The position numbers and the translations under genes were made by a program. From Larkinella rosea (GTDB taxonomy: Bacteria; Bacteroidota; Bacteroidia; Cytophagales; Spirosomataceae), in contig NZ_RQJO01000007.1 of assembly GCF_003858635.1 (NCBI RefSeq), forward strand, positions 993,941 through 1,057,940: DNA of 64,000 nt, written 5' to 3'. This document shows, piece by piece, positions 1-64,000 of this stretch. Under the pieces are notes generated by a model. The model did no database searches and had not been told where the DNA came from. It was given only the letters and a program-made list of their open reading frames with translations. Numbering within the stretch: the stretch's first letter is position 1; every line of letters begins with the position of its first letter.

Positions 1-441
1 GATTCGGATAATAAGCTCGTTCGGGAAGCCCTGCTCGAATCAATGGACGAACTGGAGAAAGAGTTGATGGTTAAACAGTATTGTTTTGAAAGCTGCCTGA
101 CCGGTTTTGAAGCCCTGGCATACCTGAAAGCGAGGAACGGCGCCGAACTGGTTTTTCAACCGAACCGGAAAAGCCGCGAAAACCGAAAAACCGCCCAATC
201 CGAAGAAACCGGGGGAAAATCCGGCTCGTCGCTTTACAAAGCGCTAACCAAATGGCGGGATGACCTGGCCGGAGAAAACGACACCGCTGGTTACATGGTT
301 TTGCCCCGAAAAACCATTCTCGAACTCGCCAAAACCCAGCCCTCCACGCTCGATGAATTATTGACCGTAAAAGGATTTGGAAAAACGAAGGTGAAGATGA
401 TTGGCGAGGACGTGCTCGCAATTATCCGAGCTTATAAATAG
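1..441 (+). CDS. C-terminal part of an HRDC-domain protein (probable helicase), 5' end outside window
   Basis: The reading frame is open from base 1, so this is the tail of a longer gene and the internal ATG at 43 is not its start. The last 75 or so residues form an HRDC domain, with the typical LYKALTKWRDDLA opening, a middle of the YMVLPRKTILELA type and a closing TVKGFGKTKVKMIGEDVLAII helix-hairpin-helix. HRDC domains bind nucleic acid and usually sit at the end of RecQ, PIF1-like or RNase D proteins. A charged Lys/Arg/Glu-rich linker precedes it. The visible upstream part does not look like the RecQ winged helix, so a PIF1-like helicase is my preferred guess, but this is inference. Confidence 0.75.
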   Translation, partial: DSDNKLVREALLESMDELEKELMVKQYCFESCLTGFEALAYLKARNGAELVFQPNRKSRENRKTAQSEETGGKSGSSLYKALTKWRDDLAGENDTAGYMVLPRKTILELAKTQPSTLDELLTVKGFGKTKVKMIGEDVLAIIRAYK

Positions 442-504
442 ACGATGGACCGCTGACGTTAGACAATAGATGAAGTTTATGACTATAGTCGATGGTCAAT
501 CGTC
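442..504. repeat. intergenic imperfect palindrome, GACGATGGAC-type units
   Basis: Right after the stop codon at 441, the arm 442-458 pairs imperfectly with 488-504 (about 14 of 17 positions). The spacer is AT-rich and holds similar short words (GTTAGAC, ACAATAG). It belongs to the class of gene-end palindromes seen elsewhere in this window and may end transcription between two convergent genes. Confidence 0.5.
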
Positions 505-518
505 AATTATCAAAGTCT

Positions 519-2708
519 TTACTCTCCCGGATGATACGTTTTTCCGACATGCTGGCGAATATCTTCGGGATAAAACCAAATATCTTTAAACTTTCCGGCG
601 CTAAATAAGGCTCCCTGATCGTTGAAATGCGGTGATGCCGGGTTGCTGCTGTGCCCGCCATTCACCACGGTTTTTGCCTTCACGCGCTCGCCAAATTCCA
701 CGACGGCTACAAAACTATTACCGACACTTCCGTAGCGTTTTTTGGTTCCCGGATACGTTCGTGCGCCAAAAGCCGCCAGTGAACCCCAGGTAGAAGGCAT
801 AAAACCGACGGCAAAACTCGGCTTCGAGTCGTCAAATGTCTCACTTATTTTTCCGGTCAGTCGCTGAAACCGGTTGATTTCACCCCAGGCGGTTTTCCAG
901 GTTCCAAAGTCACGCGTTAATTCGTCAACCACTTCGGTGAGCAACTTCACTTTCTCCTCCGGCGTCGTATTTTTAATCATAAAATCCGTAAAAGTCAGAA
1001 AATCAAACCGCTGGCCATTTGGCACCCGCTGCCGAGCCATTCGCAGGATTTTTTCTCCCCAAAAAACCGCCAGGGAAGTTGCCACCGAAGTCGCACCGTA
1101 ACACGTGTTCCAGTTCCGAAGCGTGTCGATCGCTTCGGCTAATGTTTTCAATTGCCCTTCCGGCTTTTCAGCCTGGGTTTGGTAGGCCTGCACCAAAGAT
1201 GGAATCAAGCCTTCAAAACCGGGCAGGTGTGGATCATTCGCGGCTGCAATCAAGGTGTCCAGCGTAAAATCAGTCTTTCGGCCCAACACACGAACCGCAT
1301 TCACGCCCCGGAAATTTTCCTCATCGGGTGCCATATAGGTGGGATACTGGCTTTTTGCCGGACTATTGGACCCCGCAACGGTAAATGGCGTCGAATTACA
1401 ATTCTGAAGCCAGCCATTGACCGGATTTTTTACCTGAACAATTTCATCAATAGCGTGCAGACCTTTCCAATCGGCCTCCGGATCGCTCCCGTCGACGGGC
1501 TGGCTCCAGTCAAATTTTGAATTTCGTTTCGGAACAAAATTGCCGTGCCAATACGCAATGGTACCATTCCGGTCAGCATAAACGGTGTTGTTAGTCGCGT
1601 TGCCGTTTAGTTTCATCACCTGTTTGTAACTCTCATAATCCTTCGCTTTCGTTCGGAGATACGATTGCGCCAACGCGTTCAACGGGTCATTCATCATGCT
1701 GATGGTAATCCACTGATCACCCAACTGGCCCGCTACCGGGCCGTGGTGTGTGCGGTAAATTGTAAATTCCTTCCGCTGCAACCCTTTGTCCGTTTTATAC
1801 GGCAGTGACACTTTTTCGGTCTTTACCAGACGCCACTCATTTCCGTGTTTGTAGTAATACGCACCGTTTCGCTTCTCAACCGTTTCCACGTATTCGTCCA
1901 TCGAATCGGCGTTACCGGAGGTGTGCATCCAGCCACAATTTTGATTAAAACCCTGATAAACAAAGAATTGCCCCCAGGTCACGGCACCGTAGGCATTCAA
2001 GCCCTTCTCACTCGTTACGTGAACCTCCGAGCGAAAATAAAACGACGTATGCGGATTGATCAGCAGCAGCGCATTTTTCGAAGCACTTTTGGACGGGGCA
2101 ATGGCAAAACCGTTTGAACCCGTGGGTTCGCGATCGTATTTATCGAAATCATTAACAACCGAGGTCCATTGGGTGTTCGTATAAAACGCCTTCAACCGCT
2201 CGGTCGAAATCACGCTGATGTTTCCTCCAATGCTCCCTTCACTAAACATCAGGGGCATCCAGGGCTGAAACCGGGTCAACAGCCGGGGTTTAATGTGTGG
2301 ATGGGAATAGAGGTAATAATTCGTCCCGTCGGCGAACGCATCCAGCAGGCTTTTCAGCCATTTCGGGCTTTTCCGATAAATCGCAATGGCCTGCGTTGTA
2401 TCCATGAAGAGTCGGGCTCTCAGATCGTGGTACAAAGCCGTTTCGCCATTAACTTCCGCCATTCGGCCAATCGCATCAATGTAATTTTCCTCCACTCGCG
2501 CAAAATCGTCTTCGCATTGGGTATACAACAACCCGAAAACCACATCGGCATCGGTTTTCCCGCTTATATGCGGAATATCCCAGGTGTCGCGCGCGATCGT
2601 AACGGTTTTGGCCCGTTTTTGCCAGCGCGCGATTTCATCCGGTCGAAAAGTTTGCGGTTTTGCAGAAAGAGCAGAAAAAAGGAAAGTCAGCAGAAAAAGT
2701 GATCTCAT
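519..2708 (-). CDS. penicillin acylase family protein (Ntn hydrolase), secreted
   Basis: A 729-residue member of the penicillin/acyl-homoserine-lactone acylase family, which cleave amide bonds using a serine exposed by autoproteolysis. The start at 2708 gives a clean signal peptide (MRSLFLLTFLFSALSAKPQ); the frame continues 38 codons upstream but without a signal. Near residue 198 the sequence TGSNGFAIAP marks the expected Gly|Ser processing point and nucleophile. The short alpha chain would precede it and the long beta chain follow. Downstream HTSFYFRSEVH and GNADSMDEY match family blocks. The substrate cannot be read from the sequence; N-acyl amino acids, lactones or beta-lactams are all possible. 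It converges on the HRDC gene and stands alone. Confidence 0.88.
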   Translation of the reverse strand: MRSLFLLTFLFSALSAKPQTFRPDEIARWQKRAKTVTIARDTWDIPHISGKTDADVVFGLLYTQCEDDFARVEENYIDAIGRMAEVNGETALYHDLRARLFMDTTQAIAIYRKSPKWLKSLLDAFADGTNYYLYSHPHIKPRLLTRFQPWMPLMFSEGSIGGNISVISTERLKAFYTNTQWTSVVNDFDKYDREPTGSNGFAIAPSKSASKNALLLINPHTSFYFRSEVHVTSEKGLNAYGAVTWGQFFVYQGFNQNCGWMHTSGNADSMDEYVETVEKRNGAYYYKHGNEWRLVKTEKVSLPYKTDKGLQRKEFTIYRTHHGPVAGQLGDQWITISMMNDPLNALAQSYLRTKAKDYESYKQVMKLNGNATNNTVYADRNGTIAYWHGNFVPKRNSKFDWSQPVDGSDPEADWKGLHAIDEIVQVKNPVNGWLQNCNSTPFTVAGSNSPAKSQYPTYMAPDEENFRGVNAVRVLGRKTDFTLDTLIAAANDPHLPGFEGLIPSLVQAYQTQAEKPEGQLKTLAEAIDTLRNWNTCYGATSVATSLAVFWGEKILRMARQRVPNGQRFDFLTFTDFMIKNTTPEEKVKLLTEVVDELTRDFGTWKTAWGEINRFQRLTGKISETFDDSKPSFAVGFMPSTWGSLAAFGARTYPGTKKRYGSVGNSFVAVVEFGERVKAKTVVNGGHSSNPASPHFNDQGALFSAGKFKDIWFYPEDIRQHVGKTYHPGE

Positions 2709-2806
2709 CGAAATGGCTGTATGCGTTCTTCGGTAAGATAACGCAAAAGCCAAAACCGGGCAACTACCCGGCACCAGTTTCTTGCTTTTCCTCCGTATCG
2801 GGCAAT

Positions 2807-2836
2807 AAAAAAAGCCAGACACTATTGTCCGGCTTT
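2807..2836 (-). terminator. Rho-independent terminator of trxA
   Basis: On the minus strand, an 11-bp stem (2811-2821 pairing with 2826-2836, one G-T type mismatch) with a four-base loop is followed by a run of seven T (2813-2807). It lies 28 bases after the thioredoxin stop and fits a standard intrinsic terminator. Confidence 0.8.
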
Positions 2837-2863
2837 ACCTGATATATCAAACCACTCCTGTGA

Positions 2864-3184
2864 TTACAGATGGGCGGCCAGTTTCTGTTCCAGAACGGAT
2901 TTGGCTACGGCGCCAATTACCTTATCGACCATTTTACCGTTTTTGAAAACCATCAAGGTCGGAATGCTGCGGATACCGAATTGAGCCGGAACCTGCGCGT
3001 TCATATCAACGTCCATTTTAGCGACAATCGCCTTGCCTTCGTATTCTCCTGCCAACTGTTCCACAGCCGGTCCGATCATTTTACAGGGTCCGCACCATTC
3101 GGCCCAAAAATCCACTAAAACCGGTTTATCGGAATTAATTACTTCCGCGAAGTTGGCGTCGGTTATTTCAATCGCTTTTGCCAT
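2864..3184 (-). CDS. trxA: thioredoxin
   Basis: A 106-residue classical thioredoxin. The active site WCGPCK places the redox cysteines at residues 31 and 34. The buried Asp (LVDFWAEW) and the cis-proline loop (IRSIPTLMVF) are both present. There is no signal peptide, so it is a cytosolic disulfide reductase. It ends in its own terminator and is separated from dnaE upstream by 73 bases. Confidence 0.97.
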   Translation of the reverse strand: MAKAIEITDANFAEVINSDKPVLVDFWAEWCGPCKMIGPAVEQLAGEYEGKAIVAKMDVDMNAQVPAQFGIRSIPTLMVFKNGKMVDKVIGAVAKSVLEQKLAAHL

Positions 3185-3257
3185 GATTGTATCTCGATTT
3201 TTGTCTATTTTAACTCTTATGTACGTACAATGTTTTGACGGAGAAAAAAGTTCATCA

Positions 3258-6200
3258 CTAATTCAATCGGTAGTCAACACCGTCCATGGCATCCAGCGCT
3301 TTCAGCAACTCGTTTACCGGCGAGATTTTGAACGGTCTGGATAGCATACTGACATTGACCCGATCTTCCTCATCCGTCACCTGCAGCACGAGGTTACACG
3401 AACCGGGATACGCTTTCACGAGGTCGGTCAACTTAAGGACAAACTCATTGTTAATCAGCTTTAATTCCATTTTCACATTGAGTTCCTTGCTGTATTTTGT
3501 CCGGACTTCCGTGAGCAATTGAATGAAATTCGGACGGAATTCAAAGGTATCTGAGTTCCAGCGGTTTTGCAGTTTTCCCTTGACATGCAGAAAGAGGCCC
3601 TCTTCGATGTAATTACCTAAACGCACAAAATCCTCCCCGAATAAACTCATTTCCACCGTACCGTTGTAATCCTCCAGTTTAAAAATCACAAACGGATTGC
3701 CGTTTTTCGACTGCCGGAGTTGCTTGCTTGTCACAATGCCGCCCACGGTTATTTCCCGGCCCTGATTCTCTTCATCAAATAACCGGTCCAGCGTACAGGT
3801 GCAGAAACTTTCCAGTTCAACCCGGAACTCGTCCAGCGGGTGACCGGAAATGTAGAAACCGACTACTTCTTTTTCGAATTTCAGCCGTTCAATTTCTCCC
3901 CAGTTCGGAACCTGCGGGGCTTTGGGCCGCGGAATACTCGGCTCTCCTCCCACTCCACCAAACAGGGATTGCTGCGCGGCCGACTTTTCGGCGTGGTAAT
4001 TATTGGCGTATTTCGTCAGTTTTTCAATAAATGCACCCGTTTCGCCCGGCGGCACATCAAAATACTGCGCCCGGTGGAAGTCGTCGATGTTATCAAACGC
4101 GCCGGCATACGCCAAAGATTCAAGCGTTTTTTTGTTGACTGTTCGCAGGTTAATCCGGATTACAAAATCGAATACATCCTTAAACGGACCGCCTTTTTTG
4201 CGTTCCTCGATAATGGATTCCACGGCGGCATCGCCGGTGCCTTTGATAGCGCCCAATCCAAAGCGAATTTCCCCTTTCTGGTTGACCCCAAAAAACCGCT
4301 CCGATTCGTTGACATCGGGACCTAAAACCGGAATTCCGATGGCTTTACACTCTTCCATGAAGAACGTAATCTTTTCGATGTTACCCAAACAGCTCGTCAA
4401 AACCGCAGCCATGTATTCGGCTTTGTAGTGCGTTTTCAGATAGGCCGTCTGGTAGGCCACAAAAGCGTAACAGGTCGAGTGGGATTTATTGAATGCGTAG
4501 GAAGCAAAGGCTTCCCAGTCGGTCCAGACTTTCTCGCAAGTCTTAAGATTCAATTTGTTAGCCGCGCAGCCGTCCATGAATTTGCCCTTCATTTTATCAA
4601 GCGTCGCACGGTCTTTTTTCCCCATTGCCTTCCGCAGGACGTCAGCATCTCCTTTTGTAAAATTGCCGAGTTTCTGGGAAAGCAGCATCAACTGTTCCTG
4701 GTAAACCGTAATACCGTAGGTATCGGCCAGGTACTCTTCCATTTCCGGCAAATCATACTTTACTTCCTCGCGTCCATGTTTCCGGTTAATGAAATTCGGG
4801 ATATAGGCAATTGGACCCGGACGGTACAGGGCATTCATGGCAATCAGGTCCTCAAACCGGTCGGGCTTAAGGTCCTTCATGTACTTTTTCATCCCGTCGG
4901 ATTCGAACTGGAAGATGGCGTTGGTTTCGCCCCGCTGGAAAGTCCGGTAGGTATCTTCGTCATCGAGCGGAATATCGTCAATGTCGGTTTCGACCCCATT
5001 GACTAACAAACCACCGTGGTTTTGCTTGATCAGCCGCAGGCTTTCCTTGATGATGGTCAGGTTTCGCAACCCCAGAAAGTCCATCTTGATAACCCCCGCA
5101 TCCTCAATGACTTTCCCTTCGTACTGCGTAATGATCAAATCCGATTCTTTCGAAGTCGAAACCGGAACGATGTTTGAAAGGTCTTCGGGTGCAATGATGA
5201 TCCCGGCTGCGTGAATCCCGGTGTTCCGAATGTTGCCTTCCAGTTTACGGGCTTGCTTCAATACCTTGGCTTGCAGATCGTTACCACCTTCAATTGCCCG
5301 CATTCGCTTAACATTCTCAACCTCCTCCGGCTGGATCATCTGGCCGAGCGATTCGATGGAGTCCTCAAAAATTTTCCGGAGGGTCATGTTATACGTCGGC
5401 TTGTCGGGTACGAGTTTCGCCAGCGCATTGGATTCGGGCAGTGGCAACTCCATGACCCGGGCAACATCCTTAATGGCCGATTTGGCCGCCATCGTGCCGT
5501 ACGTCACGATCTGGGCCACCTGCTGTTTGCCGTATTTTTTCACCACGTAATCGATCACTTTCTGCCGACCTTCGTCGTCAAAATCCGTATCAATATCGGG
5601 CATGGACTTCCGGTCAGGATTCAAAAACCGCTCGAACAGGAGGTTGTATTTGATCGGATCGATGTTCGTAATGCCAATGCAATAGGCCACCGCCGAACCA
5701 GCCGCCGAGCCCCGGCCGGGCCCCACCATCACGCCCAGATCACGCCCGGCTTTGATGAAATCCGATACGATGAGAAAGTACCCCGCAAACCCCATTTGCC
5801 GAATCACCCCGAGCTCAAAGCGTAAACGTTCGTCGGCTTCGGGCGTTAAAACGCGGTACCGTTGCCGCGCCCCTTCGAAGGTCAGAAATTCGAGGTAATC
5901 GTCCTGGGAGGCAAACCCGTCGGGAATGACGAAGTTCGGCAGCAAAATGTCACGCTTCAGTTTCAGTGTTTCAACCTTATCGACGATCTCGTTGGTATTG
6001 TCAATCGCTTCCGGTAAATCGCGGAACAGCGTTGACATTTCCTGGGTATTCTTAAAGTAAAACTGGTCACTAAAAAACGCAAACCGGGTGCCTTTCTTGA
6101 AGCCTTCCTCGTCATTAAATTCCTTTTCGGAGGGCGTACTCAGTTTTTCGTTCGTGTTGACACACAGCAGAATATCATGCGCCACCCAATCTTCCCGGTC

Positions 6201-6830
6201 TACATAATGCGAATCGTTGGAGGCAATGATTTTGACGTTGTATTTGCGGGCAAACTTCACCAACACTTCGTTGACCTTGATCTGATCGGGAATCTCATGG
6301 CGTTGCAGTTCGACGTAATAATCCTCGCCAAACCGATCGAGCCACCACTGAAACTCCTTTTCGCCCGCTTCTTCGCCTTTTTTCAGGATGGTTTTCGGAA
6401 CCGAAGCGCCAATGCAACACGTCGACGCAATCAGGCCTTCTTTATATTGATCGATCAGGGCTTTGGTGATCCGGGGATACTTCCCGTACAGACCTTCCAT
6501 GTACCCCAGCGAGCAAAGCTTGATCAGGTTTTTATAGCCCGTCGGATTTTTCGCCAACAGCAATTGGTGGTATCGAATGTCCTTTTGTTCCTTGGTAAAT
6601 TGCTTTTTGGTGTGGTCCTCTACGACGTAAAATTCGCAACCGACCACCGGTTTTATGCCCTGTTTGGCCGCTTCGGCTACAAACTCAAACACACCGAACA
6701 TGTTACCATGGTCCGTAATGGCGACGGCGGGCATATTGTCCGATTTGGCTTTCTTGATCAGCTTCTTGATCTCGGCCTGTCCGTCAAGCAGCGAGTATTG
6801 GGTGTGGCAATGGAGGTGGGAAAATTGCAT
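3258..6830 (-). CDS. dnaE: DNA polymerase III subunit alpha
   Basis: A replicative polymerase of 1190 residues, the usual DnaE1 size. The N-terminal PHP domain begins FSHLHCHTQYSLLDG and continues AITDHGNMFGVFEF. The C-family palm carries GPGRGSAAGSAVAYC and the catalytic PDIDTDF. Later blocks include NRKHGREE, a helix-hairpin-helix section (RINLRTVNKKTLESLAYAGAFD) and an OB-fold near residues 990-1070. The start at 6830 directly precedes the PHP motif. Upstream sequence shows only a weak -7-like TATTTTTA on the minus strand. Confidence 0.97.
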   Translation of the reverse strand: MQFSHLHCHTQYSLLDGQAEIKKLIKKAKSDNMPAVAITDHGNMFGVFEFVAEAAKQGIKPVVGCEFYVVEDHTKKQFTKEQKDIRYHQLLLAKNPTGYKNLIKLCSLGYMEGLYGKYPRITKALIDQYKEGLIASTCCIGASVPKTILKKGEEAGEKEFQWWLDRFGEDYYVELQRHEIPDQIKVNEVLVKFARKYNVKIIASNDSHYVDREDWVAHDILLCVNTNEKLSTPSEKEFNDEEGFKKGTRFAFFSDQFYFKNTQEMSTLFRDLPEAIDNTNEIVDKVETLKLKRDILLPNFVIPDGFASQDDYLEFLTFEGARQRYRVLTPEADERLRFELGVIRQMGFAGYFLIVSDFIKAGRDLGVMVGPGRGSAAGSAVAYCIGITNIDPIKYNLLFERFLNPDRKSMPDIDTDFDDEGRQKVIDYVVKKYGKQQVAQIVTYGTMAAKSAIKDVARVMELPLPESNALAKLVPDKPTYNMTLRKIFEDSIESLGQMIQPEEVENVKRMRAIEGGNDLQAKVLKQARKLEGNIRNTGIHAAGIIIAPEDLSNIVPVSTSKESDLIITQYEGKVIEDAGVIKMDFLGLRNLTIIKESLRLIKQNHGGLLVNGVETDIDDIPLDDEDTYRTFQRGETNAIFQFESDGMKKYMKDLKPDRFEDLIAMNALYRPGPIAYIPNFINRKHGREEVKYDLPEMEEYLADTYGITVYQEQLMLLSQKLGNFTKGDADVLRKAMGKKDRATLDKMKGKFMDGCAANKLNLKTCEKVWTDWEAFASYAFNKSHSTCYAFVAYQTAYLKTHYKAEYMAAVLTSCLGNIEKITFFMEECKAIGIPVLGPDVNESERFFGVNQKGEIRFGLGAIKGTGDAAVESIIEERKKGGPFKDVFDFVIRINLRTVNKKTLESLAYAGAFDNIDDFHRAQYFDVPPGETGAFIEKLTKYANNYHAEKSAAQQSLFGGVGGEPSIPRPKAPQVPNWGEIERLKFEKEVVGFYISGHPLDEFRVELESFCTCTLDRLFDEENQGREITVGGIVTSKQLRQSKNGNPFVIFKLEDYNGTVEMSLFGEDFVRLGNYIEEGLFLHVKGKLQNRWNSDTFEFRPNFIQLLTEVRTKYSKELNVKMELKLINNEFVLKLTDLVKAYPGSCNLVLQVTDEEDRVNVSMLSRPFKISPVNELLKALDAMDGVDYRLN

Positions 6831-6925
6831 CCTGCTGGTTTTTCAGAAAATTACTAAGCTAAAAATAAGACTTTCAGACGAGCTTATTCGGATTTAGCGG
6901 TAGAATATTTACGTCAATCTGATTG

Positions 6926-7488
6926 TCAGCGGCTTAGAAAATAGAGCTTAAATTCATTCAATTCCTGTTCTTTCAATTCAATATATTTTCCGAACAACTT
7001 CTCACCAACTTGCTTTTTCAGGGCCGATATCCCGACGTCGATCAGCTGTTACCCGTTATCCGTCAGCAGAATATTATCCTGTTTTTCTCCGCTTCCGAAC
7101 CAAATATCCGACCGGGTATCGCCCGGAAGAAACTTGGCGCGCTCGGTTTCTGATAAAGTCACAACGAAGTTGATCGCGCCCTGCGGGGCGTTGGTTGGGC
7201 TACCGTTTCTGCACCCTATTCCTTGATACGGTGGACACATACATGGCTCTGATTGCATTAATTCAACATGCGCGAAACCGGGATGTGCAGGATTCAGAGG
7301 ACGATGGCGGACGGCGCTTTTAAAACAGCCAATTGGGCTGTCTGTAGCCAATGATCGCCAATTTGCTGGCAGATTATGTGTTGGTGATAATCAAATCAAT
7401 TGACAGGCAACGCCTTGATGGGTATTGTTTCCATCTTTAAACGATCATACCAAAGAAATTTGTCAACGAGTTCTTCGAAATACCTCCC
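6926..7488 (-). pseudogene. decayed region: RES-domain toxin remnant followed by an interrupted hypothetical ORF
   Basis: Two broken pieces are readable on the minus strand. From about 7488 to 7280, a frame gives EELVDKFLWYDRLK, then KALPVN, a TGA where RES proteins usually have the Trp of a PVNW-like motif, then QQIGDHWLQTAQLAVLKAPS. After a frameshift near 7285 it resumes as LNPAHPGFAHVEL. IGDxWL..LKxPSA..LNPAHP is the signature of RES toxins, which degrade NAD+ and pair with Xre antitoxins. The N-terminal half and any antitoxin are missing. From about 7240 to 7052 a second frame (GDTRSDIWFGSGEKQDN) hits an in-frame TAA at 7049-7051 and then continues in frame for 40 codons to a TGA at 6926-6928; I do not recognise it. 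Confidence 0.65.
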
Positions 7489-7491
7489 GAT

Positions 7492-8295
7492 TCAATTCCT
7501 TCCCTTCTTCGCGTTCACCCAATCCTGCTGAAAAGTAATCATAATAGACTCATAATCAGACACTGGATAGTTGACCAGCATGTTTTTAGCTTCCCGACTC
7601 ATGGGCAGGTAAACCAGTCCCCGAACCGACTGGCCGGGTTGGAGAGTGGTCGGTTTCAGGGATAGTTCTTTCCAGCGATAGGCCTCATAATCATACCGCT
7701 GCATCCGATCGGCGAACAAACCATGGTCGATCATGCGTTTGGCCTGAATGGCGGAATAAATGTTATTGTGCGTAATGCGGTTTTGAACCCAACGCTCGGG
7801 CCGTTGATTGCTCCGTGACGAAGAGGAGGCCACATCGCTGGCGACGGCGGCCACCAGCAAAACCGTGTTAATAACTTTGGCCCGCTTAATTCGCTTTACT
7901 TCCCGTTCCTGATTGTAACCCGTTTGATCGGCCTCCCGGATTGGATCTGCCGCCGAAAACATCAGCGGTTTCTGGGGAGAACTGTTGGTGATAAAAACCG
8001 TATGCTGGTCTTTATCCAGCGCCGTGTATTGAAAATCCGCCGGATTGACATCAAACGGGTGATCGGTTTTGTTTTTTACCTCAATATCCAGTGCCACATA
8101 TTGCAAATCCAGGCGCTCGAACGAAGCCACCACCACAATTCCGTCCTGCTCCGCTTTCGTTATCGACCGGCCATCGATCTGAGCTACCTCGCCGGAAACC
8201 GGTTTGAGTTGATAAACTTTGGTCGCACAACCACCTAAACCGGTCAGTGCCGCAACGCAAACCCACAAAGTCAGTATATTTTTTCCCGATTTCAT
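7492..8295 (-). CDS. putative lipoprotein of unknown function
   Basis: 267 residues with a lipoprotein signal: positive n-region, hydrophobic core and lipobox LGGC with the acylated Cys near residue 23. The mature part has a beta-rich section (residues 50-120), a short hydrophobic stretch near residue 145 (INTVLLVAAVASDVA) followed by a Ser/Arg-rich segment, and a C-terminal section resembling the DUF4352-like or late competence type beta folds (LQPGQSVRGLVYLP). I do not recognise a named family. It is probably attached to the periplasmic face of the outer membrane. The decayed RES region begins immediately after its stop. Confidence 0.7.
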   Translation of the reverse strand: MKSGKNILTLWVCVAALTGLGGCATKVYQLKPVSGEVAQIDGRSITKAEQDGIVVVASFERLDLQYVALDIEVKNKTDHPFDVNPADFQYTALDKDQHTVFITNSSPQKPLMFSAADPIREADQTGYNQEREVKRIKRAKVINTVLLVAAVASDVASSSSRSNQRPERWVQNRITHNNIYSAIQAKRMIDHGLFADRMQRYDYEAYRWKELSLKPTTLQPGQSVRGLVYLPMSREAKNMLVNYPVSDYESIMITFQQDWVNAKKGRN

Positions 8296-8385
8296 ACCAT
8301 CATTTGTTTGATTATTCGAAGATACTTTTCTCTTTAACCAAAATCAACTATTTAGTGAGGAACGAGCTGGATGCAGTATAAGCGA

Positions 8386-9579
8386 CTAATTGAACAAGCT
8401 TTGCACGGCCAGCCATACATTCCAGCCCCCAAAAATCAGCGAAACCACGACCACCAGCAACATCGCCAGATTTTGCGACAGTGAATTTCGAAAACCGTCC
8501 GGAATTAGTTTGCGATCATTAACTGCCAGAAACAGAAAAATGGTGACGACGGGCAGTAAAATACCGTTGATGGCCTGAACAATTACAATGATTTTCACCG
8601 GGTTATAATCAGATAAACCGAACGCCAGTCCAACGGCCAACACGCCAATCCAAACCAGGCGATAGGTCCACGAACGCTCGGACCATCCCAGCAAACTTTT
8701 TCCGGTGATGGCAGCCGCCAGCGGAGCCGTCAGCGAAGACGCAAACCCGGCTGCAAACAAGCCAAACGCAAACAGCAAACCGCCCCAGGCACCCACCCGC
8801 TCGCTGAGCACAGCCGCCATGTTGGGATACGTAAAACCACCCGTAATGAGCAAACCCGCGATCAGCAGCACCACCGAGATGAAGCCCCCCAGCAAAACCG
8901 CAATCCAGACGCCTAATCGCATTTCGGAAAGGGTTTGTCCCTGCGTAATGCCTGATCCAAAAAACAGGTTATACGGTACAATCGTGGTGCCAATCAGGCT
9001 GTTAATGAGCAGCAAGGACCCCGCCGGGTAGGAAGGAACAACCAGCGCTTTCGCCACCTCGATGGCCGGAGGAGATGCACCAAAGGCCACGTAAACAAAT
9101 GCGCCACCCATGGCGAACACAATGATTCCCAAAAAGTTAGCAATCCACTGGGTCGATCCAATGGCCAGCAAAATGATGCAAACGGCTCCCACGCCAATGG
9201 TCAGCCAGCGCGCTGACCAGCCCGTCAGCAGGGACAAACCCGAAACCGCTCCCAGAATGTTACCAGCCTGGTATGCAGCGCAACCAAATGTTACTGCGAA
9301 AAACAGCAGATACGGAACGGTTTTGCCTCGTTTCTGATTTGCCAGGGCAATGGTTTGCCCTAAATCCCGGCCAGTGGCGATGGTGATGCGGGAGGCAGCT
9401 TCCTGGAGCCAGACCGTCCCGAAGGTCGCGAAAGTGAGCACCCAGAGCAATTGCAGACCAAACTGCGCGCCCGCCATGGCACAGGCCGTAACGGAACCAG
9501 GGCCGATGAAAGCCGCCGAAATAACGGACCAGAACAAAATACTGCCAAGTCCGGAACGAATGGAAAGTGATTTGGGCAC
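8386..9579 (-). CDS. Nramp-family transporter with non-canonical metal-site motifs
   Basis: About 397 residues with 10-11 predicted transmembrane segments; LQLLWVL, LQEAASRI and ATGRDLGQ are Nramp family blocks. Canonical TM1 has DPGN and TM6 has MPHN, which bind Mn/Fe. Here TM1 reads FIGPGSVTA and TM6 reads TTIVPYNLFF, so the metal-binding Asp, Asn, Met and His are all replaced. This suggests a different substrate, as in the Nramp-related Mg transporters, or another ion. I chose the GTG at 9579 (VPKSLSIRSG): the earlier GTG at 9615 would start inside a long inverted repeat. The gene follows the oxoprolinase gene on the same strand. Confidence 0.82.
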   Translation of the reverse strand: MPKSLSIRSGLGSILFWSVISAAFIGPGSVTACAMAGAQFGLQLLWVLTFATFGTVWLQEAASRITIATGRDLGQTIALANQKRGKTVPYLLFFAVTFGCAAYQAGNILGAVSGLSLLTGWSARWLTIGVGAVCIILLAIGSTQWIANFLGIIVFAMGGAFVYVAFGASPPAIEVAKALVVPSYPAGSLLLINSLIGTTIVPYNLFFGSGITQGQTLSEMRLGVWIAVLLGGFISVVLLIAGLLITGGFTYPNMAAVLSERVGAWGGLLFAFGLFAAGFASSLTAPLAAAITGKSLLGWSERSWTYRLVWIGVLAVGLAFGLSDYNPVKIIVIVQAINGILLPVVTIFLFLAVNDRKLIPDGFRNSLSQNLAMLLVVVVSLIFGGWNVWLAVQSLFN

Positions 9580-9608
9580 GGAGTAAGAGTTAAGAGATTT
9601 ATAAGATA

Positions 9609-9679
9609 GGAACACGGATTGAACGGATGCAACGGATTTTAACTGATTTTATCCGTTGCATCCGTTCAATCCGTGTTCC
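9609..9679. repeat. perfect 29-bp inverted repeat made of ACGGAT units
   Basis: Arm 9609-9637 is the exact reverse complement of 9651-9679, with a 13-base loop. Each arm is built of repeated 8-9-base units containing ACGGAT. It starts two bases beyond the stop of the oxoprolinase gene and ends just before the Nramp gene, so it could end or attenuate transcription between them, although no T-run follows. Confidence 0.9.
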
Positions 9680-9681
9680 CA

Positions 9682-12600
9682 TCAGCACGATTCATTCGCA
9701 ACAGGTTTTCCAAAACCACCCCCGCCCGGCGTTTCGATTCGGATTCGTTCCCCGGCCTGCATGACCCGGGTAAAAATTCCGGGCAAGGTAGTTTCGGAAC
9801 CATCGACGGCCAGCAGCGTTTGTTGACCAATTTGTCCAGGTTCACCGCCTTCCAAGCCATACGGAGCTTCGATCCGGTGTTGACTGAGTAATGTAGCCTG
9901 AACGGGTTCCAGAAATTCGATTTCCCGCACAATGCCGTCGCCACCCGGCCACTTTCCGGTCCCGCCCGAACCAGTCCGAATCGCAAACTGGTGGAGACGA
10001 ACCGGATAACGACACTCCAGTTCCTCAGGATCAGTGAGTTTTGTATTGGTCATGTGCTGGTGCACCGCCGACCGACCGGCAAAACCGGGTCCGGCACCCA
10101 CGCCACCACCAATGGTTTCGTAATAGCCAAACGCCCGATCGGCTTCTCCCGACCTTCCGAACAAAAAATTATTCATCGTTCCCTGACTGCCAGCCGCTAA
10201 CCCCAGTGCCTTCAACAACGTATCGACCAGCCGCTGACTTACTTCCGTATTACCGCCCACCACCGCCGGGCATTCGGCCGGATCGTCCGAAAAAACCGGG
10301 TTCAGAAAACATTCCGGCAACACAATGGAAACCGGAGCCATCAGTCCTTCATTCAGTGGAATATCCTGATCACACCAAAGCCGCAAAACGTACAAAACCG
10401 CACTATATAGAATCGACAGATTGGCGTTCAAATTGTAGGGATGAACGGGCGACGTACCTGTAAAATCGAACGTAATTTCCTGATTTTCAATGGAAATTGT
10501 AACACAAATCCGGTGCCCATCATCCAGCGACTCCTGAGCCGAAAACGTTTTTCCATTCGATTGATGTAAAACCGGTTTTAAGGAGTTGGTAGCAGCTTGT
10601 TTCAACCGCTGCATGTAGTGCCGAACTGTTGGCAAGCCATACTGCCGAACCAGTTCCTGCAAGGCGGTTTCGCCCGACCGAAGCGATGCCAGTGCAGCCT
10701 CAATATCGGCCCGGTTTTCGGCCAGCGCGCGGGTTGGGTAAGCCGTTTCTACAAAGCGTTTTTGTACTTCCTCCCACAAAAAAATGCCATTTTTGACCAG
10801 ATACTGCGGTTCCAGCACCACGCCTTCTTCAACGAGCCGCGTAGCATCGGGCGGCATCGAACCCGGAACTTTGCCACCAATTTCGGCGTGATGGGCGCGG
10901 TTCACCACGTACCCAATGCGTTCGCCCGAGTTGGTAAAAACGCCGGAAATCAGCGTTACATCGGGCAAATGCGAACCGCCGTATTTAGGATGGTTCGTGA
11001 TCACAACGTCGCCCGGCCCAATCGCTATTTTTGCCAGTACCAGGCGGGTACAAATTCCCAGACTTCCTAAATGCACCGGAATATGCGGGGCATTGACCAG
11101 CAGTTCGGCATTTTCGTCGAGCAAGGCACAGGAAAAGTCCAGTCGTTCCTTGACGTTCACGGAAAAAGCCGTTCGCTGCAATTGCGCACCCATTTCTTCC
11201 GCAATGGCCACAAACCGCCGGGCAAACAGCTCCGTTTGAGCGGCTTCCAACCGGGGCTCGTCGGCGGTTTGTGGTTCACCGATAAACCGGGCAACGGCAT
11301 TGCGACCCTTGTCAATCATCATTTGCCAACCCGTTTCCAGAAAACCGGAGGACGTTTTATTCAGTACCAAAGCCGGCCCTTCCAGCGAATCACCTTCAGA
11401 CAACTTTTCCCATTCATAAACCGGAATTTGTCCCGCAAAAAAAGAAGGTTTGGCTTTATCCACCGTTTCGATTGCGGCAATGCCGGCTTGGTTTACGGTA
11501 TGGTTGTTGACCAGTACGCGAATACTCTCCACCTCAATCGTTCGGTTGGCCGGATAATGACCGTAAAGTTGTAGATACCGGTCCCGGAAGCGAACCTCCA
11601 CCTCCTGCGCGACGTAAGGAATTTCAATCGTGCTTTCCTGTCCCTGCAACCGCGTGAATAACAGCACATTTTGCACATTTACAGGCGCAATCTCACCAAT
11701 ATCCAGCCGCAATTCGGCTGTTGCTTTAGCGATCAGTTCATCGATCCACGTGCTCAGATCAGTTTCAATATCGGCTAATGGTTTCAGAACCTGTAGCGAA
11801 GCAATCCGTTCTACGCGGGCCTGTCCGATGCCATAGGCACTCAGCAAACCGCCATCGAATGGGAAAATAAGGGTTTGTATACCCAACAACTTCGCCACTG
11901 CACAGCCGTGAAGTCCACCGGCACCGCCAAAAACCAGCAAGGCATACTCTTTCGGATCAAAACCACGCGCAACCGAGATTTTGCGGATCGCTCCGGACAT
12001 TGTTTCGTTGGCAATTCGCTCAAATCCCAACAGTAAATCGTCCTCTTCAAGCTTTTGTCCCGTCTGGCGTTCGACCTGTTGATGAACTAATTGCAATGCT
12101 GCCGTTGCCTTTTCCAGGCTGACCGGAATCCCGAATAGGGCCGGATGCAATCGGCCCAGTAACAGATTGACGTCGGTGATGGTCAGCGGTCCTCCAGCGC
12201 CGTAACAGGCTGGGCCGGGCGAAGCACCGGCACTTTGGGGCCCCACCCGGAGCTGCTGACCGTCGAACCAGCACACCGAACCGCCACCGGCCGCCACGGT
12301 TTCCACCGCCAGCGATGGCGATTGCAATTCGAACGACCCTACTCTCGTTTTGAATTGATAATCAACCCGTTGATCGAACCGGGCGACGTCCGTGCTGGTC
12401 CCGCCCATATCGAGGGTAAGTGTGCGGTTAACGCCCAGAACACGAGCCACCTGCCCCGCTCCAATGACCCCGCCCGCCGGACCGCTCAACAAACTGTCTT
12501 TGGGCCGAAACAATTCAGCTTTCACCAAACCGCCCCCGCTGGTCATTACCCGAACAGGATTGCCGCCCAGTTGATGGGTCAGATTGTCCAGATAGGTTCG

Positions 12601-13428
12601 CAAAACCGGTGTCAGGTACGCATCCACCAGGGCGGTTTGCGTACGGGGCAAATAGTGAATAGCTGACGAAATTTCACTGGAAACCGTCACCGGAAAACCG
12701 GCCCTTCGAACCGCTTCAGCCACTTGTTGTTCGTGCGCCGGATTTTGGTACGAATTCAACAGCGAGATGGCGATAACAGCCGGTTTCGTCGCCTGAATCT
12801 GTCCCAGAAGATCGCCAATAGTCGGGGCCGAAATGGACTTAACCGCCTGGCCGTCGGCTCCCATTCGCTCGTCGAGTTCCCAAACTGTATCGTAAACAAT
12901 TTCGGCGGGAGGAATATTTAACTGGAATAAATGAGGGCGCTGCTGGGTTCCAATTTTGAGTAAATCTTTAAAACCGCGGGTAACAATTAGCGCTACCCGG
13001 CCACCTTTTTGTTCCAGAAGGGCATTTGTTCCTTTTGTTGTTCCCAGACGTAATTCCAGCAGTGGAAACGGCTTATCTAACGGTGTTAATGTCAGTAATC
13101 GCGTGGCTAAAACCGGGGCTTCTTCGTTCGTAAATAACTCAACGGTTACTTTACTTTCAACCTTTATCTCCCTATCCAACAACAACTTGCCCGATTTTTC
13201 TAAGCTTAAAATCGTTGCTATTTCGCCCGTTTCAAGAATTCGTACCTGATAACCGTTAAAAATCGGATCGGCAAGCCATTGTGCGTCGAGCTTAAGCCCA
13301 TTATCAGACCATACTAAACCCCGAATACTGCTATTACTGAGCACTTTGGCCCGGTGAATATTTCCTTCTGGATCGGTTGCCATTCCATCCGTAAATGTTC
13401 CGCCAGTATCAATCCAGATTTGCCACAT
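9682..13428 (-). CDS. fused hydantoinase A/B (5-oxoprolinase type) ATPase
   Basis: A single 1248-residue chain joining the HyuA half (about residues 1-690) and the HyuB half (about 720-1240), as in eukaryotic and some bacterial 5-oxoprolinases that open cyclic amides with ATP. The actin-like phosphate loop IDTGGTFTDG opens the protein; a second, TLDMGGTSTDVA, lies near residue 290. HyuB blocks include GDVVITNHPKYGGSHLPDV, HHAEIGGKVPGSMPP and the C-terminal GGGGFG glycine string. The start at 13428 lies ten codons before the phosphate loop; the longer open frame adds an unconserved head. 5-oxoproline, hydantoin or acetone-type carboxylation are all possible activities. Confidence 0.9.
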   Translation of the reverse strand: MWQIWIDTGGTFTDGMATDPEGNIHRAKVLSNSSIRGLVWSDNGLKLDAQWLADPIFNGYQVRILETGEIATILSLEKSGKLLLDREIKVESKVTVELFTNEEAPVLATRLLTLTPLDKPFPLLELRLGTTKGTNALLEQKGGRVALIVTRGFKDLLKIGTQQRPHLFQLNIPPAEIVYDTVWELDERMGADGQAVKSISAPTIGDLLGQIQATKPAVIAISLLNSYQNPAHEQQVAEAVRRAGFPVTVSSEISSAIHYLPRTQTALVDAYLTPVLRTYLDNLTHQLGGNPVRVMTSGGGLVKAELFRPKDSLLSGPAGGVIGAGQVARVLGVNRTLTLDMGGTSTDVARFDQRVDYQFKTRVGSFELQSPSLAVETVAAGGGSVCWFDGQQLRVGPQSAGASPGPACYGAGGPLTITDVNLLLGRLHPALFGIPVSLEKATAALQLVHQQVERQTGQKLEEDDLLLGFERIANETMSGAIRKISVARGFDPKEYALLVFGGAGGLHGCAVAKLLGIQTLIFPFDGGLLSAYGIGQARVERIASLQVLKPLADIETDLSTWIDELIAKATAELRLDIGEIAPVNVQNVLLFTRLQGQESTIEIPYVAQEVEVRFRDRYLQLYGHYPANRTIEVESIRVLVNNHTVNQAGIAAIETVDKAKPSFFAGQIPVYEWEKLSEGDSLEGPALVLNKTSSGFLETGWQMMIDKGRNAVARFIGEPQTADEPRLEAAQTELFARRFVAIAEEMGAQLQRTAFSVNVKERLDFSCALLDENAELLVNAPHIPVHLGSLGICTRLVLAKIAIGPGDVVITNHPKYGGSHLPDVTLISGVFTNSGERIGYVVNRAHHAEIGGKVPGSMPPDATRLVEEGVVLEPQYLVKNGIFLWEEVQKRFVETAYPTRALAENRADIEAALASLRSGETALQELVRQYGLPTVRHYMQRLKQAATNSLKPVLHQSNGKTFSAQESLDDGHRICVTISIENQEITFDFTGTSPVHPYNLNANLSILYSAVLYVLRLWCDQDIPLNEGLMAPVSIVLPECFLNPVFSDDPAECPAVVGGNTEVSQRLVDTLLKALGLAAGSQGTMNNFLFGRSGEADRAFGYYETIGGGVGAGPGFAGRSAVHQHMTNTKLTDPEELECRYPVRLHQFAIRTGSGGTGKWPGGDGIVREIEFLEPVQATLLSQHRIEAPYGLEGGEPGQIGQQTLLAVDGSETTLPGIFTRVMQAGERIRIETPGGGGFGKPVANESC

Positions 13429-13529
13429 CCTGTATCCCTGGACCAGCGGTTGGCCCCATTGAGTCCGTGTTTTGTTATGTATTTTTTGCTTTGAACCAAC
13501 ACGGATAAAATCCATGTGTTATCAGTGCC

Positions 13530-16052
13530 TTATTTGCCGACGGAAATCATGTTGGCAAAGAGTCGGTATGCCCCCGGTACGCCCGCCGGTAACTCCCGAA
13601 AGAATACCAAGCCAGTATACATGTAGTGACCTTTTCCGTATTTGCAGTAAATCAAACTGCCATCTTTTGAAGCTTCATTAACATCATGGGCTGAGAAAAT
13701 AGGTTCATACGCTTTGTCCCATTCCTGCGCAAAATAGATTCCGCGTTCCTGCACCCATCCGTTAAAATCCTGCTCGGTAATCTTGTTGGGGACATTTACC
13801 AACGGATGTTGTGGATTGATGAAGCTCATGGTGGCATCTTCTTCCGTCACGCGCTCCCGGCCCACCACAAACGGATAAGGCCCCAATTGACTGGTTTTCA
13901 ACCCATTTTGAATAAATGAACCACCGGGCGTGACGTATTGAACAATCATTGTCCCCCCTTTTTCAACGTAATCCATCAATTTTGGCTGGGCATTTCGCAG
14001 CCAGTCTTCGGTGTTGTATGCCCGAACACCCACTACAATAGCGTCGTAAACCGACAGGTTTGAGTTCATGTCGCGGGCGGTTATAGGAGTTACCACACAT
14101 CCGATCTGCTGGAGTGCCGCCGGGACTTCGTCTCCTGCTCCGGCAATGTAACCGATGTTCTTACTTTTCACTTTAATATCCAGTTTCACCAGTTTGGCTT
14201 CGGCAGCCGGAAACAAGGTCTGAGTCGGAATGTGCTTGTAAGCAACAACCCGTAAGCTACTGGCAAAACCGGTTTTCTCCGGAGAAGTCGTACTGACAAT
14301 CGCGCGCAACTTGCCTTCGCCATACGCCGTCGATGGATAGACCCGGAATGAAACCCGGATTTCCTGCGATTTATCCTTCAGATTAAACGGAATCTGCTCC
14401 GGCTCGACCCGCCATCCCGAAGGTACTTCCAGCTTCAGATTCCCGGAAACCGCCGTCCGGCCCGCTGTCAAAACCACATCGACGCTTTTTGGCGTGTCGT
14501 CCGCAAAAACGTACACTTTTTCAGCCAGGTTGGCCATTACGACTGGTTGAATGATAAACGGGCGGTAGATTTCTCCATCGACGGGATCGGTTGATTTATA
14601 GGTCCATGGCTGGGAGAAGGTAAATCGCTGGCCATCAATTTCAAAAATGTACGCAGTGGTAAAGGCGGGCGGGTTTTCGGGCGAGCCGATCAAAGCCTGA
14701 TTATTCACCTGAAATAACCCTTTGTTGACCGGTTTTTCCAGCCAGTAGGGCTGCGAAATGGGTTGATTGGCCGGAATCGTTACCGCCGTATTGAAGGCCA
14801 CCACATCGTTCGGCTTAAGCGCCAGGTTCATGGCAGAATCTTTCCCCACCGCCGGCATTTGAATACCAACCAGTTTAACCGGATAGTCAGTACGGTTAAC
14901 AACGCTGCTTGTTACCCGAATTCGCTCACCGGGCGAGGCAGCGAAATCTGCCGGGTTGGTTTCATACCACAACCCGATGCATTGCTGGATTAGTTTTTCG
15001 ACATCCTGCCGTTTGGCTTTTACATACAGATTGGACGTATCGAGTTGCGCGAGCGCTTTATAGGTCTGCACCAAAACCGGTATGGAAGCCGAGGGTTTGT
15101 CGGATTTAAAATTGGTAATGGCCTGATTGATCAGTTGTTGAACCCTGGCGCTTCCCGGCACCCGTTTCCAGCTCAGGTCAACGCCATCGCACGGATCTTT
15201 TGCGGCCGGTTCTCCGCCTTTCAACAGCAAATAATCGATTTTCACCCCGCGACTGGCCGGAACGCCAAACCCCTGGCTCTTGTGCTGGCTCCGGCTTTCG
15301 GCGGCAATTTCACCGTATGATTTTCCAAGCAACGGATTGTATAAGCCGGTTTCCACCGAAATCACGCCCGGTTCGTCCGGTTTTTTATTGCTCATGAAAG
15401 CCCCCGGAATAAATACGTTCCAGAAAATCCGCTTCGGCTGCCACGGTTTTACCCATTTCAGTTGTTCGGGGTATTTGGTGGGGTCATTGGCAATTTTGAA
15501 GGCTTCCTCCGCCAGGTATCCCGAGGCACTGTGGTGACCGTGCCCGGCACGGCTGTCGGGCGGAAACCGGGTGATGATCACGTCCGGGCGATATTTCCGA
15601 ATCATCCAGACAACATCGCCCAGAATCTGCTCCTGGCCCCACATCCGCACGGCTTCGTCGGTCGATTTAGAAAAACCAAAGTCGTTGGCGCGGCTGAAAA
15701 ACTGATCTGGGCCATCGATTCGGCGAGCCGCCAGCAATTCCTGCGTCCGAATGACGCCAATGTATTCGCCCTGCTCCGAGCCAATGAGGTTCTGACCGCC
15801 ATCGCCCCGCGTCAGCGCCAGATAGCCCGTACGCAGCAGCCGCTCGTTGGCGAGGTAGGCCAGCAACTGCGTATTCTCATCATCGGGGTGGGCGGCCACG
15901 TACAAAACCGTACCGACCACATTCAGTTTCTTGAGGCCCTGCAAAATCGCACCGCTGGCGGCTGGTTTGTTTTGCCCAAACAAAACCGGAACGAGTGCGA
16001 CGAGTAAAAAAACGGTATAGAACAGATTTCGTGGAATAAAGCGGTTGGTCAT
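13530..16052 (-). CDS. secreted PIG-L family deacetylase with C-terminal GATase-like domain
   Basis: 840 residues with a signal peptide at MTNRFIPRNLFYTVFLLVAL, which fixes the start at 16052 rather than 39 codons earlier. Residues about 55-300 form a PIG-L/LmbE deacetylase: zinc ligands in AAHPDDENT and GHGHHSAS. These enzymes remove acetyl groups from N-acetylglucosamine-type sugars. A beta-sandwich middle follows, with motifs resembling NEW3/alpha-galactosidase-associated folds (GNLKLEVPSGWRVEP). The last 200 residues resemble a class I glutamine-amidotransferase-like fold (YDAIVVGVRAYNTEDWL). This architecture is known in Bacteroidota, where it is likely to act on periplasmic or imported glycans. 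Confidence 0.85.
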   Translation of the reverse strand: MTNRFIPRNLFYTVFLLVALVPVLFGQNKPAASGAILQGLKKLNVVGTVLYVAAHPDDENTQLLAYLANERLLRTGYLALTRGDGGQNLIGSEQGEYIGVIRTQELLAARRIDGPDQFFSRANDFGFSKSTDEAVRMWGQEQILGDVVWMIRKYRPDVIITRFPPDSRAGHGHHSASGYLAEEAFKIANDPTKYPEQLKWVKPWQPKRIFWNVFIPGAFMSNKKPDEPGVISVETGLYNPLLGKSYGEIAAESRSQHKSQGFGVPASRGVKIDYLLLKGGEPAAKDPCDGVDLSWKRVPGSARVQQLINQAITNFKSDKPSASIPVLVQTYKALAQLDTSNLYVKAKRQDVEKLIQQCIGLWYETNPADFAASPGERIRVTSSVVNRTDYPVKLVGIQMPAVGKDSAMNLALKPNDVVAFNTAVTIPANQPISQPYWLEKPVNKGLFQVNNQALIGSPENPPAFTTAYIFEIDGQRFTFSQPWTYKSTDPVDGEIYRPFIIQPVVMANLAEKVYVFADDTPKSVDVVLTAGRTAVSGNLKLEVPSGWRVEPEQIPFNLKDKSQEIRVSFRVYPSTAYGEGKLRAIVSTTSPEKTGFASSLRVVAYKHIPTQTLFPAAEAKLVKLDIKVKSKNIGYIAGAGDEVPAALQQIGCVVTPITARDMNSNLSVYDAIVVGVRAYNTEDWLRNAQPKLMDYVEKGGTMIVQYVTPGGSFIQNGLKTSQLGPYPFVVGRERVTEEDATMSFINPQHPLVNVPNKITEQDFNGWVQERGIYFAQEWDKAYEPIFSAHDVNEASKDGSLIYCKYGKGHYMYTGLVFFRELPAGVPGAYRLFANMISVGK

Positions 16053-16231
16053 CGATCGGGAGCGTTCGCGTGAATAACAAAAATAGTCAGCCTGACCCAA
16101 CGAATTGCTACTTAGGGAAGTGCATTTTGAATTATAGCGGTATTTTTTTTGCTCCATTAAAATAGCCACAGTTTTTCCCTAAAAAATCTATCAAAAGCCC
16201 TTTCGCGATTTTCAATTGCTATCATTCCAAT

Positions 16232-16239
16232 TATCTTTG
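16232..16239 (+). promoter_or_regulatory. candidate -7 box upstream of hppA
   Basis: TATCTTTG matches the Bacteroidota sigma-ABfr -7 consensus TAnnTTTG exactly, 37 bases before the hppA start codon. No TTG at the expected -33 spacing is visible, so the call rests on one box. Confidence 0.45.
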
Positions 16240-16276
16240 CCACTTTGCAAAAATTAAACCTTATTAATCCTTCAGC

Positions 16277-18961
16277 ATGAATTCAAGTATTTACCTAGTG
16301 CCCCTTCTGGGCCTTATCGGCCTGGTGGTGATGTACACCAAGTTTATGTGGGTATCGCGCCAGGATCCTGGCAACGACCGGATGCAGGAGATCGCATCCT
16401 ACATCGCTGACGGAGCGATTGCCTTTTTGAAAGCCGAATGGAAAGTCCTGATTGTATTTGGTGTTGTCGTTGCGGCCCTGCTGAGTTTTGCGGGTACACT
16501 GGTTGAAAATTCCGACTGGCTGATCGGAATTGCCTTCGCCATCGGCGCGTTCACCTCCGCACTGGCGGGGTACATTGGGATGAAAATTGCCACCAAAGCC
16601 AACGTTCGCACCGCACAGGCGGGTCGGACCAGCCTGACCCGCGCCCTCAACGTTTCCTTTACGGGAGGTTCCGTCATGGGAATCGGGGTTGCCAGTCTGG
16701 CCGTCATCGGTTTAAGCTTGCTTTTTATTCTTTTCCACTCGATTTACGTCGGAACTACCGGTGATGTCAATGGACTTCCGATGGAAAAAACGCTGGAAGT
16801 ATTGGCCGGTTTTTCATTAGGTGCCGAATCAATCGCCTTATTCGCACGGGTTGGGGGCGGTATTTATACCAAAGCGGCCGATGTGGGCGCTGACCTTGTA
16901 GGAAAAGTGGAAGCCGGAATTCCGGAAGATGATCCGCGGAACCCGGCTACTATCGCTGATAACGTGGGGGATAACGTGGGGGACGTAGCCGGTATGGGCG
17001 CCGATTTGTTCGGTTCATACGTGGCCACAATTCTGGCGACAATGGTATTGGGGCGCGAAATCCGCATTCCGGAAGCCAGCAATATTTTCGGTCATGCTCC
17101 GATCGTGTTGCCGATGCTGATTGCCGGCTTAGGCCTGATTTTTTCGATTATTTCAACCTATTTTGTTCGGGTAAAGGACGACAATGGGAATGTGCAGGGG
17201 GCGCTAAACATGGGAAACTGGGCATCCATTATCCTGACCGTTATCGCTTCCTATTTCCTCGTGAATGCGATTCTACCGGACGGTATTCTGGAAATCCGGG
17301 GCGTTGAGTTTACGCGCATGGATGTTTTTTACGCCATTTTTACCGGTTTGATTGTGGGGGCCCTGATGTCCATTATTACGGAATATTATACGGCGATGGG
17401 CCGTCGTCCGGTTATGACGATCGTTCGTCAGTCGTCAACCGGTCACGCAACGAACATCATTGGCGGTCTTTCAGTGGGAATGGAATCGACGGTTTTGCCA
17501 ATCCTGACGCTGGCCGCCGGTATTTTCATTTCCTACAAATTTGCCGGTCTGTACGGGGTAGCGATTTCAGCCGCCGGTATGATGGCGACAACCGCCATGC
17601 AATTGGCCATCGATGCATTTGGCCCCATTGCCGATAACGCCGGTGGGATTGCCGAAATGAGCGAGTTGCCCGAAGAAGTTCGGGGACGTACGGATATTCT
17701 GGATGCCGTTGGAAACACCACCGCTGCCACCGGAAAAGGTTTCGCCATTGCTTCCGCTGCGTTGACTTCACTGGCGCTTCTAGCGGCTTTCGTGGGTGTT
17801 TCGGGCATTACCGGAATCGATATTTACAAGGCGGATGTCCTCTCCGGTCTGTTCGTCGGGGGGATGATTCCGTTCATTTTCTCGTCACTGGCGATTGCGG
17901 CAGTGGGTCGGGCGGCCATGAAAATGGTGGAAGAAGTTCGTCGCCAGTTCCGCGAAATTCCGGGCATTCTGGAAGGAACCGGAAAACCGGAATACGAAAA
18001 ATGCGTGGCCATTTCAACGCAGGCTTCGATTCGTGAAATGATCCTGCCAGGAGCCATTGCCCTGGTTTCGCCGGTTATTGTCGGTTTTTTGTTTGGTCCT
18101 GAAGTGCTGGGCGGTTTTCTGGCCGGGGTTACGGTTTCCGGGGTATTGATGGGGATTTTCCAAAGCAATGCGGGTGGTGCCTGGGACAATGCGAAAAAAT
18201 CGTTTGAGAAAGGCGTTGAAATCAACGGTCAGATCTACTATAAAAAATCAGAACCGCACAAGGCTTCGGTAACGGGTGACACAGTTGGTGATCCGTTTAA
18301 AGATACTTCCGGACCTTCGATGAACATTCTGATCAAGCTGATGTCCATCGTTTCACTGGTCATTGCGCCGTACATCGCCGTACATTCATCCGAAACCACT
18401 GGTTATGATCAGGAAGGCGTCACTGCCGAAGGTGGCATTGAAGTGGTTGAACTGGAAAAATCAACCGCGGCTGATAATGACGTGGTTAGCACGCCAAACC
18501 TGGGCGATTTCAAATCGGTTAAACTGACCAACGGCGTCGATTTGAATGTACCGGAGCTGGGCGTTGAAAACAAACTGCTGGCATTCATTCAGGATGTTTC
18601 TAAACCGGTCGATAAAGAAACCTGGTTTGACTTCGACCGGCTGACGTTTGAAACCGGTAGCGCTACGCTCAAGCCGGAGTCGCAGGAACAGTTGAAAAAC
18701 ATCGCCGAAATTCTGAAAGCCTATCCGGATGTAAACATCAAATTAGGCGGTTATACCGATAATACGGGCAATGCAGCTGCCAACCAGAAATTGTCGGAAG
18801 AACGGGCTTCCTCCGTCAAAAATGAGCTGGCAACATTAGGAACTGACAAAAGCCGCCTGGAATCGGAAGGTTACGGACAGGAACACCCGGTTGCCTCGAA
18901 CGACACTGAAGAGGGCCGCGCCCAAAACCGCCGGATCTCGATTCGGGTGACGAAAAAGTGA
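16277..18961 (+). CDS. hppA: ion-translocating membrane pyrophosphatase fused to an OmpA-like domain
   Basis: 894 residues, about 150 longer than ordinary HppA. Residues 1-710 form the multi-pass pump that couples pyrophosphate hydrolysis to H+ or Na+ export: the substrate loop DVGADLVGK starts at residue 202, and [12 protein letters not shown] follows it. Ala at residue 483 in [10 protein letters not shown] is the marker of K+-dependent pumps (K+-independent ones have Lys). After the last membrane helix ([20 protein letters not shown]) and an acidic linker, residues about 782-894 form a full OmpA/MotB peptidoglycan-binding domain with [14 protein letters not shown] and [10 protein letters not shown]-PPase C-termini face the periplasm, so the topology is consistent with an anchor to the cell wall. 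Confidence 0.93.
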
Positions 18962-18970
18962 ATGTAGACA

Positions 18971-19041
18971 GGAGATTTGAGATTAGAGATTACGGAACGA
19001 ACGGCTTAGTCTCTTGTCTCACATCTCATCTCTTTCTTCTC
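18971..19041. repeat. intergenic palindrome of GAGATTAGAGAT / CTCATCTC words
   Basis: GAGATTTGAGATTAGAGATT on one side faces AGTCTCTTGTCTCACATCTCATCTC on the other, forming an imperfect hairpin directly downstream of hppA and upstream of the strong terminator. It shows the same design as the other gene-end palindromes in the window. Confidence 0.5.
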
Positions 19042-19044
19042 ATT

Positions 19045-19089
19045 AAAAAACAGAAAACCCGCTCAAATTGAGCGGGTTTTCTGTTTTTT
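19045..19089. terminator. bidirectional terminator between hppA and rplY
   Basis: A 22-base arm (19045-19066) pairs perfectly with 19068-19089; the stem is GC-rich in the middle (CCCGCTC/GAGCGGG) and flanked by A6 and T6 runs, so it works for both converging transcripts. Confidence 0.92.
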
Positions 19090-19113
19090 AATCTATTAGC
19101 ATTAAAACCGGTC

Positions 19114-19677
19114 TTAAGCGGTTTTTCCACGCATCGAGCGCGGGATTTCGATACTGGCGATCGGCAGCAGCGGACCATCCAGAATCTCGACGCCTTCCAG
19201 TTGTACGGCACCTACTTTGATGGTTTTGCCCAAATCCAGGTCTTTCACGTTCACATCCACGTAGTCAGGAATCCGGTCGGCGGCTCCCTGTAGTTTCAGT
19301 TTGCGCAGTTTCTGGATCAATTTACCCCCTTTTTGTACACCGGGAGCTGTTCCTACGAAACGAATGGGTACTTCAACTTTAATATCTTTTCCTTCGATAA
19401 TTTCCAGGAAATCCGCGTGGATCAGCTGGTCATTTACCGGGTGGAATTGCGTATCCTGCAAAATGGCAACGTACTCATCGCCCTCGATGTTCAGCGTTAC
19501 TTCATACGCTTCAGGTGACGACAGCAGTTGACGGAACAGAATCGCCGGTGCGTAAAAATGAATTTGGCTTTTACCACCGTACAGCACTCCGGGCACATAA
19601 CCTTCGGCACGAAGAGCTTTTGACTCTGTCTTACCGAGATTCGCTCTGTTATACCCTACAATCTCGTGTTTTTTCAT
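19114..19677 (-). CDS. rplY: 50S ribosomal protein L25/general stress protein Ctc
   Basis: 187 residues of the long L25 (TL5/CTC) type: an N-terminal 5S-rRNA-binding domain (residues 1-92, with LRAEGYVPGVLYGG and HPVNDQLIHADFLEI) and a C-terminal beta domain (residues 95-180, IRFVGTAPGVQKGGKLIQ). It stabilises 5S rRNA in the large subunit. It lies downstream of prs on the same strand, a pairing common in bacteria, so both could be co-transcribed across the 111-base spacer. Confidence 0.95.
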   Translation of the reverse strand: MKKHEIVGYNRANLGKTESKALRAEGYVPGVLYGGKSQIHFYAPAILFRQLLSSPEAYEVTLNIEGDEYVAILQDTQFHPVNDQLIHADFLEIIEGKDIKVEVPIRFVGTAPGVQKGGKLIQKLRKLKLQGAADRIPDYVDVNVKDLDLGKTIKVGAVQLEGVEILDGPLLPIASIEIPRSMRGKTA

Positions 19678-19788
19678 TTTGATTTTTGATTAGATGTTAG
19701 AGAAGAGATTAGAGACGATAGACACTCAAAAATGACAGCATAGTAAGTTACCCTGTCTTTATTCTCTTGTCTATCCTCTTTACTCTCT
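19678..19788. repeat. low-complexity spacer between prs and rplY
   Basis: Contains GATTAGATGTTAGAGAAGAGATTAGAGACGATAGAC-type words on the rplY side and TTCTCTTGTCTATCCTCTTTACTCTC on the prs side, which pair imperfectly. Another member of the intergenic palindrome class; no gene is seen in it. Confidence 0.45.
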
Positions 19789-20730
19789 TTACGAATTTAT
19801 AAACAATGAACTAATAGATTCATGATCTCGAATGCGACCGATGGCCTTAGCGAACAAATCCGCCACGGTCAGCACTTTCACTTTCGGGCTTATCTGACGC
19901 ATCGGCAGGGTATCGGCAACCACCAATTCTTCCAGCACCGAGTTGGCAATGTTATCGTGCGCTTTGCCCGACATCACCGCGTGTGTACAAATGGCCCGCA
20001 CCGATTTTGCCCCTTTTTCCAGGATGATTTCAGCGGCTTTGCAAAGCGTGCCGCCGGTATCGATCAGGTCATCGACCAGCACGACGTTGGCGCCTTCCAC
20101 ATCCCCAATCACCTGCATTGACGCAATTTCGTTGGCGCGTTTGCGGTGTTTATCACACAACACGATGTCTGCGTTAAAATGCTTCGCAAACGTCCGGGCA
20201 CGGGCAGCTCCTCCCACATCCGGCGACGCGATCAGCAGATTGTCCAGATTCAGGCTCCGGATATACGGTACAAAAACCGATGTCCCCTCCAAATGGTCGA
20301 CCGGGAAATCAAAGAAGCCCTGAATCTGACCGGCGTGAAGGTCGATGGTCATCAGGCGATCGGCGCCCGCGGCTGCCAGCATGTTCGCAACCAGTTTGGC
20401 GGCAATGGCCACGCGCGGTTTGTCTTTCCGATCCTGCCGGGCATATCCAAAATACGGAATCACGACCGTCACGTAGTGAGCCGATGCCCGTCGGGCTGCG
20501 TCCACCATCAGCAATAATTCCATCAGGTTATCAGCCGGTGGATTCGTGGAATGGATCAAAAAAACGTCACACCCCCGTACCGACTCTTCATAACTCGGGG
20601 AGAGTTCTCCGTCGCTAAACTTCCGCAGGGTATAACCGCCCAAATCCTTGCCGTATTGGTGGGCAATTTTCTCTGCCAGGTACGTCGATTGACTACCTGA
20701 AAAAATCTTTACTGTATTGAGGGATGCCAT
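19789..20730 (-). CDS. prs: ribose-phosphate pyrophosphokinase
   Basis: 313 residues, the normal class I PRPP synthase length. The ATP-binding region HYVTVVIPYFGYARQDRK, the divalent-metal site DLHAGQIQGFFDFPVDHL and the PRPP loop VLVDDLIDTGGTL are all intact. The product feeds purine, pyrimidine, histidine, tryptophan and NAD synthesis. A TATTTTTG box lies 20 bases upstream of the start codon. Confidence 0.97.
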   Translation of the reverse strand: MASLNTVKIFSGSQSTYLAEKIAHQYGKDLGGYTLRKFSDGELSPSYEESVRGCDVFLIHSTNPPADNLMELLLMVDAARRASAHYVTVVIPYFGYARQDRKDKPRVAIAAKLVANMLAAAGADRLMTIDLHAGQIQGFFDFPVDHLEGTSVFVPYIRSLNLDNLLIASPDVGGAARARTFAKHFNADIVLCDKHRKRANEIASMQVIGDVEGANVVLVDDLIDTGGTLCKAAEIILEKGAKSVRAICTHAVMSGKAHDNIANSVLEELVVADTLPMRQISPKVKVLTVADLFAKAIGRIRDHESISSLFINS

Positions 20731-20749
20731 TCAGTGCCGAAAATTTCCG

Positions 20750-20757
20750 CAAAAATA
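20750..20757 (-). promoter_or_regulatory. candidate -7 box of prs
   Basis: Minus-strand TATTTTTG matches TAnnTTTG exactly, ending 20 bases before the prs ATG. No -33 TTG is visible at the usual spacing. Confidence 0.45.
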
Positions 20758-20851
20758 CGAATATTGTTTAATGAATGAGAAGACTATGGCAAAGTTTTAT
20801 TGTATCAAATTGACAATAAGATTATTACCATATAAAATTGACTTATCTGAA

Positions 20852-21430
20852 CTATACCTGATTCTTTTTAACGATAAAAAACCGCTCCACCACTTTTTGC
20901 TGCAAAACCGCACTGATCGTTGCCATAACGACTCCAATGCCAGCCCCCGCCAGAACGTCCAGCGGGTAATGAGCCCCCACATAAATACGGCTGTATGAGA
21001 CCAGAATTGCCCAGAGAAATGTCCATTTAATCCAGCTAAACCGCTTTCCAACCAGTAACCACAGGGCCATTGCCAGCGCAAAGGCATTGGCTGCGTGCGA
21101 CGACGCAAACCCGTAGGTTCCTCCGCACTCCAAAACCGGGTGAATGAGTTTTTGCAGAGCCGGTTCGTGGCAGGGCCGCAGCCGGAGCGTTAGCGGTTTC
21201 ATCACCGAAGATGCCATCTGGTCACTCAAGGTCACGGCAACAACCAGCGTCAGAATCAAGCCCGGCGCCTGTTTCCGATACTGAAAAATGAGCCAGCCAA
21301 TCAGCACGACGTAGAACGGAATCCACGAATTCCGCATCGTCACCCAAACCATCACCGGATCGAGCCAGGCAGTATACAAGCCGTTCAGCCAGAGAAACAG
21401 GTCCGTGTCGAGTTGATTGAGTCTTTCCAC
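20852..21430 (-). CDS. PAP2-family membrane phosphatase
   Basis: 192 residues with about five membrane helices. The three PAP2 catalytic blocks are present: KPLTLRLRPC (K-x6-RP), FASSHAANAF (PSGH block with the catalytic His) and SRIYVGAHYPLDVLAG (SR-x5-H-x3-D). Likely dephosphorylates undecaprenyl pyrophosphate or another lipid phosphate at the periplasmic face; the exact substrate is not visible. Confidence 0.88.
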   Translation of the reverse strand: MERLNQLDTDLFLWLNGLYTAWLDPVMVWVTMRNSWIPFYVVLIGWLIFQYRKQAPGLILTLVVAVTLSDQMASSVMKPLTLRLRPCHEPALQKLIHPVLECGGTYGFASSHAANAFALAMALWLLVGKRFSWIKWTFLWAILVSYSRIYVGAHYPLDVLAGAGIGVVMATISAVLQQKVVERFFIVKKNQV

Positions 21431-21448
21431 TTTTCATGGAGTGAAGGA

Positions 21449-21531
21449 GCGATTGAGAGATTGAATGAGTAGCCACGCAAGAACTTTGCCACCAGCGGAG
21501 CTATTCGCTCATCGAACAATCACTCAATCGC
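21449..21531. repeat. intergenic palindrome of GATTGAG/GAATGAG units
   Basis: GCGATTGAGAGATTGAATGAGTAGC (21449-21473) pairs imperfectly with 21500-21531, whose reverse complement reads GCGATTGAGTGATTG and ends GCGAATAGC. Located between trpS and the PAP2 gene, immediately after the trpS start side. Confidence 0.65.
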
Positions 21532-21533
21532 AA

Positions 21534-22508
21534 TTAATTATAGCCTAATTTTTCCCGGACGCGTTTGATGGTTTGGGAGGCAATGGCGCGGGCTTTTTCT
21601 TCGCCGAGCCGGAGTTCGTTTTCCAGCGCTTCCTCGTTTTCCATGTAATAAGTAAACAGCTCGCGGGGTTTGGCAAACTGACTGATGATCAGCTCGTACA
21701 GTTCTTTTTTGGCATGACCGTACCCGTAGCCGCCATTCAGGTAATTCTGGCGCATGGCTGCGACCTGCACCTCATCGGCCAGCAACGCGTAGAGTTTAAA
21801 GGTGATATCGTTATCCGGATTTTTGGGTTCCTCCAGGGGAGTCGAATCCGAGATGATCTTTTTGATCATTTTATATAACTCATTGGCAGGCAGAAAGATA
21901 TCGATGTAATTGTTGTACGATTTGCTCATTTTTTGCCCATCAATGCCCGGAATGGTCATGATTCGTTCGTCGATACGGGATTCGGGCAGTACGAAAATCT
22001 CCTCACCCACCCGGTGATTGAGGGCGCTGGCCATGTCGCGCGTCATTTCGACGTGTTGCTTCTGGTCTTTTCCCACCGGAACAATATCCGCATCGTACAG
22101 CAAAATATCGGCCGCCATCAAACACGGATACATAAACACCCCGGCATTTACGTCCGCCAGCCGATCGGCTTTATCCTTGAACGAATGCGCATTTGCCAGC
22201 ATCGGGTACGGCGTAAAGCAGTTCAGGTACCAGGCCAGCTCGGTGTGCTCGGCGACGTGCGATTGCCGCCAGAACGTATTTTTAGCCGTGTCGAGCCCGA
22301 AAGCCAGCCAGGCCGAAGCTACGGCGCGAATGTATTCCCGACGCAAACCGCCGTCTTTGATGGAGGTTAGGGAATGCAGGTCGGCAATGAAAAAAAAGGA
22401 TTCGTTGCCGGGTTGCTCCGAAAGTGCAATAGCGGGTTTGATAGCCCCCAGAATATTACCCAAATGCGGCCGCCCGCTGCTTTGAATACCGGTGAGTATG
22501 CGAGACAT
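21534..22508 (-). CDS. trpS: tryptophan--tRNA ligase
   Basis: 324 residues, the bacterial TrpRS size. Class I signatures are clear: the HIGH-like RPHLGNILG near residue 18 and KMSKSYNN near residue 194. ADILLYDADIVPVGKDQKQH is the family block that binds tryptophan. Cytosolic; charges tRNA-Trp. It is flanked on both sides by palindromic spacers and appears monocistronic. Confidence 0.97.
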   Translation of the reverse strand: MSRILTGIQSSGRPHLGNILGAIKPAIALSEQPGNESFFFIADLHSLTSIKDGGLRREYIRAVASAWLAFGLDTAKNTFWRQSHVAEHTELAWYLNCFTPYPMLANAHSFKDKADRLADVNAGVFMYPCLMAADILLYDADIVPVGKDQKQHVEMTRDMASALNHRVGEEIFVLPESRIDERIMTIPGIDGQKMSKSYNNYIDIFLPANELYKMIKKIISDSTPLEEPKNPDNDITFKLYALLADEVQVAAMRQNYLNGGYGYGHAKKELYELIISQFAKPRELFTYYMENEEALENELRLGEEKARAIASQTIKRVREKLGYN

Positions 22509-22522
22509 ATTTTTCTGAATGA

Positions 22523-22614
22523 GAGACTGAGTGAATGAGAGAATGAGTGAATAGCTTCGCCGGAATCCTGCTATCAGCGAAGCAATTCACTCAATTACTC
22601 ATTTACTCAATCGC
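22523..22614. repeat. intergenic palindrome of GAGTGAAT/GAATGAG units
   Basis: Arm 22523-22560 (GAGACTGAGTGAATGAGAG, then more of the same) and arm 22577-22614 pair over most of 38 positions, with GCTTCGC/GCGAAGC closing the stem around a 16-base loop. It lies between the divergent trpS and DUF2461 genes. Confidence 0.75.
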
Positions 22615-22645
22615 AATTGATTTCGCAAACTTCGGTATTTCTGGT

Positions 22646-22653
22646 TAGCTTTG
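22646..22653 (+). promoter_or_regulatory. candidate -7 box of the DUF2461 gene, near-leaderless
   Basis: TAGCTTTG fits TAnnTTTG and ends eight bases before the ATG at 22661. A transcript from it would have almost no leader, which is plausible where translation does not rely on Shine-Dalgarno pairing. Confidence 0.4.
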
Positions 22654-22660
22654 GAACTGT

Positions 22661-23371
22661 ATGAAGACGAAAAACGCACCGAATTCGCAGCTAACCGTTC
22701 AAACACTTGACTTTCTGCGCGATCTGGTTCAAAACAACAACCGCGAGTGGTTCCAGGCCAACCGAAACCGTTACGATTCGGCTAAATCCGAGTTTGAGGG
22801 GTTTGTCGCCCGCTTGCTGAAGGGAATCGAAACGTTTCAACCCCTGCCCAATACCGCCGTAAAGGATTGCATTTTCCGGATCAACCGAGACATCCGGTTT
22901 TCAAAAGACAAAGCCCCTTACAAAAAAAACCTGGCAGCTGCCGTGGGGCCGGGCGGGCGGCATTCGGGCCGGATCGACTTTTATTTCCATCTCCAGCCTG
23001 ACGGTGAAAGCTTTCTGGGAGCGGGCATGTGGCAGCCGACCCCGGCGCAACTGGCTAAATTCCGACAGGAGGTCGACTACAATGTGGACGAACTGAAAGA
23101 CATTATCGAAGCGCCGGATTTCAAGGCTTATTTTCCGGAAATTTCCGGAGAAACAATGAAAACATCGCCCAAAGGTTATTCCGCTGATCATCCGGAAATC
23201 GATTTACTGCGCAGAAAAGAGCTATTTTTCATTCACCGGTATTCGGACAAAGACGTTCTGAAACCGGATTTTGCCGACGAAGTGGTAAAGGGATGCCAGC
23301 TAATCAAACCGTATTCCGATTACCTGAACTACCTGTTTTACGACGAAAAAGACGAGACGATCAGTCTGTAA
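22661..23371 (+). CDS. DUF2461 domain-containing protein
   Basis: 236 residues of the DUF2461/TIGR02453 family of unknown function. Family blocks are visible: TLDFLRDLVQNNNREWF near the start, DCIFRINRDIRFSKDKAPYKKN in the middle, and a FYFHLQPDGESFLGAGMWQP segment. Cytosolic, no signal peptide. It converges with the DUF4332 gene across a 20-bp hairpin. No partner gene suggests a role. Confidence 0.88.
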   Translation: MKTKNAPNSQLTVQTLDFLRDLVQNNNREWFQANRNRYDSAKSEFEGFVARLLKGIETFQPLPNTAVKDCIFRINRDIRFSKDKAPYKKNLAAAVGPGGRHSGRIDFYFHLQPDGESFLGAGMWQPTPAQLAKFRQEVDYNVDELKDIIEAPDFKAYFPEISGETMKTSPKGYSADHPEIDLLRRKELFFIHRYSDKDVLKPDFADEVVKGCQLIKPYSDYLNYLFYDEKDETISL

Positions 23372-23374
23372 ATA

Positions 23375-23441
23375 AATGAAAAATGTAGAATGGTAAAAGG
23401 AATCGGGTCAATCCCACTTTGACCATTCTACATTTTTCATT
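23375..23441. terminator. hairpin between convergent genes, probable terminator
   Basis: 23375-23394 is the exact reverse complement of 23422-23441 (20 bp), with a 27-base loop. The stem begins 4 bases after the DUF2461 stop and ends 5 bases from the DUF4332 stop, and it has A/T-rich ends on both sides. Confidence 0.7.
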
Positions 23442-23445
23442 CAAA

Positions 23446-23853
23446 TTAATACTCCAATCCGGCCGGTAAATTTTTCGCCTGATTGATAAAATCGGTGATT
23501 TGCTCTACGGTGGGTGGTCGCTGCGTCAACTGCCGCACCTGATTAATTTCAAGGATTTTGGCCGCCAGATTTTCGGGATTACGATGAGCCAGTTCTTTCA
23601 CCGTATCGACCCCGGCTTCTTCCAGCAAATCGCTGTAAACACCGCCAATGCCGGAAATCCGGTTCAGATCCGCTCGATTGGCCAAATCTAAAATTACACT
23701 TGTTTCAACGCCAACGGCAGTCGCCAGTTGTTTGCGCCCCGAAGCGGTTTTAGCGGCTTCCAGCAATGCGTTGCTGTTGGTCAATCCCTGGGCTTTTAGT
23801 GCATCCGCCACCGAGTTGGTGATGCCTCTCAATTCTTGAACGGGTAAACTCAT
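23446..23853 (-). CDS. DUF4332 (helix-hairpin-helix) protein
   Basis: About 135 residues from MSLPVQELRGI; the open frame runs 21 codons further upstream without good family sequence. Two helix-hairpin-helix-like units are visible: ELRGITNSVADALKAQGLT and RISGIGGVYSDLLEEAGVDTV. This pattern fits DUF4332, related to the HhH modules of DNA-binding proteins. The function is unknown; it may bind nucleic acid or serve as an interaction module. Confidence 0.75.
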   Translation of the reverse strand: MSLPVQELRGITNSVADALKAQGLTNSNALLEAAKTASGRKQLATAVGVETSVILDLANRADLNRISGIGGVYSDLLEEAGVDTVKELAHRNPENLAAKILEINQVRQLTQRPPTVEQITDFINQAKNLPAGLEY

Positions 23854-23943
23854 TTTTCGTTTAGTTTTAGGAATACGAGTACCTATTTGAGACGTTTTTT
23901 TGTCAAAAAGTAACACGATCCCGAAAAGAAAACGTATCCGGTT

Positions 23944-26022
23944 TTACCACCGCACCGCCAGCTTCACTCCTCCCGTGATGTTCCGGCGCGGAGCGGCATT
24001 GTAATAGCGTCCGCCGAGGGCATTGAGGTCGTAGCCCAGGCTGTAGGTCTGGTCCAGCAGGTTGTCGCCACTGACGTACGCATCCAGTGCCCAATGTTTG
24101 CCGAGAGATTTCCGGAATCCGAGGGTTGCGTTCAGCATCCGGGCGATGTCGGACTTCACGGTATTGGCATCATCCAGCGGAAACTGATCGATGAATTGAT
24201 GTGTCGCGTGTGCGTACAAACCGACGCGCGTTTCGGCATCCAGTCCGGTTGAGACCACCAGCGGAGGCACGCCCGTTACCCGGTTTCCCGACGCATCCAC
24301 GGCGCCCTGCTGGTAATTCTTAAACCGGTAATTCGTAGCCGTCGTGCTGTTCCAGACCCGAACGGATTGCCAGAAACCGCCCGGTTTGGGAACCACGAGG
24401 TTATACGCCAACTGAACTTCCAGCCCTTTTTGATTGGTGGCTCCGGCATTGATGAAATATTCGGCTCCGCTTACCACCGATCGACGCACAATGGTCTGGC
24501 GCAGCCGAAACTGATAAGCCGCCACGTCGAACTGAAACCGGCTCAATTGCCCCCGCAAACCCACTTCCAGGTTGGTTCCTTTTTCTGGTTCCAGCGTCGA
24601 ATTGAACGTCCCCTCCGACGGCCGGACTTCCTGAATCGTTGGCGCCGAATAACCGGTGCTGATGCTCGCAAAAACTGAAACATATTCGCCGAGTTTCTTT
24701 AACAAAGCCACCCGTGGCAACCAAACTGGCTGAAAAGCACGCGGTTGAGCCACGATGGGCAGCACCGAAAACCGGGTAAAACCGTACGCAACCTCGTTTC
24801 GGCTTAGACCGGCGGTGGCAATGATTCCCAGCGGCAGCGTAGCTTCCAGTTGGGCAAAAATGACCGACTGCGACGCCCGAAGTTCGTCGTCAGCCTGGAG
24901 GGTATCGGGATTGCCCCGGCGATTGCCGTAGTTGCGGTCGACGGTGAAATTCTGCTGGTATTCGCCCCCGAAAACCAGTTGCGTCGGAACACCTTCTTCA
25001 ATCATCTGCCAGCGCGTAACCGTCCGTGCCCCTATTCCCTGATCGGCCCGTTTTTCGTAATTGGTAATGAACGGGTTATAGAAATCGGTGGTAGAACCAA
25101 AAATTACGGTGGTGTTCTGAATCCGGCTGTTCCAGCGGTATTGGTGTGAAAAACCCAGGTAACCGGTTTTTTGGTAAATACCCGCGTGCTGATCAACGCT
25201 GCCCGCGATGGCCGGGGTCGACGGACGTGCATTTCGTGGATTCGCTAAAAATTGAGTCCGGTTCAAACCGCCGGGCGTTTGGTACATCAGATCGGTATAC
25301 AGCCCCATCACCGAGACGGTTTGTTTCTCGTTCACGGCAAACGTTCCGCTTACCGACAGATTATCGCGGTACATCCGGCTGTTCTGACGATACCCGTCGG
25401 ATTGTAAATGACCGTAATTCAACGAAATAGCCGAGTTGTTTTTTCCCGTTTGAAACGAATAATTCTGGCCCGACAAACCGTATGCACCAGCCAGCGCTCC
25501 CACTTCAGCACGATTGGCCACTTCACCGCCTGAATTGGTCGGACCGGATAGCAAAACCGCTCCGCCCGTTCCGGCCCCGTATAAACTGCCCGAAGGACCT
25601 TTGATGACTTCCACCCGGCCAATCGACCGCACATCCAGCGCGTTCAGGTATGTAGTTCCACCCGCATCGGTGAGCGGTAATTCGTGCCAGTAAATCTTCA
25701 CATTCCGCACCCCAAACGGTGAACGAATCAGGCTACCCCGAATCGAAAGCCGGTAACTTCCGGGCGACCGTTCGTCCATCCGTACTCCCGGCAGGGTGTT
25801 AAATGCGGGGACAAGCGACGGTGTACCAAACCGCTGGGTCAGATCTTTCGCAGACAGCACATTCACCGAAGATGCGGTTTCGAGCAACGGCCGATTGGTT
25901 TCAAACCCCCGAACGGTTACTTCCGCCAGTTGAACGGAATCGGCCACCGAACGGCTGACAACTGGCTGCTGGGCATAGAGCGAAATTGGAACCAGAAGAA
26001 AGAGGAAACTGTATTTAGTCAT
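23944..26022 (-). CDS. TonB-dependent outer-membrane receptor
   Basis: 692 residues with a signal peptide (MTKYSFLFLLVPISLYAQ). A plug domain (residues about 45-160) includes LPGVRMDERSPGSYRLSIRG and GRVEVIKGPSGSLYGAGTGG, followed by a beta-barrel that ends in an aromatic-rich C-terminus (GGVKLAVRW). It lacks the carboxypeptidase-like N-terminal domain of SusC proteins and has no SusD partner, so it resembles a siderophore or metal-chelate receptor. It ends 91 bases from the DUF4332 start and no obvious regulator adjoins it. Confidence 0.9.
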   Translation of the reverse strand: MTKYSFLFLLVPISLYAQQPVVSRSVADSVQLAEVTVRGFETNRPLLETASSVNVLSAKDLTQRFGTPSLVPAFNTLPGVRMDERSPGSYRLSIRGSLIRSPFGVRNVKIYWHELPLTDAGGTTYLNALDVRSIGRVEVIKGPSGSLYGAGTGGAVLLSGPTNSGGEVANRAEVGALAGAYGLSGQNYSFQTGKNNSAISLNYGHLQSDGYRQNSRMYRDNLSVSGTFAVNEKQTVSVMGLYTDLMYQTPGGLNRTQFLANPRNARPSTPAIAGSVDQHAGIYQKTGYLGFSHQYRWNSRIQNTTVIFGSTTDFYNPFITNYEKRADQGIGARTVTRWQMIEEGVPTQLVFGGEYQQNFTVDRNYGNRRGNPDTLQADDELRASQSVIFAQLEATLPLGIIATAGLSRNEVAYGFTRFSVLPIVAQPRAFQPVWLPRVALLKKLGEYVSVFASISTGYSAPTIQEVRPSEGTFNSTLEPEKGTNLEVGLRGQLSRFQFDVAAYQFRLRQTIVRRSVVSGAEYFINAGATNQKGLEVQLAYNLVVPKPGGFWQSVRVWNSTTATNYRFKNYQQGAVDASGNRVTGVPPLVVSTGLDAETRVGLYAHATHQFIDQFPLDDANTVKSDIARMLNATLGFRKSLGKHWALDAYVSGDNLLDQTYSLGYDLNALGGRYYNAAPRRNITGGVKLAVRW

Positions 26023-26202
26023 GTTTTAACTTGGTTCAGGGAATTTTCAGTAAAACTAAGCGCCCAAAACGATTTTATACTCTTTAGCATCAACTAACCT
26101 CAATTCAACCCCAAAAGTGCGCGTTTCAATCAAGTCTGTATTGAGCGAACGGTTTTATACCACTTATTTTACCAAAAAATTATTATCCCCATTGTAAAGT
26201 AC

Positions 26203-27273
26203 GTGACAACGTTGGAAAGACCGAACGATCGATGGCTCCGCTGGATTGGAATCCCGCTGATTGTGCTGTTGGCGAATGTAATATACCTTAAAGAATACCA
26301 TGACAATCCGGTTTTGTACACCGGTTGGGTGTTTATTGGCATGGCCTACGTCACGCTGGCGTGGGAAGGTTCCGTGAGTTGGGTTGGGTTTGTCCGCAAA
26401 CAGTTCCCCGACGCCCGTAACGCTTTCCGTCGTATTGTTATAACGTTTACCGGTTACATCCTGTTAGCCATCGTCTGCCAATCGTTATTTATTTTCCTGA
26501 CCGACCTCAGCGGCCTGGCCATTATTCCCATCACTGCCCGGGTCTATCAGGCTTACATCGGAATCGGTATTTTTTGTTCCCTGATGCTGGGGACGACCTA
26601 CGAAATTATTTACTACCTGCACCAATACCGGCTGGCGGTCGCTGAGGCTGAGGCCGTTCAGAAGTCGCGGATTCAGGGCCAGTTCGATAGTTTAAAGAAT
26701 CAGGTAAATCCGCATTTTCTGTTCAACAGCCTTAATTCACTGTCGGCACTCATTTCTGAGGATAAGCAGCAGGCCAACAAATTTCTGGAGGAGATGTCGA
26801 GTGTTTACCGGTATCTGCTCCAATCCAACGATCGTAAAGTGGTAACGCTGCAAACGGAAATCAACTTCGTTCACTCCTTTTTTTACCTGTTAAAGGTGCG
26901 CTACGGGCGGGCCATCGAGCTTCAGATCAGCATCGAACCGTGTTTAATGGATTGTTATTTGCCGCCGTTCAGCCTCCAGACCTTGATTGAAAATGCCATT
27001 CGGTACAACGTCATCATGGTCGACCGGCCACTCCACATTACACTTTATGCTGAGTCGGCCGGAAAACCGGATTCGATTTCATTGCGAATTTCCAATAACA
27101 TTCAGCGGAAAACCCTACAGGTCAATAAGGAAGCGGGCAGTTTGACTCAATTAAGTGAGCGGTTTACGCTTTTACGTTTACCCCGTCCAGTGATCACTGA
27201 CGATGGCCGTCAGTTTAGCGTTCAGGTCCCGCTGATCGCAAAAGGTGCCGATTTTTTGGTAAATTTACCCTGA
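26203..27273 (+). CDS. LytS-type membrane sensor histidine kinase, degenerate ATP lid
   Basis: 356 residues: four predicted membrane helices, a coiled linker (about 140-165), then a His_kinase domain with NPHFLFNSLNSL (His171) and the ATPase N box QTLIENAIRYN. The usual G box of this family (GVGLANI...KY) reads AGSLTQLSERF here, so nucleotide binding may be weakened. The start is a GTG (26203). It is the first of three tandem paralogues that precede a LytTR regulator, with only 15 bases to the next gene, so they are probably one operon. It could be a scaffold or a regulatory partner in heterodimers with the intact kinases. Confidence 0.9.
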   Translation: MTTLERPNDRWLRWIGIPLIVLLANVIYLKEYHDNPVLYTGWVFIGMAYVTLAWEGSVSWVGFVRKQFPDARNAFRRIVITFTGYILLAIVCQSLFIFLTDLSGLAIIPITARVYQAYIGIGIFCSLMLGTTYEIIYYLHQYRLAVAEAEAVQKSRIQGQFDSLKNQVNPHFLFNSLNSLSALISEDKQQANKFLEEMSSVYRYLLQSNDRKVVTLQTEINFVHSFFYLLKVRYGRAIELQISIEPCLMDCYLPPFSLQTLIENAIRYNVIMVDRPLHITLYAESAGKPDSISLRISNNIQRKTLQVNKEAGSLTQLSERFTLLRLPRPVITDDGRQFSVQVPLIAKGADFLVNLP

Positions 27274-27288
27274 CTTTTTCGTACCGAT

Positions 27289-28329
27289 GTGGGCTTGAAA
27301 TTAAACCGTTACACCAATAAAGATACCTGGATCGCGCTGGGCATTTTGCCCGGCTATTATTTTTTCCTGAATTATATGCTATTCGGGAAACTCTACATCC
27401 AGCGGCTGGATATTTTTATTGGTGCATCGATTATCACCACGCTTATCTGGACTCCGGCTTTCTTTCTCCACGCGCTTCCGGCGGTTTATCTACGCAAGCG
27501 GTTTCCTCAGGTTCGTCAAACCTGGACCCGGATGGTCTTGGCACTTTCCATTCACATTCTGATGTCATCCACGGTCATTGCGTTCCTGTTTTATTTTTAC
27601 AAATGGATTAATTTTCCGCACTACATTTTCGATACAAACCGTCTTATCTGGGCAATTTCATTTGGCACAATCGGAAATCTAATTGCGAACATTGTACACG
27701 AAAGTGTGTATACTTTTGAGAAATGGTCGCAAACCATCAGCGAAACTGAAAAGCTAAAAAAAGCGAACCTACAGAGTCAGCTGGACAGTTTAAAACAGCA
27801 GGTAAACCCGCATTTTCTTTTTAATTCGCTCAATACGTTATCGTCATTAATTGACGAGGATACCGATAAAGCCGAACTATTTATCGAAGAATTATCGAGT
27901 GTCTACCGATACCTGCTTCAGACGAATGAAAACGCATTAACGAGCCTGCGCGACGAATTAACGTTCATCGAATCGTATTTTCACCTCCTTAAAACCCGCT
28001 ACGGCAGCGGTATCAATCTGGACGTTCGGATCGCCGATGGTTTTCAGGATGCACAATTGCCGCCGTTAACGTTGCAAATGCTGGTCGAAAATGCGGTGAA
28101 GCACAATATTATTCTGGCCGACCAGCCGCTACAGATCCGGATCGAAACAATCGATGGCGGTCGCCTGACGGTTTCGAACAACGTTCAGCTGAAGAATCTG
28201 CGCGTTGCGTCCAATGGAGTCGGATTGGCCAATATTGCCACTAAATACCAGTTACTCGGTCATGGCGGGCTGGAAATTCTGAATACGGATACGCAGTTTT
28301 GCGTGACATTGCCACTCATGACAAATTAA
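27289..28329 (+). CDS. LytS-type membrane sensor histidine kinase
   Basis: 346 residues with four predicted membrane helices in the first 140 residues, then NPHFLFNSLNTL (His175), N box QMLVENAVKHN and an intact G box SNGVGLANIATKYQLLG. The start is a GTG at 27289; the overlapping ATG two bases earlier is in a frame that stops at once. Its core YRYLLQTNE-type block and LLKTRYG motif show close relation to the flanking kinases. The periplasmic loops are very short, so the signal is probably sensed in the membrane. Confidence 0.92.
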   Translation: MGLKLNRYTNKDTWIALGILPGYYFFLNYMLFGKLYIQRLDIFIGASIITTLIWTPAFFLHALPAVYLRKRFPQVRQTWTRMVLALSIHILMSSTVIAFLFYFYKWINFPHYIFDTNRLIWAISFGTIGNLIANIVHESVYTFEKWSQTISETEKLKKANLQSQLDSLKQQVNPHFLFNSLNTLSSLIDEDTDKAELFIEELSSVYRYLLQTNENALTSLRDELTFIESYFHLLKTRYGSGINLDVRIADGFQDAQLPPLTLQMLVENAVKHNIILADQPLQIRIETIDGGRLTVSNNVQLKNLRVASNGVGLANIATKYQLLGHGGLEILNTDTQFCVTLPLMTN

Positions 28330-28367
28330 TGGTCGTTACCCATACGGCGGAGTATTTCTGAAAGAAA

Positions 28368-29426
28368 ATGAAAACGGTTAACGATACCCGACTTCGAATT
28401 TTAGGCCCGCTAATCCTGTTCTTTTTCGGGGCCTTATTCTTTCGGGTTAAAATGATACTGAGTTATACTTCGGATGAGTTAATTCGGTATTTTATTGTTG
28501 GCGTAGTTTCGGGTTATACTTGCTGGAATTTAACGCGCTGGATTGTCCGAATGATTCAACGGCGGTACCCAAGTTTGTCGAACACCCGTCAACGAGTGTA
28601 TTGGTTACTGCTGGCATTTCCGATTCTGGTCAATGTGGGCTTTTTTCTCCGACAATTCGGGCATTTATTAATCTATCCGAACAACGAATATGTCGTCCTT
28701 AGCTTCAACATTGATTTTTTTATTATGTACCTGGAAACCATCGGTATTCAGATTTTTTACCACTTATTATACATCGGCATATACGAAGGATCTTACGTGT
28801 TTATTCAGTGGCAAAAAACCAATCTGGAGAAAGAAGCCCTGCTGCGTACGCAGTGGCAGGGCCGGTTTGAGGTATTAAAAAGCCAGGTGAATCCACATTT
28901 TCTGTTCAATTCGCTCAATACCTTATCATCGCTTATTTCTGAAAATCCGGCGCTGGCTGAAGAGTTCGTCGACGACATGGCCAGCGTTTACCGGTATTTG
29001 TTACAAACCAACGAACGGGAACTTACTACGCTGCGGAAAGAACTCGAATTCATCGATTCGTATTATCATTTACTCAAAACCCGGTACGGTGCCGGACTTT
29101 CGCTGCACATTCGCGTCGGAGAAGAAGACAAAGAAGCATTGTTACCTCCACTGACCTTGCAAATGCTGGTTGAAAACGCGGTGAAGCACAACATGATGCT
29201 ACCGGAAAAACCGCTTCGGATTGAGATTGACGCAGCTGACGGCTTTTTAGCAATCCGCAATACGCTGCAACGCAAAAACGTGCGGGTGGAATCGAACCAC
29301 GTTGGCCTTTCCAATATTGCGTCCAAATACAAACTGCTGAACCAGGCCCGACCAACAATCGAGGAGAAAGAAAGCCTGTTTATCGTCACGCTGCCGCTGC
29401 TTCGCGAAAAAACCGGAGTGAGTTAA
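28368..29426 (+). CDS. LytS-type membrane sensor histidine kinase
   Basis: 352 residues, third tandem paralogue. Four to five membrane helices (about residues 8-145), linker, NPHFLFNSLNTL (His177), N box QMLVENAVKHN and G box SNHVGLSNIASKYKLLN. The membrane part differs from the two preceding kinases far more than the catalytic part does, which suggests separate inputs to a shared output. A 38-base gap separates it from the second kinase; the LytTR regulator follows after 162 bases. Confidence 0.92.
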   Translation: MKTVNDTRLRILGPLILFFFGALFFRVKMILSYTSDELIRYFIVGVVSGYTCWNLTRWIVRMIQRRYPSLSNTRQRVYWLLLAFPILVNVGFFLRQFGHLLIYPNNEYVVLSFNIDFFIMYLETIGIQIFYHLLYIGIYEGSYVFIQWQKTNLEKEALLRTQWQGRFEVLKSQVNPHFLFNSLNTLSSLISENPALAEEFVDDMASVYRYLLQTNERELTTLRKELEFIDSYYHLLKTRYGAGLSLHIRVGEEDKEALLPPLTLQMLVENAVKHNMMLPEKPLRIEIDAADGFLAIRNTLQRKNVRVESNHVGLSNIASKYKLLNQARPTIEEKESLFIVTLPLLREKTGVS

Positions 29427-29588
29427 ATCTCCGCGCATTTCAAGGTGAAACTCTACCGGTTTACCGGAGCAATTTGCGGTTTCAATCGACTGGAATTTGG
29501 AAAAAAGTGGCCGAATCTGCTATTTGGGATACAATTTCGAAAGGCAATCAACCAACCCACCTCGCCCGGCATATAACGACCTAATTGT

Positions 29589-30365
29589 ATGGATGTACTG
29601 GTAATTGAAGACGAAGAACTGGCAGTCCGTAAGCTGACCAAACTTTTACAGGACGTGGATAATTCCATCCGCATTGTTGGAACGGCCGCCAGCGTTCGCT
29701 CTTCCGTCCAATGGTTACAAAATAATACGGCCCCGGACCTGATTTTGATGGACATCGAACTGGCTGACGGTCAGAGTTTTGAAATATTCGAACAAACCCC
29801 CGTCGAATCTCCGGTCATTTTCACGACTTCCTACGACGAATATGCGTTGCGGGCATTCAAAGTCAACAGCATCGATTACCTGCTAAAACCCATCAAACGG
29901 CACGAACTGGAGGCCAGTCTGGAAAAACACCGGAAACTGCGGAATCCGGCCGAAGCCGAAACTGGGGGAAAAATGGCCATCGATGCATTAGTCCAGCAGC
30001 TCCGTCAGCAAATCCAGCCCGCCGAATACCGGAAGCGTTTTTTGGTGAAACACCTTTCACAATGGATGCCCGTTGAGGTGGCCGACATTGCGTATTTCTA
30101 TTCCGAAGAGGGCGTCAGTTTGTTCCGAACCCGCAGCAACCAGAAATTTTCGGTGGATTATACGCTTGACGAACTCGAAGCGATGCTCGATCCATTGCAG
30201 TTTTTCCGGGCCAACCGGCAATTCATCGTCGATATCAACTGCGTCCAGCAGATACATCCTTACTTCAACAACAAACTCAAACTCACGCTAAAACCGGCTC
30301 CGGAAGAGGAAGTACTGGTGAGCCGCGAACGGGCGACCGAATTCAAGAAATGGATGGGAAAATAG
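29589..30365 (+). CDS. LytTR response regulator
   Basis: 258 residues. Receiver domain (1-120) with acidic pair EDEE at 7-10, phospho-acceptor Asp55 in LILMDIEL, and Lys in DYLLKPIK. The LytTR DNA-binding domain (about 150-255) contains VKHLSQWMPVEVADIAYFYSEEG and the FFRANRQFIVDINCVQQI block. It is the only regulator beside the three tandem LytS kinases and is the likely shared partner. The target genes are not evident here. The 162-base leader before it holds no gene. Confidence 0.95.
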   Translation: MDVLVIEDEELAVRKLTKLLQDVDNSIRIVGTAASVRSSVQWLQNNTAPDLILMDIELADGQSFEIFEQTPVESPVIFTTSYDEYALRAFKVNSIDYLLKPIKRHELEASLEKHRKLRNPAEAETGGKMAIDALVQQLRQQIQPAEYRKRFLVKHLSQWMPVEVADIAYFYSEEGVSLFRTRSNQKFSVDYTLDELEAMLDPLQFFRANRQFIVDINCVQQIHPYFNNKLKLTLKPAPEEEVLVSRERATEFKKWMGK

Positions 30366-30375
30366 CCCGCGGTTT

Positions 30376-30846
30376 CTAAGCCAGCCGTTTGGGCAATTCG
30401 ATCAGCGGATTGGGAGTTTCTTCCAGCAATTGTTTCACCCGAATCAGGTCATTCCGAAACTGGCGCTGCAACTGATGAATCAACAAAGGCGCCATAAGTC
30501 GTTGCCAGCCTTTTAACTCCAGGCTCATTTCGTAGGTGACGCGGGTTTCCTTGTCAAACCGCTCAAACAATCGCTGCTCCCACAATTCAACCGGGCTGTT
30601 CACGCTCTCGTGCGCCGTCCGACGGTTGTGCGCAGCCGCCGTCACCTCCGCTGAAATGGTCATTTCCTGATCAAAAAGCCGGACAATCTGGTGCAGTTTC
30701 ATGCCGGAACGGGCCAAACCGGGCGAATCCTGTTTCAGGGAAAACAAGTTACTTCGCCACAGCATATCATATTCATAACATCCTAACAATCCGTAGACCT
30801 CCGTTAGCGGCAATCGAATCATTTCGGAATGTCGTACGGTAATCAT
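30376..30846 (-). CDS. SRPBCC-family (START-like) protein
   Basis: 156 residues. The opening ITVRHSEMIRLPLTEVYGLLGCYEYDMLWR and the closing amphipathic helix (LMAPLLIHQLQRQFRNDLIRVKQLLE) are typical of polyketide-cyclase/SRPBCC proteins, which bind a hydrophobic ligand in a deep cavity. No enzyme signature is seen. It converges with the LytTR gene with only 10 bases between stops. Confidence 0.78.
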   Translation of the reverse strand: MITVRHSEMIRLPLTEVYGLLGCYEYDMLWRSNLFSLKQDSPGLARSGMKLHQIVRLFDQEMTISAEVTAAAHNRRTAHESVNSPVELWEQRLFERFDKETRVTYEMSLELKGWQRLMAPLLIHQLQRQFRNDLIRVKQLLEETPNPLIELPKRLA

Positions 30847-30926
30847 GTACTGGGGTTACGAGTTAAGATCGGAAAAAGGCACGAAGAAGGCACTAGAAGA
30901 AAAACCGGTCTTCCAGCGGGCTTCTT

Positions 30927-31364
30927 TTAGTCTGAAACCTGACGATGTTCATCAATAAAACGTTCCGCTTCCGACAGCGTTTCACACAATTTTGTGGGCA
31001 GTACAGGCTCACTTTTTTCAAACAAAGCCTCTGATGACAGCTTGGAAAACAAATCCGGCGACAGAATGCTGATGTTATAGCGCACACCGGCCCTGTGAAG
31101 TTGTGGAAAATATTCATTGACAATCCAGTCAACCGCCCCGGCCCAGGCTACATCAAACTCTTTCGTGTCGTGTACGTGAAACTGGCATACGTGCCTCCAG
31201 CCCTCCGATTGTTGCCACTCCAGCATCTTCAGCGTGGCCGTTATCAATTCATCATCGGTACAAAAGCCGATCCATTTCATTAAAAGATAATTCCGGGAAG
31301 GCTCGTAGCTCATGATCGCGTAAACCTCCCCTTCTTCGTTTTTTATGCTGGTTAATTCATTCAC
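30927..31364 (-). CDS. small protein of unknown function, possible STAS/SpoIIAA-like
   Basis: 145 residues, soluble and acidic. The alternation of strands and helices (YLLMKWIGFCTDDELI..., WRHVCQFHVHDTKEF, YNISILSPDLFSKL) resembles the SpoIIAA-like proteins of Bacteroidota, but I cannot confirm this. No catalytic motif is recognised. It lies upstream of the SRPBCC gene on the same strand, 80 bases apart. Confidence 0.65.
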   Translation of the reverse strand: MNELTSIKNEEGEVYAIMSYEPSRNYLLMKWIGFCTDDELITATLKMLEWQQSEGWRHVCQFHVHDTKEFDVAWAGAVDWIVNEYFPQLHRAGVRYNISILSPDLFSKLSSEALFEKSEPVLPTKLCETLSEAERFIDEHRQVSD

Positions 31365-31427
31365 GGCAATACACCAGGACTGTTAAATTTTATACTTGCT
31401 GTAACCAGTGTCAACTACAAATATACT

Positions 31428-31997
31428 TCAAACCCCAATACCGGACCGATACCGAACCAGCGTTTCGGGCGTTATTCCCAAATAACTGGCGACATACTCC
31501 GCCGGAATCCGGTTCAACACTTTTGGGTGTTCCTCCAGTAACCGCCGATACCGATCTTCGGGGGCGTCTTTCAACAGGGAAGCTTCTCTTCGTTCCACCC
31601 GCATCAGCTGGTCCTGCAACAACAAGGTCGCAAACCGTTGCCAAACCGGGTAGGTCCGGCAGAGCGCCATCACGTCGTCATAGTTCATTTCAAGTAACCG
31701 GGTCTCCTCCACCGTTATCACATTGACATTGGACGGTTTTTGGGTAAAAAACCCGACAAACGAACCCAGCAGCGAATTTTCAAACAGGAATTCTTTTGAA
31801 ACTTCCCACCCGTCAATTTCGTAAAACAGACGGCCACACCCTTTTTCAATAAAACCGATGGTTTTACAAACCGCACCCTCGCGCACGTACAACTCGTTTT
31901 TGGCGAGAACACGGTGGTGAATGATCTGCTCAAAAGCGGTCTTTTCTTCGTCCGAAGGCCGAACAATGCGTTCAATATTGAACAGTACCCGATGCAT
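31428..31997 (-). CDS. Crp/Fnr-family transcriptional regulator
   Basis: 189 residues: a cyclic-nucleotide-binding-like domain (about 10-115; LYVREGAVCKTIGFIEKGCGRLFY) and a short winged-helix domain ending YVASYLGITPETLVRYRS. The Bacteroidota CRP-like proteins of this length often lack cNMP-binding residues; the ligand here is unknown. It lies 29 bases downstream of the FAD monooxygenase gene on the same strand and may share a transcript with it. Confidence 0.85.
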   Translation of the reverse strand: MHRVLFNIERIVRPSDEEKTAFEQIIHHRVLAKNELYVREGAVCKTIGFIEKGCGRLFYEIDGWEVSKEFLFENSLLGSFVGFFTQKPSNVNVITVEETRLLEMNYDDVMALCRTYPVWQRFATLLLQDQLMRVERREASLLKDAPEDRYRRLLEEHPKVLNRIPAEYVASYLGITPETLVRYRSGIGV

Positions 31998-32026
31998 AAC
32001 AGAATGAGTATTGAGCAGAAATATAC

Positions 32027-33181
32027 TTAAAAATCCACTTTATACAAGGTTTCTAATTGTCGATCATTCATACTCGCCGGTAACATCCGAAACAGTCTGT
32101 TGCGCAAAACCGCCAGTATCGGATTTTGAATTTGAGCAACCTGCCCGATCCGCCGGGATGTTTCGGTGATGTAGTGTGTTCGTTTCAGGCGCCGGTTTTC
32201 AAACCGTTTAAAAGCCTCAGCGGGTTGATCGCTCGCCGAAAGTTCATTTGCCAGGACCACCGCATCTTCAATGGCCTGGCAAGCACCCTGACCCATGTTG
32301 GGCGTGGTGGCATGAGCGGCATCACCCACAAACAGCACATTGCCAAAGGCATAGCACGACAGCGGTTTCAGGTCGATAATATCATTCCACAGCAGATTTT
32401 CATCCTTCGTTTGCGCAATGATTTCCGGAATCGGGCGGTGGTAATTTTTGAACCGGGTCGTCAACTCGCTGACTTTCGTACTCCGCATCCGGGCATCCTG
32501 AAACGGTGCATTAACGCAGGCAAACCAGTAAATTTTGTTACCGGCCAGCGGGACAATGCCAACCCGTCCGTTCCGACCCCAGGTTTCGGTTGCTTCGTGC
32601 AGATCCAGATTCAGCCTTCCGACGTCGACAACCGCCCGCCAGCAGGTATAGCCAGCGTAACGCGGTTTGGAATCGGGGAGCAACTGCTGGCGAATGGCCG
32701 AGTGAATTCCGTCGGCCACAATCAGGTAATCCGTCTGGTGAACGGTCCCGTCGTCAAACCGCATAATGATGCCTTCGCCACTCTGGTCAATGGAAATGGC
32801 ACGTTTTCCCAGCACAATCGGATTCCCGACCAACTGATCCAATAGCGCCTGGTGCAGGATCGCCCGGTGAATCGTAAAATTATCAATCCCGTATTTCTGA
32901 CCGACGGCCCGGCTGTCGGTCCGCGTGATCTCACGGCCTTTTTCGTCCAGAATCACAAACGCATCCATCAAACGGCCGCCGGGCAGAATGGCGTCGGCTA
33001 TCCCTAACTTTTGGAAACCCTTAACGGCGTTTGCGGCCAGTGCCAGGCCCGCTCCGAGCGGCCTGATGGTCGGTGACGCTTCGAACATAGTCGCTTTGAT
33101 GCCGATTTTGCGAAGCGCAATCGCTGTGGTCATACCCGCGATACCGCCCCCGATAATGGTAAACCGGTTTACATTTTTCAT
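32027..33181 (-). CDS. FAD-dependent monooxygenase
   Basis: 384 residues, aromatic-ring hydroxylase (PHBH) fold. The dinucleotide motif IIGGGIAGMTTAIAL is at the N-terminus, a DG motif (ADGIHSAIR) lies near residue 150, and FVGDAAHATTPNMGQGACQAIED marks the FAD ribityl site. The start at 33181 lies next to the dinucleotide fold; 19 further codons upstream are unconserved. It resembles the Bacteroidota TetX/salicylate-hydroxylase-like group; the substrate is unknown. It lies between the Crp-like gene and a lipoprotein gene on one strand. Confidence 0.88.
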   Translation of the reverse strand: MKNVNRFTIIGGGIAGMTTAIALRKIGIKATMFEASPTIRPLGAGLALAANAVKGFQKLGIADAILPGGRLMDAFVILDEKGREITRTDSRAVGQKYGIDNFTIHRAILHQALLDQLVGNPIVLGKRAISIDQSGEGIIMRFDDGTVHQTDYLIVADGIHSAIRQQLLPDSKPRYAGYTCWRAVVDVGRLNLDLHEATETWGRNGRVGIVPLAGNKIYWFACVNAPFQDARMRSTKVSELTTRFKNYHRPIPEIIAQTKDENLLWNDIIDLKPLSCYAFGNVLFVGDAAHATTPNMGQGACQAIEDAVVLANELSASDQPAEAFKRFENRRLKRTHYITETSRRIGQVAQIQNPILAVLRNRLFRMLPASMNDRQLETLYKVDF

Positions 33182-33207
33182 GGTTGTTTCTTTAAAAACC
33201 GGTTGGT

Positions 33208-33807
33208 TTATGACTCCCGATACTGAACTTTCACGCAATTATCGCAACTGATGGGCGAATGCTGGCCAAAGAAATCCAGGTTTACCGAGGTTCCATACGG
33301 ATTGTCGTGATCGGAGCCATCCAGCACCTGCAGATTCCGGCCCGAAGGTTTATGTTTGGCCATATAGAGCTGACCTTCACCACCGTAAAAGGCATTACAA
33401 ACCGATGTTTTTTCGCCGGACAACTCCCAGAAAAAATTCCTGACTACGCGATCATCGTTGCCGATCGCGTCTGTCTTCCTGGGGTGCAACTCGATTTTAA
33501 AATACGCTACATTGTATTCTTTTTCGATTTTGGCATATGCTTTAAAAACCGATCCAGCCGGAATGTTCAACGGGCAATTGCCCGACGCATCGCTGCTATC
33601 AGAGACCCTGGAATTGTAATAAATTGTGTTATCAACGAAAGCCCTCGCTCCTTTCATCGGTTTTCCTTCGGTGTCGGTCACTTTTCCGGCAACATATCCG
33701 GTTTGGGGATTGGCCTTCAAACCCCGTTCAACCTCAGAATTAGTTTGCTGGCAATTTGTCAGTACCAGTGCCCAAACCAGCATCCTGAGTGTAGAAATCG
33801 TTCTCAT
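33208..33807 (-). CDS. putative lipoprotein with carboxypeptidase-like regulatory domain
   Basis: 199 residues with a lipoprotein signal ending LTNC near residue 19. The region GYVAGKVTDTEGKPMKGARAFV matches the beta-sandwich CarboxypepD_reg-like fold. Four further cysteines toward the C-terminus (CNAFY, CDNC) may form disulfides. Unknown function; presumably displayed at the outer membrane. Its stop is 27 bases before the FAD monooxygenase start, so the two may be co-transcribed. Confidence 0.72.
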   Translation of the reverse strand: MRTISTLRMLVWALVLTNCQQTNSEVERGLKANPQTGYVAGKVTDTEGKPMKGARAFVDNTIYYNSRVSDSSDASGNCPLNIPAGSVFKAYAKIEKEYNVAYFKIELHPRKTDAIGNDDRVVRNFFWELSGEKTSVCNAFYGGEGQLYMAKHKPSGRNLQVLDGSDHDNPYGTSVNLDFFGQHSPISCDNCVKVQYRES

Positions 33808-33910
33808 TGGTGTAGTAGATGTTGTTAGTGCCCCAAAAGTGGTGGACAGCCTTAACGGAAACCAGTTCTATTTCAATGAAACGGAAAAAGGCGAATATGA
33901 AGCGGATGGC

Positions 33911-35242
33911 TTATCGGATCAGGGGAAGCGTAACAACAAATTCATCGCCGGTTTCCAGCACCGTTGGCGTGGGCTGACCGAGCATCTTGTACTTTGTCAG
34001 GATGTTGAGCAATCCTTTTTGGGTCGATTTCACCCGATCGACCGATTTACGCTGCAAGGTATTTCGAACGGTGAGCCAGGCCTCTTCCGTAGTTGAAATA
34101 TGAATTTTCAAGGGTTGATCACCGGACACAATATTGTGTTTGACGGCATTTTCAACCAATAGCTGGAGGGTGAGCGGGGGAAGCTGGCTGTTCATCAAGT
34201 GAGTTGCCACCTCGATTTTCAGGTCGATCCCGCGTGCATAGCGGGTTTGCAGCAAATGGAAATACGAGTGGATAAACTGGAGTTCGCGGTGGAGGGTCGT
34301 TAACTCAACATCGTTGGTTTGGAGAATATAGCGGTAAACACTCGCCATTTCGTCGACAAATTGTTCGGCTTTAACGGGCTCATCCGCGATCAGGGATGAC
34401 AGGGAATTGAGGGAATTGAACAAAAAGTGCGGATTCAATTGCGACTGCAACGCCTTCATCTGCACTTCCGACATTTCCTGCCGCAGTTGCTGCACCGAAA
34501 GTTCGTTTTCCAGTTGTTTGCGTTCGTGTTTTTCCTGCTGGCGCTCCATTTTTTGCTCCAAAACCGCCGTCCGGATGGCCGCGTGCCGTTGGCGGTAGCC
34601 TAATCCCAGCGAAAAACAGATTAATTCTAGAATAATCCCAATCTGAATGGCGGTTAAAGGGGCTTTCCAGAATTCCGAACCAGGGCCGGGAAAAGTATCC
34701 AGGTAAGTCAATATCATGGAGGTAACCGCACCTACCATCAAAAAGGTCGATCCGGTGATGAAGTACTGCGTTACGGTATCCTTCAATTGCAGGATTTTAT
34801 AGATACCAAAAACCGCTAACCCAATCATTCCGAGCCGGATAGTAGTGTGTGCGGTATCGTAAACCCGGGGATACCAGTCCTCCGTCAGGTAACAAATCGT
34901 GAATTGGAGAATGACGTAGATCGCAATACAAAGCTGCGTATACTGAAACACCCGAAACAAACCGGGCAGTCGTTTTCGTAAACCGATAAAGGCGTCGGTA
35001 AACCCAAAATAGATGAAATACGCGATCATTGGGCCACAGGCCCGGATGAAATAATAATCGTTATTGGAAAATCCGATCCTGATTTCGGGCACGCGAACGA
35101 TAAAATAGGCCAGCCAGACCAACATGTAGAGTGTATATAATCCATAAATCCGCTCCCGATACGTAATCCACTGGACGACATTAATGAGCAGAATTGAAAT
35201 CACCATGCCAATGAACATGGGTTGCCAGACTTCATAGGTCAT
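33911..35242 (-). CDS. 7TM-type LytS-family sensor histidine kinase
   Basis: 443 residues. Seven predicted membrane helices (residues 8-215) resembling the 7TMR-DISM transmembrane module but without its extracellular domain, a long coiled coil (about 225-265), then NPHFLFNSLNSL (His272), N box QLLVENAVKHN and a G box reduced to TQKGLLNILTKYKML. The catalytic part is clearly paralogous to the three tandem kinases 5 kb away on the other strand. No regulator adjoins it, so it may use the same LytTR protein. Confidence 0.9.
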   Translation of the reverse strand: MTYEVWQPMFIGMVISILLINVVQWITYRERIYGLYTLYMLVWLAYFIVRVPEIRIGFSNNDYYFIRACGPMIAYFIYFGFTDAFIGLRKRLPGLFRVFQYTQLCIAIYVILQFTICYLTEDWYPRVYDTAHTTIRLGMIGLAVFGIYKILQLKDTVTQYFITGSTFLMVGAVTSMILTYLDTFPGPGSEFWKAPLTAIQIGIILELICFSLGLGYRQRHAAIRTAVLEQKMERQQEKHERKQLENELSVQQLRQEMSEVQMKALQSQLNPHFLFNSLNSLSSLIADEPVKAEQFVDEMASVYRYILQTNDVELTTLHRELQFIHSYFHLLQTRYARGIDLKIEVATHLMNSQLPPLTLQLLVENAVKHNIVSGDQPLKIHISTTEEAWLTVRNTLQRKSVDRVKSTQKGLLNILTKYKMLGQPTPTVLETGDEFVVTLPLIR

Positions 35243-35346
35243 ACACTACGCAATGCTTGTGCGGGTAAGGTACCGGCAAACTTACAACAATTCAATCCTT
35301 TTCCCGATGAAACGGTATAAATGGTCAGTGAAGCGTTAATGAGTTA

Positions 35347-35436
35347 TTTCGCGGAGTTGAGCAGAGGAAAAGGAGTTAAGCGGAGTTAAATATTTTCTCT
35401 GCTTAGCTCCTATTTCCTCTGCTCATCTCCGCGAAA
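35347..35436. repeat. long near-perfect intergenic palindrome
   Basis: 35347-35381 pairs with 35401-35436 over about 33 of 35 positions (TTTCGCGGAGTTGAGCAGAG on one side, its complement on the other). It is built of GGAGTTGAGCAGAGG-like units and lies just upstream of the aconitase terminator. It belongs to the gene-end palindrome class. Confidence 0.85.
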
Positions 35437-35444
35437 CGACAAAA

Positions 35445-35470
35445 CCCTCAAAACACGGCGGTTTTGAGGG
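35445..35470 (-). terminator. terminator of the aconitase gene
   Basis: CCCTCAAAAC (35445-35454) pairs perfectly with GTTTTGAGGG (35461-35470); the minus-strand transcript then runs into TTTT. It lies 25 bases after the aconitase stop. Confidence 0.7.
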
Positions 35471-35494
35471 CTAAAGAAACTTTAAAGCAGGTGT

Positions 35495-37762
35495 TTACGC
35501 GTTTTGCTTCTGCTTGATCAGGTTCAGGGCCGAACCGGCTTTGAACCACTCGATCTGCGTTTCGTTGTAGGTATGATTCACCTGGAACTCTTCGCTCGAT
35601 CCGTCGGCATGATTCAAGCGGATCGTCAACTGACCGTTCGGGCTGAATTCCGTCAGACCCAGAATGTCGATGGTGTCATCTTCCCGGATGTCATCGTAAT
35701 CGTCCGGATCAGCAAAGGTCAGCGCCAGCATTCCCTGTTTTTTCAGGTTCGTTTCGTGAATCCGGGCGAATGATTTCACCAGAATGGCCCGAACACCCAG
35801 GAAGCGCGGTTCCATCGCGGCATGCTCGCGGGAAGAACCTTCGCCGTAGTTTTCGTCACCAACAACGATGGAACCAATGCCGGCGGCTTTGTAAGCCCGC
35901 TGGGTAGCCGGAACTTCACCAAACTCGCCCGACAACTGATTTTTAACGGTGTTGGTCTTTTCATTGAAGAAATTGACCGCACCGATCAACATGTTGTTGG
36001 AAATATTATCGAGGTGACCCCGGTATTTCAGCCACGGTCCGGCCATCGAAATGTGGTCGGTCGTACATTTGCCTTTCGCTTTGATCAGCAGTTTCAGACC
36101 CAGCAAATCCGTGCCTTCCCACGCCTTGAACGATTCCAGCAACTGCAGACGATCCGAGGTGGGACTCACCACAATCTGAACACCGCTGCCATCTTCGGCG
36201 GGTGCCTGATAACCCGCATCATCCACCGCAAAGCCATTGACCGGCAATTCGATACCTTCCGGTTCGTCCAGCATCACTTCTTCACCGCTTTCGCTGGTCA
36301 GTTTGTCCGTCATCGGGTTGAACGTCAGGCTACCGGCAATCGACATTGCTGTTACCAGTTCCGGCGAAGCTACAAACGCGTGGGTGGTTGCGAGACCGTC
36401 GTTGCGTTTGGCAAAGTTCCGGTTGAAGGAGGTAATGATCGAGTTTTGACGGGTTGGATCGTCGATGTGACGTGCCCACTGCCCAATGCAGGGTCCGCAG
36501 GCGTTGGCCAGAACGACACCCCCGATTTTTTCAAAGGTATCCAGTAAACCGTCGCGTTCAGTCGTAAAACGAACCAATTCCGAACCCGGTGTTACCGTAT
36601 ATTCTGAATGAGTTTTCAGATTTTTGGAAATGGCCTGGCGAGCAATGGATGCCGCGCGGGTCATATCTTCGTACGATGAGTTGGTGCAGGAACCGATCAG
36701 ACCCACATCCAGTTTTTCGGGCCAGCCGTTTTCTTTCACCGCCTGCGCAAACTTCGACAGCGGCCACGCGAGATCCGGCGTATATGGACCATTGATGTGT
36801 GGTTCGAGTTCCGACAGGTTGATTTCAATAACCTGATCGTAATAAGAAGCCGGATCGGCATAGACTTCATCGTCCGAGCGCAGGTGCTGACGAACGGCGT
36901 TGGCAGCTTCGGCCACATCCGCACGGTTGGTTGCCCGCAGGTAATCGCCCATTTTTTCGTCATACGCAAAAATGGACGTCGTTGCGCCAATTTCCGCTCC
37001 CATGTTACAGATCGTGCCTTTTCCGGTGGCCGACAGGCTATCGGCACCTTCGCCGAAATACTCAACGATGCAGCCCGTTCCTCCTTTTACCGTCAGAATA
37101 CCGGCTACGCGCAGGATAATATCTTTCGCCGAAGCCCAACCCGACAATTTACCTACCAGCTTGATACCGATCAGTTTAGGCATTTTCAGTTCCCAGGGCA
37201 AACCGGCCATCACGTCGCAGGCATCCGCCCCCCCGACCCCGATGGCGATCATCCCTAATCCACCGGCGTTCGGTGTGTGCGAATCCGTTCCGATCATCAG
37301 ACCGCCCGGAAATGCGTAGTTTTCAATGACCACCTGGTGAATGATACCAGCACCTGGTTTCCAGAAACCAATACCATATTTGTCGGAAACCGACGAGAGG
37401 AAGGCATACACCTCCCGGTTTTTATTATTGGCATTTTCCAGATCCTGCGTTGCTCCAACTTCCGCCTGAATCAGGTGGTCGCAGTGAACGGTGGAGGGCA
37501 CGGCCACCTTGGAACGGCCAGCCTGCATGAATTGCAACAGCGCCATCTGAGCCGTTGCATCCTGCATCGCCACGCGATCAGGAGCAAAATCAACATAATC
37601 TTTACCCCGATTCAGCGCCTTCACGGCATTTCCGATGGTAAGGTGGGCGTACAGTATTTTTTCCGACAACGTGAGTGGATGACCCACGACTTGCCGGGCT
37701 GCTTCGACACGTTCGCCGAAACCGTCGTATACGCGCTGAATCATGTCAAAATCAAAAGCCAT
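35495..37762 (-). CDS. aconitate hydratase, mitochondrial type
   Basis: 755 residues, the length of the mitochondrial aconitase group common in Bacteroidota (AcnA is about 890). Iron-sulfur ligands lie in [12 protein letters not shown] and [11 protein letters not shown]; the substrate region [10 protein letters not shown] and the swivel-domain [18 protein letters not shown] are intact. Interconverts citrate and isocitrate in the TCA cycle. It stands alone, with a minus-strand TAATTTTG box about 89 bases upstream (37858-37851). It is one of the longest stretches here without any AAAACCG word. Confidence 0.96.
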
Positions 37763-37969
37763 AGACAGGAGGAATTTAAGCAGTGAACAAAATAATGTAT
37801 CTAAATAGACAACACCAGCGATCGGAAAATGAGTTTCCGAATGAGCACCTCAAAATTAGATGATTTTCATTCTAAAATAAAACAGGCGGGCATTTTCCCA
37901 ACAATTTGTAAACGTTATCGATATGCAGGACCGTTTTATCGGTAAAATAGTCGAATGAAAGCAGTGTTT

Positions 37970-38734
37970 TTACGACTTGCTGATCGGCGTCTGGAGGTTC
38001 AGAACCGTTTTCTCACGCGGTGTCATCACAAACAGATTGTATTTCAGAATGCAGAATATGGCCCGAAAACCGTCTCGCCAGCCTATTTTCTTGCCTTCCT
38101 GATAGGTGCGGCCGTAATAAGATATACCAACTTCGTAAATCCGAATGCCCGGAATTCGGGAGATTTTGGCCGTCACTTCGGGTTCAAATCCAAACCGCTT
38201 CTCCTTTAATTCAACGCCTTTAATGATTTCGCTACGGAAAACTTTAAAACAGGTTTCCATGTCGGTCAGGTTCAAATCGGTCAGCATATTGGACAACAGC
38301 GTCAAAAACCGGTTACCAACGGTGTGCCAGAAATACAGGACCCGGTGCGGCCGCCCACCCATAAACCGCGAACCGTACACCACGTCGGCCCGACCGGACA
38401 GCAAGGGTTGCAACAAATGGCCGTATTCTTCCGGATCATATTCCAGGTCTGCATCCTGAATAATAATGAACTGCCCTCCCGCATTCCGAATGCCCGTGTG
38501 CAGCGCTTCCCCTTTTCCCCGGTTGACCGACTGACGAATATACTGCACTAAAACCTGCGGATTTTCGCTCATAAACCGCTGAACTATTTGTCCCGTCTGG
38601 TCGACCGACCCATCATCGACCACCACGATTTCTCGGTTCAGGTGAATTGGAAGACTTACTTCGGCAACCCGTTTTAATACGTAACCAATTGTTTTTTCTT
38701 CATTGTACGCGGGGATAATAATCGATAACATCAT
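37970..38734 (-). CDS. family 2 glycosyltransferase, dolichol-phosphate-mannose-synthase-like
   Basis: 254 residues. GT-A fold with SIIIPAYNEEKTI, VVVDDGSVD and the metal-binding IIQDADLEYDP; GSRFMGGRPHR matches DPM1-type enzymes, which load a polyprenyl phosphate with a sugar. No membrane helix is evident. I start at the ATG at 38734 after a weak TTG. The upstream membrane protein (38802-40553), on the same strand and 67 bases away, could use the lipid-linked sugar it makes. Confidence 0.9.
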   Translation of the reverse strand: MMLSIIIPAYNEEKTIGYVLKRVAEVSLPIHLNREIVVVDDGSVDQTGQIVQRFMSENPQVLVQYIRQSVNRGKGEALHTGIRNAGGQFIIIQDADLEYDPEEYGHLLQPLLSGRADVVYGSRFMGGRPHRVLYFWHTVGNRFLTLLSNMLTDLNLTDMETCFKVFRSEIIKGVELKEKRFGFEPEVTAKISRIPGIRIYEVGISYYGRTYQEGKKIGWRDGFRAIFCILKYNLFVMTPREKTVLNLQTPISKS

Positions 38735-38801
38735 GTGCAAAACCGTTTTTAGCCCCTATTTAATAGCTTTTGTTTACATATTTTTAATTTGGGTTACAAA
38801 T

Positions 38802-40553
38802 TTATTTCTGTCTATAAATCGAACTGCGAAATCCGTCGGCCACCTGGGTTCCTCTCAATTCCAGGTCCGGATAAAAATACGGCGAACACGGAATTTCCTG
38901 CTCAAAGCAACTCTGATCCAACGGACTGCCGATTGGCGTCAAAACCAGTAATCCACTCCGGGTGCGGTGCTGGTTGAAATACGCCCGATATGGCGGTCCA
39001 TCGATTTGATACGTTAATGGTTTAGGCAAAAAAGCGTATTTCTGCAACGGGAAGTGGTCTTTCCACAGGATATTAATTCCGAAATAACCAATGAGTACGA
39101 CAATCATCCCCACCAGAATTGCGTTGCTCCAGGGCATCAGATTCCAGAATGTCGTTTTGGGAGGAATAAACGGTAGTAAGGGCAAAAAAGCAGTCATCCA
39201 GACAAAAGCGTATCCAAACCGAAATTCCGGAGCCGTTAGGAACCAGAATAAAAAACCGCTCAGCGCGACCAGATACGGAAACAACAACGAGCGAAACCGG
39301 ATGCGCCGGCTGGATTGCAAGGAATGGCTGAATGCAATAACCGGTGAAACAACGGCCAAAAGCCAGATGGGTTTATTTAGAACATAGTATTCGCGGTGTT
39401 TCCACCAGTCAGGAATCCATTTTGAAGCGGGAGTTTTCAACAGACGGGCATCATAATACGGTTCGATGATTCGGAATTTGGCCCAGAATTCAACGAAATC
39501 TTTTTCAAAACGCACCCGCTCGAGGGGAATTTTCCAATCGAACGAAAACAAATCAAGGGCGGGAAACGGATATAGAAGATAACCGGAAAGAATGGTTGTC
39601 CGCACCAGCCAGGGCCCGACCATCAGCAATCCGAATCCAGCTAACCACAGAAAATGACGCAGCGAAAGCTGCCGCCTGACGCTCCAGCCAATCGGCAGCA
39701 AACTGAGGGCCACCGGAATAGTCGCCAATTTGACGGTAATACTGAGACACACCAGCATATAAAGCAGCAGGTGCCGAATGGACCATTCCGGTTTTATTTC
39801 CAACCAGAGCGTAAAAATAGTGATGGGCAACAGGGTTGCCCAAACATCCGGTGTCGGCGAAAAAACCTGACGAATGTGGTAAAACAAGAGTAACATCATT
39901 ACCACCAATGCCAGAAACCGGACGGTATTTTTGGAACGAACCAAACCCAACAATCGCCAGCAGATCACCAGAAACACAAAACCATTCAGCGGAAATAGCG
40001 TCTGGCCAGCCAGATCGGTGAAACCAAAAGCTGCGGAGGTAACCAGAAAGCTCGAATTGAACGCCAGGCGCCCGTGTAAATTCCCGAGTCCCGGAATAAC
40101 CCGAAACCGCTCGTACCACCGCATTGAAGGCAGGTGATACATCCCGCTGTCGACATTGGACGGTTCGAGCGTAGAGTATAGTAATACAATGGCAACCATC
40201 AGCCAGAAAAGCGGTATTTGCTTTTGTTGACGCGTAAATCGCCGGATATAGGATTTCGTCGTAGCCGGAGCCGCAAGTGCCATCGAAACGGCTCCCCCCA
40301 GCCAGAAAAATGCGATGTAATAATTAGCCGGGAAAAATAGAGAGGCCAGTTGCACCAGCAACACGAGCAAACACAAGCCAACCAACACCAGGTCGCTCCC
40401 ACGAACCGGTTCGGCGTCGGAGATCAATCGGGAACGAAGAAGGAGTTTGTAAAAAAACAAACCGTAAGCAAAACAACCGGACGCCAAAACCGCCCACAGA
40501 ATCAAAAGAATCATTACCAGTAACGGAAGCGATGAAACGAACGAAGTCAACAC
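38802..40553 (-). CDS. polytopic membrane protein, GT-C-like
   Basis: 583 residues with roughly 12 membrane helices. NVDSGMYHLPSMRWYER in the loop after the third or fourth helix resembles the acidic loop of GT-C enzymes and the LIC_10190-type membrane proteins (YDTGLYH-like). The C-terminal 70 residues are soluble. Probably transfers a sugar from a lipid carrier in the envelope, which fits the neighbouring family 2 transferase. The start is a GTG; other starts are possible within 15 codons. Confidence 0.7.
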   Translation of the reverse strand: MLTSFVSSLPLLVMILLILWAVLASGCFAYGLFFYKLLLRSRLISDAEPVRGSDLVLVGLCLLVLLVQLASLFFPANYYIAFFWLGGAVSMALAAPATTKSYIRRFTRQQKQIPLFWLMVAIVLLYSTLEPSNVDSGMYHLPSMRWYERFRVIPGLGNLHGRLAFNSSFLVTSAAFGFTDLAGQTLFPLNGFVFLVICWRLLGLVRSKNTVRFLALVVMMLLLFYHIRQVFSPTPDVWATLLPITIFTLWLEIKPEWSIRHLLLYMLVCLSITVKLATIPVALSLLPIGWSVRRQLSLRHFLWLAGFGLLMVGPWLVRTTILSGYLLYPFPALDLFSFDWKIPLERVRFEKDFVEFWAKFRIIEPYYDARLLKTPASKWIPDWWKHREYYVLNKPIWLLAVVSPVIAFSHSLQSSRRIRFRSLLFPYLVALSGFLFWFLTAPEFRFGYAFVWMTAFLPLLPFIPPKTTFWNLMPWSNAILVGMIVVLIGYFGINILWKDHFPLQKYAFLPKPLTYQIDGPPYRAYFNQHRTRSGLLVLTPIGSPLDQSCFEQEIPCSPYFYPDLELRGTQVADGFRSSIYRQK

Positions 40554-40948
40554 GAATGTAATCCAAACGGATTACTGCATTGCGGCAACATAGGCATTTT
40601 ACGATGGAATTACATGCATTAATTTATTTCTTTTGTCTTTATGCCCGAATTAATCCCGGATTTGGTTCCTTTCCTGTCTGGTAACCCGCCGGATGCATCC
40701 GGTTTAAAACCGTCAACGACTGGCAATTGCCATGTTTTCAGACGCTCGTTGCCGGTTCGCCCACTCATCATTTATACCTATGCATTCGGAACGATTCAGG
40801 CCCAAAAATCGTTATCAAATAACAAAAAGTACCCGCCCAACCATCATTCCCTCGAATGGATTTGTAAGTATTACGTCTTTTGCATCTATATTTGGCACGA
40901 GACGTGGGACAGACTGTCGGTACTAATTAACAATCAACCTGAATCTAT
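40554..40948. other. 395-base intergenic region upstream of topA
   Basis: No coding sequence is convincing here. It separates the divergent membrane protein and topA and holds one AAAACCG word (40706) and the topA promoter candidate near its right end. A plus-strand open frame crossing into topA lacks family features and is regarded as chance. Confidence 0.6.
40861..40894 (+). promoter_or_regulatory. promoter of topA
   Basis: TTTG at 40861-40864 and TATATTTG at 40887-40894 match both boxes of the Bacteroidota primary sigma consensus (TTTG, 19-22 bases, TAnnTTTG). Spacing is 22 bases, and the start codon lies 54 bases further on. Confidence 0.6.
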
Positions 40949-43537
40949 ATGTCAAAAAACCTGGTTATCGTGGAATCACCCGCGAAGGCGAGGACCATTG
41001 AAGGGTATCTGGGTAAAGATTTCGTGGTGAAATCGAGTTATGGTCACGTTCGGGATCTGCCCAAGGACGATATGGCGATTGACATCCAGAATGGCTTTCG
41101 TCCTGTCTATGAAATAAGCCCGGATAAACGTCAGGTTATCAGCGAATTAAAAAAGCTAGCCAAAGAAGCGGAAGTGATTTGGCTCGCAACGGACGACGAC
41201 CGCGAAGGAGAAGCCATTTCCTGGCACTTAAAAGAAGCGCTGGGTTTGAAAGACGACACGAAACGAATTGTCTTTCACGAAATCACCAAAAAAGCCATTC
41301 AGAACGCCATCGAATCGCCCCGGCTAATCGATATTGATCTGGTGAATGCCCAACAGGCCCGGCGCGTACTCGACCGGCTGGTTGGGTTTGAGCTATCCCC
41401 GGTTTTGTGGAAAAAAATCAAATCCGGCAGCTCGATGGCTTTGTCGGCTGGCCGGGTTCAGTCGGTAGCCGTTCGGATTATCGTGGAGCGCGAACGGGAG
41501 ATTGATGGACACAATTCCAAATCCAGTTACAAAGTCACGGCCCAGTTTATCGTTGAAAATGGCAAATTACTGAATGCTGAACTGCCGAAGAACTTCAATA
41601 CGGTCGAGGAATCGCGGGCTTTTCTGGAAAAATGCCGGGAAGCGATTTTCACGATTAAAAATCTGGAAACCAAACCCGCGAAAAAGTCGCCCGCTCCTCC
41701 GTTTACGACCTCTACCCTCCAGCAGGAGGCTTCGCGTAAATTGTCGTTTTCCGTTTTGCAGACAATGACACTGGCGCAGAAGCTGTACGAAAGCGGTAAG
41801 ATCTCCTACATGCGGACGGATTCCACTAATCTATCGCAGGAAGCGATCGACAAGGCCAGACAAGCCATTACCACTGATTTTGGTGCGAATTACGTCCATA
41901 CGCGGCAATACAAAACCAAATCCGAATCGGCGCAGGAGGCTCACGAAGCCATCCGGCCCACCGATTTTTCGGTAAAAACCGCTGGTGCTGACCGCAACGA
42001 ACAGCGGCTGTATGACCTGATCTGGAAACGGTCTATTGCGTCGCAAATGGCGGATGCCCAACTGGAACGCACCACGGCCACCATCGGCATTTCGACAACG
42101 CCGGAGGAATTGATTGCCCAGGGTGAAGTCATCAAATTTGACGGTTTTCTGAAAGTTTACCTGGAATCGACCGACGACGAAGACGAAGAAAGTAAAGGCA
42201 TGCTGCCCCCGCTTTCCATTGGTCAGGTCCTGAATCTGGACCAGATGAAAGCCACTCAGCGGTTTACGCGACCGGCTGCGCGCTACACGGAAGCCAGTCT
42301 GGTTAAAAAACTGGAAGAGATGGGCATTGGCCGACCCTCAACGTATGCGCCAACCATTTCGACCATTGTCAAACGGCAGTACGTCGTCAAGGAAGACCGG
42401 CCCGGCAAGGAACGTGAGTTTAAGGAACTGATTCTAAAGCAGGGAGCCATTCAGGAAAAAACCGGTAAAGAGAACTACGGTTCGGAGAAAGCGAAGCTCT
42501 TCCCGACCAATATGGGGCTCGTCGTAAACGATTTTCTGGTCGAATATTTTGAGGAAATTGTCGACTATAAATTCACAGCTACGGTCGAAAAAGACTTTGA
42601 TGAAATTGCCAACGGTAAAATCGGCTGGCAGGAAATGATTCAGAATTTTTACGGTGATTTTCACCGGAATGTTGAAACCGTGCAGGGAGCTGCACTGACG
42701 GGCTCCAAACCGGGCAGCCGGGAATTGGGGATTGATCCGGCTACGGGTAAAAAAGTATCCGCGCGACTGGGAAAATACGGTGCCTACGTTCAGATCGGTG
42801 AAGCCACGGACGAAGACAAACCGCAGTTTGCCAACCTGAAAAAAGACCAGTTGATCGAAACCATTTCGCTCGAAGACGCGCTGGATTTGTTCTCCTTACC
42901 CCGCGAGGTTGGCTTTTTTGAAGACAGTCCGATGGTGATTGGCATTGGCAAATTTGGCCCTTATGTTAAACACGACAATAAATACGTTTCTCTCACGAAA
43001 GATGATGATCCGTATACGGTTTCGGCCGAACGTGCCGTTGAACTGATTCAGCAGAAACGCGCCGAAAATATCAGCGAGTCCATTGGTGAGTTTGAAGGCA
43101 AGTTGATTACTACCGGAAAAGGTCGCTTTGGGCCGTATGTCAAACACGACGATAAATACATTTCGTTGCCCAAAGGAGAAACTCCTGCCGGTTTGACGCT
43201 GGGCCGGGCGATCGAATTGATTCAGCAAAAGCGACTGGCGGAAAGCAATAAATACATCCGGGAATTCCCCGAAAATCCAACGGTTAAAGTGGTCAACGGC
43301 ATGTATGGGCCTTACATTTCAATCGGCAAACGGAATGTAAAAATCCCGAAGGATGTCGAACCTGCATCGCTAACCCTGGAAGATTGCCTGAAACTGGCGG
43401 GTGGAGATGCGGGCGCTGAAGCCAAACCGAAAGCAAAAGGAAAAACAGCCACTGAAGAAAAACCGAAAGCAAAAAAATCGGCCAAAGCTCCGGCAGCCAA
43501 GTCCACAGCCGCCAAGAAAGTGACGGCGAAGAAGTAA
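40949..43537 (+). CDS. topA: DNA topoisomerase I with Lys/Ala-rich tail
   Basis: 862 residues. Toprim domain opens with NLVIVESPAKARTIEGYLG and carries DDDREGEAI; the catalytic Tyr is residue 287 in ISYMRTDSTNL. Domains II-IV follow. Instead of the cysteine zinc ribbons of E. coli TopA it has C-terminal Toprim_Crpt-type repeats (LGKYGAYVQIG, GKFGPYVKHDN, GRFGPYVKHDD, MYGPYISIG). The last 45 residues are Lys/Ala/Pro-rich like a histone-H1 tail and would bind DNA. Relaxes negative supercoils. Confidence 0.96.
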   Translation: MSKNLVIVESPAKARTIEGYLGKDFVVKSSYGHVRDLPKDDMAIDIQNGFRPVYEISPDKRQVISELKKLAKEAEVIWLATDDDREGEAISWHLKEALGLKDDTKRIVFHEITKKAIQNAIESPRLIDIDLVNAQQARRVLDRLVGFELSPVLWKKIKSGSSMALSAGRVQSVAVRIIVEREREIDGHNSKSSYKVTAQFIVENGKLLNAELPKNFNTVEESRAFLEKCREAIFTIKNLETKPAKKSPAPPFTTSTLQQEASRKLSFSVLQTMTLAQKLYESGKISYMRTDSTNLSQEAIDKARQAITTDFGANYVHTRQYKTKSESAQEAHEAIRPTDFSVKTAGADRNEQRLYDLIWKRSIASQMADAQLERTTATIGISTTPEELIAQGEVIKFDGFLKVYLESTDDEDEESKGMLPPLSIGQVLNLDQMKATQRFTRPAARYTEASLVKKLEEMGIGRPSTYAPTISTIVKRQYVVKEDRPGKEREFKELILKQGAIQEKTGKENYGSEKAKLFPTNMGLVVNDFLVEYFEEIVDYKFTATVEKDFDEIANGKIGWQEMIQNFYGDFHRNVETVQGAALTGSKPGSRELGIDPATGKKVSARLGKYGAYVQIGEATDEDKPQFANLKKDQLIETISLEDALDLFSLPREVGFFEDSPMVIGIGKFGPYVKHDNKYVSLTKDDDPYTVSAERAVELIQQKRAENISESIGEFEGKLITTGKGRFGPYVKHDDKYISLPKGETPAGLTLGRAIELIQQKRLAESNKYIREFPENPTVKVVNGMYGPYISIGKRNVKIPKDVEPASLTLEDCLKLAGGDAGAEAKPKAKGKTATEEKPKAKKSAKAPAAKSTAAKKVTAKK

Positions 43538-43570
43538 TTCGTACCCAAGGACTTCAGTCTGTAGGTATTG

Positions 43571-43598
43571 AAAAACCACTCAAATGAGTGGTTTTTTT
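43571..43598 (+). terminator. terminator of topA
   Basis: AAAAACCACTCA (43571-43582) pairs with TGAGTGGTTTTT (43585-43596), followed by T to 43598. It lies 34 bases past the topA stop. Confidence 0.85.
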
Positions 43599-43661
43599 AT
43601 GGTCATTCAGACGGGTTAACGCTCAAATAAATTCGTAACTTGCTGAACGAGCAACTACAAA

Positions 43662-44363
43662 ATGAAGAAAATTGTCGTTCTGTCCGGCGCAGGAATCAGC
43701 GCGGAAAGTGGATTGAAAACGTTCCGCGATTCCAATGGTTTATGGGAAAACCACCGCGTCGAGGATGTGGCTACCCCGCAAGGCTGGGCCAACGATCCGG
43801 ATCTGGTGCTGGAGTTTTACAACCAGCGCCGGAAACAGGCTATCGATGCCAAACCCAACGCCGGTCATCTGGCACTCAAGCAGTTGGAGAAGTTTTATGA
43901 CGTGACAATTATCACCCAGAACGTGGACAATCTGCACGAAAAAGCCGGATCCAAAAAAGTGGTTCACCTGCACGGCGAGTTGTTCAAATCGCGCAGCACC
44001 CGGGACGAAACTCTGGTGTATGACGTCAAAGGCTGGGAACTGAAGAGGGGTGATCGCTGCGAAAAAGGGTCCCAACTCCGCCCGCACATCGTCTGGTTTG
44101 GCGAAGCGGTTCCGATGATGGAAGACGCGGTTGAATTAACGCACGCGGCTGATATTCTGATCATTGTCGGAACGTCGATGGCGGTTTATCCCGCAGCCGG
44201 GTTGATCGATTACGTCCGGCCCCGCACGCCCATCTACGTCGTCGATCCGAACGTACCGGACATACGTCCCCGCACCAACCTGACGTTTATTCCCGAACCA
44301 GCCACGACCGGTTTGTCGCGGCTGGCCGAGCAATTGATCGTTAATGCAACGGGCGGGGTTTGA
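43662..44363 (+). CDS. SIR2-family NAD-dependent protein deacylase, class III-like, no zinc cysteines
   Basis: 233 residues. NAD-binding blocks GAGISAESGLKTFRD and TQNVDNLHEKAG and the catalytic His in HLHGEL are intact. Tyr53 and Arg56 in EFYNQRRK correspond to the SIRT5/CobB Tyr-Arg pair that selects succinyl and malonyl lysine. The zinc module, normally two CxxC pairs, is lost: KSRSTRDE replaces the first pair and only one Cys (DRCEKGS) remains before LRPHIVWFGE. The 3' end overlaps the convergent YitT gene by 23 bases. Confidence 0.9.
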   Translation: MKKIVVLSGAGISAESGLKTFRDSNGLWENHRVEDVATPQGWANDPDLVLEFYNQRRKQAIDAKPNAGHLALKQLEKFYDVTIITQNVDNLHEKAGSKKVVHLHGELFKSRSTRDETLVYDVKGWELKRGDRCEKGSQLRPHIVWFGEAVPMMEDAVELTHAADILIIVGTSMAVYPAAGLIDYVRPRTPIYVVDPNVPDIRPRTNLTFIPEPATTGLSRLAEQLIVNATGGV

Positions 44364-45231
44364 TCATCCCTCCTTTCACATCCGCAATACTGTGTTCAAT
44401 GAGAAAAGCTTTTTCATCGACCTCGCTGATTTTATCTTTTAATCGGGTGATTTCCAGACGAGTAACAACGGCATAAAGGATATTGATATCATTTTCGCGG
44501 TGTCCACGTTTGCCAAAACCCTTCTCCCCTTTCAAAACCGTGACACCCCGTTCGAGCTCTTCCGTAATTAACTGCCGGACTTCCTCGTGCCGATCCGAGA
44601 CGATCATCACCGCGATATATTCTTCAATACCGTGAATGATGAAATCGACGGTTTTTGAGGCAGCCAGATAGGTGAGCATCGCGTAAAGAGCGGTTTCGAC
44701 GTTGATAAAGACGGCGGCTGACCCAAAAATCAGCAGGTTAATGACCATGATGACGTCGCCGACCGACAGGAACGAACGGCGGCTGATGTAAATGGCGAGC
44801 ACCTCCGTTCCGTCGAGCACACCGCCCCCCCGCATGGCGAGCCCAATCCCCGCACCGAGGAAAAAACCGCCAAATACGGCAATCAACAGCTTGTCGGTTG
44901 TGACAATGGGGTACGGAATAAACGCCAGGCACAACGCCAGCAGCCCGATTCCCAGCGCGGTTTTCAGGGCGAAAACCCAGGAGACCTGGCGCAGGCCCAT
45001 CCAGATAAATGGTATATTGACAATAACGACCAATATGGCCAGATCGATACCGGTTTTTATCTGAAGCAAGAGCGAAATACCGATAACGCCCCCATCAAGA
45101 AAGTCGTTGGGCAAAAGAAACCCTTTCAGCCCCATACCGGCGCTGAGTACGCCCAGCACAATAAATACCGCTTCTTTAATTTCGCGAAACAGGGCCGAAT
45201 TTTTAGCCCGATTAATACGTGTCTTTACCAT
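44341..45231 (-). CDS. YitT family membrane protein
   Basis: About 296 residues from MVKTRINRAKN; the open frame extends 51 codons further upstream but that part overlaps the neighbouring gene and looks unconserved. Five to six membrane helices include LDGGVIGISLLLQ, GGFFLGAGIGLAMRGGGVLDGTEVLAI and a C-terminal DUF2179 domain (VMIVSDRHEEVRQLITEELERGVTVL). The family is common but its substrate is unknown. Confidence 0.9.
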   Translation of the reverse strand: MVKTRINRAKNSALFREIKEAVFIVLGVLSAGMGLKGFLLPNDFLDGGVIGISLLLQIKTGIDLAILVVIVNIPFIWMGLRQVSWVFALKTALGIGLLALCLAFIPYPIVTTDKLLIAVFGGFFLGAGIGLAMRGGGVLDGTEVLAIYISRRSFLSVGDVIMVINLLIFGSAAVFINVETALYAMLTYLAASKTVDFIIHGIEEYIAVMIVSDRHEEVRQLITEELERGVTVLKGEKGFGKRGHRENDINILYAVVTRLEITRLKDKISEVDEKAFLIEHSIADVKGGMIKPRPLH

Positions 45232-45364
45232 ACAACGTGGTTGATTTGTGGATAGAATTCTGAATACGAATGAGATAAGCAATGCACTATTCGTGCACCC
45301 TCGGCTTGGTAACGTCGGGTTCAGGCGCAAATAAGGTTGAAGAAACGACGAGATTGTGAAACGG

Positions 45365-45736
45365 TCAGGGAGCGTTAATGGCAATCAAATGCCCGAAAAG
45401 CCGACGAAAATAGGCAAAATAGTAGTACGCGTTTTTTTGCTGAAGCCGCAGCTTTGCACAGTTGATCAGCACCCAAACCGTAGGAATAATACAGAAAAAC
45501 AACAGTGGAATCGGGTGCGAAACCGTTGGGGCAACGATTGCTTCGTGAACCAGAACGTGGGCCAAACCGTCCGTCAGATGATCCGTCATTTCACGAATCG
45601 ACGAGGCTTCGATCGTTGCCATTTTCAGTGCGTTTCCTTTTACCGGCGCGTCGGTCAACCGGCTCAGAAAACCGGTAGCCCACCCGATCAGCAGGAGGTA
45701 AATCAACGGCAAAATGGAACGATAAAACTTCTTCAA
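45365..45736 (-). CDS. small membrane protein, unknown function
   Basis: 123 residues with two clear membrane helices (about 8-25 and 75-95) around a hydrophilic loop ([21 protein letters not shown]). A plausible coding product by composition; I recognise no family. The [18 protein letters not shown] stretch resembles small Bacteroidota membrane proteins annotated as hypothetical. It runs toward the YitT gene on the same strand with 133 bases between. Confidence 0.65.
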
Positions 45737-45869
45737 AGTGACGTTTCAGCGGAAAAAAGAGAGTTATTCACAATTCGGTTTTTACAAGTATACTATTTTT
45801 CCTGCCAAAAAACCAGCTTCTTTTCAAATAAACCGTCAAAAAACCGGGCTTTCGTCTGAACAAAACCCT

Positions 45870-45877
45870 TACCTTTG
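45870..45877 (+). promoter_or_regulatory. candidate -7 box of folD
   Basis: TACCTTTG matches TAnnTTTG exactly and ends 19 bases before the folD ATG at 45897, giving a leader of about a dozen bases. No -33 TTG is seen. Confidence 0.5.
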
Positions 45878-45896
45878 CCTTTTTATTGAACGAACG

Positions 45897-46778
45897 ATGC
45901 AACTCCTCGACGGAAAAGTCCTCTCTCTCCAGATTAAGCAGGAACTCGCGGCTGAAGTCGCCGAAATCAAGTCTCAAAACGGGAAGATTCCTCATCTCGT
46001 AGCCATTCTGGTCGGCACGGCGGGTCGAAGCGAAACGTACGTGGCGAGTAAAATGAAAAGCTGCGAAGAAGTGGGAATGCACTCGACGCTCATCCGGTTC
46101 GACGATTCGGTTTCGGAGGAAGAGCTGATTCAGGCGGTGCGGGACGTCAACGAAAATCCGGACATGGACGGTTTGATTGTTCAGTTGCCGCTCCCGGCCC
46201 ATATTTCAGCCGATCGAGTGATGGAAACCATCGATCCGAAAAAAGACGTCGACGGTTTTCATCCGATTAACATCGGGCGCATGGCTAAAGGCTTGCCCGC
46301 ATACATCTCGGCAACTCCGCAGGGAATTCTGGAAATGCTGAAACGATACGCGATTGAAACCGCCGGCAAACATTGCGTCGTGGTGGGTCGCAGCCAGATT
46401 GTTGGGTTGCCGATGAGTATCCTGATGCAGCGCAATACCTATCCGGGCAACTGTACTGTCACGTTGACCCACAGCCGGACCCTGAATTTAGCCGAAATCT
46501 GTCGTTCAGCCGATATTCTGATTGCTGCGCTCGGCCGGCCAGAATTCATTACGGCGGACATGGTAAAAGATGGTGCCGTCGTGATCGACGTTGGTCTGGA
46601 ACGGGTACCCGACCTAACCAAGAAAAGCGGTTTTGCCCTGAAAGGTGATGTAAACTTCGACGAAGTAGCTCCCAAAACCAGTTACATCACCCCCGTACCC
46701 GGTGGCGTTGGTCTAATGACGATCTGCTCATTGATGCAAAACACGCTGAAAGCCGCGCGGGGAGAAGTATATCATTGA
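45897..46778 (+). CDS. folD: bifunctional methylenetetrahydrofolate dehydrogenase/cyclohydrolase
   Basis: 293 residues. The start at 45897 ([14 protein letters not shown]) fits the family; the longer open frame adds 53 unconserved residues. Catalytic Lys in [14 protein letters not shown], the block [10 protein letters not shown], and the Rossmann motif [17 protein letters not shown] are intact, as is the C-terminal [20 protein letters not shown]. Supplies 10-formyl-THF and NADPH in one-carbon metabolism. Confidence 0.97.
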
Positions 46779-46846
46779 GCGATTGGGGATTGAGTGATTG
46801 AGCAATGTTGCAGATTGCCGTTCACTCAAAGACAAACCACTCAATG
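46775..46846. repeat. gene-end palindrome after folD
   Basis: It starts at the folD stop codon: CATTGAGCGATTGGGGATTGAGTGA pairs imperfectly with the sequence ending CCACTCAATG at about 46846. The units are again of the GATTGAG type. It separates folD from the convergent large secreted-protein gene. Confidence 0.6.
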
Positions 46847-46849
46847 AAA

Positions 46850-49738
46850 TTAGAATCCGAGCCCAATCACGAGTGGCTGGATCAAATATTCTCCGGATTT
46901 GAGGTTATAGATGGTTCGTACGCCCGCTTCGAATGGGGTACGGAGCCGCATGACATTGAAGACGAAGGATAAGTCCAGGCCGGTGGTGGAAAACCGCTCG
47001 GTCATGTTGACGGGTTGCCCCTGCACCCGTACGTCACTTTTTCCCTGAGCCGCATCGTAAAATCCGGTCCCCTTCACCCGCTGAATGTACAGCCAGCGAC
47101 CGATGGACCAATGCGGATTCAAAAGTGGTAACCGGTATTCTACACTTCCCGCTGTTAGCTGGTTGTAACTTACATACGATTGGCCGCGAGGGAAAAAAAT
47201 GACGGGAGCAAACCGGTAGTTGCCCGACATCTGTTGCTGATAGCCAGCCCGAAAACGCAGCGCATGGTGTTTTGCCAAACCCGGCAGATACAGACTTCCC
47301 TGAGCCCCCCACACTTCGCCATTCAACTGGCCACGAAATGGCGTCGTTCGCCAAACCGCCGAAACCGCCTGCCCCCAGCGCGGAGCCACATCCTGTTTGC
47401 TTTGCTTCAGTGTGCGGGAATACGATGCTGAATACGCCAGTGACTGCAAGGTTCCGCCAAAGCCAACCTCGGTGATCGGGCGAACGGGCAATTCATACCC
47501 ACTCACCTGCATTAATCCATAATAAGCTGATAAATAGGCACTTTGAAAGTATTTCGAAGTCGTTAGCTGAAGCGGAATTCGAAAACCGGCCGATAATTGA
47601 TTGTAATTCCAGGAATCACTGCGAAGTGAATCGAGCGGTGCCCGGCGATCCACATAAACCGAAGTGGATCGGCGACCGCGTTGAAAACCGACATCGAGGA
47701 TCGGAAACAAGCCCTGATAGCTCACATTTCCGTAATAATTCACGGTCCGCTCGGTCTGATCATACCCCACTCCGACATCGACCTGCGTCGTGCTGAGCAA
47801 ATCCTGGGATCGCAAGCCGATCGTTCCACTTTGTCCATCGGATGCCACCACCGGCCCCCAACTGTATAAATTGAAGGCATGCAACAAGCGGCTAAACCGG
47901 CTTTGCGGAAATTTTTCAGCGGTTGGCACCGAATCGGCCAGAGCGGCCCTCACTAACGGACCACCCGGTTCCTGAGCGACAAACGGACCAAAATACCGAA
48001 CCAATCGATCCTGAACCTGCCCAACCGGAATCCACTTCGACGAATCGAGGGGCATTTCGGCAATCCGGTAACCGGATGCGTTAAAATCGTGAAAGCTAAG
48101 TCGTTTACCGTCGGGTGAAATGGTGGGGTGGTAAGCGCCCAGCGGACGGGAAGTCACCTGAAACCGGGCACCGGTTTGGGTATTTAGTACATAAACATTA
48201 TCGATACCGGATTGGGGCGAATTATAAAAAATGTATTGTTTCCACGGCTGCACATGGCTAATATTCTGATTCGAAACCGCCGTCAACTCCTGCTTTTCAT
48301 TCGTTTCTGAATCAATGATCTGAATAGTCTTCCCTTCCTTTTTCCGGTTGACAACCACCAGCGTCCGGTTATCATCCCGCCAACGCGGCTGAACGTATAA
48401 ATCATTTGCCGGATTGTCCAGAACGCGTAATTCCTGACCGGTTTTTGCATCCAGAATGACCAGCCGGGTTTGATAGGATTCGTCATTCCGAACTGCCACC
48501 ACCTTCGTACCATCGGGCGAAAGCGAAGCCACGGCGTAGCGGCTGTGACTGGTCAAGCGTTGTAGTCGACCGGTTTTCAAATCGTAGAGTTTGATTTCGG
48601 AATAAATCCGTTGCCCGAATCGGACATCGTAGCGAAATTCCGTCCAGCAAATTTTCCGGTCTGCTACGGAAAGCATTTCGGGATTGTTGAACAGACCCGG
48701 CACAAACACTTTCTTTTCCTGACCATTCCGGTCGAGCAACACAAACTGGGCAATGTCGCCCAACCCGGACTTCAGCGCAATAACTTCGTTGCCGGAGATG
48801 TATTGTGGGTATTGATAATTAGTATACACTTTTTCAGAAGCCATTACCGGAAATGGTACCGCATCCGTTAACCGGAGCTCTTTCCGTTGGTTCCGCCAGG
48901 TGTCTTCAATATCCAGCATGGACCGGCGGTATAATTCCTCAATGCGGTATTTAGTCGTCTTTTTTACACCATTGGAAAACGAAAAAGGATAAACGGGAAA
49001 CCGGTAATACCGATTCAGGACATTGCTCCAGGCATCGGCACCGTATTCCCGTTTCAGGTACGTCGACATGAAGTATCCCAGAACGTAATGATTAGGAACA
49101 TTGTCGCGATACGAACCGCCAACGGCTTTCTGGTACGTAAACCGCCGACCCGCCAGCAAATTTGCGCGCATGGCCAAATCAAAGTTCGGAATTCGCCCCC
49201 GTCCGGCATTCGTCAGTGCGGTTTCGGTTCCCACGGCATCGCCCTCCCAGAACCAGTCCGGCACACCCAACGTCAGCGCGGTAAAAGCCGTGTTGCCAAA
49301 CAAGGTATAGGCCGCGCGCGTCAATCCCTGCAAAGCCTTTTCGTATTGAACAACGTGGCGAAATTCGTGCACGGCCAGCAAATCGAGCCAGCCGAGCGTC
49401 CCGGCCAGAAACGGGTCCTGAGCCGGGACGGCGTTGAATTCCGATCGACGGGGCAACATGGTTACGAACCCGTTGCTGATCATGGTTTGATTCTGCAAAA
49501 TAACCGATAGCCTGCGCGGTGTCTTTTTTAAGGTTGCACTTACGGGGTCATAAACCTGTTCCAATCGCCGGGCGGTTTGCTGAGCGGTTTGGTCGAGGCC
49601 CTTTGGAAAAATCACCCGAAAATGCGGTGTATTCACTTGATTCCATTGTAGCCGGGTGGGATTCTGATCGAGAACTGGAAGCGTCTGGGCCTTAACCTCC
49701 CGGATAAAAAGCAATAAAAGCGGAAATAAATAGCGCAT
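46850..49738 (-). CDS. secreted gluzincin peptidase with beta-propeller and outer-membrane-barrel-like C-terminus
   Basis: 962 residues. Signal peptide MRYLFPLLLLFIREVKAQ sets the start at 49738. An M1/MA-like metallopeptidase domain carries HEFRH (His124, Glu125, His128) and a third ligand Glu165 in WFWEGDA. Residues about 310-620 are TolB/WD40-like propeller strands (SPDGTKVVAVRNDE, SPDGKRLSFHDF). The last 300 residues are aromatic beta strands ending GLGF with phenylalanine, as in Omp85-type or other barrels. The protein may be surface-exposed and anchored through its own barrel. Known as a Bacteroidota architecture, but its role is not. Confidence 0.82.
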   Translation of the reverse strand: MRYLFPLLLLFIREVKAQTLPVLDQNPTRLQWNQVNTPHFRVIFPKGLDQTAQQTARRLEQVYDPVSATLKKTPRRLSVILQNQTMISNGFVTMLPRRSEFNAVPAQDPFLAGTLGWLDLLAVHEFRHVVQYEKALQGLTRAAYTLFGNTAFTALTLGVPDWFWEGDAVGTETALTNAGRGRIPNFDLAMRANLLAGRRFTYQKAVGGSYRDNVPNHYVLGYFMSTYLKREYGADAWSNVLNRYYRFPVYPFSFSNGVKKTTKYRIEELYRRSMLDIEDTWRNQRKELRLTDAVPFPVMASEKVYTNYQYPQYISGNEVIALKSGLGDIAQFVLLDRNGQEKKVFVPGLFNNPEMLSVADRKICWTEFRYDVRFGQRIYSEIKLYDLKTGRLQRLTSHSRYAVASLSPDGTKVVAVRNDESYQTRLVILDAKTGQELRVLDNPANDLYVQPRWRDDNRTLVVVNRKKEGKTIQIIDSETNEKQELTAVSNQNISHVQPWKQYIFYNSPQSGIDNVYVLNTQTGARFQVTSRPLGAYHPTISPDGKRLSFHDFNASGYRIAEMPLDSSKWIPVGQVQDRLVRYFGPFVAQEPGGPLVRAALADSVPTAEKFPQSRFSRLLHAFNLYSWGPVVASDGQSGTIGLRSQDLLSTTQVDVGVGYDQTERTVNYYGNVSYQGLFPILDVGFQRGRRSTSVYVDRRAPLDSLRSDSWNYNQLSAGFRIPLQLTTSKYFQSAYLSAYYGLMQVSGYELPVRPITEVGFGGTLQSLAYSASYSRTLKQSKQDVAPRWGQAVSAVWRTTPFRGQLNGEVWGAQGSLYLPGLAKHHALRFRAGYQQQMSGNYRFAPVIFFPRGQSYVSYNQLTAGSVEYRLPLLNPHWSIGRWLYIQRVKGTGFYDAAQGKSDVRVQGQPVNMTERFSTTGLDLSFVFNVMRLRTPFEAGVRTIYNLKSGEYLIQPLVIGLGF

Positions 49739-49900
49739 AAGATGATTGAAGCGGTCCGAAAATAGTGCGGTCTTAAGGTACATAAAAGCGGGAAACAATT
49801 GGCTTTACCCAAAATATGATTTGACAAGTTGGCAATAAACCGGAAAACCACTACCTTCATTCACTTGTTTTGGGGCCACGACCCTGCAAGTTATCTGTCT

Positions 49901-50341
49901 ATGTTGCCCAATCGACCTTTTACTATACTAGTTGCCGAAGATGATGAAGAAGATCGGCTGCTGCTTGATGAAGCCTTTATGCAAAACGGATTGTTCGATT
50001 GCGGACGATTTGTTGAAGATGGAGACCAGGTTATTGACTATTTGAAGAATTGCATCGGTCCGGAAGCTGTCCACCCGCTTCCCTCGTTGATTATTATGGA
50101 TATCAACATGCCGCTTCGCAACGGATTGGAAACCCTTCTCGCCATTCGGGCCGACCACCAGTTGAAAAACATTCCGGTATTGATTATGACGTCTTCCCGG
50201 CAGGAAGTTGAAAAAGCGTATCGCATGGGCGCCAACTCCTACCTGGTCAAACCCATTCAGTTTACGGAACTGATCCAGATGATCGGCGATGTGGCAACTT
50301 ATTGGCGGGATACGGTCAATCTGCCTTATAATGAGTATTAA
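49901..50341 (+). CDS. stand-alone receiver protein, Rcp1/CheY-like
   Basis: 146 residues, one receiver domain only. Acidic pair in VAEDDEED, phospho-acceptor Asp67 in LIIMDINMP, conserved Ser/Thr (IMTSSRQ) and Lys (YLVKP). The insert before the Asp strand (GPEAVHPLP) is typical of Rcp1-like regulators that serve phytochrome-like hybrid kinases. The open frame extends 24 codons upstream, without receiver sequence. No kinase is adjacent. Confidence 0.9.
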   Translation: MLPNRPFTILVAEDDEEDRLLLDEAFMQNGLFDCGRFVEDGDQVIDYLKNCIGPEAVHPLPSLIIMDINMPLRNGLETLLAIRADHQLKNIPVLIMTSSRQEVEKAYRMGANSYLVKPIQFTELIQMIGDVATYWRDTVNLPYNEY

Positions 50342-50355
50342 CTGAGATCCAGTCG

Positions 50356-51351
50356 TTACCTCACCATATGGTATAATACTGACGCCTGAAACCGTAGTTC
50401 CCGGAAAGTTCGGCTTCTTATCATTCCTCCACCCGTATAATACCGGTGGATGATGTTTTTGCTATTCCCCTGAAAATGCAGGGTATGCAGCCGGATATCC
50501 TTCTTCAGAAATCTATTTCTAGCAACTGGATATCCATTTTTAATCACAATTTTTTTACGGCCTAATCCAAACTCGTATTCATCGAGATTATAATTGGTCG
50601 CCATGGAAATATTGTGGTCAAAAGCCGAACCGTCCGTGCATTCCGACAGGTTGCGAATCTGGGCATTTTTTTCTTCGTAAAAGACGTACAAAGCGGTCAT
50701 GTCCGAAATCCCGGCGCGGTCGTTTTTAATGATCTTTTCCGCCCGAATCTGATCCATGAATGAGATGAATCGGGGTTCGGTATAAAGATCAATTTCCAAC
50801 TCGCAAAACTGGCAGATACCGTCCCACGTCCAATAGGAAGAATGGCCCGAAGCAGACCGAACCCACTGATAATCAACCCCTAGATTAAATGCTGCCAGGT
50901 GGTTATTCAGGCTGGTTTGGTTAATATATTCCGTAATGTCCGTGTAGATCATTACATCGGAATCGGCCACGAAAACCTGCGTATAGCCTTCCCGCAACAT
51001 CAATTCTTTAACGAGATACCAGCGAATAAAACAGAAATATTCGTAATCATAATGATTGGGCGAATGATGTTGGTACACGGATTTAAAACGATCCGTTTCC
51101 TCATTTAAAAAATCGCTGATGTTGTGGTGAATAACGAACGGAAACTGGTCGTTTTCCGGATCACCAATCAAATGAATGGGACTATCTGGGTTGGAGTGAA
51201 CTGCCTGTCTTAACGTATAATCCAGATAATAACTATAATGCTGATGAACAAAAATAATCGGGATACCTGTACGATCACCATTTTTTTCGATCAATCCATG
51301 GTTGGTTTCAGCGATAGTGGCGGTGGTTTCCTTCGTAGTCCTATTGATCAT
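50356..51351 (-). CDS. GT-A type glycosyltransferase of unknown specificity
   Basis: About 331 residues. A Rossmann-like start (IPIIFVHQHYSYYL) and the metal site VFVADSDVMIYTD (Asp130, Asp132) indicate a nucleotide-sugar transferase; CFIRWYLVKELM precedes it. No membrane helix or signal. Base composition is more AT-rich than most of the window and the gene contains no AAAACCG word, so it may have come in by transfer. I chose the start at 51351 over 51405. Confidence 0.75.
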   Translation of the reverse strand: MINRTTKETTATIAETNHGLIEKNGDRTGIPIIFVHQHYSYYLDYTLRQAVHSNPDSPIHLIGDPENDQFPFVIHHNISDFLNEETDRFKSVYQHHSPNHYDYEYFCFIRWYLVKELMLREGYTQVFVADSDVMIYTDITEYINQTSLNNHLAAFNLGVDYQWVRSASGHSSYWTWDGICQFCELEIDLYTEPRFISFMDQIRAEKIIKNDRAGISDMTALYVFYEEKNAQIRNLSECTDGSAFDHNISMATNYNLDEYEFGLGRKKIVIKNGYPVARNRFLKKDIRLHTLHFQGNSKNIIHRYYTGGGMIRSRTFRELRFQASVLYHMVR

Positions 51352-51421
51352 AAACCTGTTGAGTAAAAACTGCACTAATATATACAATCGAATTAATTGA
51401 CCCAACTAATCAGTAAATCGT

Positions 51422-52852
51422 TCAAATATATTTCATTAATATTTTCAATAGTTTTTTAACCCTGTCTGAATAAGGTGGATAAATGAATTGTAAAGAAGCA
51501 AATTGACGCTTTACGATACCGCGCGCGTTGGAAAATTCCATGAAACCGTAAAACCCGTTCGATTTCCCGATTCCGCTCTGATTGACTCCCCCAACGGGCA
51601 ATTCGGTATGGGCAAAATGAATGAGGGTGTCGTTGACCACGGTATTTCCCGCCGTGGTTCGGTTCAGCCAGAATTGGGTCGCCGAATTGCGCTGACTAAA
51701 AATATACAACGCCAGCGGTTTTGTCCGACCGGTCAGAAAACGGATCACTTCCTCGCGTGTGTCGTAAGGAATAACCGGCAGTAACGGGCCAAATATTTCG
51801 TCCTGCATGAGCGCCATTTTGGTGGTTACATTTTCGAGCAGGGTTGGTTCGATAAACCGGTCGGCCGAATCTGTCTGCCCGCCCATCACCACCGTTGCTC
51901 CTTTTCCGACTGCATCGTCCAGCAGGTTTTTAACTCGGTCAAAATGCCGGTTATTAACAATTCGCGCGTAACTGTCCGACGCCTGGACTCCCCGCCCCTC
52001 CGCATCGTACATTGCCCGGACCGCTTCCCTGACGGCACGAACAAACCGGTCTTTGACCGATCGCTGAATCAGAATAAAATCCGGAGCCACGCAGGTCTGT
52101 CCGTTGTTAATCCATTTTCCCCAGGCCACCCGCCGGGCGGCTGACTCGATGTCGGCAGTTTCATCAATGATACAGGGTGATTTCCCGCCCAACTCCAGCG
52201 TCACCGAGGATAAATTCCGGGCTGCCGCCGACATCACGGCTTTGCCTACTTCCGTACTCCCGGTAAAAAAAATATGGTCAAAGGGCAATTCCAGTAAGCT
52301 TTGGGCCAGCGTTTTATCACCTTCTAAAACCGCTACTTCATCTGCTGAAAACAATTCCTGAATCATCTTCCGAATAATGGCCGAGGCCGCGGGCGCCAGT
52401 TCCGACGGTTTCACGATGGCCGTGTTCCCGGCAGCAATCGCGGAAATAAGCGGTTTCAGGCACAAATATAAGGGATAATTCCAGGGCGAAATGATCAGGG
52501 TTACGCCTTTCGGTTCGTATTTCACGTGACTGCTCGTCCCCAACATGCCCAGGGGCGTCGGAACGGGATGCGGTTTAACCCACTGTTTCAAATGCCGGAT
52601 TGCCACATTCAATTCGTTGTTGATTGCCAAAAGTTCCGTCAATTCGGTTTCGGGAGCCGGTTTTCGGAAATCTTCAAACAAGGCATTTGCTAATGCCGTT
52701 CGGTTCGATAGCAGATACGTTTGAATCCGTTTCAGTTTTGCAATCCGCTCAGATGCCGTGGTAGCGGCCAAAAAACCGGCCTGCTGGCGCTGGGCATCGA
52801 ATAATTCCTGAATGGATAGACGCGTACGGGTATTGAAAGCGGGTAACTCCAT
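51422..52852 (-). CDS. aldehyde dehydrogenase (ALDH3-like)
   Basis: 476 residues. Catalytic Cys254 in NNGQTCVAPD and the general base Glu220 in TLELGGKSP are present; ISPWNYPLYLCLKPL is the cofactor-binding block, and the C-terminal GGVNQSGIGKSNG fits fatty-aldehyde/ALDH3 enzymes. A hydrophobic-basic C-terminus (VKKLLKILMKYI) may associate with membrane. It is divergent from the XRE regulator, with 72 bases between start codons, so that regulator may control it. Confidence 0.93.
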   Translation of the reverse strand: MELPAFNTRTRLSIQELFDAQRQQAGFLAATTASERIAKLKRIQTYLLSNRTALANALFEDFRKPAPETELTELLAINNELNVAIRHLKQWVKPHPVPTPLGMLGTSSHVKYEPKGVTLIISPWNYPLYLCLKPLISAIAAGNTAIVKPSELAPAASAIIRKMIQELFSADEVAVLEGDKTLAQSLLELPFDHIFFTGSTEVGKAVMSAAARNLSSVTLELGGKSPCIIDETADIESAARRVAWGKWINNGQTCVAPDFILIQRSVKDRFVRAVREAVRAMYDAEGRGVQASDSYARIVNNRHFDRVKNLLDDAVGKGATVVMGGQTDSADRFIEPTLLENVTTKMALMQDEIFGPLLPVIPYDTREEVIRFLTGRTKPLALYIFSQRNSATQFWLNRTTAGNTVVNDTLIHFAHTELPVGGVNQSGIGKSNGFYGFMEFSNARGIVKRQFASLQFIYPPYSDRVKKLLKILMKYI

Positions 52853-52901
52853 CGCGGATCACGTTTTTGTAAAAAAACAGGTAATAATACCGAAATACTA
52901 A

Positions 52902-52909
52902 TATTTTTG
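52902..52909 (+). promoter_or_regulatory. candidate -7 box of the XRE regulator
   Basis: TATTTTTG in the 72-base spacer between the divergent ALDH and XRE genes, 15 bases before the ATG at 52925. The shared spacer is a likely operator. Confidence 0.45.
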
Positions 52910-52924
52910 TCAAAACACCGCCCT

Positions 52925-54022
52925 ATGAGTATTGTCAGCAATAACATCAAATACCTCCGCCGACTCAACGGGTTGACCCAGGAACAGTTTGCCCGGCGGA
53001 TTGGCATCAAACGCTCGCTGCTGGGTGCGTACGAGGAAGCCCGGGCGAATCCGAATCTGGACAATCTGATGTCGATTGCCCGCGCGTTCAGCACAACGGT
53101 CGACAATTTGCTGAAAAGTGATTTACGAAAAATTCGTGAAACCCCCGATCTGGCCCTGCCCATGGACCGTTCGTTGTCTGGCAACCCGCCTTATCCCAAG
53201 ACTGGTTTTCCAGCCTCTCCGTTGCCTAAAGATGTTTCGGAACCGGAAAATACGGCAACGGCCCCCAAAGCACTTTCCGCCGTTTTGGAGAAATATTACC
53301 AGCAACCGGTTTCCAAACCCGCCGATATCTTCCAAAAACCGGTCGAAAACAAACCACAAATAAAACTCGTATCGCAGCGCATTGTTCCCCGGCCCGTTTC
53401 CCAGCGGGAAGGATTTTCGCCTTTTCAACTACCCACTCACCAATCCGCAACGCAATCGCTGTCGTTTAATAACGTCTACGAAAACGCCCGCTCAACGATA
53501 AATACGGTCGCTGATCATCGCCCGACGAATGATTCACAAACCACCAATACCATTCCGTGGGTTCGGAAACGGCATTTTACGGACTACCTGCAACGGTTTC
53601 AGCAACCCGATTTTTTGAATCGATTAGCGGTTTTACAATTACCTTTGTTACCACCTGATACCTATCGGGCGTTTGATGCGGGCGATGAATTCATTTTTCC
53701 GGAAGCCCTGCTGATTGGGAAATACGTCAGAAACTGGTATGATATTGCCGACAACAAGCTGCATGTTTTGCTCGTGCAAAATCAGGGAATTCAGTGCCGA
53801 CGGGTATTTAATCAGGTAAAGCTCAAGGGAACCCTGCTGTTGACATCTGACCAACCCGCCATCAACACCCGGGAAGTGCCCATTCGCGAAGTGCTCGAAG
53901 TCTGGGAAATTACGGCATTTATCAGTCAGCAAATGCCCCAGGCCACTCCTTCGCTCGATGGCATCCGGAGTTTGGTGGAAGATTTACAATATGAATTAGA
54001 CCGCATTCAGAAAACCAGGTAA
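52925..54022 (+). CDS. XRE regulator with degenerate S24/LexA-like C-terminal domain
   Basis: 365 residues. HTH (residues 5-60): NNIKYLRRLNGLTQEQFARRIG and SLLGAYEEARANPNLDNL. A long low-complexity linker (about 80-210; Pro/Ser/Gln-rich) follows. The C-terminal 150 residues align by eye with the S24 peptidase/LexA fold: DTYRAFDAGDEF where active members have GDSM, then HVLLVQNQGIQCRRVF where active members carry the catalytic Lys. Both catalytic positions therefore appear lost, so it may be a ligand- or DNA-binding regulator without self-cleavage. Start 52925; an earlier TTG adds six codons. Confidence 0.85.
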   Translation: MSIVSNNIKYLRRLNGLTQEQFARRIGIKRSLLGAYEEARANPNLDNLMSIARAFSTTVDNLLKSDLRKIRETPDLALPMDRSLSGNPPYPKTGFPASPLPKDVSEPENTATAPKALSAVLEKYYQQPVSKPADIFQKPVENKPQIKLVSQRIVPRPVSQREGFSPFQLPTHQSATQSLSFNNVYENARSTINTVADHRPTNDSQTTNTIPWVRKRHFTDYLQRFQQPDFLNRLAVLQLPLLPPDTYRAFDAGDEFIFPEALLIGKYVRNWYDIADNKLHVLLVQNQGIQCRRVFNQVKLKGTLLLTSDQPAINTREVPIREVLEVWEITAFISQQMPQATPSLDGIRSLVEDLQYELDRIQKTR

Positions 54023-54107
54023 ATGATCTCTTTCTGGATCCGCATTTCAGTATGTTTTCCACCCGAATAAAACCATTTTGATCACATTACTCTTCCAAAA
54101 TCCATCA

Positions 54108-55781
54108 ATGACCAAATCGAGTTTTGGGAATTATTTAAGTTGGTTTACCGGTATTGCAAGCGGTTTTACGGTTCTTTTTTATGTCTATTATGTAGCGGTC
54201 TATTCCGTCGATTTTCCATTTCAGGATGACAATAGTTTGTTGCAGGTGATTTTCGAACTCAAAAAAGGATTAGGCTGGAAACATAATTTACATACATTTT
54301 TTCGAACCGAAAATGATCACCGTATTTTCGTCCCCCGTTTGATTGGTTACCTTGATTATATTCTGACCGGCCACCTGAATTTTAAAAGTTATATTCTCCT
54401 GGCCGCTATTAATCTGATCGCCGTTTGCGGATTTGTATTTGGTTTATTTCGTCGGTTAAAACTTCCGTTCTATTATTTTCTTCCGATTCCGTTCCTGATT
54501 TTCCAGCCTCAGTACCACGAAGTCAGCATTTGGGCCTTAACCGGACTTCAGCATATTACGCTGCTCATTCTGCTTTGCGGGTGCCTGATCTTACTCAAAA
54601 AACCGTCCTGGGGCCGGGTGAGTATCGCGGTTGTACTGGCTTTGCTGGCTACCTTTACCCACGGAAACGGCATTGTGGTGTTTGCAACGGGCGGTTTTTT
54701 ATTGCTGGTCGAAAAACACTACAAAGTGTTAATTCCCTGGATCGTTTCTGCCATCGTGGCATTTGGATTATACATAGCCGATTACACGCCCGGCAGTGGC
54801 GTCGAAAGCAGCATCAACTGGCCGAATTTACCCGCTTCTTTCGTAGCCCGGATTGGAGCCAACATATCGGTCTGGCAATCCGATTCTGCGGCTGCATCGA
54901 TCATCTGGGGAGCGTTGATCTGTGTTTTAATTATTCCTTCTCTTTTTATATTTATCTATCAATCATTCAACGTCCGCAAAAATAATTCGACTTTTAAAAA
55001 TGAATTATTCTCGTTTTTCTGCTTTATCCTGTTAACGACTTTCCTGATCACTATTTTTAGGGCCAGCTCCACCATTGTGCTCGAAAACCGCTTTAAAATT
55101 TATGCCGCTTTCAGCTCAGTATTTTTTTATATGTTTCTGATTAATGGGTTTTCTGCTTTACGAAAATCCCTTTTAATTTTCTTTTCCGGCTTTGCCCTTC
55201 TTTTCTATATTAGTTCTTATTTTGGTTACACCCCGGAAGTTGCCAATAAAAATAGCCGACTGGTTGCCGACACGTATAACTGGCGGAAACACCAGACCGA
55301 ATTGTGCAATACCAGTTCAATAGAAAGTAGCTTGTATTTTCTGCAACCGGCCTGGCAGCAGGGCTATTGGCAGGTTCCCGATCAATTTGCCGGTTTTGAT
55401 GAGCTGGTGCAAGCGACCGTTCAGCAGCGGAATTTCAAACCATATACCTTCCGGACGCAGTACTTTCTGAATGCCGGCACAAATTCGCCCCAGCTTTCGA
55501 TTGAAATTGCGGACTTTCCGCTTCGGCGGCAATCGTTGCGTGACAATCTGTTTGTGGTGTTGCACGATGAAACAAACCAGAAAACTTACCTGGCCGGAAC
55601 CTTGCCTAAAATTGCCGGACGGCGTCAGCTGCTGACCCAGGGTACCTATTTCGGACCCGGTTTTTCAACCGTCATCCCCTTACAGGCCGTTCGGAAAGGC
55701 GAATACCGACTGGGCTGTCTGCTCAAAAAAGGATCGGATCATCTGGAGCTGATCCTATCCCGGCAAGTCATCAACTTGTAA
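54108..55781 (+). CDS. polytopic membrane protein, putative GT-C glycosyltransferase
   Basis: 557 residues with 9-11 membrane helices. VDFPFQDDNSLLQVIFEL in the first periplasmic loop resembles the acidic catalytic loop of GT-C enzymes. A soluble beta-rich domain forms the last 130 residues. AT-rich compared with its neighbours. The function is not recognised; a role in envelope polysaccharide is possible given the other transferases in the window. Confidence 0.65.
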   Translation: MTKSSFGNYLSWFTGIASGFTVLFYVYYVAVYSVDFPFQDDNSLLQVIFELKKGLGWKHNLHTFFRTENDHRIFVPRLIGYLDYILTGHLNFKSYILLAAINLIAVCGFVFGLFRRLKLPFYYFLPIPFLIFQPQYHEVSIWALTGLQHITLLILLCGCLILLKKPSWGRVSIAVVLALLATFTHGNGIVVFATGGFLLLVEKHYKVLIPWIVSAIVAFGLYIADYTPGSGVESSINWPNLPASFVARIGANISVWQSDSAAASIIWGALICVLIIPSLFIFIYQSFNVRKNNSTFKNELFSFFCFILLTTFLITIFRASSTIVLENRFKIYAAFSSVFFYMFLINGFSALRKSLLIFFSGFALLFYISSYFGYTPEVANKNSRLVADTYNWRKHQTELCNTSSIESSLYFLQPAWQQGYWQVPDQFAGFDELVQATVQQRNFKPYTFRTQYFLNAGTNSPQLSIEIADFPLRRQSLRDNLFVVLHDETNQKTYLAGTLPKIAGRRQLLTQGTYFGPGFSTVIPLQAVRKGEYRLGCLLKKGSDHLELILSRQVINL

Positions 55782-55784
55782 AAG

Positions 55785-56561
55785 CTATTGAGTGAGCCGA
55801 TTCAGCAGTTTGCGGAGTTTGTTGACTGCGCCCTCGTCTCCGATTAGGGATGTGCCGGTTTCGTACCATTCCGGCGTCCCTAAATTCAGGTAGCGACCGG
55901 TTTTTCGGGGCAAATCGGGCAAGGCAGCTTCGCTGTCGTAATCAACAGCGTAGAAAACTTCCATCATCGACGTCAGTTCTTTCCAGGGCAAGGCCCGCGA
56001 TTGGCTCTGGTTGTTTTTGCGGGTTTCCAGCCGAACTTCCCGCCGGCTGAACGACGCCGTCAACCGGGCTTCCGTACGATTCCCCGACTCGATTTCAACA
56101 TACGTTACCTCAAATGGCTTTTCCTTCCCGGAGACTTCATAAACCGCCTGGATAAGTTCCTGACTCAAAAACTGCCATTCCGTGCGGTGAGACGGAGTAC
56201 CGGACGATTTAGACTGATTTTCACGCTCCACCGAAACCAGAAAATAATCCTGATTGTCGTTTAACTTTTCTTCATCAAATGGTTTCAGCTGGGTTTTCCG
56301 TACCAATTCACCAACCGTTTGCGTCCAAACTGGCAGTAACCGCCCCGACCAGGTGTAGTCATCGTTCGCGGTAAATCCTTCGCCGGTAATTTCCTCCTCT
56401 TCCAGTTCGTCCCGATCCGTATAGGTCATGGTAAAGTCGATTTGCAGCCCTTTGTCATCCATGGAGCGGATGGCGATTGTAAAGAAATGGGCGTATGGCG
56501 GAGGAACAACCTGCGCGGTCTGGTAGCGAATTTCGACGTTTCTGAAACTGGGCTCAATCAT
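55785..56561 (-). CDS. hypothetical protein
   Basis: About 258 residues from MIEPSFRNVEIRYQ. Acidic, soluble, beta-rich at the N-terminus (IAIRSMDDKGLQIDFTMTYTDRDELEEEE) with a C-terminal helical hairpin (AVNKLRKLLNRL). I recognise no family. Its stop is 3 bases from the preceding convergent gene. The menE gene lies downstream on the same strand, 23 bases from it, without overlap, so it may be part of a menE transcript read from the right. Confidence 0.6.
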   Translation of the reverse strand: MIEPSFRNVEIRYQTAQVVPPPYAHFFTIAIRSMDDKGLQIDFTMTYTDRDELEEEEITGEGFTANDDYTWSGRLLPVWTQTVGELVRKTQLKPFDEEKLNDNQDYFLVSVERENQSKSSGTPSHRTEWQFLSQELIQAVYEVSGKEKPFEVTYVEIESGNRTEARLTASFSRREVRLETRKNNQSQSRALPWKELTSMMEVFYAVDYDSEAALPDLPRKTGRYLNLGTPEWYETGTSLIGDEGAVNKLRKLLNRLTQ

Positions 56562-56652
56562 TTTATGAACGAAAAGAAGAAAAATAAGGGAAGTAATAAC
56601 CTCCGGCAAAGATAGGGCGAATCGGTTAAAGTGAATTCGATTGTTTTACGAA

Positions 56653-57762
56653 TCAAAACCGCAGCTGGGAAGCGATTGCCTTTTTATCAATTTTTCCGGT
56701 AGGAGTTTCGGCAAAAACCGGTAAGAAGATGACTTTTCTGGGAACCGCATACGGCCCCATTTCGGCCCGAACAGCAATTTTCAACTGCTCGATGCGGTTT
56801 TCATCCCAGGTCGTCTGTTCAACAAATAAAGCCACTTGTTGCCCCAGCCGTTCATCGGGAAGTCCATATACAAAAAACCGGCTAGGTATTGCTTCTTTCA
56901 TCAGAACCTTAGAAATGATTTTTTCGACAAGTTCCGGCTGAACTTTCACGCCCCCGCTGTTAATGATCGAATCGGCGCGCCCCACCAGCCGAAAGTGAAA
57001 CGAATCGATCACCTCGACCACGTCGTTCGTCTGAACCACCGCAAAATCCGTGGCAGCTGCTTTAATAAACAGGCAATTCCGTTCGTCCAGGCCCCACTCC
57101 ACACCCGGTAACATCCGAAATACGTCCGTCCGATTTGGCCCGTTGAGCCGACGAACCGCAATGTGCGAAACCGTTTCGGTCATTCCGTAGGTACTGAAAA
57201 CCGGGGCCTCAATCGCCTGCAAACGTTCAGCCAGGGCGTGATCCACAGCCGCCCCGCCCACCAGGATCGCCTTCATTTGGTTCAGAACCGGGAGCGATTC
57301 GCTGGCGGCATCCAGCATGGTATGAAGTTGTAAGGGAACGAATGCAGCAAAATCAATAGATTCATTTTCAGCCAGTACGGCATCGATCGGATTCGAGGCT
57401 GGTTCAATAATCGTCAGGATCAACCCCAATTCCAATCCCCGCACCAACATCATGATTCCCGCAATGTAGTCCACGTGTAAGCAAACCAGCGCCCGGTCGC
57501 CCGGTTTTAATCCAAATGTATGACCCGTCAGGCGGGCGCTCGCAACCATCTGCCGACGCGTTAACCGGATGGGTTTGGGAGTTCCGGTCGAACCCGAAGT
57601 GGAGAGTGTAAATTCCGTTTGTCCGGAAATCCACGCCCGGCAAAAGGCAATGGATTTGGCTTCGTAATCGGTTTGGGGATCTGGCAAATTACCGGGAGCT
57701 ATTCGCATGAGGTATACGGTATGATCGTAAAAATAAGCTACTTTTGCCCCAACTTGTTGCAA
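56653..57762 (-). CDS. menE: o-succinylbenzoate--CoA ligase, short Bacteroidota form
   Basis: 369 residues, shorter than the usual ~450. ANL-family P-loop STSGSTGTPKP, the block STYGMTETVSH and the C-terminal lysine in PTGKIDKKAI are present. Activates o-succinylbenzoate with CoA for menaquinone synthesis. MenB is encoded 0.7 kb away on the other strand, which supports the assignment. I use the TTG at 57762 because the N-terminal YFYDHTVYLM stretch matches the family; a start at the ATG at 57708 would lose it. Confidence 0.85.
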   Translation of the reverse strand: MQQVGAKVAYFYDHTVYLMRIAPGNLPDPQTDYEAKSIAFCRAWISGQTEFTLSTSGSTGTPKPIRLTRRQMVASARLTGHTFGLKPGDRALVCLHVDYIAGIMMLVRGLELGLILTIIEPASNPIDAVLAENESIDFAAFVPLQLHTMLDAASESLPVLNQMKAILVGGAAVDHALAERLQAIEAPVFSTYGMTETVSHIAVRRLNGPNRTDVFRMLPGVEWGLDERNCLFIKAAATDFAVVQTNDVVEVIDSFHFRLVGRADSIINSGGVKVQPELVEKIISKVLMKEAIPSRFFVYGLPDERLGQQVALFVEQTTWDENRIEQLKIAVRAEMGPYAVPRKVIFLPVFAETPTGKIDKKAIASQLRF

Positions 57763-57869
57763 AGCCGTTTAGGATTGATTGGCATCGATAGGACTTTCAG
57801 TTAACATCAATTAATAGCCATTTATTCCTTTAAACGGTCACCCATTAACTAAAAACTGAAACCGGCCTC

Positions 57870-58328
57870 ATGGCGAACGAAGCGTTTGAAAATCCCATTT
57901 CAGTCGATAAAGTTACGGATAAACCCGGATTACTCGAATACGCGCACTCAGTCGGCAGTGCGCTGATTAAACCGGAGGACAAAGGTAAAATGAAAGGCCG
58001 GGCAGTTTCGGCCATGCGGGAGCAAACCGATCTGCAACTGTCCCAGTTGTACCGGCAGATGCAGTTACTGGCCGAACAAGCCACGGCAATCCGTAATCGG
58101 GTTGAAGTGTCGGAACGAATTTACGGCGCCCATATGGGTTTTGAGCCGATTGTCGGACACACGTATTTTTTCTACGAGAAAAAAGACGGCACCGATGTGC
58201 TGTCGATGATTGCTCCCGGCGAGTGGGGACGGGTTTTCCCGTTTCGGCGGTGTGTGGCCACCGTTCGCATGATGGCCGATCATACCTGGGATGTAACCTA
58301 CCACGACAGTGAATTTTCAGAAGAATAG
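57870..58328 (+). CDS. DUF2452 domain-containing protein
   Basis: 152 residues. KGRAVSAMREQTDLQLSQLYRQMQLLAEQA, YGAHMGFEPIVGHTYFFYEKKDG and LSMIAPGEWG are the conserved blocks of DUF2452. Unknown function, probably cytosolic. Lies between menE and menB with a TACTTTTG box at 57739-57746 as a possible promoter. Confidence 0.88.
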   Translation: MANEAFENPISVDKVTDKPGLLEYAHSVGSALIKPEDKGKMKGRAVSAMREQTDLQLSQLYRQMQLLAEQATAIRNRVEVSERIYGAHMGFEPIVGHTYFFYEKKDGTDVLSMIAPGEWGRVFPFRRCVATVRMMADHTWDVTYHDSEFSEE

Positions 58329-58411
58329 AATTCCAGTCCGCACGCAACCTTTCACTAATCTTGCGTGTCTGATTGGCTGTAAGCAGCGTTCATCCATTTA
58401 TTTGTTCAGCA

Positions 58412-59236
58412 ATGCAAAGCAATTATCCCTGGGAAACCATCAAAGAATACAGCGAGATATTATTTCAGTATTACGAAGGTGTCGCCAAAATCAGCATTAA
58501 CCGGCCCGAAAAGCACAACGCTTTTACGCCCCAGACCATCAAGGAGATCAGTGAAGCGATGGAAATCGCCCGCCAGAACGAGCGTGTTGGCGTCGTTATT
58601 CTCACGGGTGAGGGCGGCAAGGCATTCTGCAGCGGAGGTGATCAGTCGGTTCGGGGACACGGCGGTTATGTGGGTGAAGACAATGTTCCCCGCCTGAACG
58701 TACTCGACCTGCAGATGCAGATCCGGCGCATTCCCAAACCGGTCATTGCCATGGTGGCGGGCTGGGCCATCGGAGGTGGTCACGTCCTGCACGTGGTTTC
58801 CGATCTGACCATTGCGGCCGATAACGCCCGATTTGGGCAAACCGGTCCGAAAGTGGGAAGTTTCGACGGCGGTTTTGGTGCTTCGTATCTGGCCCGGATT
58901 GTCGGACAGAAGAAAGCCCGTGAAATCTGGTATTTGTGCGATCAGTACGATGCCCAGGAAGCCCTGGACATGGGTCTGGTGAACAAAGTCGTTCCGCTGG
59001 AAAAACTGGAAGAAACGACCCTGGACTGGTGCCGCAAAATTCTGGAGAAAAGTCCGATTGCGTTACGGATGCTGAAGGCGTCGTTCAACGCGGAGCTGGA
59101 CGGTCAGGCCGGAATTCAGCAACTGGCGGGCGATGCTACTTTACTGTATTATCTGTCGGATGAAGCGAAAGAAGGCAAAGATTCGTTTTTAGAGAAACGC
59201 AAGCCCGATTTCAGTAAATTCCCAAAATTTCCCTAA
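58412..59236 (+). CDS. menB: 1,4-dihydroxy-2-naphthoyl-CoA synthase
   Basis: 274 residues of the crotonase family. The MenB-specific [15 protein letters not shown], the oxyanion loop [12 protein letters not shown] and the [14 protein letters not shown] block are all visible. Closes the second ring in menaquinone synthesis from the MenE product. Start at 58412 ([13 protein letters not shown]); the longer frame adds 13 poor residues. The GntR gene follows after 9 bases, so the two are likely co-transcribed. Confidence 0.96.
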
Positions 59237-59245
59237 GCCTTTTCC

Positions 59246-60262
59246 ATGATTGATCTTCATATCGAATCTCAGTCGAGCGTTCCGAAATACCGTCAGATTG
59301 TCAACGCGGTGATCAATGGCATTGAGATTGGTACCTTAAAACGGGATCAGCAACTGCCGTCGATCAACGAACTGAGCGAAGAATATTACCTGGCCCGCGA
59401 CACGGTCGAAAAAGCCTACAATTACCTGAAAAAGGAAGGGATCATTCAGGCCGTTCAGGGAAAAGGGTTTTTCATCCGGCGCGACGGTCCGGGTCAGTTG
59501 CGGGTATTGCTGCTGATCAACAAGTTCAGCGCTTATAAAAAAATAATTTACTATTCAATGGTGAACGCGCTGGGTCACAATGCCATTGTCGACTTGCGGA
59601 TTCACCACCACAGCGCCCAGCGGTTTAAAAAATTACTGAACGAAAATCTGGGGCAATACCATTATTACGTGGTCATGCCGCATTTTTACGAGGAAACCGA
59701 ACAGGTCAATGTGGTAAAACTATTGGAACAGATTCCGGCCAACGAGCTGATTATTCTGGACCGGGATATCCCCGAACTAAACGGCTCGTATTCAACGGTT
59801 TACCAACAGTTTGACCGGGATATTTACGAAGCGCTGGAATCCGGCCTGGATGTGCTCGAAAAGTACAGAAAGCTGACGCTGGTTTTTCCGAAAGAAGTGT
59901 ACTACCCGCGCGAAATCGTCCGCGGTTTTCGGAATTTTTGCGTCCATTACAAAAAGGATTTTGAACTGCTCGATACCCTGACCGGGCAGGAGCTTCAACC
60001 GGGAACGGCTTACATTGTGCTGGAAGACAGCGACCTGGTGGAACTGGTTCGCCAGGTTAAACAGCGCGGTTTGCAATTGGGGCAGGACATTGGCGTACTG
60101 GCCTTTAACGAAACACCCCTGAAAGAAGTACTGGCCGACGGAATTGCGGTCATTTCGACCGATCACGAAAAAATGGGCGAAACAGCCGCCCGGATCATTC
60201 TGGAAAAACGAAACGAAAAAGTAAAAAACCCCTTTCAGTTAATCCGACGGGCCTCTTTGTAG
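59246..60262 (+). CDS. GntR-family regulator with LacI/ribose-binding-like effector domain
   Basis: 338 residues. A GntR winged helix (residues 1-75; SVPKYRQIVNAVINGIE, LPSINELSEEYYLARDTVEKAYNYL) is followed by a periplasmic-binding-protein-like domain (about 85-325; LRVLLLINKFSAYKK, ELIILDRDIPEL, IGVLAFNETPLKEVL, VISTDHEKMGE). The pattern resembles Bacteroidota sugar-responsive regulators (AraR/LacI-type). It follows menB closely but its targets may be elsewhere. Its 3' end overlaps the convergent DUF1460 gene by 28 bases. Confidence 0.9.
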   Translation: MIDLHIESQSSVPKYRQIVNAVINGIEIGTLKRDQQLPSINELSEEYYLARDTVEKAYNYLKKEGIIQAVQGKGFFIRRDGPGQLRVLLLINKFSAYKKIIYYSMVNALGHNAIVDLRIHHHSAQRFKKLLNENLGQYHYYVVMPHFYEETEQVNVVKLLEQIPANELIILDRDIPELNGSYSTVYQQFDRDIYEALESGLDVLEKYRKLTLVFPKEVYYPREIVRGFRNFCVHYKKDFELLDTLTGQELQPGTAYIVLEDSDLVELVRQVKQRGLQLGQDIGVLAFNETPLKEVLADGIAVISTDHEKMGETAARIILEKRNEKVKNPFQLIRRASL

Positions 60263-61131
60263 GAAATGCTCTGGGCTGCGGTTTCTCGCAAACGGGCCAC
60301 CCGAATCCCCGAAAACTGGCGGTTCCACCCCACGTAGTCGGCCAGTGGCACCTCCGAGATCATCACCTCGCCCCCTTGCGACGACGCGTGTAGCAAGTGG
60401 GCTCTCCGCTCACCGGTTGGAGCGGTTTGCCAGACGACGAAACCGACGTGTTTCATGTCCAGACCCGGTCGTGAAGCCGTCAGCATGATAATATCGCCCT
60501 CTTTCAAACTGCCTTCAATGTCTTTGATTTGTTTTTTGGGAATGAACCAGAAGCTCTGCTGACTGATCGCCGATTCGATCAGCGCGATTTGCTGGCGGTT
60601 TTTCGGGTCCGAAAGCTGCGGGTATTTCCAGGTACTTCTGGTCATGTACGACACCGGTTTTGAAACCTGCATCCCACCTATTTTCTGCGTCACATCCTGC
60701 AAAATCCCCTTCTGCTCATTGTCAACCAGCCATTCCGAAAAATAATGCAGTCGGCTCGCGTAGCCGTTGATCACGCCGTTCCGGTAGCGGATTCGGGTTA
60801 GGTTTTTCCGAAAAACCCGCTCCAACAGAACCGAATCCTGTTCGTTCACCACGAGATGACGCGCCAGCGACAACGCCAGCGAGGTTTCCAGGAATGTCGT
60901 ACAATCGAACGCCCGAAAATTAACCACCAACTGTTCGGATTCGTTACTATCCAATGTATGAGCGACATAAGGCCGCCCCTGCAAGGATTTACCAATGGCG
61001 ACGGCGGTTTCGGCCGGTGTCGTTCCGAGCACAGACGCCACTTGCTTCAGCGAAGAAAGACTGGATATTTCCTGAGCAACAACAAACGATAAAGGGGCCA
61101 GGGCGGCCAGCGCAGTAAACAGTTTCTTCAT
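60235..61131 (-). CDS. DUF1460 secreted amidase-like protein
   Basis: About 298 residues with a signal peptide (MKKLFTALAALAPLSFVVAQ), which fixes the start at 61131. The NlpC/P60-like DUF1460 fold is shown by FRAFDCTTFLETSLALSLA (catalytic Cys) and MKHVGFVVW (His). Predicted to cleave peptidoglycan fragments or N-acetylmuramoyl-L-alanine-type bonds in the periplasm. The 3' end overlaps GntR by 28 bases. Confidence 0.9.
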   Translation of the reverse strand: MKKLFTALAALAPLSFVVAQEISSLSSLKQVASVLGTTPAETAVAIGKSLQGRPYVAHTLDSNESEQLVVNFRAFDCTTFLETSLALSLARHLVVNEQDSVLLERVFRKNLTRIRYRNGVINGYASRLHYFSEWLVDNEQKGILQDVTQKIGGMQVSKPVSYMTRSTWKYPQLSDPKNRQQIALIESAISQQSFWFIPKKQIKDIEGSLKEGDIIMLTASRPGLDMKHVGFVVWQTAPTGERRAHLLHASSQGGEVMISEVPLADYVGWNRQFSGIRVARLRETAAQSISYKEARRIN

Positions 61132-61227
61132 GCACGTACGGTGGTTAAGAAAACGCAGCCTCTCTAATACAGAACCGGTTTGCCGTGAAAATAGCAAAAA
61201 TCTGACCACGAAGCCATTCCGATCGGT

Positions 61228-63063
61228 TTATTTGATTTCGAAAACCAACACGCTCAAGGGCAGCATTTCAACCGGAACACCCGCATTTGCGGCCGCTTTC
61301 ACCTTCGTTTTGGTTTGAAAGATATCGGTAAACGAATACGTTTTCGCGCCATCCATTTTCAGGGTCTTCCAGGCTTCGACCGGAATTCGAACGACGGTTT
61401 TTGCGGTTTTTGTTTTATCGAAATGACAGATTATCAATAGCTTCTGCTTGCCCGAATGGCGCAGGTAACTGTACAACCGATGCGAATCATAACCCGGACT
61501 CTGGCCGTTGTTATTGACGTACTGTAAATCGTAAAAGGCCCCCGTTCGAATGGCGTCACTGGTGTTGACCAGTTGGTTGAGTTGTTGATAAAACGCACGC
61601 AATTTTTTTTGCTCGTCGGTCAGTTTCCCACCGTCGAACTTGGCCGGTTTGCCAATTTCACCGTTCGTCCAGGCCTGGTATTCGGGAACGCCCCAGTAAT
61701 CGAAGATGGTCGTTCGCCCGTCTTCGCCCTGAAAACCTTCGGCCTGCGTTGGATTCACGCCGAGTTCCTGCCCAAAATAAATCATGACCGGGCCGGTGTG
61801 CAGGGTGGCGGATAACGTCATGGCCGGAACCGCCGTCCACGGATCATGGGCAAAAAAACGGGAAGCCACCCGCTGCTCGTCGTGGTTTTCCAAAAACCGC
61901 AGCATGTGATTGGCGTAATCACCGGACTCCTGCTGCCAAACCCGGGTGATGTCTTCCGCCGAACCATTGCCTTCCATCAACCGCCGAACGGCATCGTACA
62001 AACCGACTTTATCGTAGAGATAATCGAATTTACCGGTAAAAATATAGTTGCGGTATTGCTGCGGATTGTAGATTTCCGCAATAAAAATCAGGTTGGGATG
62101 AGCCGCTTTCACCTGCGGAATCGCCCAGCCCCAGAATTCGACCGGCACCATTTCGGCCATATCGCACCGAAAACCGTCGACGCCTTTAGCCGCCCAGAAT
62201 AGCAGAATATCACGCATTTTCACCCAGGTCGACGGAACCGGATCGAAATGGGGTTGGCGGTTATTCAGGTAATCGACGCCGTAATTCAGTTTAATCGTTT
62301 CAAACCAGTCATTGAGGTCAGGCTGAGCCTTAAATACATCATTCCCCGTCGCTTTGGCCGGATTTTCCGTGTAATTCGCATCCGGCTTTTCCGGCGTCGT
62401 AACGCCCTGCGGCACCTGAAACGACTGGCCGGGCAAATAATAAAAGTTGTTGTTGGGATCAAACGGCCTGCTGTTGTCGTCACCTTCGCCCAAATCCTGC
62501 ACCCCCGCCGGTCGGGCATCGGAGTGATACTGACGGGCAACATGGTTAGGAATAAAATCAATGATCACCTTCAGATCGTTGACATGCGACCGTTTGAGCA
62601 AATCTTCAAATTCCCGCATCCGGTTTTTTACATCGATGGCCAGATCCGGATTGACGTCGTAATAATCCTTGATGGCATACGGCGAACCCGCCCGCCCTTT
62701 CACCACCTGCGGATTGTCTTTTTTGATTCCGAACGCCGAATAATCGGTCATCAGCGCGTGTTCGATAATCCCGGTATACCACACGTGCGAAACCCCAAAC
62801 TTCTTTAGTTCCTGTAACGCTTTGGACGTGATGTCGTTGAACTTCCCGACGCCATTTTCATCCCGGCTTCCCCAGGGTTTATTGGTGGCATTCTGATTCC
62901 CAAAAAGGCGTGTAAAGATTTGATAGATAACGAGTTTGTCTGATTTCTCTTCGAGAGGAACGGATGTATTCATGCGCAAATGTAGGGGTTCGCTGGCGTA
63001 GGCGGTTACGGTTTTTAATAGACTAGCGGCAAGCAGGGTGCTGGCAAACGTCCGGCGATTCAT
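61228..63063 (-). CDS. GH13 alpha-amylase family glycosidase, exported
   Basis: 611 residues from MNRRTFASTLLAASLL, a Tat-like twin-arginine signal; a start at 63099 would give a longer n-region. GH13 regions are complete: DFIPNH (I), DGFRCDMAE with the nucleophile Asp (II), FIAEIY with the acid Glu (III) and LENHDEQR (IV). A C-terminal beta domain closes the protein. Degrades starch or maltodextrin in the periplasm. It is divergent from a second GH13 gene, and no SusC/SusD genes are in view. Confidence 0.93.
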   Translation of the reverse strand: MNRRTFASTLLAASLLKTVTAYASEPLHLRMNTSVPLEEKSDKLVIYQIFTRLFGNQNATNKPWGSRDENGVGKFNDITSKALQELKKFGVSHVWYTGIIEHALMTDYSAFGIKKDNPQVVKGRAGSPYAIKDYYDVNPDLAIDVKNRMREFEDLLKRSHVNDLKVIIDFIPNHVARQYHSDARPAGVQDLGEGDDNSRPFDPNNNFYYLPGQSFQVPQGVTTPEKPDANYTENPAKATGNDVFKAQPDLNDWFETIKLNYGVDYLNNRQPHFDPVPSTWVKMRDILLFWAAKGVDGFRCDMAEMVPVEFWGWAIPQVKAAHPNLIFIAEIYNPQQYRNYIFTGKFDYLYDKVGLYDAVRRLMEGNGSAEDITRVWQQESGDYANHMLRFLENHDEQRVASRFFAHDPWTAVPAMTLSATLHTGPVMIYFGQELGVNPTQAEGFQGEDGRTTIFDYWGVPEYQAWTNGEIGKPAKFDGGKLTDEQKKLRAFYQQLNQLVNTSDAIRTGAFYDLQYVNNNGQSPGYDSHRLYSYLRHSGKQKLLIICHFDKTKTAKTVVRIPVEAWKTLKMDGAKTYSFTDIFQTKTKVKAAANAGVPVEMLPLSVLVFEIK

Positions 63064-63203
63064 TTTCACGGATTCCGGAGCGAATTCGTCGGTCTTCATG
63101 TCCAAGTTACACATTTAAAAGGGTCTGCCTGAGCGGATGAACCGGTTTTGGTTACAAATTTCGAAACTACTGGAAAAATGAAAACAAATCCTTTAATTTA
63201 CCC

Positions 63204-63211
63204 TATTTTTG
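63204..63211 (+). promoter_or_regulatory. candidate -7 box of the second GH13 gene
   Basis: TATTTTTG in the divergent spacer, 27 bases before the ATG at 63239. No TTG lies at the usual -33 spacing. Confidence 0.4.
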
Positions 63212-63238
63212 GCAGCTTTCTTATCCAGGCTAACCGTT

Positions 63239-64000
63239 ATGAAACGTTCCATTTACTTCCTGATCCTGCTGTTCTCCGTTGTTTTTTTCAGGACCCTGGC
63301 GCAAACCGCATCCATCCGGCGCGTCGATCCGACAAATTGGTGGGTGGGCCTGAAAAACCCCCGTTTGCAGTTACTGGTTTACGGGCCAAAAGCCGGTTCG
63401 ATGACGTACACAATCCAGTATCCCGGCGTCAAACTGCTGAAAACAACAAAGGCTGAAAACCCGGATTTTGCCTTTCTGGATTTACAGATTTTCCCAACGG
63501 CAAAACCGGGTACATTTCTGATTAGCGGCAAACTGGGCAGTCAAACCGTTTCGCATTCGTACGAACTAAAAGCCCGCACAACCGGCCCAAAAGCACAGGG
63601 CGTTTCAGCCGCCGATTTTATTTACCTGATCATGCCTGACCGTTTCGCCAACGGCGACCCGGCCAACGATGCTTTTCCCGATATGCTCGATACAAAAGTC
63701 GACCGGTCGATTCCCCACCTACGGCACGGTGGTGATTTACAAGGCATTACCAACCACCTGGATTACTTGCAGGAATTGGGGGTAACGGCGGTCTGGATGA
63801 CGCCGGTTTTGGTCAATGACGAAACGTTAAAGCAGGAAGCGCCCGACCGAATGCAGGCGGGGTATCACGGCTACCACTTTACGGACCATTACCAGATCGA
63901 CAAGCGGTTTGGTGGCAACGATGCCTACCGAAAATTCGCCCAAACACTGCACCAACGCGGCATGAAGCTGGTGCAGGATGCGGTTTATAACCATGTCAGC
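63239..64000 (+). CDS. GH13 cyclomaltodextrinase/neopullulanase-like enzyme, 3' end outside window
   Basis: 254 codons, open to the window edge, starting ATG at 63239 with a signal peptide (MKRSIYFLILLFSVVFFRTLAQ). The N-terminal domain is of the cyclomaltodextrinase type (PTNWWVGLKNPRLQLLVYG, VKLLKTTKAENPDFAFLDL), as in SusA. The GH13 barrel begins DFIYLIMPDRFANGDPAND and reaches region I at DAVYNHVS at the very end. It is expected to act on maltodextrins together with the divergent amylase. The catalytic Asp and Glu lie outside the window. Confidence 0.92.
   Translation, partial: MKRSIYFLILLFSVVFFRTLAQTASIRRVDPTNWWVGLKNPRLQLLVYGPKAGSMTYTIQYPGVKLLKTTKAENPDFAFLDLQIFPTAKPGTFLISGKLGSQTVSHSYELKARTTGPKAQGVSAADFIYLIMPDRFANGDPANDAFPDMLDTKVDRSIPHLRHGGDLQGITNHLDYLQELGVTAVWMTPVLVNDETLKQEAPDRMQAGYHGYHFTDHYQIDKRFGGNDAYRKFAQTLHQRGMKLVQDAVYNHVS

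Follow-up and report, generated by a model that had tools for sequence, protein, structure and literature searches.

Why should a bacterial genome repeat one seven-base word every few hundred bases, in genes and spacers alike, and what might read it? The window, the whole 64,000-base stretch of Larkinella DNA analysed here, holds 142 copies of AAAACCG, 78 on the forward strand and 64 on the reverse. A preliminary description had counted 139 (77 and 62), close to this recount, and had placed the density at about one per 460 bases, in the range of HIP1 or of uptake words. That estimate holds for the window (one per 451) and for the genome, where 19,544 copies in 8.17 Mb (8,174,678 bases) amount to one per 418. 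Within the window the copies are scattered, with nine in the densest 2 kb (near 801-2800) and a widest gap of 3,145 bases starting at 48571. The first copy (102..108, reverse strand) and another at 179..185 (forward) lie inside ORF 43-441, and in all 132 copies are inside predicted ORFs, in all six phases. The other 10 lie in spacers or across ORF edges. Those in spacers are at 19104..19110, 30901..30907 and 63502..63508 on the forward strand, at 26150..26156, 35459..35465 and 63804..63810 on the reverse strand, and at 40706..40712 (forward), upstream of the ORF for topoisomerase I (40949-43537); those across ORF edges are at 23939..23945 (reverse), 38739..38745 (forward) and 63143..63149 (reverse).

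An 18-fold excess, as first reported, is correct against equal base frequencies (128,000/16,384, or 7.8 expected) and does not stand against nulls for composition and codons. A first-order Markov model expects 26.3 copies in the window, a 5.4-fold excess, and a second-order model of a 464-kb sample leaves AAAACCG as the top-ranked 7-mer at 3.0-fold (z 36). The preliminary description had staked its claim on shuffles not giving the same frequency and on like words not being equally frequent. Under synonymous codon shuffling within genes, 826 copies are observed where 233-236 are expected (3.5-fold, z 38-39), first in rank among all 7-mers, so that neither ground for refuting the claim arises; these copies occupy 826 of 1,762 permissive coding positions. 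The claim that the word is spread through all six coding phases and through spacers is likewise sustained, with codon-shuffle excesses of 2.0- to 7.1-fold across the phases, enrichment on both strands, and 135 spacer copies where models of order 1 and order 2 expect 24 and 43. Spacers show no excess over genes in density (1.88 versus 1.90 per kb). An RNA-level signal was rejected because the excess is larger in antisense than in sense and extends to spacers. The gene shuffle was also run block by block, on 20 sampled stretches of 20 kb and on three more blocks that make up the window's first 60 kb; of these 23, 22 gave 2.15- to 5.2-fold. The block without an excess is an integrase-bearing island, L017, whose four copies represent 1.5-fold by the gene shuffle and 0.66-fold with pooled codon usage as the null.

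The excess is genus-wide and specific to Larkinella. All nine Larkinella genomes carry 776-2,391 copies per Mb, while no more than about 627 per Mb is reached in the 213 family members outside the genus. The preliminary description had pointed to Spirosomaceae at large. Some relatives carry iterated words of their own (GGTACGT, GCTACGT, GGTACTT), which the preliminary description did not include. In the word ranking, for which ranked loci were pooled by genus, many sampled loci stayed outside and L197 (5.9 kb of G182) was excluded. Iterated words other than AAAACCG occur in three of five genomes of genus g20, in both genomes of g21 and in 5 of 36 genomes of g5. ACGTACC is the word of three g20 genomes and of g21, ACGTAGC that of some g5 species and of g21, and AAGTACC that of G164; CARGTATA is perhaps a word in the Pontibacter sample. 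These words are like dialects among relatives, and they are new here.

The word itself is compact and not palindromic. Its flanks carry weak preferences only (C somewhat favoured before it; on the 3' side not A, then not G), and a longer consensus was therefore set aside. AAAACCGC is enriched 4.7-fold and AAAACCGG 3.9-fold, so that AAAACCGC is at least equal. The palindromic AACCGGTT occurs 26 times in the window, below the maximum-order expectation of 33.5 yet 5.8-fold over order 1. Gap statistics, from which L017 and L002 were excluded, describe a near-random spacing (CV 1.05) with no preferred distance between neighbouring copies and a deficit of neighbours less than 50 bp apart (116 versus 171). 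No pair spacing or orientation stood out, and a second half-site was set aside. Inverted pairs within 40 bp in spacers show no excess (9 seen, about 7.8 expected), and quintile ratios over 546 genes reveal no bias towards gene ends.

Copies are also symmetric between strands, with 9,738 forward and 9,806 reverse genome-wide (1,501 and 1,483 for the control word GCCAAAA). In G001, the one Larkinella genome in a single contig, placing the origin at dnaA gave 247 versus 231 and no replichore bias. Because GC skew in this genome does not turn at dnaA, the test was redone with the skew of each stretch, and 25 sampled 20-kb stretches gave 233 leading versus 245 lagging copies (p 0.61). The 23 blocks of G000 gave 461 versus 502 by skew (p 0.20). 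Replichore polarity was accordingly set aside by both routes, and the early remark that the strand ratio was too even for a polar marker proved sound.

Does evolution hold the word in place? A check of conservation at synonymous sites had been proposed. Synonymous sites are far diverged (codon identity 0.48-0.83), and an argument from conserved sites to selection (z +7.9 against G004) was overstated; once permissive-site occupancy is allowed for, pairwise retention is ordinary, with residuals of -0.9 and -0.6 sd. The argument for selection rests instead on changes polarised at amino-acid-conserved sites in 46 genes of the window, compared with a codon-rate expectation. In G000/G004 (clade A), 12 of 70 copies were lost against 39.7 expected, a ratio of 0.30 compared with 0.73 for 130 pooled control words, and 27 of 111 were gained (0.243; controls 0.069). 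In G002/G003/G007 (clade B), losses were 15 of 92 against 45.6 expected (0.33; controls 0.77) and gains 11 of 97 (0.113; controls 0.060). The third clade, G001/G005 (clade C), shows no clear effect, with 17 of 51 lost against 24.9 expected and 5 of 49 gained. Losses are thus reduced and gains raised in two of three clades, and the implied strengths, as the logarithm of the gain/loss shift, are 2.1, 1.5 and 0.8, in the order of the clades' word densities. Controls came from the 160 commonest 7-mers of window genes after exclusion of 30 (AAAACCG and others holding AACCG or AAACC). Taken singly, some controls do as well as AAAACCG or better: in clade A, 3 of 69 on loss and 1 of 130 on gain, and in clades B and C at least six on each measure. 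Ranking by loss ratio took in words for which five or more losses were expected (69, 60 and 17 words), ranking by gain those with at least 50 sites (130, 130 and 127), and tips within one clade are non-independent in these counts.

The excess has a counterpart in proteins. Peptides that permit AAAACCG are enriched over residue shuffles 1.40-fold in G000 and 1.37-fold in G004; seven samples from outside Larkinella average 1.08 (sd 0.085). Protein sequences of the genomes richest in the word lean towards it. G001 gives no clear enrichment (1.14; one shuffle). For relatives and their own words it reaches 1.50 in G204 and is slight in G128 (1.19) and G164 (1.16; one shuffle each). Selection or drive on DNA, not one-way mutation, appears to be behind AAAACCG, since losses are reduced in two of three clades, the few gains are mixed and amino-acid contexts are enriched.

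AAAACCG therefore looks like a genome-wide recognition signal that evolution appears to favour. The DNA-level excess, the gain/loss shift, the peptide enrichment, the island without excess and the relatives' words are observations held with high confidence. As to what they mean, the leading reading, somewhat short of an even chance in our judgment, is that AAAACCG represents, for Larkinella, a recognition word of double-stranded chromosomal DNA whose form is specific to the lineage, with a putative uptake or recombination reader. A cell machine would read the word wherever it is located, and DNA carrying it would receive a small transmission advantage. The favoured machine would be self-DNA recognition during uptake together with homologous recombination, so that word-bearing alleles would be transferred preferentially as a form of molecular drive; this assignment to uptake and self-recognition is itself more tentative than the recognition word. 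The main alternatives would be a Chi-type stop signal for an AddAB-like nuclease or methylation-linked repair. Of the roles listed at the outset (Chi-like, uptake, nucleoid, mutation), a mutational imprint is now disfavoured by the reduced losses and polar Chi or KOPS roles are weakened by the 233:245 ratio, and the list is narrower to that extent.

Comparison with uptake words brings out both sides of the preferred reading, recognition of self-DNA. Like DUS and USS, AAAACCG occurs in thousands of copies on both strands, is non-palindromic and exceeds what composition and codons predict. For Neisseriaceae, eight DUS variants are described (PMC3630211), comparable to dialect words among the relatives here, some of which lack any. 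DUS and USS are 10-12 bp long, whereas the words here are 7-9 bp and about three- to eightfold over codon shuffles; AAAACCG also differs in having neither the inverted spacer pairs that act as terminators nor a spacer excess. Pasteurellaceae uptake words are reported to be biased towards gene ends (PMC2346458), unlike AAAACCG.

The strongest alternative, though we consider it unlikely, is that an AddAB-type helicase-nuclease recognises AAAACCG in single-stranded form, halts degradation and initiates RecA-dependent repair, with copies kept on each strand by selection. Chi sites of RecBCD and AddAB are short, oriented, dense and lineage-specific, as AAAACCG is, and the word lacks an excess in one island. 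An ORF of 985-1,199 amino acids with a PDDEXK_1 domain (PF12705) was present in all 20 genomes tested, and its domain and size suggest an AddB-like protein. The same candidate nuclease also occurs, however, in genomes from whose samples no strong word emerged (G012, G191, G066, G227). Known Chi sites have a leading-strand bias, of which AAAACCG shows none in G001 or G000, and a typical Chi or KOPS role is disfavoured for that reason. KOPS and AIMS are likewise iterated genome-wide and polar towards ter, whereas AAAACCG, being strand-symmetric, is not polar. Words also differ between close relatives, even between species within one genus (g5, g20), and such a switch would be unusual for Chi.

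Less probable still is a methylation-linked origin of the kind proposed for HIP1, in which an orphan methyltransferase would mark AAAACCG and linked repair would create or maintain copies. HIP1 is present in genes and spacers, as is AAAACCG. Patchy words would fit a horizontally moved enzyme, and increased gain together with decreased loss would fit biased repair. HIP1 is palindromic and AAAACCG is not, and AACCGGTT remains below its maximum-order expectation. Eco57I-type methyltransferases are a class that reads non-palindromic words, and no match to one was found in G001, which bears AAAACCG; such an enzyme is not common to all nine Larkinella and was set aside as a genus-wide cause. For HIP1 and alternate HIPs, a density of 1,000 to 2,000 copies per million nucleotides is given (PMC4390886), similar to that of AAAACCG, and alternate words in some lineages are a further likeness.

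A site for a nucleoid or chromosome-organising protein, held by weak selection for even packing, is improbable. It would agree with the strand symmetry, the near-random spacing with few close neighbours, the equal density in genes and spacers and the A-tract that makes up half of the word. Against it stand the lack of a fixed spacing between neighbouring copies and the differing words in close relatives, which a conserved architectural protein would not readily account for. We give slightly less credence to an imprint of context-dependent mutation or repair bias without benefit. Raised gains, lineage specificity and densities that shift in step with phylogeny would suit an imprint, but enriched protein contexts, and losses that in two of the three clades fall to 0.30 and 0.33 of what codons predict, would not. 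The 16 single-step gains (34 further gains with several base differences were set aside) comprise 6 transitions and 10 transversions at five positions, and no one-step neighbour of AAAACCG is emptied (0.65- to 2.4-fold); a stricter count of six one-step gains, two of them transitions, is too sparse for mutation chemistry. That codon usage, codon pairing or base composition by itself produces the abundance can be set aside almost entirely, for although many codons composing AAAACCG are common, the Markov and codon-shuffle nulls, the six-phase and spacer enrichment and the excess of the word in Larkinella alone among 36 genera contradict it.

Genome-wide identity words are a textbook feature of few groups, namely Neisseriaceae, Pasteurellaceae and cyanobacteria. 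No such word was found described for the phylum of Larkinella in a search of one open-access collection. The statement that AAAACCG has no described function holds in the same sense: none was found in the open-access literature, which is not proof that none is published. With only marginally less assurance than the recognition word, we propose a putative, fast-changing identity system in Cytophagales, in which one DNA-reading machine of changing specificity would be common to lineages. Each lineage would write its own 7-9 bp word every few hundred bases, bending its proteins, and many relatives would be without any word. The dialects would be AAAACCG in Larkinella, ACGTACC, ACGTAGC, AAGTACC and perhaps CARGTATA in the Pontibacter sample. 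The words of Larkinella and neighbouring genera open a phylum for such systems and offer natural replicates, in that close relatives have the word, lack it or have a different one. Origin and reader thereby become testable by species comparison, transformation or DNA-degradation assay. Separately, a link of AAAACCG to a second word, GMGGCG, was set aside and its avoidance treated apart because the taxonomic ranges differ; GMGGCG is almost forbidden in Larkinella.

The window contains 142 copies of AAAACCG, 78 on the forward strand and 64 on the reverse. The roughly 18-fold excess given in the preliminary description holds against equal base frequencies (7.8 copies expected), but it shrinks to 5.4-fold once a first-order Markov model is fitted to the window (26.3 expected) and to 3.5-fold under codon shuffling; against each of these models it is real. 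In a 464-kb set from the same genome, consisting of the window and 20 sampled 20-kb stretches, AAAACCG is the top over-represented 7-mer under a second-order model (974 copies vs 324 expected, z 36). It again ranks first when synonymous codons are shuffled within genes, ORFs being called by a simple longest-ORF rule (826 vs 233-236 expected). All six phases are enriched, from 2.0- to 7.1-fold, and spacers hold 135 copies where 24 (order 1) or 43 (order 2) are expected; in six pooled Larkinella genomes the density is 1.90 per kb in coding sequence and 1.88 per kb in spacers. The genome-wide count that had been proposed as a check agrees: the 8.17-Mb genome contains 9,738 forward and 9,806 reverse copies, compared with 1,501 and 1,483 for GCCAAAA, the same word read backwards. 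A second word, CATCGAC, is also enriched in the window and loci L002-L021 (192 copies where order 2 predicts 57, and 177 where codon shuffling predicts 75), and its z lies far below that of AAAACCG.

One-step neighbours of AAAACCG stay near background (0.65- to 2.4-fold vs codon shuffles), the first A being the least strict position. There is a weak 3' preference for not A, then not G, and the extended forms AAAACCGCT and CAAAACCGC are more enriched, at 7.5- and 5.9-fold. Spacing is near random (CV 1.05) and no favoured distance or orientation stood out among neighbouring pairs; neighbours within 50 bp are scarcer than expected (116 vs 171). Along genes the distribution is flat, save for a smaller excess in the first 30 nt. 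The earlier judgement that the strands are too even for a polar replichore marker is borne out in G001, the sole Larkinella genome in one contig. Across 25 sampled 20-kb stretches, with the G-rich strand taken as leading, 233 copies are leading and 245 lagging (p 0.61); placing the origin at dnaA gives 247 vs 231, though the skew does not turn there. In the window's own genome 23 blocks divide 461 vs 502 by skew (p 0.20). In G001 the GC skew reverses around 2.0-2.3 Mb and again around 4.9-5.3 Mb (L126-L130, L151-L170), not near dnaA at 3.61 Mb, so the origin of this genome probably lies somewhere other than dnaA.

Among 222 genomes of the family, AAAACCG reaches 776 to 2,391 copies per Mb in all nine Larkinella (G000-G008, G000 being the window's own), while the other 213 genomes (35 genera) top at about 627. 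The RecA of the window's genome, from which the genus was identified, is 96% identical to that of Larkinella sp. C7, whose 21-kb recA locus holds 43 copies. Within the genus, the less a genome's topoisomerase I resembles that of the window's genome, the lower the density: about 2,370-2,390 per Mb in G000 and G004, 1,531-1,770 in G003, G007, G002 and G006, 976-1,099 in G005 and G001, and 776 in G008. Since G+C climbs from 0.50 to 0.57 as density falls in syntenic Larkinella samples, codon-shuffle ratios are the fairer measure of this gradient, and they run from 3.5- and 3.75-fold through 2.8-3.3 to 2.3-2.4, with G008 at 2.4. By the same shuffle AAAACCG ranks first in seven of nine Larkinella samples and second and fifth in the remaining two, compared with 170 to 5,572 in eleven non-Larkinella samples or pools.

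The evolutionary tests rest on orthologous codons of 46 window genes aligned to the eight other Larkinella. As to the synonymous-site conservation suggested as a check, between G000 and G004 the word is retained at 253 of 289 codon positions where the codons predict 192, but AAAACCG already occupies 826 of the 1,762 coding positions (47%) whose amino acids permit it, and with this occupancy taken into account pairwise retention is unremarkable. Changes were therefore polarised instead, using sites where outgroups agree on the ancestral state and amino acids are unchanged, with 130 pooled control words. The G000/G004 branches lost 12 of their 70 ancestral copies vs 39.7 predicted by codon rates (control loss ratio 0.73) and gained the word at 27 of 111 ancestral non-words (control gain rate 0.069). 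In G002/G003/G007 the losses were 15 of 92, against a prediction of 45.6 (controls 0.77), and the gains 11 of 97 (0.060); G001/G005 gave no clear effect, with 17 of 51 lost vs 24.9 predicted (0.80) and 5 of 49 gained (0.055). Control-scaled binomial p values for loss and gain, which are rough because tips within a clade share history, are 1e-5 and 7e-9, 4e-6 and 0.03, and 0.25 and 0.13, respectively. In the first clade, 3 of 69 single control words match or better AAAACCG by loss and 1 of 130 by gain; in each of the other two clades, at least six do so on either measure. The implied strength, expressed as the logarithm (ln) of the gain/loss shift, is 2.1, 1.5 and 0.8 and follows the order of AAAACCG density among the clades. 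Peptides permitting the word, relative to one residue shuffle, stand at 1.40 in G000, 1.37 in G004, 1.25 in both G003 and G008, and 1.14 in G001; seven non-Larkinella samples average 1.08 (sd 0.085), and G001 is not separate from them. For its own word, described below, the relative G204 reaches 1.50, where eleven other samples average 0.93; G128 (1.19) and G164 (1.16) show little enrichment for theirs. Proteome composition agrees in part with selection or drive. Weak selection or drive acting on DNA fits the data, whereas one-way mutation bias is hard to reconcile with raised gain, reduced loss and altered protein contexts together.

Some relatives in other genera carry words of their own. 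In samples of 40-168 kb, often one end of one contig and ranked by codon shuffle, ACGTACC stands out in G128 of genus g20 (94 vs 18-20 expected), AAGTACC in G164 of g36 (104 vs 13-14), and ACGTAGC in two g5 genomes, G204 (101 vs 14) and G222 (42 vs 7). Five pooled Pontibacter loci favour AAGTATA (57 vs 15) and AGGTATA (61 vs 18), and weaker words reach z 10.5 in G071 of g18, 9.3 in the Dyadobacter pool and 8.0 in that of Algoriphagus. No 7-mer exceeds z 7.7 in the samples of G012, G010, G133, G168, G057, G135, G191, G130, G066, G227, G011, Rufibacter, Hymenobacter, Siphonobacter and Roseivirga, or in the Fibrella, Telluribacter/Siphonobacter and Runella/Flectobacillus/Arcicella pools, though a blank small sample is no proof of absence, since G133 has words genome-wide. 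The top word of the Fibrella pool is ACGTACC (20 vs 5). Counted across the 222 whole genomes, GGTACGT, the opposite strand of ACGTACC, occurs 8,209, 7,042 and 8,083 times in three g20 genomes, 1,784 and 1,845 times in the two others of that genus, and 3,368 and 3,713 times in g21. Within g5 it has 5,462 copies in G204, 2,190-3,294 in G193, G210, G220 and G222, and 530-1,758 in the other 31 of the 36 genomes. GCTACGT (ACGTAGC) reaches 10,552 in G204, 6,259 in G220, 5,198 in G222, 4,845 in G193, 2,476 in G210 and 2,112 in G206, with 553-1,621 in the rest of g5 and 3,237 and 3,135 in g21. GGTACTT (AAGTACC) occurs 15,982 times in G164, 5,106 in G160 and 3,024-3,781 in G011, G224 and G225. The words of G164, G128 and G204 have the frame A-[A/C]-GTA-[C/G]-C in common; AAAACCG fits it poorly, and a single reader of all these words is for that reason hypothetical.

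A candidate machine handling chromosomal DNA may read AAAACCG on either strand. Uptake or self-recognition fits the strand symmetry, dialects and wordless relatives, in which AAAACCG resembles DNA uptake words, and also an island deficit: locus L017 of the window's genome lacks the excess, with four copies in 20 kb. Its positions 1644-18154 encode a C5 methyltransferase, HATPase, Z1, DUF4420 (PD-(D/E)XK) and AIPR proteins with a phage-type integrase, an integrase-linked content like that of a defence set. Counting against uptake, six pooled Larkinella genomes show neither an excess of inverted pairs, nor a bias to gene ends, nor a higher density in spacers. A Chi-type role suits a word of this size and the predicted AddB-like nuclease present in 20 of 20 genomes, but AAAACCG has no strand bias and the word changes between close relatives. 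Its density and patchy occurrence also agree with a HIP-like methylation system, against which stand its non-palindromic form and an Eco57I-type methyltransferase that was not found in G001.

Separate from AAAACCG, the word GMGGCG (CGCCKC) is nearly missing in Larkinella. Under a third-order model of 1.69 Mb, CGCCGC occurs 5 times vs 1,485 expected and CGCCTC 5 times vs 467; all ten copies lie in loci L002, L019, L160, L167 and L168, and the window has none. Avoidance acts on both strands, since the coding strands of the window's genome lack CGCCGC (0 vs 171 in one shuffle) and GCGGCG (1 vs 131) alike. One-step neighbours outside the motif stand at 0.43- to 1.40-fold, which makes the exclusion sharp, and the lost copies have not been absorbed by any one neighbour. 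Whole Larkinella genomes contain 7-73 CGCCTC vs 3,330-4,792 of the reversed control. It is similarly low in 2 of 2 g21, 4 of 4 g3 and 33 of 36 g5 genomes (at most 78; G199 1 vs 2,261), the g5 exceptions being G193 (147), G203 (205) and the incomplete G215 (426); elsewhere in the family it is within about two-fold of the reversed control. For CGCCGC, samples alone give 0 vs 57 in G012, 0 vs 88 in G010 and 2 vs 52 in G133. The gap looks like the shadow of a putative sequence-specific nuclease with little or no host protection. In the 1.69-Mb Larkinella pool the palindromes GCCGGC, CCGCGG, GGATCC and GGGCCC are rarer than expected by a factor of about 2.6 to 4.3, similar to restriction-site avoidance of the ordinary kind. 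G128 (L186-L190) avoids GACGCC (1 vs 59-63), CGCCGC (0 vs 58-59), AGCGCC (3 vs 50-53) and ACGTACG (0 vs 17), and CGCCTC is common there. CTGAAG and CTCCAG are strongly avoided in G071 (L191-L193; 1 vs 30-32 and 0 vs 25-29) and in the named Dyadobacter loci (17 vs 116 and 18 vs 71).
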